Shown here piece by piece: positions 1 to 64,000 of a DNA stretch of 64,000 bases (position 1 is the stretch's first letter; the number at the start of each line of letters is the position of its first letter). The translations under genes and the position numbers were made by a program. The notes under the pieces are model-generated. The model was given only the letters and a program-made list of their open reading frames with translations, did no database searches and was not told the DNA's origin. The stretch comes from Suillus spraguei (Eukaryota > Basidiomycota > Agaricomycetes > Boletales > Suillaceae): NCBI GenBank assembly GCA_016800925.1, contig JABCPU010000307.1, forward strand, positions 16,729-80,728, read 5' to 3'.

Positions 1-300
1 CTGTTGCTTTTGGAACCATTTCTTCAAGGCCGCGCGTCCAGCGCTCCATCCTCCCTCGCTCTTGCCTTCGAGTACCTTATAATGTGCGTCTGACATTTTC
101 CTCTTCTCAATGCCTCGATCATCACACGAATAGACGCCCTCTCGTTGTCTGTGAGATGCTTGTTCGGCTCGTCGAATAATTTCTCGTGAGTCCGAACACC
201 TCTTCCAGAGTCCCTGATTCATCATCAAAGATCCAGTCCTTGCGGAATGGAGGAGGATCAAGACAGCGCTTTGCAGATTGTGATCATATCTGCTCCATGA
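1..300 (-). other. Unassigned open frame running off the left edge
   Basis: On the minus strand a frame with protein-like composition (ending towards the edge in ALKKWFQKQQ, with an internal Met at position 96) runs off the window start. I recognise no family. It may be the body of a gene lying mostly outside the window or a piece of a repeat. Positions 300-700 hold low-complexity GTTTGTTGG-type sequence near 355-385 and no gene that I can support. Confidence 0.2.
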
Positions 301-733
301 GGCGTGCATCGGTGTTAGTGTTTCTCTACTACTAGGTGAGTACACTTACTGCTTGTTGTTGGTTGGTTTGTTGGTTTGTTGGTTTTTTGTCGCTGTTGCT
401 GTCGTTCGGTGGGTGATTTCTTGTCAGTCAGCTCCGTTGTTGCTACTTATAATGTACCGCGGTACATTTGATTATCACCCTAAAAATTTCATTTGTTCAG
501 GGTCGTTGTGATCCTGCCCTGCTCAATGTCTCCTTGGGGATGGCCCATCACCCTCATGGTTGTTCAAGGGTGTTCGATAGCCTAATATAGGTGGGTGAGG
601 CGCGCTCGTGCATGTCATATCCGCTGGATGGTTGTGACTGATGGCAGTAATCGCTCCCTGAGGGAGCTGCTGGACTCGATGTTTGCTGAGTGTTTCTCAT
701 TTCATCTGTCCTTGCTCCATGCGTGACTGATGA

Positions 734-1083
734 AATCTGTCCAGTCAGGGAACGGACGTTTCATGTTAGATGAGCCAAGCCATGCGTGTCTTCGATGGGG
801 TGGCTTCGACATTGTGACGATCGCCTGGGCAAAGACTCCATACTGTTCAAAAAATGAACAATATTTGCTTTGCCAATCAACACTGGCACAAATGGGGCAA
901 GAGAAGTGTTGCCTCATGCCCCATTTTGTGCCGGTGTTGATTGGCAAAGCAAATATTGTTCATTTTTTGAACAGTACGGAGTCTTTGCCCAGGCGATCGT
1001 CACAATGTCGAAGCCACCCCATCGAAGACACGCATGGTTTGGCTCATCTAACATGAAACGTTTGTTTTCTGAATGGACAGATT
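734..1083. mobile_element. Fold-back (MITE-like) palindromic element
   Basis: Two nearly perfect inverted arms (734-900 and 917-1083, mirrored sum 1817) flank a loop of about 16 nt. The ends read AATCTGTCCA and TGGACAGATT. The arms pair almost throughout, so overlapping frames on the two strands encode near-identical peptides; these are shadows, not genes. It has no transposase, so if mobile it would be non-autonomous. No clear target-site duplication is visible; the palindrome fades into TGACTGATGA / AATCAGTTG flanks. Confidence 0.75.
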
Positions 1084-1600
1084 AATCAGTTGTACATATT
1101 ATTAATTACAGAAAACTTCAACGGATGAGACCCGAGTTGATTCACACCGTCACAAGCTCCACACCCGAACTCACAACTCATTCTTGCACATGCCACCAGG
1201 TAGACAGTATTCGACTGTCATCATCATTTCAATTCCAAGGGTAGTCACTTACTGCACCAGAGATCATTCTCACGTCATACAGGGTTGCGATATACAAAGT
1301 CACATGCACGTCATGTGCACTAAGAAATGAGCGGTCATGTGTGCGGTCCCCTCAGGGAGCCATTCACTGTCACGGTGCTACATGTCAACAGTAGTGTAGT
1401 AATTGTATTGATATCCGTTACATCAATTGACGTTGGAGCAGCGTTATCACAACGCATGAGTTACAAATGAGAGTGTATTGCAACGGTCCCCTGAGGGAGC
1501 CGTCCAGTGTTGTGGAAGGACATGCAGCTGCAACACAACTATGAGTTAAGAAACTGGTGTTCACCTAGGAAAGTGATGACACTGTGTGATGCATGTGTAT

Positions 1601-1850
1601 GTGCAGTCCCCTTAGGGAGCCACTGGTGAGCAGGGTACACATAATATGAGTGTCACATGACAGTGCATGGACGGTCCACATGTGCGGTCCCCTCATGGAG
1701 CCGCTGGTGGGCAGGGTACACATCATATGAGTATCACATGACAGTGCATGGATGGTCCACATGTGCGGTCCCCTTAGGGAGCCGCTGGTGAGCACACATA
1801 ATATGAGTGTCACATGACAGTGCATGGACAGTCCCCTGAGAGAGCCGCTG
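1601..1850. repeat. 81-bp tandem repeat, about three units
   Basis: Units start at 1601, 1682 and 1763, each beginning with a GTGC(A/G)GTCCCC motif followed by AGGGAGCC, and each carrying the ACACATAATATGAGTGTCACA block. Looser copies of the GGTCCCCT-AGGGAGCC core occur upstream near 1345 and 1485. The core loosely resembles the GTCCCCAATGGGAGCC core of the 48-bp satellite at 44.5-48.2 kb. Confidence 0.8.
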
Positions 1851-2034
1851 CTCATCCCGTCCATCATTACACAGTCAACCCTAATTCTTCCACAAAAGGA
1901 AATTCTCTCCCTCTGACCGAAATTTAAACCATAGATTAGGATTAGGGTCTCAAGCACTGAGCCATCCACCTACGCAACCTATGATCCACTATCAACCAGA
2001 GAAGCCCTCAGATTCACCAAGTCAAGAAAGCCCC

Positions 2035-2510
2035 AGAAGCGAAAACAGTTGGTACCATTAGCAATGGTTTGACCCCCATGAAGGGGTGGCAACCAACAAG
2101 AAAAGTCCTCAGAAGCGAAAATAGGTGGTACTGTTAGCAACAGTTTGACCCCCATGAGGGGTGGCAACCACCAGAAAAAGCCCCCAGACCCACTAAGCAA
2201 AAGATGCAACATTTAGATAGTGATAGAAATTGAGTGAGTGGTGAGGAAGAAAGAAGGAAGAAAGAGACGATTTTTGGTTCAAGTTGAGCGCATTTTTGCT
2301 TATTAAGCATTGCCAAATAAAGCCCATCACCTGCAAAATCAAGACAAGATTTGTAGTTGACCGCATTTTTGCTTATTAAGCATTGCCAAATAAAGCCCAT
2401 CACCTGCAAAATCAAGACAATATTTGTAGTCCAAGTTGACCGCATTTTTGCTTATAATCAATTGCCAAACATGGCCTATTAGCTGAAAATTCAAGAAAGA
2501 AGATTTGTGG
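2035..2510. repeat. Two short tandem repeat families (about 77 bp and 74-79 bp)
   Basis: From 2035 to 2195 a unit of about 77 bp, containing GTTTGACCCCCATGA and GGGGTGGCAACCA, occurs twice. From 2289 a 74-79 bp unit beginning GCATTTTTGCTTATTAAG occurs at 2289, 2363 and 2442, the last copy being diverged. Long frames here come from the periodicity and have no protein character. Confidence 0.8.
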
Positions 2511-2689
2511 TTCATTTCATGTTAGAGTCATGCTGTCCTCTTTTCCTACCAACTGTGCCCAGAGGCCTGATTTTATGTAGATACTGATGCATTAAAGCAT
2601 GCTCATCACAATTTATGATCTTGAAGATGGATTGAAGATAGTCCCAGAGCATTCCCAGCGCATGGGAATATAAACATGTCAGTTTGCCT

Positions 2690-4190
2690 GATATCCCCCA
2701 CAAAGATCGATTTTTCTAGGCTTCCCATGACTCGCTTAGTCTTCAAACACATTTTTCCTGGGGGATTTTGACATCCCTGAAGATGATGGTAAAAGCCATT
2801 TGTCCAGGAAAAATCGTGTTCTTGAGATATGCAAGGTGCCCCTCCCCTCTCCTACTGGACATATCTTGTTAACATGCAAATACCGATGTATACATGGCTG
2901 TTCCTATTGTTTTTGGATGCTACAAATCGATTAAAGATGGTCCCAAAGCATTCCCAGCATGTGGGAATCCAAATATATATCAGTTTGCCTGGTGCCCCTC
3001 CCCTCTTCTACTGGACATATCTTGTTAACATGCAAATACAGATGTATACATGGCTGTTCCTATTGTTTTTGGATGCTACAAATCGATTACAGATGGTCCA
3101 AAAGCATTCCCAGCATGTGGGAATCTAAATATATATCAGTTTGCCTGCTGCCCCCAACAAAGATCGATTTTTCTAGGCTTCCCATGACTTGCTCAGCCTT
3201 TGAAATTATCTTTCTGGGGGGCTTTTGATGCTTCTGAAGATGATTGTCGAAGCCATTTGTTCAGAAAAAATCATATTGTAGAGATATACAAGGTCCCCCT
3301 CCCCCTCCTACTAGTCATATCTTGTTAGCATGCAAATGCCAATATATATATGGCTGTTCCTATTGTTTTTCTATGTTACAAATCGATTGGAAATGGTTCC
3401 AGAGCATTCCCAGCAGGTGGCAATGTAAACAAGTCAGTTTGCCTGGTACCCCCTACAAAGATCAATTTTTCCAGACTTCCCATGACTTGCTCAGCCTTCA
3501 AACTCATTTTTCCTGGGGGCTTTCAATGTCCCTGAAGACTATGGTTGAAGCCATTTGTCCAGGAAAAATCGTGTTTTTGAGATATGCAAGGTACCCCTCC
3601 CCCTCCTACTGGTTATATCTTGTTAACATGCAAATACCGATATATATATGGCTGTTCCTATTATTTTTCGATAGTATAAATTGATTGGAAATGGTTCCAG
3701 AGCATTTAAGGCCTGTGGGAATATAAATATGTCAGTTTACCTGGTACCCCCCACAAAGATCGATTTTTCTAGGCTTCCCATGACTTGCTTATCCTTCAAA
3801 CTTATTTTTCCTGGGGGCTATTGACATCCCTGAAGATGATAGTGAAGCCCGTTTGTCCAGGAAAAATCGCATTCTTGAGATATGCATGACCCTCCTCCCC
3901 CCTCCTACTGGTTATATCTTGTTACTGTGCAAATACCGATATATATATGACTGTTATTATTGTTTTTTGATGCTAGAAATCGATTAGGAATAGTCCCAGA
4001 GCATTTCAAGCCTGTGGGAATCTAAATATGGAAGTTTGCCTGGTACCCCCCACAAAGATCGATTTTTCTAGGCTTCCCATGACTTGCCTATCCTTCAAAC
4101 TCATTTTTCCTGGAGACTATTAACATCCCTGAAGATGATAGTGAAGCCCGTTTGTCCAGGAAAAATCGTGTTCTTGAGATATACAAGGTC
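2690..4190. repeat. About 298-bp satellite, roughly 4.5 units
   Basis: The conserved block AAAGATCGATTTTTCTAGGC recurs near 2704, 3161, 3458, 3755 and 4054. The spacing is 296-299 bp except for the first interval, which carries an internal duplication of about 150 bp. Each unit also has a CTCCTACTGG-TATCTTGTTA block and a GTGGGAAT block. No coding potential is evident. The array ends abruptly at about 4190, where a different repeat begins inside the 3' end of the next gene. Confidence 0.85.
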
Positions 4191-4288
4191 CTCCTAGTGA
4201 AATAGTACCATCAACAAACGAAGACCATGTTTGCTGAGAATAGCCCACTTTTGCTTGGCGAACTCGCTCGATTTCGGCTTTCTGTTGC

Positions 4289-5389
4289 TCAATTTCGGCG
4301 TCCTAGTGAAATAGTACCATCAACAAACGAAGACCATGTTTGCTGAGAATAGCCCACTTTTGATTGGCGAACTCGCTCGATTTCAGCGTCCTGGTGAAAT
4401 AGTACCACCAACAAACGAAGACAATGTTTCCTGAGAATAACCCACTTTTGCTTGTCGAACTTGCTCGATTTCGACCTCAAACTCCATGCGCAATTTGTGT
4501 CGATTCTGCAATGATGAGTACCATCAAGAAATGGAGACCATATTAGCTGAGAATAGCCCACCTTTGCCTCTTTAGCTTCGTGATGGGACTTTACCTGCTC
4601 AAGCGTCCCCAACATCTTTTGCCACTCAGACTGATAAGCAGCACATACAGCCTCGATATCCTTAGTTGGCAATCCTAATGCGACCCCGCGATAACGACCA
4701 CGTGCATGATGGTTTCCACACTCCAAGTCTTGATCACTACAGAACAGCTCTTTCAAGGTGCCCCACACTGTGCTCGAAAACCAATAGCATTGGTTTTCAT
4801 ATAGTTGGTATGCCGGGGCCTGGCGGTGTACCAGAGACAGGACAGTGGACACTTGAAGTGCCGAGGGCGCAGAAGATGTAGGAAAGTCAAAGCTACAAAG
4901 CTTGCTGTATGGTGTATATCTGACTTGAAGTTGTGGCGCTGCATCACGGGGGGAACCATAAATAGATACAGAGTCATATGCGTTGGTGTTGGATGATGAG
5001 GGACAGACTAATTCAGATGATTGTTTGAAGGAACAGCCTTGTCTTTGCACGGCACGGTCTGCAGACACTACAGCCTGAGCGGAGCAGCCATCGATCCAAT
5101 GTCTGAAAAAAAATAACAGGAACTCGTGTTCGGGATGACTACCACATTTGTGATATTCCATGCGTGCCAGCACACATTTTGCATACAGATTACCCTGGGT
5201 TTCATCCCAAGAATCTGCCATCGAGGAACACCAACTCAGGACTGACGCACTATTGATATCAGGCCCATTTGGACAGTGAAACTTTAAAGCTGGAAGTCCA
5301 GGAGGAGGCTCTGACATGAATACACGATGAAAGGAGGATAGAAAATGGCTAATCCAGGAACTATTTCTTCGGTCTTGTTTTAAGGACAT
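4289..5389 (-). CDS. Lineage-specific hypothetical protein with C-terminal tandem duplications
   Basis: A single uninterrupted frame of 366 codons from ATG at 5389. I see no named domain, signal peptide or membrane segment. The middle (YWFSSTVWGTLKEL, then LPTKDIEAVCAAYQSEWQKM) has the style of uncharacterised proteins common in mushroom genomes, but I cannot assign a function. The last ~100 residues come from an 85-115 bp DNA tandem repeat (units near 4196, 4306, 4396, partial at 4513): the peptide block KVGYSQ..WS.F.DGT recurs, with one copy frame-shifted into another reading. Repeat growth has therefore extended or replaced the original C-terminus. It could be a real orphan gene or part of an old mobile element. 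Confidence 0.5.
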   Translation of the reverse strand: MSLKQDRRNSSWISHFLSSFHRVFMSEPPPGLPALKFHCPNGPDINSASVLSWCSSMADSWDETQGNLYAKCVLARMEYHKCGSHPEHEFLLFFFRHWIDGCSAQAVVSADRAVQRQGCSFKQSSELVCPSSSNTNAYDSVSIYGSPRDAAPQLQVRYTPYSKLCSFDFPTSSAPSALQVSTVLSLVHRQAPAYQLYENQCYWFSSTVWGTLKELFCSDQDLECGNHHARGRYRGVALGLPTKDIEAVCAAYQSEWQKMLGTLEQVKSHHEAKEAKVGYSQLIWSPFLDGTHHCRIDTNCAWSLRSKSSKFDKQKWVILRKHCLRLLVVLFHQDAEIERVRQSKVGYSQQTWSSFVDGTISLGRRN

Positions 5390-5546
5390 GATAGATTGTC
5401 AAGGGTTTGAACACGTTGCTCCAAGGAGAGGCGTCACGGTCGAGTCAATTGAAGATGTAGACAGCTGCGAGCGGCCCGGCTTGCCCCTGGGTGCCAGGCC
5501 TGTGAGTTTGCAACCTGTTCGTCAGACAAAAGCTCACATATAACTT

Positions 5547-7214
5547 AACCTTCCATAACCACAAGCTCTCCGTTCTCCAAGAAGCCGTCCTTTGCATCCA
5601 TCAGAAACGCATTCAAGAAGAACACTGATGTACTGCCATTACCTCCACTGGACTACCAAGCATATCCCATCCTCAAGAACCCCTTTAACTGCTCGACGTC
5701 GTCCTTGCCTCACGCCACCTTGACATCTAATAAGACATTCAATGCTTCAAGTCCACCTCATCCTCGCGCCCCAACACCTGAATCTAGCAAATCACGCCCC
5801 CGCGCTCCATCAAGGGCAAGGGGGCATTCCACTCCAAGATCTCATCATTCTCAATCTGGATCTATATTTCACAACTCGGACACAGGGAGTGATTATGGTC
5901 ACGTCTTCTCTTACTCATCCTCTCCTCCTCCCGTCCCCTGCGTACCCGACACGTTTGGTGCTCAGATGTTCAGTGGTGATGGACCCTCAATGGAGGAAGA
6001 TGGCAAAGTGCCATCGGGTCCTAAGATGCCGTCTGATTATGCTCTGCATGCAGTTTTTATTCGGTTTTCTACTCTGGCGGAGGCAAAGATGACTGCTTTC
6101 CTTCACGAAACACTGGTATTTACTTTCTTTTCAAATGGGTGGGGCATACGTCATTCACGCGCCTTCAGGATCACGAACCTTTGTTGACAAACTTCATGGG
6201 TCCTTCGCTGGATCCTAAGTTTGATGACATGATGAGTTCTTTGGGAAAGATAGCTCAGGAACATCCAAAACCCGTCATAGACTCAATTAGGTGCTGGAGA
6301 CGCAGTCATAATGAAAATGTCAGCCCCGACATACTTAAGCATCATGCTAGTCAATCGCCTTTATGGACACGTGGTGCGAGAGTTCAAGAGCTGTTTACCT
6401 TGCTGAGTGAACGAAAGTTGCTGACGTCAATACACATCATGTGTCGCGCTCTGATTGCCGTCTTGTCCATTTTTTCCAAAGACGCACTGGGTGATATGCC
6501 GGGATTTACCCTGGAGGAAACAACATTCGAGCAGTTCAAGAGACCGGACTTGAAGCTTGTTGCACAGTCAGCTAATCATCGGCTTAATGCTGAACTCTAT
6601 GCTATGCTGCTCGGACACTTCGCAAACGTTCGGTGAGCATAGTGTCGTTACTGCACCATTATCCAAACTAATTATCCGCCAGCTTTGTGAATGTCACGGA
6701 TCGTTTTCTTTGTGAGCTCGAGCCTGTAACGAATGGTCAAGTGGCGAAATACCTTGATACGAAGTACGAGCATCTAGTGAAAGGGCTCCGTCACGTTCAA
6801 CTGAGAGTGAGATCTATCCTGTCCTCTGTATTTTTGTGTTCATGTATCAGCTAGGTATGGCCGCCAGAGGCATTTTGAGGAGGGAGCCGAATTATTAGCC
6901 AAGTCCTTCGCAAATGCGCATGGTCTTCGGTTCAAGATTGCTTTTGCCGATACGTTGACTCGTCTCTTGCACCCTATTGGAAAGGTGTTTCCTATTTTCT
7001 GACTGGTACTGGTACACGCTAATATGACCTCAAGACGGCGCAGGCCGAAGTCAATCATCCACAATGGGAAAAGGCGATCGAAAGGATCTATCCTAGTGCT
7101 AGACGCGTTCAAGGCTACCACCAAGGACAGTACCAGTTGTCTCAAGGCTCGTCGTCGTCGCAGCAGAGTGATTCCAGCTACCCTTATGAACCCAAAGGCA
7201 AGGGCAGGATGTGA
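5547..7214 (+). pseudogene. TAO3: N-terminal fragment of TAO3/Mor2/Furry-type cell morphogenesis protein
   Basis: Spliced exons give a Ser/Pro-rich leader (PFSKKPSFASIRNAFK, about 5566) and then the conserved N-terminal helical region: NFMGPSLDPKFDDMMSSLGK, IDSIRCWRRSHNEN, FTLLSERKLLTSIHIMCRAL, EETTFEQFKRPDLKLVAQSA and, after introns at 6116-6168 and 6633-6682, TDRFLCELEP...KYEHLVKGLRHVQ and AFADTLTRLLHPIGK. Family proteins are large (about 2,000 residues or more) scaffolds for NDR-kinase polarity signalling. Here the homology stops after AEVNHPQWEKAIERIYPSAR and a short Gln/Ser-rich tail (QGYHQGQYQLSQGSSSSQQS) ends at a TGA at 7212-7214. No start codon is visible, so both ends are missing. 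Family assignment is from recalled conservation. Confidence 0.78.
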
Positions 7215-7759
7215 GTGCGCCAGTGCCTCAGGCCCATGATCTCATACTTCTGCATGTGTGTGGGGTCCTCTACACATATTCTTTATCCATTTCTTTTTGG
7301 TTTCTTCTCTCAAGCTTGATCGTAATGCGCACTTCTCTATGCCCTAATGAATTTCCTTGACGTTGTTTCCTTCCTTTTTTTCAATGCTACGCCTTTCCGC
7401 TTGTTTTTCTCTTCATTCCTGCTCGATGATATGGTATTGGTCTCACTGCAATGTTTGTGTTCACATACTCATGATCGCATCTACTTACATTCCTGCAATT
7501 CACTATCGTCCATGCATCAATAATCACATATTTTCTGCCTCACAAACTGTATCCCAAGTCCCCATCATTGCTCCAATATATATCTATATCCAAAGATTTT
7601 TGTGTGTCGAGGCTTCTCAATCCCTCACCATTATTGGCAACAGAAATCGACTCGCACATCTCATGCACATCAATAACAGACAAATCTATGGAACAACAAT
7701 GCCCTGTGATAGAGATATGTATGTATGATAAAGTGTCCAATGCTACGAAGACTTTGAAA
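7215..7759. other. No gene seen
   Basis: AT-rich sequence between the TAO3-like fragment and the amidase fragment. Short frames on both strands have no recognisable content. The most distal, decayed part of the amidase C-terminus may extend into 7700-7760. Confidence 0.5.
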
Positions 7760-9010
7760 AAAGACCACCACCCCTCCATCGCTTTGGGATCGTAAACAGG
7801 ATTCTTGCCCAAGTACATACGGGTCTCGAACATTTCATTTTCGATCGGCCTGAGGCACCTACTACAAAATCTGTTGACAGGTTGTCGGTATCTGAATTGA
7901 CGCGCGTCACTGGTATGGTGCCGCCAGGAGAGTCGATAACGTTGTACGTAATGGTAGCGGCTGCGAGCATGGACAAGTATGTCGCACCCCTGGAGATTAT
8001 GAGCTTCACAACCAAGAAGGAAGGTGCGGAAACTTACCCGTGAGGTATCACTGGAAGGGACTGCACAGGTGCGATGATTCCATCAAAACTGTATTTGTCC
8101 CATACCTGGGGGGTATTAACAAAGGAAAGTCCCTAAATGTCAATACGCTTACCTGTTCATACCACGCAGCGGCAACCTTATTCCGTTGGTCAGTGAAATC
8201 CGTGAATTCCAAAACAGACTTCTCCCATGCCAACGAGAAGAAACGCGGGAAGAGGGAGTCGCCCAAGAACGTCTTGGCGATCCAACAAGCCAGCTTACAA
8301 ACGAAGGACGGTAATCTGGGACCCAAGGTGACCAAGAATAAACTGTCCTCCTGCAAGTCGGGTTGTGTGAGATATAGGCGGCATATCTTTAATTTAAACT
8401 TGCCATAGGGTCTGAATCAAGATGTGACAGCATCTTCTTATAACCGTCGGATGATGCGAGTCCCAGGAACACCTCCATCGCACTTGCGTCTTGATAAATT
8501 GTCAGGATGGAGAATGAGGAGAGGTATAGAAAGCGTACTCAAAGGAGATGTAAACTCAATACATTGATGTCCCTGCTTCCTGAGTGCTGAGACTGTCTCC
8601 AGTACTGCTCGTTTGCATGCAGGTGACGATTCCATCATGCCATCTATAAGGAACCTATAAGCAGCAAATCACGATGTTCCACATATATCATAGTACCTGA
8701 CAGGTAATAGCCAAAGCAAAGCTTGGAAGGGAGCTCGACAGCGTGGTACGACATGGGAATATTCTGGTGAGACGAGTCCTTTTGGCCAAAGATAGTTTTG
8801 CAGAACAATTCACAGTCCTGAACAGACCTAGAAAATAGTCAAGAATGAGCCAAGTGATGCAGGTAGCGACTAACCACGCTAATGGCCCATGAGAAGATCG
8901 AATTGCTTCGAATCCAAGCCGGACGGCTGTAAGACAAAGCCAGTTAGCGTCTTAGTTGGAAGAATCGAGAACATCACCTTCCTTGCCTTGTGTACCAATA
9001 GAACTAACAC
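7760..9010 (-). pseudogene. Amidase-signature family enzyme, 3' part only
   Basis: Read on the minus strand, spliced exons give VQDCELFCKTIFG, then PACKRAVLETVSALRKQGHQ, LFLVTLGPRLPSFVCKLACW, WDKYSFDGIIAPVQSLPVIP, and finally NVIDSPGGTIPVTRVN, typical of the C-terminal half of fungal acetamidase-type enzymes (amide hydrolysis by a Ser-cisSer-Lys triad). The catalytic GGSSGG and DIGGS motifs belong to the missing 5' part; homology ends abruptly at 9010. An intron (GTAAGTTTCC...) lies near 8010. Near 7830 the frame shifts before ETRMYLGKNPVYDPKAME, and the expected terminal GVQVVG-like strand is unreadable. Positions 8696-9010 are duplicated, about 97% identical, in both palindrome arms. Confidence 0.88.
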
Positions 9011-9552
9011 ATTGTATAGGACTATGGTGTACGGTCTTTCGCCCGCGCCCCTGTAGTTGTCCTAGTATGACATAGAACAGCTCGCACAGGCAACCATATG
9101 ACCATCAACACCCATCCCAAAATCACCCGGAGCGGGCCAAGCACGAGGATGTTGGGTAGCAAGACGGCCAATCGCAATGGACCACTGCCAGGCATTTTGT
9201 CAGAGACGTAGATAATGCATCTCGTACATTCAATAGTCAAGAAGATCGGAAGGGGCAAAGAAGCGTAGACTATGGGTTGTTGTGAGTCGCAGTTGAGCGG
9301 AGTAAAGATTAAGAATCACGTACGAGCATCGTTCATGCTCATGATGTTGTCACAACAATAGATATTTGATATATCGATTCCTTCGGTCAAACAGCTTCGA
9401 ACTATAGACAAGGTGATCTCGACTGAGATGGATGTTGGTGATGCAGTTGTGAGTTCTTTGTAGAGTGGTTCAATTTGAAGAATCAACAGAAGTTCAAAAC
9501 CACCCACAGTTGTCAAACTGGCGCTTCTGGTATGACGGCCCAGAGGAGACAA
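9011..9552 (-). CDS. Unknown hydrophobic protein fragment
   Basis: Two minus-strand exon-like frames, 9316-9552 and 9022-9258, can be joined across a putative intron (about 9259-9325). The second is strongly hydrophobic (LRLAVLLPNILVLGPLRVIL, then GWVLMVIWLPV), suggesting two membrane segments. I do not recognise the family. It abuts the truncated amidase exactly where amidase homology stops, so the junction at 9010/9011 is a rearrangement breakpoint and this gene may itself be a fragment. Confidence 0.35.
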
Positions 9553-9699
9553 TGATAAATTGAATCATTTTGTATAAAAAATCTACATGCTAACCCAAAA
9601 ATCGTAAATTATCTGAATGATAACCAAAAGTCATCCACGTGGCTTCTCAAAACTCCAAAGAGTTTTGTAACGCAGCTGTGAATTTGTCCGTCGTACTGC

Positions 9700-10273
9700 A
9701 GGTTTAATATCCAAAAAACTCGCTGTACATGCCAAATGCATCGTAGGCATGGACATCAGCCAGAGCATGGTTGACCAGTACAATCAAAGCGTCTTCAATC
9801 AGGGTATACCATCCGAGGAGATGAGGGCTGTGTGCTGTGACCTGACCGTTGCCCCAAATCAGCTGGATGGAATGAAGTTTGATGTGGTTGTGGTACGTCT
9901 CCACTTGCAATGTTCAACGTCAACTTCTCACCTTGACAACCACTAGTGTGCATCGTCTTATCACCATTTCCTTTCTATCGAAGATGTCACGAAGGCTCTT
10001 GCATCATACCTGAAACCAGGGGGTTCGCTCTTGGTCGCAGATTTAATAAAACCATCTTCTGCAGAATCTGCACATGCATTGTTTCCCACTGGAAAGCACA
10101 ATATCGTCGCACACAATGGTGGATTTGAGGAGGCTGATATCAAAGCCGCATTTGAGGGTGCTGGACTAATTAACTTTTCGTTTACGACAGCTTGCAAGGC
10201 AAAGAAACATGGACACCCTGTCCAACTCTTTTTAGCTTCTGGGACGAAGGAAGTTGCTGAAGAGGCAAACTAG
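9700..10273 (+). pseudogene. 5'-truncated SAM-dependent methyltransferase (class I fold)
   Basis: Exon one reads SKKLAVHAKCIVGMDISQSM (the end of motif I with the acidic GMDIS strand), then the motif II/III region ending FDVVV. An intron (GTACGTCTCC...CCACTAG, 9893-9947) leads to CASSYHHF, a motif IV-like stretch with LKPGGSLLVADLIKP, then the C-terminal half ending at 10273. The Gly-rich SAM-binding loop normally upstream (DFACGTG-like) is not found, so the N-terminus is missing or lies in an exon lost at the 9.6-9.7 kb boundary. The substrate cannot be inferred. Positions 10274-10448 hold no gene. Confidence 0.72.
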
Positions 10274-10448
10274 TAGTAGATTACTTTGTATTAGATCAAA
10301 CCATCATTTGAGAGATAATAAACCACCAAATCGTCTTCTGGCAACATTATCAATTTTGGCCTTTACTTCCCAGAATGCTTTCCACCAAGCTCTCCCGATG
10401 CTCTCCGCAATTGAGCTTCCATCATGATTCTCCACACTGCTCACGCAT

Positions 10449-13047
10449 TCATACACCCCAATTCCTCCTCAAGAGGATAAGCCACCACTTCATTACAGCA
10501 ATGATTTTCTCCATGCCTGTATCAGCCAATTCCACGTTCTGCACTAAAAATTTGCTGAAGTAGTCGACGTCTTTTTTCTTCGGAGGATATTTTGTGAATC
10601 CCTTGACCCATGACTCGATGACGGTCTGAACATCTCCAGTTTCCGTGAAGTACAATTTCTCCCCTGGCTGTTTGCCCTGCTGCTTCAAAAAAGGAGGCTC
10701 CGGGTGCTTAGCCTGAGGAGGGGGTTTCTTGCAATAAGGCGCAGATGGCGCGCGACTAGAAGCCTTGATGATCTTACGTTCTTGAAGGAGATTTCCACTT
10801 CTCGCATGTCGAGCCATGATCACCTGCTCGCGCTGCAAATCCACAGGTAATACAGCAAACACATCTGGGTCGCTATCAAGTTTGCGAAGCTCTGCGTCAG
10901 ATACACGCATGTATGATGGGACTTCACGTTTTGCAAAGAGCGTGTTTTTATGGGGAGATACGCTCATCCTATTCTTCGGTGCGAGTTGTTGAGTGATTCT
11001 TTTGACGTTGACGCCTTTGACCATGATTTTCGGTCGGACGTTATGAGAGGGTTGTTCCGGAGGCATTGGTGAGCATGATCTACGCTGATATTCGACTTCT
11101 AGTTCCTTCCTGACATCATCTGGCAGCGCATCGAAGACGTCCTTGTCGACCTGAGAGAAAGAAGGGAGGTCCAATGTAGGTAATGGACGTGATGGACCGG
11201 CCTGATTCTGGAGTGGATCTTCTGGCGAAGGGGGTTCAGTGATGATCATAGGCATTGGAATGGCGCCTTGTTCAGTGTTATCTTGTACATTCGTCTTGGA
11301 GTTTCTGGCTTGGAAGGGCAACTTCACTTGCCCAGGGTCGGTGGCGTCAGGTGGTGACGGCGTATCTAGCTTCTGTATCTGAATGCCTATTCCGCGCAGC
11401 TCTTTTGGATCGAATCCCCAAGAACCCAGTGATGACCATGCATGTTCGCCGATATCCTTTGGGTCGCTTGTAGCTCTACCGTTTGTGCTACTTAGCAGAG
11501 TTTGCTTGCTGAATGTCTCACAGATGCCATGCCCCATGAACTAAACAGTGAACATTCATCAGCACCCAATTTAAATACAGCCCATCTTCCTGAATACCTT
11601 AGATGGCTCAACAGGTGCACTTGGATCGCGTTTCATAATCTTCAAAGTCAAAGCACGTCCACACATGTAGATAGCATTCAATCTCCAGGAAACTTCTTCA
11701 GCCATCTGGTGGATGAATGCCTTAGCTTGGTCGTTGTTCTCAAAACGTATTCCATACTAGGTAAAGTCAGAGATCAGCAACTACACAACCAAAACTACTT
11801 ATCAGCAACTCACATTGATATCACATGAGACAGACTTCCTTGGTTTGTCAGACTCGAGTTTTCGTTCATCAATGCCACGGATCACATTGTACAAAGTTTC
11901 GCCAGTAGTCTTGCCAAGCGCATCGCACAGTGCGGCTTTACTTTTCTTAGCGAGTTCGCCGAGATTTGTGACTCCAAGTTTCTCGTTCGCTTTCTGGCAT
12001 GTGGAATGTCCGAAACCGTGGAGATTGTCGATATCTAACGGTGCGAGAACCTGTTCCACATCTTCTGATTTTAAGTGAAATGATCCCGCAGGCTTGGCCT
12101 TGCGTGTCATGATGCGAGCAAGTTGTATGTTCTCTGCGATGCCAATGCTGACTATAGCTTGTGTCAGTAAGTGATGTCGGACACATCAATGTGAAGAACC
12201 TTCGCAACCTGTTCCTCTGACCGTATTTGTTCTGCAAGGGACCTTGCCGGATCATCCACGAATGCTAAGGAAGACGGTTGAATAGCACACTGGGAAACAC
12301 TCGTGGTGACCTCAATCAAAGCTTCGTCAACGGAGACAGCCTGGATATCATCTGCATGACGCATCAAAATGGTGTAGAAACGCAACGACAGCTGTTTGTA
12401 TCTGATCTTTTATTGGATAGAGTATAATGAATGGAAAGACAAATACATACTTCTCGAACTCGTAGGGTATAGTCATAAGATCAGGGCACAACCTACGTCC
12501 CTGCTAAAGGTTGAAGAGAGCTATCACTCGTAGCTCAATACATGAAAGAAATACGTGTGGCATACCTCATTCCATTCTTGATCCCAAATGACCTGGCTTC
12601 GTAGCTTGAACTGGCTATTTCGCTTGTACTCGATGCACCCCCTGTGCTCCCTTGCGAGTGACAAACGACAACCGGTTTGCCTCACAACTCAGGGTGACTC
12701 AGAAGGCCGACGGAAACGAAAAAGCAATCAAAGTCGCAGTGCATCATAACACGCTTCAAGCTCAGGGCTTTTTCCTTTCCTTTCCTTTTTGATGGAGACC
12801 TCGCGGCGAGGTGCGCCCCACTCATGTTGGTACCACCACTCTTAACCATGTCCTGAGTGTCGCCTATAGACTCATGTATCGACCAATTTTCAACTTCTTC
12901 TTGGGCTTGTTGAACCAAGTTTTTCAGCTCAGCTTTCCATGTGGACAGGTAGTGCAGTCGTGAGTGTTTGTAAAAACCCTCTACGAAATCTGGTGCCACA
13001 GCTGAGGTATGTGCGGCTCTCCATTCAGGATTAGCCATCACGTGCTC
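10449..13047 (-). pseudogene. REV1: DNA repair polymerase REV1, catalytic to C-terminal part, with in-frame stop
   Basis: REV1 is a Y-family dCMP transferase and scaffold for translesion synthesis. Minus-strand exons give the palm motif MMHCDFDCFF, then EIASSSYEARSFGIKNGM, LCPDLMTIPYEFEK, DDIQAVSVDEALIEV (second catalytic motif), TRKAKPAGSFHL, the helix-hairpin region, little finger, two ubiquitin-binding motifs (FDALPDDVRKELEVEY; FAVLPVDLQREQV) and the C-terminal partner-binding domain (VIESWVKGFT...MEKIIAVMKWWL). The reading starts at MANPEWRAAH; the N-terminal region and BRCT domain are absent. A TGA at 12682-12684, directly after SHPEL, where the family usually has Arg (CGA), stops the frame inside the catalytic core; the frame continues GKPVVVCHSQG afterwards. 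The missing N-terminal codons lie in the palindrome arms. Confidence 0.92.
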
Positions 13048-13094
13048 TGCTAGCAGGAGTAATTGTAGTGAGAAGAGTTATGCATGACAACATA

Positions 13095-14625
<1,531 letters not shown>

Positions 14626-14762
14626 GTTCATTAAACCATATCTGTAATATAAACTGATTAATTTTCTATAGTGCGGGATGCATTTACAACCCTGTTGATG
14701 CCCTGGCAACAGAGCCTGCTCATGAGTTCCTTGACCTTTGGTGACCCATCAATGGTTGCGAG

Positions 14763-15615
14763 ATGCGCATTGTCGACCCCACAAACAGTGCCACTCTGCG
14801 TCGCGACGGAGAGAGCAGCGAGCTCCAAGTTCGCAGGCCAATGGTCTTCATACGGTACTACAACAATGCCGAGGCTACGCCCTCCAGTTTCGTGGAGGGC
14901 GGTACCGTACTGGCAATGTTGGGATCATCAAGAATGGTGTCATGTGCCTTAGCGGTCATATCAAGGACACCGTCATCGTTCATGGTGTCTCGTATGGTAT
15001 CCCTGAGCTTGAGACCCACCTATGGACAGCGGAGGGGGTCACACCCTCGTTCCTCGCTGCAGCTCCGGACTGTGCTCCTAGTCAGGAGACTGAAGAATTC
15101 ATCATTTTCCACTCGCCAATGTTCGACCTCAATGGAGCAGACGCTTCCGCGAAGCTCTTTGCCATGCATCGGGCCATTCGTGATATCTGTGACAATGGTC
15201 ACCCTGCCACTTCAGTTCATCGTTCCGATTCCTGTGAACCAGATGGAAAAGACGACTCTGGGTGAACTGCCTTGTGCACGTCTGACGAGTCTGTTCAAGC
15301 AAGGCCCACTTGCGAAGCACATTGCCTGCTCTGATGAGCTTCTCAGCGAGGCACGTGGGGCTACGTTTGTTGCCCCGTCCAGCGAGACGGAGAAGGCGCT
15401 TGCCAAGATATATGCTGGCATCTTCAATCTCGCGGAAAGTGAGACGTTGGCGAGCGATAACTTCTTCGAACTTGGCGGTACTTCTATCGATGTCATCAGG
15501 TCAGCGCATCCGTTCTGCCCCGAAATGACTCTCACTAATACATATCATCTCCAGACTCAAGCGCGAAGGTAGCTCTATAATCGTTCACTCTGACTACCAC
15601 TCATGCCAGTGTTGA
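14763..15615 (+). pseudogene. Fragment of adenylation domain plus carrier (phosphopantetheine) domain
   Basis: Reads RPMVFIRYYNNAEATPSSFV, then in a second frame GNVGIIKNGVMCLSGHIKDT (A-domain core near the hinge), and back in the first frame MVTLPLQFIVPIPVNQMEKT, followed by a carrier domain with the attachment motif NFFELGGTSIDVIR and, after an intron (GTCAGCGCA...CTCCAG), LKREG. A 1-nt loss near 14900 and a compensating change near 15190 move the middle ~95 codons out of frame, so one long frame stays open but encodes the wrong peptide in the middle. Upstream adenylation motifs and anything downstream of the carrier are missing. The closest style is a basidiomycete NRPS-like or PKS-hybrid synthetase; the product is unknown. 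Confidence 0.75.
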
Positions 15616-16225
15616 AACTTCTTATTGCAATGTAGTTTCCTATGTGGTTTTTGTATTGCCTTGTTTGGCCCTGAGGATTTGTTTATATTTGCTTACTTCA
15701 CCTTCAACCTTTCCTTCCATCTTCCGAAACATCCTATGTCTGAGCGTGGTTGCAATATGGACGCCCCCCTGACAAGGGATGTGGGCTCTAGAGTCATCCA
15801 GATATATTTGTGCACCATGTGACCTTTTCCTGTCAAGGGAGGGTGTTCCAGTCAGACATGACTGAGCAGGCAAGGCGGTTGTGGTCTCATGTATTCATTT
15901 ATTTGTCCGACTATTTTTTGCAGGGAGGCATTGTGCCATGATTCCTACTGAGATCATGGCAAACTTGTGTTTCATCATGAATGATATGTTGTCTGGCCTT
16001 GCAAATGCCTCCTTGCCAGGTTGGTGCATGAACTGAAGCCATTCAGACATGTGTGTGCTGCCTTCACCTCTCCTGCCAAGGGGAGTTGGACCTGGCTGAC
16101 AAGCCACCCTGATATCCATCAACAGAACATGGCTTGGTGTAAGTCCTATGCTGAGTCTAGCCAGGCACTACAAGGATGAACCTGGGTCATGCACTGCACT
16201 GGTGGCAAGCATTGTCTGGATCTGT
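15616..16225. other. No gene seen
   Basis: Unassigned sequence between the synthetase fragment and the LINE tail. CTGACAAGGG / CCTGTCAAGGGAGGG / CTGCCAAGGGGAG-like short motifs recur but do not form a clear array. Confidence 0.4.
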
Positions 16226-16850
16226 GTTTTTTTTAATTTTTTTAATCATTGTTTATTGTCCTGTGGGGCGGAGCCCTATGCTGGACAGTACTTACAGTGT
16301 ATTTACAGTGCTAAAATAATATGTGCGTTTAGGTTCTATGTGTGTCTGTGATATTGGTCCAGGCTTTCATGAGGACGATAGACGCCATCTAAAGGCGTGA
16401 CATGGGGTTTCGAGTGGCTTTCTGGTTAGCCGACTTCTATGAATCTGATTCTAATCTTGTTCTGGGGGGTAACGTCTCCGAAGGAGCTGAGCAGGCGACG
16501 AGTGCGGGCGATGAATTTGAAGAGGGATTTGGTGCATTTGTCATCGTTCAGCAGATTTTTCAGTTGGTGTGCTTTGGGACCGAGTTCTGCTCTCATAGCG
16601 CTTCTTTGTCTGGTGTACGTCGGGCAGGCAAGTAGATAATGATGAACTGATTCGTCTCATTCTCGGCAGGATGGGCAAAGCGGGGAAGGGGCTTTCGAGA
16701 TGCGATGGAGGTGCTTGTTCAGCGGTATGTGTCCTGTTCGTAATTGGATTAGCAGCAATGCGTGGTGTCTGGGGAGTTTCTTGGCCAGTTTCGTAAAACC
16801 TTTGGAGGGGAAGGATGGGTCTATGTAACCCTTTTATCAACTTTCTCCAG
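16226..16850 (-). mobile_element. LINE (Tad-like) 3' end with RNase H remnant and A-rich tail
   Basis: Minus-strand reading gives DPSFPSKGFTKLAKKLPRHH, ALLLIQLRTGHIPLNKHLHR and then a CCHC-like CPSCRE...HHYLLACP knuckle, followed by RSAMRAELGPKA and FIARTRRL, the usual C-terminal end of fungal Tad/I-group LINE ORF2 proteins. One TGA interrupts the knuckle. An A-rich tail (T-run on the plus strand, 16227-16243) marks the 3' end, so this is a 5'-truncated insertion. A ~70-bp direct duplication (about 16829-16895 and 16900-16965) sits at its 5' border. Confidence 0.75.
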
Positions 16851-16973
16851 CTCGTTCCAGTCAATAATACCTCCTTCAAATTCAATAAATCCTGCAGGTG
16901 TAACCCTTTTATCAACTTTCTCCAGCTTGTTCCAGTCAATAATACCTCCTTCAAATGGATATCTGGGACTTCG

Positions 16974-18310
16974 TCAGCACCTTCTTGCAAGCCAATGTGA
17001 TTCTAGAGCCTCGTTTTCAAACCTGCTAAATTCTTCTAGCAGTTCTTCATCAGTCATCGACTCTGGGCCTGCAAGAAATTCATTGTCTGAGCTGCAAGAG
17101 TTACCAGCAAGTAGATGCGCCCATGCAAAAGGCCTTTCACTTTCGTTTGCTAAGGCTATGTCAAGTCCATCTTCTGGTTGAGTGTGCGTATGGGCAAATT
17201 TGCGACGTGCTGGCTTGCCAGCTTCATCATAAGCTTTGTGCAAGAAATTGGCATAGCTTGCTAAGAGACTTGAAGGTCTGAATGAATAGGTTGCAGTGTT
17301 TTACAGATTGTACCCCACCCAGACCAAAGAAATAATGCTCAATGTTGGCGGCATCAGGTACAATTAAGTGGATTATGATTGCGAACGTCTTCAATGGATG
17401 GTGTTCAGCACTGACTGGGAGAGTTTCCCATTGAACTCACTGAATCAATATGAAATTTGCACATGTTGCTTGCTCTGGAGCGACTGGGAGATCCACAAAC
17501 CCAATGAAGTTCTTCCATTTCTGTGGAGTATTAGTCATAGTTGACAAAGGCTTGGATGAAGAAGAATCTGCATTTTGGATAGGTGGGAGTAGCAATGCTT
17601 GATTTCCGTTCTTTGAGGCAAGATAGACACAGACTTCTGAACAAGCCTGGTCCAGGGCTGTAGGGCAAGCATTCTGGTCAATAATATGTTTGAGGCGTCT
17701 GTCATTGCGACCTTCGATGTATGTCAAACAGTAGTTGCATTGATAAACATAGTGATTGGAGGAATTTGGAACTTTTTGCTATTGGATCAAGTAAGTGGTT
17801 GGCGAATATTTTTTAAACAGGACAACCTTTGGACTTTGTCGATGACATTCTTGCATGTACAGAGGTCCAGACAAACTTCATTGAATGTTGAACATTTGTT
17901 ATTTGCTCATAGTGCAAATAAGATTCAGATTGACTTCTGCCAACTTCTGCCCAAGGCCCTCAACCTACTGCCTGCAATTGCCATTGGCAGAATGGCAGAC
18001 TTCTGACCACAACACTATTTCTCTGACAACAGTAGAGGCTTGAGACAGTGAAAAACACAACAGCTTGTTTAAGACTCACCCAAGTTCTTTTGGCGCATCT
18101 GGAGAGAGAATAGAAAACATACTTTGGCCACACAAGATAACTTGCCCAGCGCCATCTTTGCATATGGACGCACGTATGGAAATAAGAGTTAGCTTGGTTC
18201 TGATTCAAGAGGAGTGTCCATACATCCTGCTAGTGTCCCAATAACATTGTCGAATATCCTGAGTGGTTCGAGAAATGGATCCAGGGAACTTTCAGCAGTG
18301 ATGAGAAGAG
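16974..18310 (-). pseudogene. hAT (DUF659-type) transposase relic, C-terminal half
   Basis: Minus-strand pieces in several frames read IFDNVIGTLAGCM, then IVPDAANIEHYFFGLGGVQS (C-terminal dimerisation region), GKPARRKFAHTHTQ and GPESMTDEELLEEF. These match the order seen in BED-finger hAT transposases of mushroom fungi, as recalled. Multiple stops and frame changes show it is dead. It runs in the same direction as the N-terminal hAT half at 61.3-62.5 kb. Confidence 0.6.
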
Positions 18311-19223
18311 CATGAGGTTTTGCTTGAGCAATGCATCAGACAAGGTGATAAGGGGGATGGACACAAATCTAACGTACATCAAAATGAGTCAATGGCTGAG
18401 CGTACGAGAGGGTCTAAAACAAGTCAGTGATATTGGGCAACAGAAAAAAAGTACAACTAGGGTGAATTCAGAACCAACAAAGCCAAGTGGCACACAATGG
18501 AAGGACTGAGCCTGCAGAAACAAAGACGAAAGAAAGAAAAAACGAGAGCAGTGTTGAAAATAAAAGAAAAACAAAGGAGCACAGACTGGACTCTGAGCAC
18601 GACCCCAACTAAAGCCAAGAGGGGAAGTGTAAGCATTGTGCTAACTAGGAATAATGCAGATAGGCATAAGTAAGACTCACACTGTATGCATGCTGTCAGC
18701 GCATCACAGTAGTAACTAGAGCGCAAGGTGCTCACCAGGCGTGCGGTGAGCTGAGAAGCCACGCATATAAATTTGTTTTGAACCAGTCAACCGTAGCTTC
18801 CATGCTGTGATTGAGAACATTGAGGTCCGTCTCATCGGAGAGCTTGAGAAGAACTGCAATAGCCGCCATCAAAAGGAGTGCATCAGTGGGTTTGGACGCC
18901 AGATGCACCTTGCATCACCTTGCCTACTCGATGAACTTGTTCCCAGCAGCTTATCAAGTAGTGATGCCTGCCAGCTCATCAGTCAGCCATCCTAGTGGAG
19001 CTTGCAGGGATCCACTTCAGGGCCTGGCTCCACTGCCAAAGATAAAGGATTTGCCGATGCAAATGAGTTCCTTCTGGCCTTCAAAGCTAGCTTCACTACC
19101 AAGGATTCATTAATAGGAAGGCATATCATCCCTGTGCATGACCATTCCAAATATGAACACTAAATTTGAAAATGCATAATTGGGCCATCATGATGGATGA
19201 GATGAAGATGAACTGCAAAACTC

Positions 19224-19649
19224 TTATGGACCTGAGTTGCTGATTTCATCTCCATTGGCCTCCAAGGCAATACTGCCTTGTATGATTTCTGCAAGAATAT
19301 GATGCGCCTGGGCAGCCGCAACCGTTGGCTGTCAGAGGGTAACCATATGAAACTAATGGAACTCACTTCATCAAAATAAAACCCTAGGTCCAGTTCGCAG
19401 GCATTCTCAAAGTGCTGACCGAGCCCTTCTACAAAAACCTAGAACAGTTCGTCACAGCACGGGCACGACTGCAAGGCAACATTCACCTGTGTCAAGTCTA
19501 GGATGCCCAATTCGCTTTCTGCGTCATCAATGGCAAAGACAAAGTACAGAGTAGCGTAGTTTCTGCAGACAATGCACCGTCTCTCATCTAAGCCATCCTT
19601 GGGGCCAAGAAACGCCTCAAGCTCCAGCGCATGTAGAAAGTTGCAGATA
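19224..19649 (-). pseudogene. APS3: AP-3 adaptor complex sigma subunit, partial
   Basis: Minus-strand exons give CIVCRNYATLYFVFAIDDAE, SELGILDLTQ, then after a short intron VFVEGLGQHFENACELDLGF and, after a second intron, AHHILAEIIQGSIALEANGD, ending at TAA (19224-19226). The ESELGILDL and FENxCELDL motifs separate AP-3 sigma from AP-1/AP-2 sigma. It would act in vesicle sorting to the vacuole. The first ~45 residues (the MIxAxLIFN strand) were not found upstream of 19649, and the reading VAAAQAHH is degraded relative to the usual VHxIL, so I call it partial and probably dead. Confidence 0.75.
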
Positions 19650-19979
19650 TTGGATTATCAGGGGTCGAGATACAAGCTTGACACTTATTGGGAATCTTCA
19701 GGATTGATGGCGCAATATTACCGGGCGTTGGCAGCATGGTTTTAGCGTTGACTGGTGTACATAAGGAGGTATTCTTATGTACGAGTACGCTATGTATTTG
19801 TCAGCGGGTTCACTGTAAAACCTGAGTTGGTATTACTTCACAGAACGTGTTTGAGACTTGCGTGCAACTCAACAGCAGACCAGACGGATATAGGGGAGAA
19901 TATCTTCTGCATCAATGTCTGAGAAGATTGGCAGAGGGGCGTAGAAAATGAAGCAAGATGCTCTGGCAGGCTCAATATT

Positions 19980-20140
19980 GAAGGCATGGTGCGCCGGGAT
20001 CTAGCTCAGATCTAAATGGCACTCTGCGCACTTCAAGCCAGAATGAGCTCTAGGGCGCACCTGACCAAGTTCAGATCTTAAAGGTATGCCGTGCGCTGGG
20101 ATCTAGCTCAGATCTAAACGGCGCTCTGAGCATCAAAGCT
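19980..20140. repeat. Short direct repeat, two units of about 110 bp
   Basis: The block GGGATCTAGCTCAGATCTAA followed by a GC-CTCTG core occurs near 19998 and 20098, with a related CAGATCT block between. It lies upstream of the RPN7 copy. No gene is apparent between about 19650 and 20326. The mirror copy is at 40939-41099. Confidence 0.55.
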
Positions 20141-20326
20141 GGGGTGTTACATGAGGCCACGCATGAGAGCCATTGGAGAGACGTGAGTCATTCTTGTCAC
20201 AGAGGTCGTTCTTGTTGGAGAGTCATTCTCTGCATTTGGACTGAGTGTGATGTGTCTTCATACCGTGGGAATATGAGCCTGTGCGACGCATCGAAGGTGA
20301 GCTCCCTGACGCTGACGCTGACAGTC

Positions 20327-21955
20327 ATGGCAGAAGAAATTATTCCAATATCAAATCTTAGCCTGCCACAGCATCTATTCACTCTTATCTCACCAACACT
20401 CGGGCGACTTCATGACAATGCAAGAAAACAGTTGCTTGAAGGAGTCAAGGCAAACGATAAGTAATGAGGTTGTCTTAATGTTGTTGACTTGGTCTTTGGT
20501 CTACGCAGAAATGTTGCCGTATTATAAGTTAGTAACCTCTGCAGGCGCTCTTACGTCTGATCCTGCATTGCTCGAATTGATGGAGAAAGACAATGAAGAA
20601 GAGCTGAGGAAGCTAGATGAGAGACTGGCAGAGGCGGAGAGGCAAGAAGGAGAGTCTGAAATATCAGATACTTTGAAAGCCGAATTGGTAGCAAGGTGCG
20701 CCATCCCTATACTAAGTCATACGACTGAATAACGCTCAACGTCATTATGTAGGAAGGCGCAGTCGCAGTGCAAAAACTTGCGCTTGAGAACACGCCCAGC
20801 CTTGCCTCAAGGGTAGATATTGCACTCACTCTCATCCGACTGGGATTTTTCTTCGGCAACAATGGCCTCATCACTGAGAACCTTCTCAAGACAGAAAGGT
20901 GCGCTATCGCAGCGCTTTACCGTGATCTTGAATTAACACATCATCCAGATTTATCGAGGAGGGCGGTGGCTGGGATAGGCGTAATCGTCTAAAGGTCTAC
21001 CGTGGGCTCTGCATGGCACCCATCTGCCGCCTTAAGGCTGGCGGCGCACTTCTCCTCGATGCACTATCGACGTTCACTGCCGCTGAACTCACAGCGTACA
21101 ATGGCTTCGTCGCTCTCACTATCATCATAAATGCTCTCACCCTCAAATGAGTAGATCTCAAGACGCAGGTATGTTCGTTCTCCTGGGGTCTTCCACTGCT
21201 GACCTTATCTCCTGAGCTCATCACCGCACTGGAGGTTATCTCCGTTTTGCCTGAAATCCCGATCATTGGAGATCTCTTAAACAATCTTTACGACTGCCAT
21301 TACGCAAAATTCTTCGTCGCCCTCGGTACGTTTCTTCGCACCTACAATCCACTTCCGAAGTTCTTGTCTAGCCTCATTATACTTGTCTGACGTGATTGAT
21401 CATAACTGACATGCTTTGTCCACGCCCACAGCGACCCTTGAGCAGACGTATCTCCTGCCCTCGCGACTCCTCTCGCCTCATACCCGCTACTATTTACGAG
21501 AAATGCGGATTTTGGCATACAGCCAACTTCTGGAGTCCTACCACAGCCTCACTCTTGAGAGTCTTAGCGGTGCATTCGGCGTCAGCGTCGAGTTTGTTGA
21601 CAGGTATTTACTATCTGCACCTGTACCTTGCACCTCTCTGAGCGTATCTTCTAGTGAGCTTTCACAATTTATCGCCAACGGGCGTTTGCATTGCACTATT
21701 GACAAAGTGCGCGGTATTGCAGAGACGACGCGGCCATCACTCAAGAATGTACAGTACGACAAGGTCATAAAGCAAGGTGATGTCTTGTTGAATTCAATAC
21801 AAAGATTGAGTAAAGCATTGTGCTGGTACTTTACGTCTTGTCCCTCCATCTTTTCAAGTGTCGTATTTCGCTTTAAGTTGATACTTGAAGGATGCGCAGA
21901 AGTGGGCATGTCCACCATTTCTATCGTCAACGTGGACCTTCATTTCAGACCGTGA
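20327..21955 (+). pseudogene. RPN7: 26S proteasome lid subunit RPN7 (PSMD6-like) with internal stop
   Basis: From ATG at 20327: MAEEIIPISNLSLPQHLFTL, then spliced exons with [100 protein letters not shown] and the PCI-domain end [20 protein letters not shown]...[13 protein letters not shown]. This covers nearly the whole lid scaffold subunit. A TGA at 21148-21150 falls where the family has Arg in NAxTLKRVDLK, and the short segment around the expected ATYLTRIGDK is not readable, so the copy is probably non-functional. The end is also altered: translation runs on past the usual stop to 21955. Confidence 0.9.
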
Positions 21956-22425
21956 GCATGCCTTAGATCTTTGTATGTATGCCTATCATTTTATGGCGCT
22001 AGTCAGCGAGTAAAAAGCTGGAGAGTCATATTTGAATGCATCAACCTCAGACTTAAGATCAGAGCTCCATCGATATGGAATACATGCCCGAATGGAGGAT
22101 AGTTTTGGTTAATCTGTTCAGATTCTAGGCTGATATGTGCGCACCTCGAGGATATACAATCTCATGTTTCTGAGACGACCCTCGCGAGATGTGAAGGTTA
22201 ATTCGATTTCATAGATAGACTATTACAAGGTTCCGGCGAATGACTAGGCTTATTTGAGATGAACCTCGAGGGTCCATACGCCGTAAAAATGCTGTCAGCC
22301 GGTATCAAACCAACGCCAACAAAACCTTTGCTCCTGGGACCGGAGTATTATCGACGTTTCCCAGCGATGTCTAATTTATCCAATCACACCCCGTGCGACC
22401 TCTAATTAGAGTCTGGCATTCCATT

Positions 22426-23294
22426 TCATCCCTCAATCCAAGCTCGAATGTCCTCAAGTTGGGCGAATACTTCCTTGAGAGATTCGCCCTCTGAAGCACG
22501 ATCGCGACGTTCAGCTGGGCTGTCCCAACCTGCAAATGAGGTCGAGCCGCGAAGGCTACTCGGAGGGCAGATTGCAGCGGTCGTATCTAGAAGGACTGGT
22601 CGTAGAGGTCGTGGAGTCGCGTGACGATCCAGCTTTTGAGGAAGAGGAGCATTACCGCCATTCGCCCTCCCTCTTTCTTCGGCTACCGGGTGAAGGATTG
22701 ATGGTTGACTTCTGACGTCAACGGTCTTGTGATCGATTTTTAATGATGAACTTTGCTGCGGCGCACCACGCAATCGTGTCATCGGTGATTTATGAGCACC
22801 TCGATCGAGCTCTGGACTAAGTTTTTGGATAGGCAGGGCAAGGGCAAGGACGTCGTAGGATATCTGAGCGGTGACTTGGGGAGCTTGTACCGAAATCTCA
22901 ACCGTGGCTTCGCTTCCCTGCTTTGCCTTTCGAGCAAGAACGGCAGCCGTCGCTTGAGCCAGTGTAGGAAAGACCTTTTCTTATTTTAGCAGGCCCATCA
23001 TACTGGCCGCCCATATCTAGTTTATTGTGTTGATGTGTTGCACCAGCAGGTTGAGGGATGGCTGGAACATGCTTCGCAATCGGTGTTTTCTCCCTTGTCT
23101 TGCGCTTGTATATGGCGGGCGGCCGAGCACCGCAGCTGACATACGCCTTCCGCACGATTTTCCGATAGTGTGAATCGTCTCCCCCGAGGGAGGTCATGGC
23201 ATCCGCACGAGCACACTTCGGAGAGCAAAAGCAGAAATTGTGATCTGCCACCGTTGGACCAGGGGTCCCAAAGCATAGTTGAGGCCCTGCATTC
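22426..23294 (-). CDS. Cysteine-motif protein of unknown function, 5'-truncated
   Basis: Minus-strand reading gives a probable metal-binding stretch, NFCFCSPKCARADAMTSLGG, then HYRKIVRKAYVSCGA (basic), a Lys-rich linker, VFPTLAQATAAVLARKAKQG and a C-terminal region ending EDIRAWIEG at 22426. The Cys-x-Cys-x3-Cys pattern looks like half of a small zinc ribbon found in mushroom hypothetical proteins, but I cannot name it. There is a frame change of one G near 22980 (AAAAGG), either a short unrecognised intron or a mutation. The upstream half of the ribbon is missing because the sequence joins the REV1 5' piece at about 23295-23320. Confidence 0.5.
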
Positions 23295-23319
23295 CTGCGG
23301 TAACAATGCAGATACGCAC

Positions 23320-23697
23320 ATATATTGAAAGACCGCTAAAGATTTTTTTTCTGGCACCCACGTCTTGGCTTGCATCAAGGGTTGCATTTTGTATCTGCAG
23401 TTTGGCGCGCTTGCGATGCATGTACTCTCCGAAATGTCCAAAGCGAGATGCGCCGTAAATCTCAGGATTACCTTCAGTGTCACCAAGTCCATGGGTCAAG
23501 GTCCCGTGTGATGTCGCCCCAACTTGCTGCTCATCGCTTTCATCACGGAGACGCTTGCGATTCAGGGACTCTTGGGGAGCTGTGATTTGATCTCCGGGTA
23601 GCACCACGTTCCTGAGAGCCTCGAGGAACTCTGGATCACCGGGACCAAAAAGGTCGGAGGAATCAGTAGACGCAGACGATTGAAATGGTTTCACCAT
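23320..23697 (-). pseudogene. REV1: REV1 N-terminal exon fragment
   Basis: Reads from Met at 23697: DLFGPGDPEFLEALRNVVLP, then YGASRFGHFGEYMHRKRAKL, QIQNATLD and IFSGLSIY, where the BRCT domain would begin. This is the characteristic basidiomycete REV1 N-terminus as recalled. A GTGCGTATCTG donor follows, but the next sequence after ...ACCGCAG is the cysteine-motif gene in an incompatible frame, so the break lies within the first BRCT intron. Catalytic and C-terminal REV1 sequence lies at 10449-13047; the BRCT segment is absent from the window. Confidence 0.8.
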
Positions 23698-23917
23698 CAA
23701 CCTCCGTAAGGCAATACAATGATTTAGGAAGAGGCAAGCATGTGGTCTCCGTGTCCTGTACGACAACCCGGTAACCAGTGAAGCAAGCGTTGTTTGTCTT
23801 TATTTGTTGGAGGTCCAAACAAATTGCAAATAAACCACTCCACTCCACATTGCCATGTGGGTTAGCAGGCACGTTAACGTAGAATAAGTAGGCTCTTCAG
23901 ACTATCGCTATGATACA

Positions 23918-25381
23918 TTATAAACACTGTACAACAATAGACACATCATCTAACCAAGGTGAGTCCATGTTCAAAGTCAGAACACGAGATACGCTCGTCG
24001 GATCATTACCAAGCGCCTGCCAAAGCAGTCGGAGGGCCAGACTCTTTTCATCTAGCTCTCTTGAGTTACTGCGTGCGGCTGCACGAGCCCACTGATCAAC
24101 AATCGCACGTTGATTTGTGCCACATATGTCTGTGAACCCATCTGAACAGAGTATAAGATATTTGCGAGGAGCTCGGGGGGATGGATCAAGGGGATAATGC
24201 GTGACTTCCGGAGTGGACGAAACATATGGAGGCGTATGGTTCCTCATCAAGAACTCTTCCCAAGGAGATGTGTCGTGCTGACCAGGATATAAATTATAGA
24301 GAATACGTCGGGTGAACTCGGGTGGTTGTTTGAAGGGGGTGTCTCCCAGACCTGTTCAATCATCGAGTAGGTCAGCGGATAGTAAAGTATGAAAATATGA
24401 ATGTAACATGCATCGAAAGGGTGCAATAGCTCCAAGCACACGACTATCCACAATACACTCCGGCTCACCAGGGTGCTCATTCATGACGCGCTGGACCTCA
24501 AGCGGATTTTCCCCGTTATGAAATTGCGTCAAAACTTCCACGTTCCACGATTTTTGATCAGTCTCTGAGACCATCACTTGAATTCAAAAGTTAGCCGTCA
24601 CGATGGACAATATCGTCACACTTTACGTACGTCCTTGGCAGTCACCCAGGTTGGCAAGCCATAGATTTTGGTGATCAGGGTCAACAAGAGCTACGAGTGC
24701 AGTAGTACCATACAAGCACAGCCTTGCCTTCGTGTAATTTTGGCCTCCGGAAAGTTGGTCATCGAGAACTCCCTGGATCTGCAAGTCCGACAAGCGAGAT
24801 AAAGATGACAAACCGTCCGGGAAAAGTTCCAGGACGTCATTGGCGATGGCGTCATCAAAAGCGCGAATGGCCATCGAAAACATGTCCGCAATTAAAGGCG
24901 GCGGTACAACACGGTCACCGTGTTTCCGAGTGATCAACTCCAAGTGTTCCCGCACAATGATAGGCATGTGATGGGCCACATGCTCAACGGTATGGCTACC
25001 CAGGTGACCTGTGGATAATTCCTGGTAATGACACAATGACCAAGCACATTCTCAAAACTTGTGCCTACCATCAAAAACTGCAGACAGGGTCCAAACGCGT
25101 CCCTGAATATGTATCTGCTGAATTGCATAACGGTCTTGCGAGGGAGTCTCAGCGCAAGGTTGGAAGTTGAGGGCATCTGCACGCCACCGTCCCGTCGGGT
25201 CAAATTTGACGCTGTGGAGGTTGGAGGCTGCCGCCAGGTGATCCCAGGCAGCGTCATGGTTCAAATTTCGAAAGGGACGTGGCCAATCATCTGTAGGACT
25301 ACACAGATTGCCAGGGATATCGCCGAAGGAGGCAAATGATGTAGGACCGGTATAGCAGGAGCATTCGGGGCTTCCACCCAT
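23918..25381 (-). CDS. PP2C-type (PPM family) serine/threonine phosphatase
   Basis: Apparently intact metal-dependent phosphatase. Spliced exons give SQDRYAIQ, then VFDGHLGSHTVEHVAHHMP with the FDGHxG metal motif restored across an intron (GTAGGCACAAG...ATCCACAG), ALVDPDHQNLWLANLGDCQ (GDC in place of the common GDS), LGAIAPFRC-LGD across an unusual intron that works as GC-AG (donor GAT|GCATGT), KYLILCSDGFTDICG (CSDG motif) and SPWLDDVSIVVQCL at the end. These are the four PP2C metal motifs in order; the pyruvate-dehydrogenase-phosphatase-like subgroup is possible. The start at 25381 (MGGSPECSC) keeps the frame into exon one; an upstream ATG at 25479 lies in another frame. About 220 bp separate it from the REV1 piece. 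Confidence 0.85.
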
Positions 25382-25499
25382 GAGGCGCCAGTCACAAAAG
25401 AAGTAAGCGCAGGAGAAATGTGGGGAAGCGGAATCCCCACTTTGCTGTCGGACCGCTTATAAGTCATTGCTGCTGTCATGTGCAGTACTGGGCGTTAAA

Positions 25500-26000
25500 G
25501 TTCAACATTAATTAATGACATATATCAATAAATTTGGTGTCTTTGTATGAAAGCCGTGCGGCGTGCGTATACGCGTGGCGTCAAACGTCACCGTGCCAGT
25601 ACCACATTGAAAGTTTAGGACGGAGATGGGCACCTGGCAATTCAACGTGATGGGATATAGTTAACTCCCGCAATCCTGTGTTTGGTTGCGGAGTTTCGCG
25701 CGGTCATTCGATGCAACACAGGCACAATGGGAAACCTCCGTTGAAGGACGAACGCAAAGGGCAACAAACTTATGTAAAGCTTAAAACCAGTGTCCGCACA
25801 GATAGCTAGACTTGAAAAAGTGATACATTACACTACATACGACTTGCGTTATTTAAGAGCTACTAGTAATCAAGATCGTAGTCGTAAGCTACAATATAGC
25901 GACGAAAAAAATGTATACAATGTGCGTGGTTGTAAAGATCGTGGTAGGTAAGATCCAGTCTGATACTCCAGGTCCATGCAGAATTATGAGAAGACATTGC
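25500..26000. other. Intergenic, no gene seen
   Basis: Region between the phosphatase 5' end and the cysteine-rich gene 3' end. It presumably holds the phosphatase promoter and the 3' UTR of the other gene; nothing specific is recognisable. Confidence 0.5.
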
Positions 26001-28322
26001 TTATTTACGGAAAGGGTTGCGAGATCCGCCCGTATTTGTAGGTGTGATCCAATGCGATGGGTCAGGTTCCGGGGACTGCCTTACGGACGCAGCGTACGAC
26101 TCGGCGGCGGTTAGCGGTTTAGAAGGCAGTAGCTGACGTTTCAACACGTTTGATTTCTTGGGTACCGAAGATCCAAGTGTCGTTGTCGAAAATCGAGAAC
26201 TCAAAGGGTCCGATTTGACAGGCTGCCGAGGTTCGGGTCTGGAACGAACATTCCCTGTCGTTTGGGAATACAGGGAACCTGATAGCCTATTAACATCGGA
26301 GTAATCATATGATTCGCGATGGTTGTAGAGATGAAGCGAAGGAGATCGGCTCGATCCCGAGCGAGAGTGCTCGTGTGCGCCCATAAGCGTCTCCATTTCC
26401 TTATGGTGCCGTGCCTCCTCCGCAGCGCGCAGTTTCCATAAAGCAATTTCCTCCGTCTCAGGCCGCGTGCTACGATTGTGCCCAAAAAGCCTCTCTCCAA
26501 AGCGGGCAAGTCGCCATCTCCAGTTTTGCTTGTGGAGGGCCTTAGCAGACGCAAATGCTGCTGTCTCCTTTGCTCGCTGCTTGCGAGCTCGGCGCCGCCA
26601 GCAGTATAAAAAGGCCACAAAGATGAAAGCACATCCAAGCGCCATGAGTAAAATCTCCCACCACTGCAATCGTTGGGTTGTGGTTGTAATAGGAGTCGAT
26701 AGCCCTGAGGGAAGCGAGCCTGAACTGGTACCAGAAGGTAAGACTTGTACAAGTTCTGAAAGGCACGCCCCAAGACTTGGGATAACACTTGTACCGCTGG
26801 TGCAGTTAGCTGACGTGCAAGCACCCCCACGCAAAACTTGACTAGAACTTGAGCAAGCGAGGCAGTTATTCGGACCGGCGCCTGAACAGCTAGCACAGCT
26901 GGAATCGCAAGACTGGCATGTTGAGGACGTTGTGTCGAAATACTGCTTCTGACTGCAAGTAGCGAGACAGCGACCACTTGTAAGGACAGGGAGTGCTTTG
27001 TTGCAACTTGTGCACTGGTTAAAGGATGCACCTGAACATGTTGCACAGTCTGGATGGCAGGAAACGCAGGACCCGGAAGAACTTAACGTGTTGAAGGGAC
27101 AAGAACTGACGCACTGCCCGTTTGAAGCTAGCAAGTTGTTCGCGCATGTCAAGCAGGTGGTAGCGCTTCCCGCACAGCTACTACAGGATGAAGAACAAGC
27201 TGAATACATGACGACATCAGTCTAATTTAGTAATCAATCGAATTGAGACAGTCCGTACCTGGACACGTCAAATTATCTTGAGGAGATAGGAAAGTACCAG
27301 ATGGACAACCTGTCACACACTGCCCTTGTGACAAGACAAAACCAGGAAGACAGCCAGTACACTGAGCTTGATTGACGGTAGATGCCACATTGAAATTGGA
27401 TATCTGGCAGGTCGTGCACTTCGGTCCACAAGCTGAGAATTACATATTGAGTACACGTCAATGCACAGTGGGATACACTTACTGTCGCACTCATGCTTGT
27501 CATTGTTGGCAATCATATTGGAGCCTGAGCAAACACCCCCAGAACTGGTCGTCACGCATGACCCATTAAACTTGTACGTGCCGGATCCGCAAATGACACA
27601 ATCGTTCGAATTTGGCCCGGTACAAGTCGTGCAAAGCGGTGAACAAATCGCGCAACTAGACCCAGCACCGTAACTTCCGGTAGGACAAGTCGTGCTATTT
27701 GACGTAGTTTGCGGAATGGCATCGCACATTGTGCGGTCGTTCCCGTCCTGAGTAAAGCCGGACGCGCAAGTAATGCAGTCCCCGGTGCCATCAGCACACT
27801 GTTGACAACCCAACTGACAAACTGAAATCAAAGATGAGATTGGTGAGACAGAAAAAGAATGTATCGTAACTGACTTTCGCAGTTCCCGTTTGTAGCTAAA
27901 AAGAAACCGGCCGCACATGCAGCACATTGAGTTCCGTTTGACGCCGAGGTCCAACCACTAAGACAGGTACACTGTCCGTTAGCGCCACATTCGCCATTGA
28001 TACAATTGCAACTCGATGGCAGGTTTGACACTACTGGCACCAAGCAACGTCCCGTGCCCGAGATTCCATCATCGCATGAAGTACACCCTGACGGACAGGC
28101 CTGACACTCCGGTCCGAAGAAACCAGACGAGCACGCCTCGCAAGATGAACCGGTGAATCCGCTTGGACATTGACACGTCCCAGAAGAGGAGCAAATGCCA
28201 TCTCCGGAACAAACCGGCGAACAGGATGACGATTGCAGGTTGAGCAACGACAGGGACCCTGAGGCGCTCGCAGGGAGCTGGCTGACATCAGGAATAGAGT
28301 TCCACAAAATGACACGCCTGTT
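26001..28322 (-). CDS. Cysteine-rich EGF/furin-like single-pass membrane protein, N-terminus lost
   Basis: Minus-strand exons run RRVILWNSIPDVSQLPASAS, an EGF-like repeat (CSGDGICSSSGTCQCPSGFT), several furin/TNFR-like CxxC repeats (CSSCAGSATTCLTC; CATCSGASFNQCTSC; CASCSGAGPNNCLAC), then in the last 402-codon exon (26001-27209) a membrane segment at about residues 183-204 (WWEILLMALGCAFIFVAFLY) followed by a basic stop-transfer RRRARKQR and a ~190-residue Ser-rich cytoplasmic tail. This is a growth-factor-receptor-like surface architecture common in basidiomycetes; ligand and role are unknown. Introns lie near 27830-27880, 27430-27480 and 27210-27250. The signal peptide and N-terminal region are replaced at 28323 by amidase exon sequence, so secretion is doubtful. 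Confidence 0.8.
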
Positions 28323-29091
28323 CCTGACAGGTAATAGCCAAAGCGAAGCTTGGAAGGGAGCTCGACAGCGTGGTACGGCATGGGAACATTCTGGTGAGAC
28401 GAGTCCTTTTTGGCCAAAGATAGTTTTGCAGAACAATTCACAGTCCTGAACAGACCTAGAAAATAGTCGAGAATGAGCCAAGTGATGCAGGTAGCGACTA
28501 ACCGCGCTAATGACCCATGAGAAGATCGAATTGCTTCGAATCCAGGCCGGACGGCTGTAAGACAAAGCCAGTTATCGTCTTAGTTGGAAGAATCGAGAAC
28601 ATCACCTTCCTTGTGTACCAATAGAACTAACACGTTCAGCCGTTGGCTTCAAAGAGTACACACCGCAATACGATGCTGGGATGCGCAAGCTTCCTCCGAT
28701 ATCAGAACCGATGCCCAAGGCGGATACGTCCATGGCAAGTAAAGCTCCCTCTAGTGCCAGACGTTGTTATTTACTAAGATATTCACAAGCATATGACGAA
28801 CCTCCACCAGAGCTGCCTCCGCATGTATACTTGTTGTTCCATGGGTTTGTCGTGCGACCCCAGAGAGGATTAGAGCATTCGAACGCGAGCATTGTCTGCG
28901 GTACATTGGTCTTCACGAAGATGATGGCACCAGCAGCTCTGAGTTGAGCAACGACCTACAAGTAATGATAGAGAGAATGGGTGAATGTGATAATAAGGAC
29001 ATGCGCAAGCGTCTTTTTTGCCTGGGTTGTTGGCCCATGCTGTGAACCCAATGGTCGCGTCGTATCCAAACGTTGAGTTTGGTGTATACAT
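28323..29091 (-). pseudogene. Amidase-signature enzyme, 5'/catalytic part
   Basis: Minus-strand exons give STFGYDATIGFTAWANNPGK, then AAGAIIFVKTNVPQTMLAFE, CSNPLWGRTTNPWNNKYTCG-GSSGG (catalytic glycine/serine loop) and, across a short intron, [20 protein letters not shown] with [19 protein letters not shown] (the DIGGS nucleophile motif), then VQDCELFCKTIFGQK. A homopolymer of five T (28407-28411, A on the coding strand) against four in the 8.7-kb copy shifts the frame, killing this copy. Homology stops at 28323 next to an exon end (CTGTCAG|G), where the cysteine-rich gene begins. The upstream N-terminus, including the catalytic Lys region, is not readable; 28323-28633 overlaps the 3' amidase piece at 8696-9010. 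Confidence 0.87.
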
Positions 29092-29267
29092 AAAATTGCA
29101 CTGCAGTTATGAGCACAGTCAGTTACTGGAAGCATGACGCGAGTTTTTCGCATTTGAGAGAGAAATGCAAAGGGTTGAATGGCATTGCTTTGATTGATGG
29201 TACGATAGGTGTTTGCTGCATGGCGGAGCTGGCGTGGATCCGGAGAAGGGATCATACCCAAGAATGA

Positions 29268-29455
29268 CAGCAGGGACGGTTTCCTTTTGAGAGCAGGGAC
29301 AGTTTCCTTTTGCGAGCAGGGACGGTTTCCTTTCTGGAGCAGGGACGGCAGGGACGTGATGTAAAGAATTTTCATTTTTTTAAACAAATGGCGGATGGGA
29401 AATAAGAAGCAGGGACGATTGCCTTTAAAGGCAGGAGCAGGGACGGGGACGGCTA
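29268..29455. repeat. GAGCAGGGACGGTTTCC minisatellite at the inner palindrome border
   Basis: A 26-29 bp unit with core AGCAGGGAC(G/A)GTTTCC is repeated about four times between 29268 and 29360, with degenerate copies to 29455. The left-arm boundary (29292/29293) falls inside this array; the right arm contains only the first part of one unit (31787-31811). Confidence 0.85.
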
Positions 29456-29652
29456 GACCCCTGCAGCCGGAGTCCCCTCCCCATAGGATTGCGCGATGCT
29501 ATAAATTGACTGGGAAGCCGTAGAAAGTCAGAGGGGTAAGAGTGGTAGAACTCGAATGATGGACTTGGAAGATATCGAGGTGCGTCCATATTCAATCTCT
29601 TTCTGTGCAAATTCTGACATATAAAAGTACAGGCATGCTGTTTGTCCCGCAG

Positions 29653-29933
29653 CTGTGATATGTATCTAGATGAGCTTCGTGATGAGATTAGCAAGGCTCG
29701 CGGGAAACACCCGTCATTGTCCACCATCTGGCGAACGCTTCATTGCACGGGATATTCAAGGAAGAAGGTTAGTGTCTTGATTCTCGTTGACAATGATGTT
29801 TGATTGATGTGTGCAATAGATCACTCGAGAAGCAAGAGAGCGGAACCTTGATAAACGTGCTGAGTACATGTATCAGATTGGCCTCAAGTATAGACCCGAC
29901 CAACTCATTTTTGTCGACAAGAGCTCCGCCGAC
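29653..29933 (+). pseudogene. Tc1/mariner-like (DDE_3) transposase fragment
   Basis: Two exons joined across a GTTAGTGTC...GCAATAG intron (29768-29819) read YLDELRDEISKARGKHPSLS, TIWRTLHCTGYSRKKITREA and YRPDQLIFVDKSSAD, the helix-turn-helix end and first catalytic strand of IS630/mariner-group transposases in fungi. The acidic residue sits in FVDK, where family members often read FVDE. Nothing follows after SSAD, so it is a truncated relic inside the palindrome spacer. Confidence 0.68.
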
Positions 29934-30168
29934 ATCTGGTGCGGAGCTGAATCCACCTGGCATTGTGGCTGCTGACGAAGTGCCAGGCTTTTTTTGGTGG
30001 AATGGGCCGTGGCCGTGGTTTAGTCTTTGAGACGACTTCCTGACTTGAAGGATCTTCCACCTGTGTACCACTGGGGAGCTGTGATTGCTTTTTCGGAGGA
30101 CGGCCGTGTTTACGAGGCTCCTTGACCTTGCGCACTCGTGCAGGAGCCTTTGCCATCCTGCGAGACAA
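29905..30168 (-). CDS. Short basic ORF with AT-hook-like motif
   Basis: An 87-codon frame; an internal Met gives MAKAPARVRKVKEPRKHGRP, whose PRKHGRPPKK resembles an AT-hook for minor-groove DNA binding. Its distal end overlaps the mariner-like fragment antisense. It could be the first exon of a DNA-binding or transposase gene whose remainder is missing, or chance. No supporting context. Confidence 0.3.
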   Translation of the reverse strand: MSRRMAKAPARVRKVKEPRKHGRPPKKQSQLPSGTQVEDPSSQEVVSKTKPRPRPIPPKKAWHFVSSHNARWIQLRTRCRRSSCRQK

Positions 30169-30280
30169 TGTAGCAGACCGGGAAAAGTGAGATTAGATGT
30201 GTGTGAATTTGGTTTGTATACTAGTACTAGACACGAGACAAGTGTCCACTTCGCCAGATCGTTCCATTCGTTCTACAGTC

Positions 30281-30520
30281 GTCTGCGCCTCATTGTTCTT
30301 ATCAAGTTTGTATCTTACCGCTTGTCATTATCTTGCTTCGTTACTGAAATAAAAATCAATCTTTGTAGACTGTTGGCTCTGAGAGCAGGTGACCACCAAC
30401 TTCACCGAATCGCTTGGTTTTTTCGCTGGTCGTCTGCGTTCGATTTTTCTGATCAGTTTTGTCGCTTGGACCATGTCAATAGCTTGCTTCATTGTTGAGA
30501 TAAAAATCGATCTTTGTAGG
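30281..30520. repeat. Diverged direct repeat of about 150-bp period
   Basis: Blocks ending in GAxATAAAAATC(A/G)ATCTTTGTAG occur at about 30281-30372 and 30428-30520, each preceded by GTCGTCTGCG and a CTTGCTTC block. No gene is visible here or in 30520-30766. Confidence 0.55.
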
Positions 30521-30766
30521 ACTACTTTTCGAAAACAAATGCACGCTTTTTTGGAAAATACCGCCAGCCTCTCTTATTATGCAAACTGCTGTAAGGACAC
30601 ATACTACTAGTTACCGTACTAGCTCTAATTACTAATATATGTCCTGTTCACCCTTACTTGCCTTACATTTATAATGTGTCAGTATATAATTACCTCACCT
30701 TTTGCCAAGTTGTGATTCTGGACTATCATATAGTACTGTGAACCCCAGTATCATTCCTCCTATAAT

Positions 30767-31168
30767 ATGCCATTTGTCACAGTCGCCGCTTCACTTGTTA
30801 TCAACCCCTCCTTCAGCGCTGACTCTGACTCAGACACGTGGGTGTTCAACGGCTACTGTGGACCGAGTTCTTCGTCTGAGCAACTTGGTGTTGGCGACAC
30901 CATCGTTGTTTATCAATATTCCCTGCACATGAGTTCCATCCCCACCCCTTCCCCCATATTTACCGCTACCATTACGCACATTGTGGGGTGGGGTGGAGGC
31001 CATGTTAAGTTTGGTGTGCATACCGAGGCCACTGCTGGCATTCCGACTTACCAGGGCCCTTGTACCATTTGTCTTCCACTACGGATATGCCGTCTCTTTT
31101 GGTGGCAGCGACTCTGGGGATGGATATTTCCTTTCCCTCGCTTATCTGTGATCCTGCAGTCACAGTGA
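30767..31168 (+). CDS. Unassigned 133-codon ORF in the palindrome spacer
   Basis: Begins MPFVTVAASLVINPSFSADS and contains a Gly/His-rich stretch (GWGGGHVKFGVH). No signal peptide, membrane segment or family is recognisable. The first ~100 residues look protein-like, whereas the end (RLFWWQRLWGWIF) suggests a missed intron or chance. The rest of the spacer, 31170-31786, holds no gene that I can support. Confidence 0.3.
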   Translation: MPFVTVAASLVINPSFSADSDSDTWVFNGYCGPSSSSEQLGVGDTIVVYQYSLHMSSIPTPSPIFTATITHIVGWGGGHVKFGVHTEATAGIPTYQGPCTICLPLRICRLFWWQRLWGWIFPFPRLSVILQSQ

Positions 31169-31987
31169 TTCCATCACGTCAATTCATTTGTCAGTATCCA
31201 TCTGCTTGCCTTGTATCACTCACCAGCCTATTGTGACTTACCCTTTCATTCATAGGTTTCAAGATGCGCTTCGGTCATGTGCATGAACCCCAGTGAAAAC
31301 TGAAAACTGCTAAAACAGATGTAAATATACGCAAAGCTACTTTGCACCTTACATACCTGGTCTTATCTACGGTACATAATCGACGCGTTTCGCAAACACA
31401 ACATTCAGGCTATAGACTGCTTCCTCGTTCCACGCGTTGACTTTGTGTTTAGCAAACGAGAATTACAAGCAGCGCCCGGTCCATACTATGGCTACTACTC
31501 GCACACGTCGTAATGCTCTGTACTCGTCACTAGCGCATGTAGTCCTTGTTGCACTATTGCTGCACCCACCATAATACATACTTTTATGTGGCAGAGTGGG
31601 ATTTTTTCTATGGGTTACCTCTCACTGCCAGCACTCAAAAACCTCAAAAAGTATTCCTATCAAGGTGTAGATGAGTGGGTACTGTTCCATTGAGTGTTCT
31701 TTTGCTGTCATACTGAACTTTGAAAATAAGATCTTTGGTTTCGCGTTATCTCCTTACGCCATATTGGAATTGGTTCATCAAGCTCTTCTCAAAAGGAAAC
31801 CGTCCCTGCTGTCATTCTTGGGTATGATCCCTTCTCCGGATCCACGCCAGCTCCGCCATGCAGCAAACACCTATCGTACCATCAATCAAAGCAATGCCAT
31901 TCAACCCTTTGCATTTCTCTCTCAAATGCGAAAAACTCGCGTCATGCTTCCAGTAACTGACTGTGCTCATAACTGCAGTGCAATTTT

Positions 31988-32756
31988 ATGTATACACCAA
32001 ACTCAACGTTTGGATACGACGCGACCATTGGGTTCACAGCATGGGCCAACAACCCAGGCAAAAAAGACGCTTGCGCATGTCCTTATTATCACATTCACCC
32101 ATTCTCTCTATCATTACTTGTAGGTCGTTGCTCAACTCAGAGCTGCTGGTGCCATCATCTTCGTGAAGACCAATGTACCGCAGACAATGCTCGCGTTCGA
32201 ATGCTCTAATCCTCTCTGGGGTCGCACGACAAACCCATGGAACAACAAGTATACATGCGGAGGCAGCTCTGGTGGAGGTTCGTCATATGCTTGTGAATAT
32301 CTTAGTAAATAACAACGTCTGGCACTAGAGGGAGCTTTACTTGCCATGGACGTATCCGCCTTGGGCATCGGTTCTGATATCGGAGGAAGCTTGCGCATCC
32401 CAGCATCGTATTGCGGTGTGTACTCTTTGAAGCCAACGGCTGAACGTGTTAGTTCTATTGGTACACAAGGAAGGTGATGTTCTCGATTCTTCCAACTAAG
32501 ACGATAACTGGCTTTGTCTTACAGCCGTCCGGCCTGGATTCGAAGCAATTCGATCTTCTCATGGGTCATTAGCGCGGTTAGTCGCTACCTGCATCACTTG
32601 GCTCATTCTCGACTATTTTCTAGGTCTGTTCAGGACTGTGAATTGTTCTGCAAAACTATCTTTGGCCAAAAAGGACTCGTCTCACCAGAATGTTCCCATG
32701 CCGTACCACGCTGTCGAGCTCCCTTCCAAGCTTCGCTTTGGCTATTACCTGTCAGG
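31988..32756 (+). pseudogene. Amidase 5' part, right-arm copy
   Basis: Mirror of 28323-29091 with the same GGSSGG and DIGGS motifs, the same five-A frameshift (32668-32672) and the same fusion point to the cysteine-rich gene. Confidence 0.87.
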
Positions 32757-35078
32757 AACAGGCGTGTCATTTTGTGGAACTCTATTCCTGATGTCAGCCA
32801 GCTCCCTGCGAGCGCCTCAGGGTCCCTGTCGTTGCTCAACCTGCAATCGTCATCCTGTTCGCCGGTTTGTTCCGGAGATGGCATTTGCTCCTCTTCTGGG
32901 ACGTGTCAATGTCCAAGCGGATTCACCGGTTCATCTTGCGAGGCGTGCTCGTCTGGTTTCTTCGGACCGGAGTGTCAGGCCTGTCCGTCAGGGTGTACTT
33001 CATGCGATGATGGAATCTCGGGCACGGGACGTTGCTTGGTGCCAGTAGTGTCAAACCTGCCATCGAGTTGCAATTGTATCAATGGCGAATGTGGCGCTAA
33101 CGGACAGTGTACCTGTCTTAGTGGTTGGACCTCGGCGTCAAACGGAACTCAATGTGCTGCATGTGCGGCCGGTTTCTTTTTAGCTACAAACGGGAACTGC
33201 GAAAGTCAGTTACGATACATTCTTTTTCTGTCTCACCAATCTCATCTTTGATTTCAGTTTGTCAGTTGGGTTGTCAACAGTGTGCTGATGGCACCGGGGA
33301 CTGCATTACTTGCGCGTCCGGCTTTACTCAGGACGGGAACGACCGCACAATGTGCGATGCCATTCCGCAAACTACGTCAAATAGCACGACTTGTCCTACC
33401 GGAAGTTACGGTGCTGGGTCTAGTTGCGCGATTTGTTCACCGCTTTGCACGACTTGTACCGGGCCAAATTCGAACGATTGTGTCATTTGCGGATCCGGCA
33501 CGTACAAGTTTAATGGGTCATGCGTGACGACCAGTTCTGGGGGTGTTTGCTCAGGCTCCAATATGATTGCCAACAATGACAAGCATGAGTGCGACAGTAA
33601 GTGTATCCCACTGTGCATTGACGTGTACTCAATATGTAATTCTCAGCTTGTGGACCGAAGTGCACGACCTGCCAGATATCCAATTTCAATGTGGCATCTA
33701 CCGTCAATCAAGCTCAGTGTACTGGCTGTCTTCCTGGTTTTGTCTTGTCACAAGGGCAGTGTGTGACAGGTTGTCCATCTGGTACTTTCCTATCTCCTCA
33801 AGATAATTTGACGTGTCCAGGTACGGACTGTCTCAATTCGATTGATTACTAAATTAGACTGATGTCGTCATGTATTCAGCTTGTTCTTCATCCTGTAGTA
33901 GCTGTGCGGGAAGCGCTACCACCTGCTTGACATGCGCGAACAACTTGCTAGCTTCAAACGGGCAGTGCGTCAGTTCTTGTCCCTTCAACACGTTAAGTTC
34001 TTCCGGGTCCTGCGTTTCCTGCCATCCAGACTGTGCAACATGTTCAGGTGCATCCTTTAACCAGTGCACAAGTTGCAACAAAGCACTCCCTGTCCTTACA
34101 AGTGGTCGCTGTCTCGCTACTTGCAGTCAGAAGCAGTATTTCGACACAACGTCCTCAACATGCCAGTCTTGCGATTCCAGCTGTGCTAGCTGTTCAGGCG
34201 CCGGTCCGAATAACTGCCTCGCTTGCTCAAGTTCTAGTCAAGTTTTGCGTGGGGGTGCTTGCACGTCAGCTAACTGCACCAGCGGTACAAGTGTTATCCC
34301 AAGTCTTGGGGCGTGCCTTTCAGAACTTGTACAAGTCTTACCTTCTGGTACCAGTTCAGGCTCGCTTCCCTCAGGGCTATCGACTCCTATTACAACCACA
34401 ACCCAACGATTGCAGTGGTGGGAGATTTTACTCATGGCGCTTGGATGTGCTTTCATCTTTGTGGCCTTTTTATACTGCTGGCGGCGCCGAGCTCGCAAGC
34501 AGCGAGCAAAGGAGACAGCAGCATTTGCGTCTGCTAAGGCCCTCCACAAGCAAAACTGGAGATGGCGACTTGCCCGCTTTGGAGAGAGGCTTTTTGGGCA
34601 CAATCGTAGCACGCGGCCTGAGACGGAGGAAATTGCTTTATGGAAACTGCGCGCTGCGGAGGAGGCACGGCACCATAAGGAAATGGAGACGCTTATGGGC
34701 GCACACGAGCACTCTCGCTCGGGATCGAGCCGATCTCCTTCGCTTCATCTCTACAACCATCGCGAATCATATGATTACTCCGATGTTAATAGGCTATCAG
34801 GTTCCCTGTATTCCCAAACGACAGGGAATGTTCGTTCCAGACCCGAACCTCGGCAGCCTGTCAAATCGGACCCTTTGAGTTCTCGATTTTCGACAACGAC
34901 ACTTGGATCTTCGGTACCCAAGAAATCAAACGTGTTGAAACGTCAGCTACTGCCTTCTAAACCGCTAACCGCCGCCGAGTCGTACGCTGCGTCCGTAAGG
35001 CAGTCCCCGGAACCTGACCCATCGCATTGGATCACACCTACAAATACGGGCGGATCTCGCAACCCTTTCCGTAAATAA
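32757..35078 (+). CDS. Cysteine-rich EGF/furin-like membrane protein, right-arm copy
   Basis: Mirror of 26001-28322. The main 3' exon is 33870-35078 and carries the CxxC repeats, membrane segment and Ser-rich tail. Like its twin it lacks its own N-terminus, so both would depend on the upstream amidase-derived sequence for a start; a 245-codon frame (32514-33251) already fuses the two. Confidence 0.8.
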
Positions 35079-35697
35079 GCAATGTCTTCTCATAATTCTG
35101 CATGGACCTGGAGTATCAGACTGGATCTTACCTACCACGATCTTTACAACCACGCACATTGTATACATTTTTTTCGTCGCTATATTGTAGCTTACGACTA
35201 CGATCTTGATTACTAGTAGCTCTTAAATAACGCAAGTCGTATGTAGTGTAATGTATCACTTTTTCAAGTCTAGCTATCTGTGCGGACACTGGTTTTAAGC
35301 TTTACATAAGTTTGTTGCCCTTTGCGTTCGTCCTTCAACGGAGGTTTCCCATTGTGCCTGTGTTGCATCGAATGACCGCGCGAAACTCCGCAACCAAACA
35401 CAGGATTGCGGGAGTTAACTATATCCCATCACGTTGAATTGCCAGGTGCCCATCTCCGTCCTAAACTTTCAATGTGGTACTGGCACGGTGACGTTTGACG
35501 CCACGCGTATACGCACGCCGCACGGCTTTCATACAAAGACACCAAATTTATTGATATATGTCATTAATTAATGTTGAACTTTAACGCCCAGTACTGCACA
35601 TGACAGCAGCAATGACTTATAAGCGGTCCGACAGCAAAGTGGGGATTCCGCTTCCCCACATTTCTCCTGCGCTTACTTCTTTTGTGACTGGCGCCTC

Positions 35698-37161
35698 ATG
35701 GGTGGAAGCCCCGAATGCTCCTGCTATACCGGTCCTACATCATTTGCCTCCTTCGGCGATATCCCTGGCAATCTGTGTAGTCCTACAGATGATTGGCCAC
35801 GTCCCTTTCGAAATTTGAACCATGACGCTGCCTGGGATCACCTGGCGGCAGCCTCCAACCTCCACAGCGTCAAATTTGACCCGACGGGACGGTGGCGTGC
35901 AGATGCCCTCAACTTCCAACCTTGCGCTGAGACTCCCTCGCAAGACCGTTATGCAATTCAGCAGATACATATTCAGGGACGCGTTTGGACCCTGTCTGCA
36001 GTTTTTGATGGTAGGCACAAGTTTTGAGAATGTGCTTGGTCATTGTGTCATTACCAGGAATTATCCACAGGTCACCTGGGTAGCCATACCGTTGAGCATG
36101 TGGCCCATCACATGCCTATCATTGTGCGGGAACACTTGGAGTTGATCACTCGGAAACACGGTGACCGTGTTGTACCGCCGCCTTTAATTGCGGACATGTT
36201 TTCGATGGCCATTCGCGCTTTTGATGACGCCATCGCCAATGACGTCCTGGAACTTTTCCCGGACGGTTTGTCATCTTTATCTCGCTTGTCGGACTTGCAG
36301 ATCCAGGGAGTTCTCGATGACCAACTTTCCGGAGGCCAAAATTACACGAAGGCAAGGCTGTGCTTGTATGGTACTACTGCACTCGTAGCTCTTGTTGACC
36401 CTGATCACCAAAATCTATGGCTTGCCAACCTGGGTGACTGCCAAGGACGTACGTAAAGTGTGACGATATTGTCCATCGTGACGGCTAACTTTTGAATTCA
36501 AGTGATGGTCTCAGAGACTGATCAAAAATCGTGGAACGTGGAAGTTTTGACGCAATTTCATAACGGGGAAAATCCGCTTGAGGTCCAGCGCGTCATGAAT
36601 GAGCACCCTGGTGAGCCGGAGTGTATTGTGGATAGTCGTGTGCTTGGAGCTATTGCACCCTTTCGATGCATGTTACATTCATATTTTCATACTTTACTAT
36701 CCGCTGACCTACTCGATGATTGAACAGGTCTGGGAGACACCCCCTTCAAACAACCACCCGAGTTCACCCGACGTATTCTCTATAATTTATATCCTGGTCA
36801 GCACGACACATCTCCTTGGGAAGAGTTCTTGATGAGGAACCATACGCCTCCATATGTTTCGTCCACTCCGGAAGTCACGCATTATCCCCTTGATCCATCC
36901 CCCCGAGCTCCTCGCAAATATCTTATACTCTGTTCAGATGGGTTCACAGACATATGTGGCACAAATCAACGTGCGATTGTTGATCAGTGGGCTCGTGCAG
37001 CCGCACGCAGTAACTCAAGAGAGCTAGATGAAAAGAGTCTGGCCCTCCGACTGCTTTGGCAGGCGCTTGGTAATGATCCGACGAGCGTATCTCGTGTTCT
37101 GACTTTGAACATGGACTCACCTTGGTTAGATGATGTGTCTATTGTTGTACAGTGTTTATAA
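35698..37161 (+). CDS. PP2C-type phosphatase, right-arm copy
   Basis: Mirror of 23918-25381 with identical FDGH-G, GDC, CSDG and DDVS motifs and the same putative GC-AG intron (near 36669-36727). If the palindrome is real, the organism carries two identical copies of this intact gene in divergent surroundings. Confidence 0.85.
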
Positions 37162-37381
37162 TGTATCATAGCGATAGTCTGAAGAGCCTACTTATTCTAC
37201 GTTAACGTGCCTGCTAACCCACATGGCAATGTGGAGTGGAGTGGTTTATTTGCAATTTGTTTGGACCTCCAACAAATAAAGACAAACAACGCTTGCTTCA
37301 CTGGTTACCGGGTTGTCGTACAGGACACGGAGACCACATGCTTGCCTCTTCCTAAATCATTGTATTGCCTTACGGAGGTTG

Positions 37382-37759
37382 ATGGTGAAACCATTTCAAT
37401 CGTCTGCGTCTACTGATTCCTCCGACCTTTTTGGTCCCGGTGATCCAGAGTTCCTCGAGGCTCTCAGGAACGTGGTGCTACCCGGAGATCAAATCACAGC
37501 TCCCCAAGAGTCCCTGAATCGCAAGCGTCTCCGTGATGAAAGCGATGAGCAGCAAGTTGGGGCGACATCACACGGGACCTTGACCCATGGACTTGGTGAC
37601 ACTGAAGGTAATCCTGAGATTTACGGCGCATCTCGCTTTGGACATTTCGGAGAGTACATGCATCGCAAGCGCGCCAAACTGCAGATACAAAATGCAACCC
37701 TTGATGCAAGCCAAGACGTGGGTGCCAGAAAAAAAATCTTTAGCGGTCTTTCAATATAT
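37382..37759 (+). pseudogene. REV1: REV1 N-terminal fragment, right-arm copy
   Basis: Mirror of 23320-23697, ending at the same intron donor (GTGCGTATCTG at 37760). Confidence 0.8.
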
Positions 37760-37784
37760 GTGCGTATCTGCATTGTTACCGCAG

Positions 37785-38653
37785 GAATGCAGGGCCTCAA
37801 CTATGCTTTGGGACCCCTGGTCCAACGGTGGCAGATCACAATTTCTGCTTTTGCTCTCCGAAGTGTGCTCGTGCGGATGCCATGACCTCCCTCGGGGGAG
37901 ACGATTCACACTATCGGAAAATCGTGCGGAAGGCGTATGTCAGCTGCGGTGCTCGGCCGCCCGCCATATACAAGCGCAAGACAAGGGAGAAAACACCGAT
38001 TGCGAAGCATGTTCCAGCCATCCCTCAACCTGCTGGTGCAACACATCAACACAATAAACTAGATATGGGCGGCCAGTATGATGGGCCTGCTAAAATAAGA
38101 AAAGGTCTTTCCTACACTGGCTCAAGCGACGGCTGCCGTTCTTGCTCGAAAGGCAAAGCAGGGAAGCGAAGCCACGGTTGAGATTTCGGTACAAGCTCCC
38201 CAAGTCACCGCTCAGATATCCTACGACGTCCTTGCCCTTGCCCTGCCTATCCAAAAACTTAGTCCAGAGCTCGATCGAGGTGCTCATAAATCACCGATGA
38301 CACGATTGCGTGGTGCGCCGCAGCAAAGTTCATCATTAAAAATCGATCACAAGACCGTTGACGTCAGAAGTCAACCATCAATCCTTCACCCGGTAGCCGA
38401 AGAAAGAGGGAGGGCGAATGGCGGTAATGCTCCTCTTCCTCAAAAGCTGGATCGTCACGCGACTCCACGACCTCTACGACCAGTCCTTCTAGATACGACC
38501 GCTGCAATCTGCCCTCCGAGTAGCCTTCGCGGCTCGACCTCATTTGCAGGTTGGGACAGCCCAGCTGAACGTCGCGATCGTGCTTCAGAGGGCGAATCTC
38601 TCAAGGAAGTATTCGCCCAACTTGAGGACATTCGAGCTTGGATTGAGGGATGA
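37785..38653 (+). CDS. Cysteine-motif protein, right-arm copy
   Basis: Mirror of 22426-23294, with the same CSPKC motif and the same one-base frame change near 38100. Confidence 0.5.
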
Positions 38654-39123
38654 AATGGAATGCCAGACTCTAATTAGAGGTCGCACGGGGTGTGATTGGA
38701 TAAATTAGACATCGCTGGGAAACGTCGATAATACTCCGGTCCCAGGAGCAAAGGTTTTGTTGGCGTTGGTTTGATACCGGCTGACAGCATTTTTACGGCG
38801 TATGGACCCTCGAGGTTCATCTCAAATAAGCCTAGTCATTCGCCGGAACCTTGTAATAGTCTATCTATGAAATCGAATTAACCTTCACATCTCGCGAGGG
38901 TCGTCTCAGAAACATGAGATTGTATATCCTCGAGGTGCGCACATATCAGCCTAGAATCTGAACAGATTAACCAAAACTATCCTCCATTCGGGCATGTATT
39001 CCATATCGATGGAGCTCTGATCTTAAGTCTGAGGTTGATGCATTCAAATATGACTCTCCAGCTTTTTACTCGCTGACTAGCGCCATAAAATGATAGGCAT
39101 ACATACAAAGATCTAAGGCATGC

Positions 39124-40752
39124 TCACGGTCTGAAATGAAGGTCCACGTTGACGATAGAAATGGTGGACATGCCCACTTCTGCGCATCCTTCAAGTATCA
39201 ACTTAAAGCGAAATACGACACTTGAAAAGATGGAGGGACAAGACGTAAAGTACCAGCACAATGCTTTACTCAATCTTTGTATTGAATTCAACAAGACATC
39301 ACCTTGCTTTATGACCTTGTCGTACTGTACATTCTTGAGTGATGGCCGCGTCGTCTCTGCAATACCGCGCACTTTGTCAATAGTGCAATGCAAACGCCCG
39401 TTGGCGATAAATTGTGAAAGCTCACTAGAAGATACGCTCAGAGAGGTGCAAGGTACAGGTGCAGATAGTAAATACCTGTCAACAAACTCGACGCTGACGC
39501 CGAATGCACCGCTAAGACTCTCAAGAGTGAGGCTGTGGTAGGACTCCAGAAGTTGGCTGTATGCCAAAATCCGCATTTCTCGTAAATAGTAGCGGGTATG
39601 AGGCGAGAGGAGTCGCGAGGGCAGGAGATACGTCTGCTCAAGGGTCGCTGTGGGCGTGGACAAAGCATGTCAGTTATGATCAATCACGTCAGACAAGTAT
39701 AATGAGGCTAGACAAGAACTTCGGAAGTGGATTGTAGGTGCGAAGAAACGTACCGAGGGCGACGAAGAATTTTGCGTAATGGCAGTCGTAAAGATTGTTT
39801 AAGAGATCTCCAATGATCGGGATTTCAGGCAAAACGGAGATAACCTCCAGTGCGGTGATGAGCTCAGGAGATAAGGTCAGCAGTGGAAGACCCCAGGAGA
39901 ACGAACATACCTGCGTCTTGAGATCTACTCATTTGAGGGTGAGAGCATTTATGATGATAGTGAGAGCGACGAAGCCATTGTACGCTGTGAGTTCAGCGGC
40001 AGTGAACGTCGATAGTGCATCGAGGAGAAGTGCGCCGCCAGCCTTAAGGCGGCAGATGGGTGCCATGCAGAGCCCACGGTAGACCTTTAGACGATTACGC
40101 CTATCCCAGCCACCGCCCTCCTCGATAAATCTGGATGATGTGTTAATTCAAGATCACGGTAAAGCGCTGCGATAGCGCACCTTTCTGTCTTGAGAAGGTT
40201 CTCAGTGATGAGGCCATTGTTGCCGAAGAAAAATCCCAGTCGGATGAGAGTGAGTGCAATATCTACCCTTGAGGCAAGGCTGGGCGTGTTCTCAAGCGCA
40301 AGTTTTTGCACTGCGACTGCGCCTTCCTACATAATGACGTTGAGCGTTATTCAGTCGTATGACTTAGTATAGGGATGGCGCACCTTGCTACCAATTCGGC
40401 TTTCAAAGTATCTGATATTTCAGACTCTCCTTCTTGCCTCTCCGCCTCTGCCAGTCTCTCATCTAGCTTCCTCAGCTCTTCTTCATTGTCTTTCTCCATC
40501 AATTCGAGCAATGCAGGATCAGACGTAAGAGCGCCTGCAGAGGTTACTAACTTATAATACGGCAACATTTCTGCGTAGACCAAAGACCAAGTCAACAACA
40601 TTAAGACAACCTCATTACTTATCGTTTGCCTTGACTCCTTCAAGCAACTGTTTTCTTGCATTGTCATGAAGTCGCCCGAGTGTTGGTGAGATAAGAGTGA
40701 ATAGATGCTGTGGCAGGCTAAGATTTGATATTGGAATAATTTCTTCTGCCAT
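39124..40752 (-). pseudogene. RPN7: RPN7, right-arm copy
   Basis: Mirror of 20327-21955. The internal TGA is present at the mirrored position (39929-39931), so both copies share the same lesion. Confidence 0.9.
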
Positions 40753-40938
40753 GACTGTCAGCGTCAGCGTCAGGGAGCTCACCTTCGATGCGTCGCACAG
40801 GCTCATATTCCCACGGTATGAAGACACATCACACTCAGTCCAAATGCAGAGAATGACTCTCCAACAAGAACGACCTCTGTGACAAGAATGACTCACGTCT
40901 CTCCAATGGCTCTCATGCGTGGCCTCATGTAACACCCC

Positions 40939-41099
40939 AGCTTTGATGCTCAGAGCGCCGTTTAGATCTGAGCTAGATCCCAGCGCACGGCATACCTTTA
41001 AGATCTGAACTTGGTCAGGTGCGCCCTAGAGCTCATTCTGGCTTGAAGTGCGCAGAGTGCCATTTAGATCTGAGCTAGATCCCGGCGCACCATGCCTTC
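40939..41099. repeat. Short direct repeat, right-arm copy
   Basis: Mirror of 19980-20140. Confidence 0.55.
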
Positions 41100-41429
41100 A
41101 ATATTGAGCCTGCCAGAGCATCTTGCTTCATTTTCTACGCCCCTCTGCCAATCTTCTCAGACATTGATGCAGAAGATATTCTCCCCTATATCCGTCTGGT
41201 CTGCTGTTGAGTTGCACGCAAGTCTCAAACACGTTCTGTGAAGTAATACCAACTCAGGTTTTACAGTGAACCCGCTGACAAATACATAGCGTACTCGTAC
41301 ATAAGAATACCTCCTTATGTACACCAGTCAACGCTAAAACCATGCTGCCAACGCCCGGTAATATTGCGCCATCAATCCTGAAGATTCCCAATAAGTGTCA
41401 AGCTTGTATCTCGACCCCTGATAATCCAA

Positions 41430-41855
41430 TATCTGCAACTTTCTACATGCGCTGGAGCTTGAGGCGTTTCTTGGCCCCAAGGATGGCTTAGATGAGAGAC
41501 GGTGCATTGTCTGCAGAAACTACGCTACTCTGTACTTTGTCTTTGCCATTGATGACGCAGAAAGCGAATTGGGCATCCTAGACTTGACACAGGTGAATGT
41601 TGCCTTGCAGTCGTGCCCGTGCTGTGACGAACTGTTCTAGGTTTTTGTAGAAGGGCTCGGTCAGCACTTTGAGAATGCCTGCGAACTGGACCTAGGGTTT
41701 TATTTTGATGAAGTGAGTTCCATTAGTTTCATATGGTTACCCTCTGACAGCCAACGGTTGCGGCTGCCCAGGCGCATCATATTCTTGCAGAAATCATACA
41801 AGGCAGTATTGCCTTGGAGGCCAATGGAGATGAAATCAGCAACTCAGGTCCATAA
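41430..41855 (+). pseudogene. APS3: AP-3 sigma subunit, right-arm copy
   Basis: Mirror of 19224-19649. Stop TAA at 41853-41855. Sequence from here to the arm end (42447) holds only short frames with no recognisable content. Confidence 0.75.
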
Positions 41856-42890
41856 GAGTTTTGCAGTTCATCTTCATCTCATCCATCATGATGGCCCAAT
41901 TATGCATTTTCAAATTTAGTGTTCATATTTGGAATGGTCATGCACAGGGATGATATGCCTTCCTATTAATGAATCCTTGGTAGTGAAGCTAGCTTTGAAG
42001 GCCAGAAGGAACTCATTTGCATCGGCAAATCCTTTATCTTTGGCAGTGGAGCCAGGCCCTGAAGTGGATCCCTGCAAGCTCCACTAGGATGGCTGACTGA
42101 TGAGCTGGCAGGCATCACTACTTGATAAGCTGCTGGGAACAAGTTCATCGAGTAGGCAAGGTGATGCAAGGTGCATCTGGCGTCCAAACCCACTGATGCA
42201 CTCCTTTTGATGGCGGCTATTGCAGTTCTTCTCAAGCTCTCCGATGAGACGGACCTCAATGTTCTCAATCACAGCATGGAAGCTACGGTTGACTGGTTCA
42301 AAACAAATTTATATGCGTGGCTTCTCAGCTCACCGCACGCCTGGTGAGCACCTTGCGCTCTAGTTACTACTGTGATGCGCTGACAGCATGCATACAGTGT
42401 GAGTCTTACTTATGCCTATCTGCATTATTCCTAGTTAGCACAATGCTGACGATCCAAACTTGTTACATTTCCTCCAGATTCTTAGCTTCCGCCTACATGC
42501 AGGTAGTTCATGGCGTCCTTACTATCGCCACTTGCAACGATGGCTGCATGGAATTCTGTCAAGATCTATACACTATATGGCTATATATTATATATATCTC
42601 AACACATTTTCATATTGTTTTGGATGTCTCATTTGATAGAATACATCACTGGAATTCCATTGCACTAACTTTTAAGGAAATTGGTGGTCAGAAACATGAG
42701 TTATGATCATTTTACTGTTAACTGAGCGATTTAACTCAATCACTATATTAGGACAGTATAACTCCATCATAGGACATCAAATATCTAACAGATGCACTGG
42801 TATATATACTATAGTGATGGGGATATATGATTTTGCACTCATTTCTAATATTGTCATATTATATCTGCTGGTCCAGGGGGAGAGGTTGAG

Positions 42891-43626
42891 CTATCATCTT
42901 ACAAAAAATTGCTGGAGCTTCAAAACTTGGTGTGTTGTCTTCTATGACCTTCAAAGAAATGGTAAGAAGCTTGGTTGCATGGTTGATGGTGCCTGAGATG
43001 TGTATCTTCAAATGTACCTACCACTACTATAGACTCTAGGTCTATCATCTGACAAAAAATTGCTGGAGCTTCAAGACTTGGTGTATCATCTTCAGTGACC
43101 TTCAAAGTGGTGGGAAGCAGCTTTCCTAGATGATAGGTCATGTCTAGCATGTCTGACTTGAGATGGGCCTCTACCTACTATAGGCACTAAGTCTATCATC
43201 TTACAAAAAATTGCTGGAGCTTCAAGACTTGGTGTATCATCTTCAGTGACCTTTAAAATGGTAGGAAGAAGCTTTTCTGTATGATAGGTCATGTCTAGCA
43301 TGTCTGACTTGAGAGGGGCCTTTAGTAACTATAGGCACTAAGTCTATCATCTTACAAAAAATTGCTAGAGCTCCAAGACTCGGTGTATCATCTTCAGTGA
43401 CCTTTAAAATGGTAGGAAGAAGCTTTTCTGTATGATAGGTCATGTCTAGCATGTCTGACTTAAGATGGACCTCTATCTACTATAAGCACTAAGTCTATCA
43501 GCTGATAAAAAATTGCTAGAGATTCAAGACTTGGTGTATCATCTTCAGTGACCTTTAAAATGGTAGGAAGCAGCTTTCCTAGATGATAGGTCATGTCTAG
43601 TATGTCTGACTTGAGATGGGCCTCTA
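42891..43626. repeat. 151-bp satellite, 4.9 units
   Basis: Exact 151-bp spacing of CTATCATCTTACAAAAAATT at 42891, 43042, 43193, 43344 and 43495; the last unit is cut after 131 bp by the solo LTR. The periodic minus-strand frames (MLDMTYH...) come from the repeat. Positions 42448-42890 are AT-rich with no gene. Confidence 0.93.
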
Positions 43627-44099
43627 TGTTACGAACTGGGGTGGCGTCACCAGTGACAGTGATAAGACACAGCCGGTCTGCTGGGAAGTTCGACTACGTT
43701 CAAAGGAGAACAAGACTACTACAAGGAAATGTTCTGAGTAGGATCAAGGGTTCAATTGAAGAGTCACGACTCTAAGATGATCGGGAGAATAAAGACTAAG
43801 GCTAAGGAGTGCTTAAACTTAGAGATGATTCAGATGACTTAGGTTGGAGACCTAAGCGAAGGATATTCCAGGTAAAACCCAGTAAGATTAAAGTGAAGTA
43901 TACAAGCATAATACAACATGCTTAAATAAGCCAATATGTGCACACGGACCAAGAGAGACGTGAGAATGTAAATGCATATCCGAAGAAGGAAGGCAACTAT
44001 AGTACAGATGCGTTGAGCATATGAGTCGGAATCATGTTACGTAATATACAAGATAAAGATGAGAGGAAAATGAATAGAGGGGCATGTACAATTGTAACA
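43627..44099 (-). mobile_element. Solo LTR of the chromodomain gypsy family
   Basis: Starts TGTTACGAACTGGGGTGGCG and ends with TGTAACA, the reverse complement of the LTR at 48948-49422 with substitutions and small indels. Five-base flanks (CTCTA and TTACC) do not match, so it is not a clean solo-LTR excision; the satellite to its left does not resume on its right. Confidence 0.88.
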
Positions 44100-44540
44100 T
44101 TACCCCTGTTTTACATGTAAAGTCACCGACTTTACTCATTCTGAAGTATTCGCGTAGTAGATTGGATCATCACTGAACTCGTAATCTTCATCAAGAATGG
44201 AACCACTCATCATATACGCGGCTTCTTCTGCACCAGCACGTTGTTTAGAGTCCCTTCTAGCCGCTGCTCAAGTGTGTTCATTGTCAAGCTGTCGTTCCCA
44301 AGAATGAAGCGCATCATAGAACCTGTTATCTTTCCAGGTTAAAGTAAAGGGGGGAGTTCTGACTTGTTGGGGACAATAGATGGATAAGTGGGTCGGTGAC
44401 CAATACCGACAAACCCCACACTGGTACTCTGGGTTGATAGACGGCGGTAGGATTGCCAGGATGGCAGCTCAAAGGGCGAGACCCTAACCCTACCACAGGG
44501 TTGTACTGTTGGCAAGAGTTGCCATGTATGGTGACCCTAA
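44100..44540. other. No gene seen
   Basis: Sequence between the solo LTR and the 48-bp satellite. It holds two isolated CCCTAACCCT decamers (near 44485 and 44531), too short to call telomeric. Confidence 0.4.
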
Positions 44541-46140
44541 CCCTATAATAAGGTGGTGCTGTGTGTAACGAGTGTCCGCCTGTACAGATGGCTCCCATTG
44601 GGGACCGCATGTGTGATGAGTGAATCTGTGTAAAGATGGCTTCCTTAAGGAACCGCACCTATGGTGAGTGTCTAGGTGTGAAGAGGGCTCCCATAGGGGA
44701 CTGTGCCTGTGGTGATGTCCACCTGTCAAGAGGGCTCCCATTGGGGACTGTGCCTATGCTGAGTATCTGTATGTAGAGAGGGCTCCCATTGGGGACCACA
44801 CATTTGGTGCATTTTTGAGCATCTGCATGTGCAAACAGCTCCCATAGGGGACCGCACCCTGTGATAGAGTGTGGGAGCCCTCTGCATATCAAGTGGGCTC
44901 TCAATGGGGACCGCTCGGCTGCAGTGAAAGTCTGTGTGTATGGAGGGCTCTCATAGGGGACCATGCCTGTGACAAGGATCTGCTTGTACAAACAGCTTCC
45001 ATAGGAGACTGCATCTGTGGTGAGTGTCTGCCTGTCAAGAGGGCTCCCATTGGGGACCGCACTTGTGGTGAGTATATATGTGTAAAGACAGCTCTCATTG
45101 GGGACTGTGCCGTACTGAGTATCTGTGTGGAAAGAGGGCTACTATGGGGCAATTATTATCTGCATATAAAGAGGGTTCACGCATAGGGGACTGCACCTGT
45201 AGTAATTATCTGCATGTCAAGAGGGCTCCCAGTGGGGACCATGCTGTGGTGAGTGTCTGCCTGTAGAGAAGGCTCCCATTAGGGACCATGTGTGTGGTGA
45301 ATATCTACTCAAAACATGGCCCCTATGCAAGACTGCACATGGTGACCGTGCCTATGCTGAGTGTCTGCCTATTGAGAGGGCTCCCATAGGGACTGCATCT
45401 GCAGTTGCGGTGAGTAACTATGTGCAAAGAGGGCTCCCATTGGGGACCGCACCTGTGCTAAGTATCTGCATAAAAACATGGCTCCAATTGGAGACCACAC
45501 CTGGGCTGAGTATCTGCTTGTCAAGAGGGCTCCCATTGGGGACTGTGCCTGTGCTAAGTATCTGCCTCTCGAGAGAGCTCCCATTGGGGACCATGCCTGT
45601 AGTGAGTATCTGCATGGCTCCCATAGGGGACCGCACCTGTGTTGATTATATCTGCTTGTCAAGAGGGCTCCCAAATGGAACCGCGCCTGTGCTGAGTATC
45701 TGCCTCTTGAGAGGGCTCCCATTGGGAACCGTGCCTGTAGTGAGTATGGCTCCCATAGGGGACCGCACCTGTGCTGAGTATCTGCATAAGAACATGGCTC
45801 CCATTGGGGACTGCACCTATGCTGAGTATCTGTCTCTCAAGAAAACTCCCATTAAAAACTGTGTCTGTAGTGAGTATCTGCATGGCTCTCATAGGGGACT
45901 GCACCTGTAGTGAGCATCTGTGTGTGAATGGGGACCACACCTGTGCTGAGTGTCTGCCTGTCAAGAGGGCTCCCATTGAGGACCGTGCCTATAGTAAGTA
46001 TCTGTGTGTGAATGGGGACCACACCTGTGCTGAGTATCTGCATGAAGACATGGCTCCCATAGGGGACTGCACCTCTGCTGAGTATCTACTTGTCAAGAGG
46101 GCTCCCATTGGGGACCGCACCTGTGCTAAGTATCCATGTG
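44540..46140. repeat. 48-bp satellite, forward block (about 30 units)
   Basis: The unit core GCTCCCATTGGGGAC, followed by (C/T)GTGCTGAGTATCTGC and an AAGAGG spacer, repeats with 48-bp spacing (for example 45481, 45529, 45577) and many small indels. Because 48 is a multiple of three, long frames stay open on both strands and encode a 16-residue periodic peptide (APIGDRTCAEYL-type); I treat these as by-products. Confidence 0.93.
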
Positions 46141-46159
46141 CAATTTTGAGCATCTGCTC

Positions 46160-46645
46160 AACAGGCAGACACTCAGAACAGACACGGTCCCCAATGGGAG
46201 CCCTCTCGACAGGCAGACACTCAGCACAGGTGTGGTCCTCATTCACACACAGATACTCACTACAGGTGCAGTCCCCAATGGGAGCCCTCTTGACAAGCAG
46301 ATACTCATCCATCTGCACAGGCACGGTCCCCAATGGGACCCTCTCGACAGGCAGATACTCACTACAGGCATAGTCCCCAATGGGAGCCCTCTCGGCAGGC
46401 AGATACTCAGTACAGGCGCAGTCCCCAATGGGAGCCCTCTCGACAAGCAGACACTCAGCACAGGTGCGGTCCCCATTCACACACATATACTCACTACAGG
46501 CACGGTCCCCAATGGGAGCCCTCTTGACAGGCAGACACTCAGCATAGGTGCGGTCCCCATTCACACACAGATACTCACTAACAGGTACAGTCCCCAATGG
46601 GAGCCCGCTTACACGCAAAGACTTGCCACAGGCATGGTCCCCATT
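46160..46645. repeat. 48-bp satellite, inverted block (about 10 units)
   Basis: Same unit as the forward block but in the opposite orientation (GTCCCCAATGGGAGC cores). Orientation switches within about 20 bp at 46140-46160. Confidence 0.92.
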
Positions 46646-46870
46646 GGAAGTTATTTGTACAAGGAGATCCTCAAATATACTCACCGCAGAGCAGTCCCCC
46701 TCTAGACAATTCAGTTGTTTGGATGTAGAACCAGTACCCTGGACATTGCCAATTGCCATAGATTGTGTCTGGCCAGGCGCCGGCCGATAGTAGTACATAT
46801 ATGTATATATGGTGCTGGCCAGTGCATAGATGCTGTGCCCAGAAATGAAGCCGGCTGGCATGTCAGTGCA

Positions 46871-47058
46871 TCTGGCAGATCATATTTTCCTCTGTGGCAG
46901 AACTCTCAACATGGCTGGGCGCACTAGCCCCTGAGCGGCCCAAGGAAAGCAATCTACATTTTCTTTGTTAACACGATTGCTTTCCTTGGGCCACTCAGGA
47001 GCCAGCACACCCAGCCATGTTGAGAGTTCTGCCACAGAGGGACATATGATCTGCCGGA
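46871..47058. mobile_element. Fold-back element, 84-bp arms
   Basis: Arms 46871-46954 and 46975-47058 pair (mirrored sum 93929) around a 20-nt AT-rich loop. Pairing includes the GGCCCAAGGAAAGCAATC block and its complement. It may be part of a larger non-autonomous element. Confidence 0.75.
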
Positions 47059-47069
47059 TGTTAGCTGAT

Positions 47070-47480
47070 GCCTGGCACATCCAGCTCTATATAGAGCATT
47101 ATCTATCCAGCATGGATTTCTCTTTCTTCATCCGGGTGCACTAAGGCTTGCAAGGAATTGGCATCCTTTCTTTCCAAGTACACTGATACCTGGCACATCA
47201 AGCTCTGTATAGAGCATTATCTATCCAACATATGCCAAGTGTCACACCTGCACTCAAAACCGTTCGCATCAAGAGTCCTGCCTCAGAGGTAAATCACTTG
47301 GTCTTTATCCCTGGCTCACAAGGAATCGGCATCCTTTCTTTCCAGGTACACTGATACCCGGCGCATGAAGCTCTGTATAGAGCATTATCTATCCAATATA
47401 TGCCAAGCATCATGCCTGCACTCAAAACTGTTCGCGTCAAGAGTTCTGCCTGAGAGGTAAATCACTTGGTCTTTATCCTG
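47070..47480. repeat. About 178-bp tandem repeat, 2.3 units
   Basis: The block AGCTCT(A/G)TATAGAGCATTATC, itself palindromic at its core, recurs near 47090, 47200 and 47378; a CACTTGGTCTTTATCC block appears in each full unit. Coding potential is absent. Confidence 0.7.
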
Positions 47481-47859
47481 GGCTCGTAAGGAATTGGCAT
47501 AATTGCTTTCCTTCTCCATTTACAGCAACCCCTGCAGTTCTTGCCATCAATGGCTAAGTTTTCTTTGAAGAACCCCCAGAATTGATTCTTCCTTCTCTGC
47601 AGGCACACACTCACGACAGCCGTGGTCCCGAATGGGAGCCCAGATCTCTAGCCCATGCCAGCTCTAAACTGCAGGCCAGCACCAGCGCCAAATCCCATGG
47701 TCTCACTCGAGCCTTACAATGTGTCTGGCCTTCCAACAACTACCCACTCTGTCATGTATATCGAAAACACAAGCCAGAAGGGAGAAATGGAGAGAAGGAT
47801 GCCTACAGGGTAGGGATAATGAATGTGCTGCCCTGCTTTATTGCCATGGTCAGTTGGTT

Positions 47860-48195
47860 GCATGAAAACACAGCTCCCAATGGGGACTGCGCCTGTGCCA
47901 AGATCTGCATGAAAACATGGCTCCCATTTGGGACCGCACCTGTGGTGATCATTTACCTGTTTACCCGTTGAGAAGGCTTCCATAGGGAACTGCATTGCTG
48001 TGAGTATCTGCATAAAAATGTGGCTCCCAATGGGGACTGTGCCTGTGCTGAGACCTGCATGACAGCATGACTCCCATTTGGGACCGTGTCTGCAGTGAGT
48101 AACTATGTGCAAAGAGGGCTCCCATAGGGGACTGCGTTTGCAGTGAGTCACTATGTACAAAGAAGGCTCTCATTGGGGACTGCACCTGTGCTAAG
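47860..48195. repeat. 48-bp satellite, third block
   Basis: About seven units of the 48-bp family in forward orientation (GCTCCCAATGGGGACTG). Sequence 47480-47860 between blocks holds one satellite-related core near 47625 and no gene that I can support. Confidence 0.8.
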
Positions 48196-48205
48196 TGTAT
48201 ACCCA

Positions 48206-48500
48206 AAAATAGAGAAGTGTTCCCTATTTCCCACACATGATGTTCCTCTGTTCCCCTCAGCCCAGTGTTCCCTTGTACCTTGTATAACCATAAATAGAGA
48301 AGTGTTCCCTATTTCCCACACATGATGTTCCTCTGTTCCCCTTGGCCCAGTGTTCCTTCATACCTTGTATAACCATAAATAGAAATGTGTTCCCTGTTTC
48401 CCACAGAGGATGTTCCTCTGTTCCCCTTGGCTTAGTGTTCCCTCTAACCTCATATAACCGAAAATAGACATGTGTTCCCTTTACTAACCAAATCAAGCTG
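48206..48500. repeat. About 85-bp tandem repeat, 3.5 units
   Basis: Unit AAATAGAGAAGTGTTCCCTA...GATGTTCCTCTGTTCCCC...TTGTATAACC repeats at about 48206, 48291 and 48377 with a partial last copy. Confidence 0.85.
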
Positions 48501-48544
48501 TTCCCCCAGGGAACATCTATGCCCCCATAGATGTTTGACTCCAA

Positions 48545-48947
48545 TAGGTAAGTGGTTTCATAGTAGTTTCATAGTAGTTTCATAGTGGTTTCATAGTAGT
48601 TTCATAGTAGTAGTTTCATAGTAGTTTCATAGTGGTTTCATAGCAGTAGTTTCATAGTAGTTTTGTAGTGGTTTTGTAGTGGTTTCATAGTGGTTTCATA
48701 GTGGTTTCATAGTGGTTTCATAGTAGTTTCATAGTAGTTTCATAGTAGTTTCATAATAGTGGTTTCATAGTGGTTTCATAGTGGTTTCATAGTGATTTCA
48801 TGGTGGTTTCATGGTAGTTTCATAGTGGTTTCATAGTGGTTTTATGGTAGTTTTATAGTAGTCTTATAGTAGTAGTTTCATAGTGGTTTCATATTGGTTT
48901 CATAGTGGTTTCACGGTAGTTTCATAGTAGTAGTGTCATAGTAGTAG
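48545..48947. repeat. GTTTCATAGTAG minisatellite, about 30 units
   Basis: 12-bp units (GTTTCATAGTAG or GTTTCATAGTGG), with occasional 15-bp variants, run directly into the gypsy LTR at 48948. Confidence 0.93.
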
Positions 48948-49422
48948 TGTTACAATCGTACGTACCCCTATTCATTTTCTACTTCATCTACCTTGTATAT
49001 TACGTAACATGACTCTGACTCATATGCTCAACGCATCTGTACTATAGTTGCCTTCCTCCTTTGGATACGCACTTACGTTCTCACGCCTCTCTTGGTCTGT
49101 GCGCACATATTGGCCTATTTAAGCACAGTGTACTTGTAGTAGATTCGCTACTTTAATCTTACTGGGTTTTACCTGGAATCTCCTTCGCTTAGGTCTCCAA
49201 CCTAAGTCGTCTTGAATCGTCTCTAAGTCTAAGCACTCCTTAGCCTTAGTCTCTATTCTCGTGGATACCTCTTAGACTTGTCTTTGAGGCAGAACCCTTG
49301 ATCGTACTCGGAACACGTTCCTTGTACTTTCACCTTGTTCTCTTTTTGAACATTGTAAGAACTCCCAGCAGACCGCCTGTGTCTTTTCACTGTCGCTGGT
49401 GACGCCACCCCAGTTCGTAACA
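48948..49422 (+). mobile_element. 5' LTR of gypsy element A
   Basis: 475 bp bounded by TGTTACAATCGTACG and CCAGTTCGTAACA. Followed by a 197-bp leader to gag. No conventional tRNA primer site is obvious directly after the LTR (AAAGATTAAAGTCC), which would allow a self-priming mechanism, but this is not shown. Confidence 0.92.
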
Positions 49423-49619
49423 AAAGATTAAAGTCCTTTTGATCGTCGACCATCCAGTCTTCGACCCTGAACCCTGATCGCTTCGATCAGCAGACTAACG
49501 TACGCGTACGTTGAGCAGATTGTCAAGAAAAGCCCTCTGACAGAAGAAAGCCCTAACGGACAGCAAGACAGCGCGTGTAGGCACCGAGAAAGTATAACTC
49601 ACCAGAAGAATCATTAACC

Positions 49620-50453
49620 ATGTCGACCAAAGAATTTGAATACAAGATCGGTCAACCGATAGGTTTTGATGGAGATCGTGATAACTCTCGCGAGTTTATC
49701 CAGTCGTGCAATCTGCACTTCGACATCAATGAAAAGCTTTACACCACCGACAAACAGAAGATCATCTACATAACATCCTTCATGACCGAGAAGAATGCCA
49801 AGTCTTGGAAGGAACAATTCCTTGAACACGCCCAATCTACCGACACTTCGGGACAAAAAGTTGGTTATGGGACGATGGTGGATTTTATGCAGAGCTTCAA
49901 AGAAGCATTCGAACCAGTGGATACCAGAATGACCGCGCTTACACACCTTAGAGACCTCAAGCAAGGAACTGGAGATCTTCATACCTATGTCGCCGACTTT
50001 GAGGCACTTGCAGCCAAGGCTCATATCACCGATAATGCGACGAAGATCCAGTTCTTCCAAGATGGTCTTAATTGGGGTATCCTTACAAAGCTTTTCAATA
50101 CGGGAGATGTCTCCGAGATATTCAGAGATGTTGTGTTGCAATGCGTTGCTATTGACAACGCCCATCATCGGCTTAACGCCATGAGGACACGTCATGTTCC
50201 ACAACAGAAGAAGAAAAACTACGGGAATGCACGGTATATTCCGAACCGTGATTCTAATGCAATGGTCATAGATCGAATCTCCGACATGGAGAGATCCGAA
50301 TGCATGAAGAAAGGGCAATGCTTCGGATGCAGAAAGACAGGACACCGCATCCATAACTGTCCTGACAGAAAGAAGAAGACCCCACTCCGACAAACCAAAG
50401 TCAAAGAAGAAGAAAATGAAGAAACCGTAAGACGGATTGTAGAGGATTTTTGA
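49620..50453 (+). CDS. gag: Gag polyprotein, element A
   Basis: 277 codons, uninterrupted, from ATG at 49620. The capsid-like region includes REFIQSCNLHFDINEKLYTT and the retrotransposon gag core (FKEAFEPVDTRMTALTHLRD; TYVADFEALAAKAHI). Near the C-terminus is the zinc knuckle CFGCRKTGHRIHNC for nucleic-acid binding. The frame overlaps the start of pol by four bases at 50450-50453 (ATGA), suggesting reinitiation or a frameshift. This is the best preserved part of the family in the window. Confidence 0.95.
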   Translation: MSTKEFEYKIGQPIGFDGDRDNSREFIQSCNLHFDINEKLYTTDKQKIIYITSFMTEKNAKSWKEQFLEHAQSTDTSGQKVGYGTMVDFMQSFKEAFEPVDTRMTALTHLRDLKQGTGDLHTYVADFEALAAKAHITDNATKIQFFQDGLNWGILTKLFNTGDVSEIFRDVVLQCVAIDNAHHRLNAMRTRHVPQQKKKNYGNARYIPNRDSNAMVIDRISDMERSECMKKGQCFGCRKTGHRIHNCPDRKKKTPLRQTKVKEEENEETVRRIVEDF

Positions 50454-53400
50454 CTTGGAGAAACAAAGACTCGACGTATGTTTCTCCTAATGTATTACTA
50501 AGACTTGTACGCGCTGTAGGTGAAAGAAAAGAACTCCGTGTCCCTATCACCCTCCACTCGCGTACTCGCTTAAAATCCGTCGACACAACTGCTGTTATTG
50601 ATTCAGGAGCAGCAGGAACATTCATCTCTGAAGAGTTTGTGAAACTCCATCAAATCACACGCCGAAAACTCAAAGAACCATTTCGAGTAACTACGGCGGA
50701 TGGAACTCTTATCAAAGGAGGACCGATCACGCACTACTGTCTTTTAGTGGTGAAAATCGACGACCGAACCATGTATGGGAAATTCAACATCACCAAACTA
50801 GGAAGGAGAGATCAAATTCTCCTTGGAATCCCATGGTTACGAGCAATGAACCCAATTATAGATTGGGCTGCTGAAACACTTGTCCTTTCACGGACAGAGA
50901 AATCTGATGAAATCGAAATCGATTTGGATGAAGACAGAAAAAAGAACGGGTTGCCCAGACTTTTCAACCACCATATCCGATGGCAACATTCCCGTCTTCC
51001 GAAACCATTCATCGCTATTAATGCTCCTGAAGATCCTGAACCAGAAGTACGAACGCCACGTACTACCGAACCTACTCCACGTGTACAATTGCCGCGAGCA
51101 GTGTCACCAATCCCTCGCACGGAGAAGCGCAAGAATGAATCTGAACCCGAGCATCGGGCCGGACAAGAACCTATTGAGCAACGGCCAATAGAAGAACAGA
51201 AGCAAGGAAAAAGGAAACCGGAAGAAGAACTCCAAGGACGAAACACCAATGTACCGAAACTATCCAAGTTCTTCGTTCCCCCGAAAACTCTTTCAGCTTC
51301 AATGGAAGTAATCCCTGATAAAGAAGAACCTGTGCCCTCGTTGATCCCAACCGAGGATGATGACCAATTCGATACCATGAATGACGTCTGGCATGCACCA
51401 GAAATACGCGAAATTTCCTCGTACGAACTAGGAGATGGAGAATTTCTTGTGGAATACGACACTGATGGAGTTAGCATGAGGATCATAGAAGAAGTATCCA
51501 TGGATACACCATTAACACGTGATGGAACTTCTCAAATCGAACAATCCTCCGACTACTCCACAATTCCTCTTCCTCCCCCGAAATTTAGTAACAAAGCTCA
51601 GGAATTCGCCACAGATGAGAAAGAAAAGAAAAAGAAATCTTTCGAAGAATTGGTCCTGGATTATTTGCACGACTTTGCAGACGTCTTTGCTAAAGACGGA
51701 CTGAACAAACTACCCCCAGAACGCCCTGGTATAGATCATCGGATCGATACTAAACCCGGTTTCATTCCTCGAACGTCTAAGGTCTACCCGCTATCGGAAA
51801 AAGAACGCGCTGCTGTCAAAACGTTTATCGATGAAAACGTTGCGAAAGGCTTTATCTCAGAATCGAAGTCACCCCAAGCTAGTGGCTTCTTCTTTGTGGG
51901 AAAGAAGAGTGGAGAACTGCGTCCCTGTCAAGACTACCGTTACATCAATGATTGGACAGTCAAGAACGCATATCCGCTCCCACTCCCTATTTCCCTTGTC
52001 GCGCGTCTTCATAACGCACAGTTCTTCACGAAAATGGATATTCGGTCCGGTTACAACAACATTCGCATCCATCCTGATGATAGGTGGAAAGCTGCTTTTA
52101 CCACGGAATTCGGCCTATTCGAACCGAACGTCATGTTCTTTGGCCTTTGCAATTCCCTGGCAACTTTTCAAGCATACATGAATCGCACCTTTCAACAAGA
52201 AATCAATGAAGGATGGATGGTTATCTATATGGACGATATCCTGATTTTCTCTACAACTATGGCAGAACACCGTGAACGGACAAGACGAGTTTTGATGAAA
52301 ATACGAAAGGAACACCTATTCCTGAAACCGGAGAAATGCACCTTCGATGCGGAAGAAGTGGAATACCTCGGAATGATAATTCGCCCCGGACAAGTTGCTA
52401 TGGACACTGCCAAAACCAAGGAATTTCCGAATGGCCAATCCCGAAATCTGTAAAAGATGTTCGGTCATTCCTCGGCTTTTGCAACTTCTACCGCACATTC
52501 ATTTCCCACTACTCTGACATTGCCAGACCCCTTATCGATTTAACGAAGAAAGATAAGGCCTTTGAATGGTCAACTGAATGTATGGACACCTTTGAAGAAC
52601 TGAAACGACGCTTCACATCCCAACCGGTACTTCGTAACCCTGATCCTGCCCGACAATTTGCTATTGCTACCGATGCTTCGCTCGTAGCAACTGGAGGAGT
52701 TCTCCTGCAGACTGATGAGAATGGTGTTTATCACCCATGTGCATACCTCTCACAGTCTTTGAACCCTGCGGAGCGTAATTACCAGATCTTTGATCGGGAA
52801 CTCCTTGCCGTAATCCGGGCATTGAACGAATGGCGTCATTATCTCGAAGGAAACTCACACCCTGTCTTGGTATTCACCGACCACAAGAACCTTCTGTACT
52901 TTAGAAGTGCACAGAAGCTTACCCGTCGCCAAGCACGTTGGCAATTGATTTTGTCTATTTACGACATTGAACTGCATCACGTTGCAGGTACTAAATTAGC
53001 TGTACCTGATGCACTATCTCGCCGGCCTGATTATGACTCTGGTAAAGACGATAACGAAGACCAACCCTCCTCCCTGATGCTCTATTCGTTCGTCTTATCG
53101 ACACCGACTTGAAGGATGTCTGTCATCCTCTGACCCCTCGACGACCCTGTCTTCAAGACAGCGTCTGATGCCCTTGATGGCGTGTGCCTTCCTCCTATGA
53201 AATCGGCACTCTCCGATTGGAAGATTGAGGAGAACGTCCTCTATTTTAAGAATCGCGCTTATATTCCACCGGCGCATCGCTCCGATATCCTGAAAAGGTA
53301 TCATGATCATCCTACCGCGGGACATCCCGGTAGATTCAAAACTGAAGAACTCGTCAAACGAGAAGCTTGGTGGCCTGCAATGGGCTCTTACATTCGGAAA

Positions 53401-54533
53401 TACGTCGAGGGTTGCGCCCTTTGTCAGCAAATGAAAGCGGATACTCATCCCGTTCGACCTCCGCTCGCCCTATTCCTTCGTCGGCTGTTCGCCCGTTCTC
53501 CCAGGTCTCCGTTGATCTTATCACTGACCTCCCGTCTCTGGAGGCTTTGACAGTATCATGGTCGTGGTAGACCATGGCCTTACGAAGGGGGTAATTATTA
53601 TCCCTTGTTTGAAAACCATCACTTCAGAAGGTGTGGCTAAGCTATTTTTAAAACATGTTTACCGACGATTTGGACTCCATGACAAAGTTATCTCGGATCG
53701 AGGACCGCAATTCCTATCTCGCTTCTCAAAGGAACTTGCCCGACTTCTCGACTACGTCATCGCTCCATCCACGGCTTATCACCCACAGACTGATGGTCAA
53801 ACGAAAGGCTAATCAAGAACTTGAAACATACCTTCGCATTTATTGCCGTAACAACCCTGAAGATTGGGTAGAACACTACCAATCGCTGAATTCGTTCACA
53901 ACCACCGAAAACACGATGCACGAATGCATCACCCTTCTATTTGATGATGGGATACGAACCACGTGCCATCCCCACCTTATCCCTGATTCATCAGTCCCCG
54001 CAGCAGAAGATCGAGTACGATCTCTGCAGAAGATAAGAGAAGAAGCAATCGCCTGTCATAACATTGCAATGCAAACAATGGCCGAACGATCCCGAGGAGA
54101 TAAGTACACTCCATGGAAGATCGGAGATAAGGTTTGGCTATCTGCCGCTAATCTTAGACTTAAACTCCCATCAAGGAAACTTGCCCGAAACGATACGGAC
54201 CTTTCCCGATCATCGATGTCTTATCTCCCATCACGTTCACGCTCCAGCTCCCCCGCAGTGGAAGATCACCCCACGTTCCATGCTTCTGTCTTATCATCCT
54301 ATAGCGAAACAGACGTACACGGACCGAACTTCCCTGAACCACCCCCTGACATCATCGAAGAAGAAGAAGAATATGAAATCGAAGCGATCCTTTCTCACAA
54401 AGGAACCGGCAATCGCCGACGTTATCTTGTTTCTGGAAAGGATACTCATCGGGAGATAACGAATGGCTCCCAGAAAAGAATTGAAGAACTCCGCTCGAAT
54501 CTGAATGCTTATAAGAAGCAACACGCCCTCTGA
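50450..54533 (+). pseudogene. pol: Pol of chromodomain gypsy element A (PR-RT-RH-IN-chromo), frameshifted
   Basis: The first frame (50450-52453, 667 codons) holds an aspartic protease with VIDSGAAGTFISEE and a reverse transcriptase with IYMDDILIF. A one-base loss near 52420 moves into a second frame with RNase H ([17 protein letters not shown]) and [10 protein letters not shown]. After another break near 53100 the integrase follows: zinc-binding H...H...CALCQQ, then [11 protein letters not shown] and [11 protein letters not shown] further break near 53805 removes the catalytic Glu context (QT-E-RANQE). A C-terminal chromodomain-like stretch ([20 protein letters not shown]) ends at 54533. It cannot encode a full protein. 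Confidence 0.93.
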
Positions 54534-54779
54534 TTATTCCTCAGTCAATCAACCGCACTAGCACTTGATCAACTATCGATCGAAATGTCTTTCCCCACTG
54601 CCTACATTACTCCCGTCACTGCGCAACAATGACTCCGACTCTGAAGCCGAAAACTACGGAAATCTCACCACTGAAATCGACAACACTCCTACATCGAAGC
54701 CGCCATTCTCTGCGAGGGACATGCCCTTGAAATCGAAAGAATCCTCACAGAAAGAGGCCTTTCCCGCCCTCACTCTGTA
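54534..54779 (+). mobile_element. 3' tail of element A, cut before any 3' LTR
   Basis: Contains a short frame (SDSEAENYGNLTTEIDNTP) that also exists inverted in element B. The element ends at about 54779 without polypurine tract or LTR; a 93-bp non-repeated spacer (about 54780-54872) follows. Confidence 0.8.
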
Positions 54780-54872
54780 ACAGCACGGTACCATCGTTGA
54801 AGATTAAGAAGCGATGCTATGTTTCTTATATCTTGGCGTGCTTCGATGAGGCTGCGTGCGGATGATGTTAAC

Positions 54873-57800
54873 GAGAGTAAGGCGGGAAAGCCCTCTTCGT
54901 GAATTCTTTCGATTTCAGGGCATGTCCCTCCAGAGAATGGCGGCTTCGATGTAGGAGGTTTCGATTTCAGTGGTAGTTCCGTATTTTCGCTTCAGAGTCG
55001 GAGTCATTGTGGCAGTGACGGGGTAATGTAGGCAGTGGGGAAAGACATTTCGATGGTAGTTGATCAAGTGCTAGTGCGGTTGATTGACTGGGATAATCAG
55101 AGGGCGTGTTGCTTCTTATAAGCATTCAAGATTCGAGCGGAGTTCTTCAAGTTCTTTTCTGGGAGCCATTCGTTATCTCCCGATGAGTATCCTTTCCAGA
55201 AACAAGATAACGTCGGCGATTGCCGGTTCCTTTGTGAGAAAGGATCGCTTCATTTCATATTCTTCTTCTTCTTCGATGATGTCAGGGGTGGTTCAGGGAA
55301 GTTCGGCCGTGTACGTCTGTTTCGCTATAGGATGATAAGACAGAAGCATGGAACGTGGGGTGGATCTTCCACTGCGGAGGGAGTTGAGCGTGAACGTGAT
55401 GGGAGATAAGACATCGATGATCGGGAAAGGTCCGTATCGTTTCGGGCAAGTTTCCTTGATGGGAGTTTGAGTCTAAGATTAGCGGCAGATAGCCAAACCT
55501 TATCTCCGATCTTCCATGGAGTGTACTTATCTCCTCGGGATCGTTCGGCCATTGTTGCATTGCAATGTTATGACAGGCGATTGCTTCTTCTCTTATCTTC
55601 TGCAGAGATCGTACTCGATCTTCTGCTGCGGGGACTGATGAATCAGGGATAAGGTGGGGATAGCGCGTGGTTCGTATCCCATCATCAAATAGAAGGGTGA
55701 TGCATTCTTGCATCGTGTTTTCGGTGGTTGTGAACGAATTCGGCGATTGGTAGGTGTTCTACCCAATCTTCAGGGTTGTTACGGCAATAAATGCGAAGGT
55801 ATGTTTCAAGTTCTTGATTAGCCTTTCGTTTGACCATCAGTCTGTGGGTGATAAGCCGTGGATGGAGCGATGACGTAGTCGAGAAGTCGGGCAAGTTCCT
55901 TTGAGAAGCGAGATAGGAATTGCGGTCCTCGATCCGAGATAACTTTGTCATGGAGTCCAAATCGTCGGTAACATGTTTTAAAAATAGTTTAGCCACACCT
56001 TCTGAAGTGATGGTTTTCAAACAAGGGATAATAATTACCCCCTTCGTAAGGCCATGGTCTACCACGACCATGATACTGTCAAAGCCTCCAGAGACGGGAG
56101 GTCAGTGATAAGATCAACGAGACCTGGGAGAACGGGCGAACAGCCGAGAAGGAATAGGGCGAGCGGGGTCGAACGGATGAGTATCCGCTTTCATTTGCTG
56201 ACAAAGGGCGCAACCCTCAACGTATTTCCGAATATAAGAGCCCATTGCAGGCCACCAAGCTTCCGTTTGACGAGTTCTTCAGTTTTGAATCTACCGGGGT
56301 GTCCCGCGGTAGGATGATCATGATACCTTTTCAGGATATCGGAGCGATGCGCCGGTGGAATATAGCGCGATTCTTAAAATAGAGGACGTTCTCCTCAATC
56401 TTCCAATCAGAAGTGCCGATTTCATAGGAGGAAGGCACACGCCATCAAGGGCATCAGATGCTGTCTTGAAGACAGGGTCGTCGAGGGGTCAGAGGATGAC
56501 AGCACATCCTTCAAGTCGGTGTCAATAAGACGAACGAATAGAGCGTCAGGGAGGAGGGTCTGGTCCTCGTTATCGTCTTTGCCAGAGTCATAATCGGCCG
56601 GCGGGATAGTGCATCAGGTACTGCTAATTTAGTACCTGCAACGTGATGCAGTTCATGTCATAAATAGACAAAATCAATTGCCAACGTGCTTGGCGACGGG
56701 TAAGCTTCTGTGCACTTCTAAAGTACAGAAGGTTCTTATGGTCGGTGAATACCAGGACGGGTGTGGTTTCCTTCGAGATAATGACGCCATTCGTTCAATG
56801 CCCGGATCACGGCAAGGAGTTCCCGATCAAAGATCTGGTAATTGCGTTCTGCGGGGTTCAAAGACTGTGAGAGGTATGCACATGGGTGATAAACACCATT
56901 CTCATCAGTCTGCAGGAGAACTCCGCCAGTTGCTACGAGCGAAGCATCGGTAGCAATAGCAAATTGTCGGGAAGGATCAGGGTTACGGAGTACCGGTTGG
57001 GATGTGAAGCGTCGTTTCATTCTTCGAAGGTGTCCATACATTCGGTTGACCATTCAAAGGCCTTATCTTTCTTTGTCAAATCGATAAGGGGTCTGGCGAT
57101 GTCAGAATAGTGGGAAATGAACGTGCGGTAGAAGTTGCAAAAACCGAGGAATGACCGAACATCTTTTACAGATTTCGGGATTGGCCATTCGGAGATTCCC
57201 TTGGTCTTGGCGGTGTCCATAGCAACTTGTCCGGGCGAATTATCATTCCGAGGTATTCCACTTCTTCTGCATCGAAGGTGCATTTCTCCGGTTTCAAGAA
57301 CAGTGTTCTTTTCGTATTTTCATCAAAACTCGTCTGTCCGTTCACGGTGTTCTGCCATGTTGTAGAGAAAATCAGGATATCGTCCATATAGATAACCATC
57401 CATCCTTCATTGATTTCTTGTTGAAAGGTGCGATTCATGTATGCTTGAAAGTTGCTGGGGAATTGCAAAGGCCAAAGAACATGACGTTCGGTTCAAAGAG
57501 GCCGAATTCCGTGGTAAAAGCAGCTTTCCACCTATCATCAGGATGGATGCGAATGTTGTTATAACCGGACCGAATATCCATTTTCGTAAAGAACTGTGCG
57601 TTATGAAGACGTGCGACAAGGGAAATAGGGAGTGGGAGCGGATATGCGTTCTTGACTGTCCAATCATTGATGTAGCGATAATCTTGACAGGGACGCAGTT
57701 CTCCACTCTTCTTTCCCACAAAGAAGAAGCCACTAGCTTGGGTGACTTCGATTCCGAGATAAAGCCTTTCGCAACGTTTTCATCGATAAACGTTTTGACA

Positions 57801-59979
57801 GCAGCGCGTTCTTTTTCCGATAGCGGGTAGACCTTAGACGTACGAGGATAAAACCGGGTTTGGTGTCGATCCGATGATCATACCAGGGCGTTCGGGGGTA
57901 GTTTGTTCAATCCGTCTTTAGCAAAGACGTCTGCGAAGTCGTGCAAATAATCCGGGACCAATTCTTCGAAGGATTTCTTTTTCTTTTCCTTCTCATCCGT
58001 GGCGAATTCCTGAGCTTTGTTACTATATTTCGGAGGAGGAGAGGAATGTGGAGTAGTGGAGGATTGTTCGAGTTGAGAAGTTCCATCACGTGTCAAGGGT
58101 GTATCCATGGATACTTCTTCTATGATCCTCATGCTAACTCCATCAGTATCGTATTCCACAAGAAATTCTCCATCTCCTAGTTCATACGAGGAAATTTCGC
58201 GTACTTCTGGTGCATGCCAGACGTCATTCATGGTATCGAATTGGTCATCATCCTCGGTTGGGATCAACGAGGGCACGGGTTCTTCTTATCAGGGATTTCT
58301 TCATTGAAGCTGAAAGAGTTTTCGGGGGAACGAAGAACTTGGATATTTTGGTACATTGGTGTTCGTCCTGGGAGTTCTTCTTCCGGTTTCCTTTTTCCTT
58401 GCTTCTGTTCTTCTATTGGCCGTTGCTCAATAGGTTCTTGTCCGACCCGATGCTCGGGTTCAGATTCATTCTTGCGCTTTCTGCGCGAGGGATGGTGACA
58501 CTGCTCGCGGCAATTGTACACGTGGAGTAGGTTCTAGTACGTGGCATTCGTACTTCTGGTTCTGGTCTTCAGGAGCATCATAGGAGAGCGATGAATGGTT
58601 TCGGAAGACGGGAATGTTGCCATCTGGTATGTGGTTGAAAAGTCGGGCAACCCGTTCTTCTTTCTGTCTTCATCCAATCGATTTCGATTTCATCAGATTT
58701 CTCTGTCCGTGAAAGGACAAGTGTTTCAGCAGCCCAATCTATAATTGGGTTCATTGCTCGTAACCATGGGATTCCAAGGAGGATTTGATCTCTCCTTCCT
58801 AGTTTGGTGATGTTGAATTTTCCATACATGGTTCGTCGTCAATTTTGACCACTAAAGACAGTAGTGCGTGATCGGTCCTCCTTTGATAAGAGTTCCATCT
58901 GCCGTAGTAACTCGAAATGGTTCTTTGAGTTTTCGTCGTGTGATTTGATGGAGTTTCACAAACTCTTCTGAGATGAATGTTCCTGCTGCTCCTGAATCGA
59001 TAACAGCAGTGTGTCGACGGATTTCAAGCGAGTACGCGAGTGGAGGGTGATAGGGACACGAAGTTCTTTTCTTTCACCTACAGCGCGTACAAGTCTTAGT
59101 AATACATTAGGAGAAACATACGTCGAGTCTTTGTTTCTCCAAGTCAAAAATCCTCAACAATCCGTCTACGGTTTCTTCATCTTCTTCTTCTCCTTTGACT
59201 TCGGTTTGTCGGAGTGGGGTCTTCTTCTTTCTTCAGGACAGTTATGGATGCGGTGTCCTGTCTTTCTGCATCCGAAGCATTGCCCTTTCTTCATGCATTC
59301 GGATCTCTCCATGTCGGAGATTCGATCTACGACCATTGCGTTGGAATCACGGTTCGGAATATACCGTGCATTCCCATAGTTCTTCTTCTTCTGTTGTGGA
59401 AATGACGTGTCCTCATGGCTTAAGCCGATGATGGGCGTTGTCAATAGCAACGCATTGCAACACAACATCTCTGAATATCTCGGAGACATCTCCCGTATTG
59501 AAAAGCTTTGTAAGGATACCCCAATTAAGACCATCTTGGAAGAACTGGATCTTCGTCGCGTTATCGGTGATATGAGCCTTGGCTGCAAGTGCCTCAAAGT
59601 CGGCGACATAGGTGTGAAGATCTCCAGTTCCTTGCTTGAGATCTCTAAGGCGTGTAAGCGCGGTCATTCTGGTATCCACTGGTTCGAATGCTTCTTTGAA
59701 GCTCTTCATAAAATCCACCATCGTCCCATAACCAACTTTTTGTCCCGAAGTGTCGGTAGATTGGGCGTGTTCAAGGAATTGTTCCTTCCATGATTGGCAT
59801 TCTTCTCGGTCATGAAGGATGTTATGTAGATGATCTTCTGCTTGTCGGTGGTGTAAAGCTTTTCATTGATGTCAAAGTGCAAGTTGCACGACTGGATAAA
59901 CTCGCGAGAGTTATCACGATCTCCATCAAAACCAATCGGTTGACCGATCTTGTATTCGAATTCTTTGGTCGACATGGTT
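54873..59979 (-). pseudogene. pol: Gypsy element B gag-pol, inverted and decayed
   Basis: Mirror-orientated relative of element A. Gag begins at 59975 (MSTKEFEYKIGQPIGFDGDR) and is broken near 59720 and 59420; the knuckle CFGCRKTGHRIHNC is at about 59260. Protease, RT (IYMDDILIF near 57390), RNase H (56736-57053), integrase (55685-56071) and the 3' tail follow in many short frames. Differences from A are scattered substitutions and indels, so the two insertions have diverged, unlike the 10.7-kb palindrome arms. The 3' end at about 54873 lacks an LTR. Confidence 0.92.
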
Positions 59980-60171
59980 GATGATTCTTCTGGTGAGTTA
60001 TACTTTCTCGGTGCCTACACGCGCTGTCTTGCTGTCCGTTAGGGCTTTCTTCTGTCAGAGGGCTTCTCTTGACAATCTGCTCAGCGTACGCGTACGCTAG
60101 TCTGCTGATCTAGCGATCAGGGTTCAGGGTCGAAGACTGGATAGTCGACGATCAAAAGGACTTTAATCTTT

Positions 60172-60642
60172 TGTTACGAACTGGGGTGGCGTCACCAGCG
60201 ACAGTGAAAAGACACAGACGGTCTGCTGGGAGTTCTTACAATGTTCAAAAGAGAACAAGGTGAAAGTACAAGGAACGCGTTCCGAGTACGATCAAGGGTT
60301 CAGCCTCAAAGACAAGTCTAAGAGGTATCCGCGAGAATAGAGACTAAGGCTAAGGAGTGCTTAGACTTAGAGACGATTCAAGACGACTTAGGTTGGAGAC
60401 CTAAGCGAAGGAGATTCCAGGTAAAACCCAGTAAGATTAAAGTAGGGAATCTACTACAAGTACACTGTGCTTAAATAGGCCAATATGTGCGCACAGACCA
60501 AGAGAGCGTGAGAATGTAAGTGCGTATCCAAAGAGGAAGGCAACTATAGTACAGATGCGTTGAGCATATGAGTCAGAGTCATGTTAGTAATATACAAGGT
60601 AAATGAAGTAGAAAATGAATAGGGGCACGTACGATTGTAACA
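60172..60642 (-). mobile_element. LTR between element B and the deleted derivative
   Basis: 471 bp, TGTTACGAACTGG to TGTAACA. For element B (minus strand) this is the 5' LTR. The sequence at 60643 (CCGGATCTTGTATTCG) is internal gag sequence of another copy, for which the same LTR is the 3' LTR. Confidence 0.9.
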
Positions 60643-60875
60643 CCGGATCTTGTATTCGAAGTCTTTGGTCGTCATGGGTTGATGATTCTTTTGTCGAGTT
60701 ATACTTTCTCGGTGCCTACATGCGCTGTCTTGCTGTCCGTTAGGGCTTTTCTTCTGTCAGGGGGCTTCCTCTTGACAATCTGCTCAGCGTACGCATATGC
60801 TAGTCTACTGATCTAAGTGATCAGGGTTCAGGGTCGAAGACTGGATAGTCGACGATCAAAAGGACTTTAATCTTT
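60643..60875 (-). mobile_element. Leader and first gag codons of a deletion derivative
   Basis: Minus-strand copy of the gypsy leader and the first dozen gag codons (MTTKDFEYKI), joined directly to an LTR; everything from gag codon ~12 to the 3' LTR is deleted. Confidence 0.88.
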
Positions 60876-61341
60876 TGTTACGAACTGGGGTGGCGTCACC
60901 AGCGACAGTGAAAAGACACAGCGGTCTGCGGGAGTTCTTACAATGTCCAGAAGAGGAAAGGTGAAAGTACTAGGAACGGTTCCAAGTACGATCAAGGGTT
61001 CAGCCTCAAAGACAAGTCAAGAGGTATCTGCAAGAATAGAGACTAAGCTAAGGAGTGCTTAGACTTAGAGACGATTCAAGACGACTTAGGTTGGAGACCT
61101 AAGCGAAGGAGATTCCAGGTAAAACCCAGTAAGATTAAAGTAGGGAATCTACTACAAGTACACTGTGCTTAAATAGGCCAATATGTGCGCACAGACCAAG
61201 AGAGGCGTGAGAAGTAAGTGCGTATCCAAAGGAGGAAGGCAACTATAGTACAGATGCGTTGAGCATATGAGTCAGAGTCATGTTACGTATATACAAGGTA
61301 AATGAAGTAGAAAATGAATAGGGGCACATACGGTTGTAACC
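60876..61341 (-). mobile_element. Outer LTR of the deletion derivative
   Basis: About 466 bp, starting TGTTACGAACTGG and ending TGTAAC at about 61340. It cuts into a hAT transposase reading frame immediately to its right. Confidence 0.88.
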
Positions 61342-62545
61342 ACCCCAGTAATGAGACTGGTTGAAGTATCAGACAATGTGAGCTGACTTTGTTGCCATTT
61401 TTTTCATAGTGGGGTACAAGGCAATCTTTCCAATGATAGTATTGAGACCATGCAAAAAGCATGTAAGAGTCTGAATTATGGTCATCAAGATAAATCTATA
61501 CTTCTTGAGCTGGATTGAACTTACAATGACCCAGTGATATTCAGATTTAAACTTGTGACGGAAAGACTGCATAACCATTGGATCATCCATTGTCAAAGCA
61601 ATTATATTCTTCCCATTTTCTATCTCCATATTTTTCAGCACCTTTTCACGATCTCCAAATATTTATCAGCAGAGCCTCAATGTCCAGTGAGCTCAATAAG
61701 ACTTAAGACAGTTGGGTACTGCCCAACCTCTGCTGCAACAGAACTGTAGAGGCTTTGACGGATCAAGTCCTCTCATCCATCAAAGAGAAGTGTCAACCTC
61801 TGCCTCTTCTTCAGACGGTCTATCTCTTCAATTGAAACTTGTGCGTATTCAGAGTCCATGATTGTATGCAATAAGACATAACATGTGGAGGCACATATGA
61901 TGGCCAAATATAGTTGATAAACTCGAGAAAGTATGAATTTTCACTGACAGAAAATGGACTGTTACTGTGAATGACATAGCTATATGAAGTGAGGATGCAA
62001 GCATACACAAACATAGACTAAGCTGAGCTCACTGAAACAGCTTCATATTTGCAGTTTCTCGCTTCACAGCAGTCAATGCATGATCAACGTAATTATCGAG
62101 TGTGCTAGACTTCCTTTTTTGATGATAGCACTTGTTCCGATGTTAGATTGATTGATTGGAGCAACATCCAAAGCAGGTGTGTCTGAGTCACAGAAAAGTG
62201 ATGCTTCTATCAGGCCAATGGCAGCACCTTTCTGTAATGAGACTCCTGCAAGCTTCATTGCAGACAGATGGTGGAGCATCCAGGCACTCTTTTGGGTTTG
62301 TGAGATGTAAAAGACAGTGGTTATCTTGGCCTTCAATGCATTGACCACTGCCACTGGTTGAAGTACAATAGTTGCACTTCCAGAATTTTGATGGGATTTA
62401 TTATCAACTCACTCGTTCGAGTTCCTTGAAGTTATCAGTTAGGATTTTGGCTGGTGGGTGGCCACCTGGATATTTTTTGGTACACATTTTGAGACAAGTT
62501 TCAAGTGTAGCCTGAAGATAGTGCAAATAATATGGTTCAACTTGA
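61342..62545 (-). pseudogene. hAT (BED-finger, DUF659-type) transposase relic, N-terminal half
   Basis: Minus-strand pieces in order: KMCTKKYPGGHPP, ILTDNFKELERVS, a BED-like finger FWKCNYC...HLTNPKECLDAP, then KKRQRLTLLFDG-stop-ED, SSVAAEVGQYPTVLSLIELT, NGKNIIALTMDDPMVMQSFR, FLHGLNTIIGKI and YFNQSHYWGG right up to the LTR edge. Stops include TGA where Trp (LFDGWED) and Arg (TGHRGSADKY) are usual. The C-terminal half (dimerisation domain) is not adjacent. Confidence 0.72.
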
Positions 62546-63780
62546 ACAAATGTAAAAGAAACATGGTAATATTGTTACTGTGATCTAATAAGTGAATTAA
62601 TGGCAAATCTGTGTAGGAACACTGTGATGAGCTTGTCCAAGTCGCCCCCTGGACCTCTGGTACTACTACTAGTTGTGCCAAGTTTTGCCAGGACCCCTGA
62701 GATATTGCCGGCAATTGCCAAAATGGCACAACTGGCGCGGTGCAATGGCGCAGTATTGCCAACAACACTACCTACAGGTGACCTCCAGGTGCATGGACAG
62801 GGTTGACTACTCAGATAAGGAAAACAAACTGGAAGTCATACATGCCTCGCAGCTCTACATTTCTGCAATATGATTCAGAATTCGTACCCTAACTTACTCA
62901 AAGTTCAGAGCCAGACGTTAATGAAGAAAAATGCTGTAAGGCTGTGTAAGGCGATGGTGGGTTTGGCAGGGAATTGTGAATGGAAAGAGAGACAAATGAT
63001 GAGTAAGAGTGGATAGCGACAAAGACAGATTGGCATAGTAGGATACGCATAGGGCTAGACTTTTTGAGACAAGTAATAAGATAGTATCCAGCACAGCTTA
63101 CATCAGCACATTGAAGGCCTTGCTATCACTCAAATTATGGGCACATAGATTTATTTCTAATGTAATTGGATCCTAGGAACTATTGAATAGAAGTATAGCT
63201 TAAATTACTAGGAAGCAGAAAATGAAAAATCTTCAAAACTGGAGGAGATTTTTGTCGTCCAAGAAGTTTTGTCCCATTCAATCAGAAAGTGGTTTATGAT
63301 GCTGTAGCGAACAAAGTCACGCTGACCATGAAAATGCCGTTTTACGCAAGTGTCTCGTTACTGTCTACAGCAGTACCGAGAAAACCCCTATAGTGAGCAT
63401 TACCCCTTTTCGCTTTGCTGGTACCTTTTTTCGCTCTGTGGATCCTTGCCCCTTACCAAATCTCGCTACTGATGTCCTCCTGTCCATTCCATTTCCATCT
63501 AAGATCCATTGGTGCGTAGCATATTCGTTTCTGCCATTACTAAAGCTATGGCAAGACTTACCCTACCATCCGTGACACCGCTTGCTCGCTGTGGGTGCCT
63601 CTTAGCTAAATATCTCTATCTCGCTACCATTCTCGCTATGTATTCCGGCTGTTCACAGTACATGTTAAAAAGGACTTCTTCGCACATTCCGGTACTTTTA
63701 CTTTTCCTTCTATGGTACACACGGTACTTAGGAATTGTCACCACTACTGTTCTCTTAAGAAATTGTTTTACTGCTGCACG
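62546..63780. other. No gene seen
   Basis: Short frames only; nothing recognisable. From about 63370 the plus strand becomes pyrimidine-rich with recurring CGCT words leading into the minisatellite. Confidence 0.45.
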
Positions 63781-63789
63781 CACCACCGC

Positions 63790-63900
63790 TCTTACCGCTT
63801 TCCCACGCTTCACCGCTTGCGCTACGCTTTCCCACGCTTCACCGCTTGCGCTAACGCTTTCCCACGCTTCACTGCTTGCGCTACGCTTTCCCACGCTTAT
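63790..63900. repeat. 29-30-bp minisatellite, about four units
   Basis: CGCTTTCCCACGCTTCACCG followed by CTTGCGCTA recurs at 63796, 63825, 63855 and 63884. The remaining 100 bp to the window end continue the same word usage in degenerate form. Confidence 0.8.
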
Positions 63901-64000
63901 CGCTATGCTTCACCACTTGTTTTACCGGCCAATTTTCCACGCCTTACCGCAGTTTTTACCACTTTCGCTATACCTGCTTGTCTACCCGCTTTCCGCGCTT

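Follow-up and report, generated by a model that had tools for sequence, protein, structure and literature searches.

The window analysed here, 64,000 nucleotides of Suillus spraguei (Boletales) DNA corresponding to positions 16729-80728 of the 80,728-bp contig C489, contains a palindrome in which two 10,661-bp arms without a single difference flank a 2,494-bp single-copy spacer. This palindrome can tentatively be read as an inverted duplication of very recent date that arose by fold-back, a reading to which we assign a probability of roughly 0.48. Because two inherited and two new joins are arranged around a short single-copy spacer, the structure is best described as a candidate fold-back duplication that was later joined to other DNA.

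The left arm occupies positions 18632-29292 (+ strand) and the right arm positions 31787-42447 (- strand), the latter being the exact reverse complement of the former as determined both by base pairing and by a repeat search. Each base i of the left arm (18632 to 29292) pairs with base 61079-i with 0 mismatches in 10,661 positions, which bears out in full the original prediction of 10,661-bp arms, a 2,494-bp spacer and mirrored pairs summing to 61079. The repeat search returned slightly longer intervals (18629-29292 and 31787-42450), the three extra bases reaching past a mismatch. Self-pairing drops immediately at the arm ends to the level expected by chance, with values of 26% over positions 17632-18631 and 25% in the spacer (29293-31786), and a simple formula places the longest chance inverted repeat expected in 64 kb at about 15-16 bp. 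The contig extends beyond the palindrome for about 35 kb on one side and 21.5 kb on the other, and Rfam and tRNA scans of the whole window returned no matches.

Comparison with the rest of the 86.2-Mb assembly revealed that two of the four palindrome boundaries are shared with other contigs and two are not. The left arm-spacer junction (29292/29293) is spanned by five other contigs. Three of these (C998, C427 and C504) cross the junction and continue to position 31787 at about 97-98% identity (best 40 of 185 candidates), and two more (C853, 94%; C991, 92%) cross it over shorter stretches. The right outer junction (42447/42448) is spanned by C423 and C435 at 96% identity, and both of these joins are considered inherited. 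The remaining two are considered new. At the left outer junction (18631/18632), the end of a repeat with 132-bp units meets the arm, and of the 116 matches at this point only that of C489 runs across; the others stop or start at most 8 bases away, and other copies of the left flank continue into different sequence. The spacer-right-arm junction (31786/31787) is also spanned by C489 alone among the matches listed (1 of 41, best 40 of 52 candidates), and copies of the spacer elsewhere continue into different sequence beyond 31787.

At each new junction the overlap, judged by eye, amounts to about 1 base. The hexamer CATTGT beside the left outer junction is common to flank and arm, and GCTCT beside the inner junction at 31787 is shared but offset; given their length, such overlaps are unremarkable, and one of 1 bp is expected by chance. 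Repeats are abundant around these points. The left flank ends in a dispersed repeat (16881-18639) matched on many contigs, such as C532 and C649 at 96%, and the spacer is composed of dispersed repeats at about 29485-30594 and 30716-31787, with at least 78 matches on many contigs (best 40 of 185 candidates). C385 and C532 share pieces with both palindrome flanks, but because some of these pieces are common repeats, they are not taken as a sign of shared order. A second arm-spacer-arm unit, as expected of a mobile element with long terminal inverted repeats, was not found among the matches listed for the arm query (43 matches, best 32 of 379 candidates) and for the spacer and junction queries.

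The coding content of the arms was assessed by scanning 17 open reading frames of the left arm against Pfam, with a match defined as E<=0.01. Matches were obtained in 5 of the 17 frames, which together represent three things: a PSMD6/RPN7-like copy, a PP2C-like sequence and an EGF/growth-factor-receptor-like gene. The expectation of at least seven gene bodies per arm was not borne out; the other 12 frames gave no match at this threshold, which does not make them non-genes. The PSMD6/RPN7-like copy (20327-21954, + strand; mirror copy 39125-40752, - strand) presents PCI and RPN7 C-terminal helix matches above the Pfam cut-off and an RPN7 match below it. With exons placed by eye, it holds an in-frame stop (TGA), and its translation with an X at the stop matched PSMD6 chains in PDB with a best E of 5e-97. 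The arm copy is hence probably a pseudogene. A further PSMD6-like copy on C136 (123072-124692) is 94% identical to it, and LTR-like sequence directly follows that copy. The PP2C-like exons (23921-25456, - strand; mirror copy 35623-37158, + strand) include one with an E-value of 0.007, below Pfam's own cut-off.

The EGF/growth-factor-receptor-like gene (26001-28571, - strand; mirror copy 32508-35078, + strand) contains a 402-aa frame with an EGF match above the Pfam cut-off and a GF_recep_IV match below it. It has 318 homologous proteins and many copies in the S. spraguei genome, where a 1,209-bp stretch of the gene yielded 30 matches: the two arms and 28 further ones, several of them fragments. 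The whole arm used as a query gave at least 43 matches in the genome (best 32 of 379 candidates). The outermost 1.7 kb of the arm has a full-length match only on C423 and C435 among the matches listed, and parts of it match C1035, C529, C551 and C488 (89-90%), C385 (90%) and C1158 (82%). Overall, most of the arm sequence occurs in many copies, part of it is decayed, and much of it is dispersed repeat.

The scenario that we infer for the palindrome, comprising a break, a fold-back and a second break in that order, would have started from the ancestral order right flank, arm, spacer and further DNA. The DNA would have broken on the far side of the spacer, and the resulting end would have folded onto the arm at its inner end; synthesis would then have copied the arm as its mirror image, with the remaining loop becoming the single-copy spacer. 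A second break would have cut the resulting mirror chromosome where one arm ends on its outer side. The end thus formed would have been fused to a different repeat-rich locus, or copied into it, and this locus would constitute the present left flank. Two hallmarks of fold-back duplication were observed, namely a single-copy spacer that is continuous with one arm across a junction spanned by other contigs, and a new inner junction at 31787. A third, inverted homology of 2-8 bp at the inner junction, was not found there, the approximately 1-bp overlap and the offset GCTCT being the extent of the similarity. As regards a terminal deletion or the attachment of the end to other DNA, the observation is that the left flank meets the arm at a join spanned by C489 alone among the matches listed.

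The human fold-back duplications described by Hermetz et al. 2014 (PMC3907307) provide the closest frame of reference in the sections of that study available to us. Among 21 sequenced junctions, 13 present overlaps of 2-8 bp, three involve homology between repeats of about 300 bp and five contain insertions; homology of 2-8 bp is hence a common feature of these junctions in that part of the study, and not a strictly defining one, since 5 of the 21 have insertions instead. The inner junction of the S. spraguei palindrome presents none of these three features, which likewise counts against a fold-back origin. Spacers in the human set range from 766 to 70,466 bp (median 3,428), a range that includes the 2,494-bp spacer reported here, and the same sections describe fold-back duplications joined to translocations. 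The two systems share mirror copies, a single-copy spacer of a few kilobases, one new inner junction and an end that can be joined to other DNA. They differ in that the human arms span megabases in the rows examined, whereas those of S. spraguei span 10.7 kb with an overlap of about 1 bp, and in that, in the human cases, the natural outer flank stays with the copy that has the natural spacer (PMC3907307). In the S. spraguei palindrome, the arm with the natural spacer bears the new flank, which counts against a fold-back origin and would fit it only under the added assumption that the remaining half of the mirror chromosome was not lost. The observation of the whole structure in a single contig, C489, also counts against it.

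Of the three readings offered alongside the original prediction, a recent inverted duplication is favoured by the boundaries and the arm identity, gene conversion gained no specific support and is not needed, and an assembly artefact, although less likely, constitutes the main rival. The artefact reading holds that one stretch was used twice, either owing to chimeric reads or because a repeat belonging to two loci or two nuclei was mis-threaded, and that the structure, or at least its full-length identity, is not real. Perfect identity would result if both arms had been assembled from the same reads, the genome is repeat-rich and divided into 1,256 contigs, and both new junctions are confined to C489 among the matches listed. 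The assembly also contains an inverted pair of doubtful quality on C618 (43601-47700), involving the same EGF-like gene at 88% identity with many small gaps. In a BLAST alignment of 2,081 columns the pair has 49 mismatches and 169 gap openings, and the split under MAFFT is 331 mismatches and 57 gap runs; it may be poorly corrected sequence. No inverted partner for the last 800 bp of the contig was found on C618 among the best 40 of 1,100 candidates, and C618 was set aside as proof of fold-back artefacts in this assembly. S. spraguei is a dikaryotic fungus whose genome sequences combine two nuclei. In the available part of an ITS survey, two ITS types in an S. spraguei assembly are treated under contamination (PMC10387565), and palindromic reads are put at about 0.5% of an unamplified PacBio control in the accessible text of another study (PMC6218980).

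Long-read fold-back artefacts, as portrayed in the consulted portions of two reports (PMC12870357, PMC6218980), resemble the palindrome in generating perfect mirror copies in assembled sequence. Such artefacts usually fold with a minimal spacer or none and carry identical sequence on either side, whereas here a 2.5-kb spacer is present and the outer flanks are only 26% alike, as expected by chance. Hairpin reads fold near the middle of the read, within 200 bp by the definition of one tool (PMC12870357), which also argues against this origin. The spacer alone is nonetheless no proof against an artefact, because an artefact read with about 2 kb between its segments appears in the part of that report consulted (PMC12870357). 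The inner junctions lie close enough together for one long read to cover both, so that the inner part of the mirror can be claimed with more safety; least secure is the identity of the arms along all 10.7 kb, because reads from both arms could have been pooled.

A second, improbable alternative to the fold-back duplication invokes replication template switching, whether microhomology-mediated or origin-dependent, as the source of the inverted copy, with no need for a broken and folded end. Such a process is compatible with overlaps of about 1 bp at the two new junctions and with the passage into other DNA where the arm ends on its outer side, but the region bears no mark of an origin or of a triplication. 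The product would be nearly the same as that of a fold-back, and sequence barely separates the two.

The divergence between the arm and its closest relatives bears on the age of the duplication. Alignment of the arm with C423 gave 92 differences at 2,444 sites in the outer part, 88 of them transitions and 76 of CpG type, and 51 at 7,184 sites in the inner part, 11 of them of CpG type. The predominance of CpG-type transitions in the outer arm (76 of 92) suggests decay through methylated CpG. Relative to C435, 98 of 2,438 outer and 42 of 6,504 inner sites differ, and the divergence between C423 and C435 themselves is about 0.6% for the inner part, against 2% for the outer part and its flank together. 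The left and right arms present no difference, with a 95% upper bound of about 0.03%. At face value, the duplication would be much younger than the splits among these copies, and a recent origin of the arms would in this respect resemble identity imposed during assembly.

That the arms match throughout their 10,661 bp, in a genome with 0.6-4% divergence between related copies, could also reflect an older palindrome in which gene conversion, as in human Y-chromosome palindromes, has kept the arms from diverging, a reading that we regard as very improbable. Palindromes of the Y-chromosome type have gene-bearing, near-identical arms around a spacer and undergo gene conversion. The S. spraguei palindrome, as sampled in one strain, resembles them in its near-identical, gene-bearing arms and its spacer. 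Against this reading, both C489-only boundaries are abrupt, and a recent origin needs fewer steps. A palindrome of the same EGF-like gene on C385 (105374-112595), spacerless, with arms of about 3.5 kb and unlike flanks, has in addition not been kept identical: its arms present 34 mismatches in 3,445 aligned positions, and BLAST gives 98.4% identity. This divergence would make it older than the palindrome on C489, and it shows that such structures occur in the genome as assembled. Homologous recombination between inverted repeats was set aside because the new junctions overlap by about 1 bp.

Other inverted structures were detected in the genome and in the window. C504 contains a 1.17-kb inverted pair with 97.9% identity. 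In the window, positions 49078-61340 form a second, diverged mirror with pieces 95-99% alike; the idea that it is a further palindrome of the same kind was set aside, given that it looks like two head-to-head Ty3 LTR retrotransposon copies, the left one of which presents gag, protease, reverse transcriptase and RNase H matches. Separately, an insertion of about 2.4 kb is present on C423 (about 39482-41908) and C435 (about 81809-84238) and missing from the palindrome arms (site 21854-21860). On C435 it is accompanied by a 7-bp target duplication. Inside the insertion, two perfect inverted copies, each at least 706 bp long on C423 or 790 bp on C435, are separated by about 420 bp. Past the inner end of the arm, C423 encodes what we take, by eye, to resemble a Crinkler-type ubiquitin-like N-terminus. 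Positions 10449-13058 of the window hold a frame with a REV1 C-terminal domain; the surrounding stretch is found at 97-98% on more than 10 other contigs and adjoins inner-arm copies on several of them.

A literature search found no palindrome of this kind in fungi or basidiomycetes among the papers listed. The proposed duplication is of a known type and unusually clean. Precedents among fungi come from Zymoseptoria tritici, which belongs to a phylum other than that of S. spraguei. Its chromosome 14 palindrome and chromosome 17 fusions are alike in involving a large fungal palindromic sequence linked to repeats and breakage-fusion, but remnants of two copies of one element flank that palindrome, according to the available excerpt (PMC3681731), and none were found here. 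Gene-bearing palindromes have been reported in a springtail, in an article whose accessible passages also mention the Y-chromosome type (PMC5490193). In a survey of perfect inverted repeats, arms reaching thousands of bases were almost confined to bacteria; the survey admitted spacers of at most 8 bp and hence has no bearing on a palindrome with a 2,494-bp spacer (PMC13155455).

Should the palindrome prove to be an artefact, it would warn of inflated gene copy numbers in this repeat-rich assembly. A more speculative and rather improbable extension of the fold-back reading is that the multi-copy EGF-like receptor module spreads repeatedly via palindromes, as represented by the perfect 10.7-kb structure, those on C385 and C504 and perhaps that on C618, with fold-back as a standing route of gene-family growth. 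If real, the structure would constitute a freshly formed gene-bearing palindrome with four readable boundaries, making the steps of inverted duplication testable in a mushroom.
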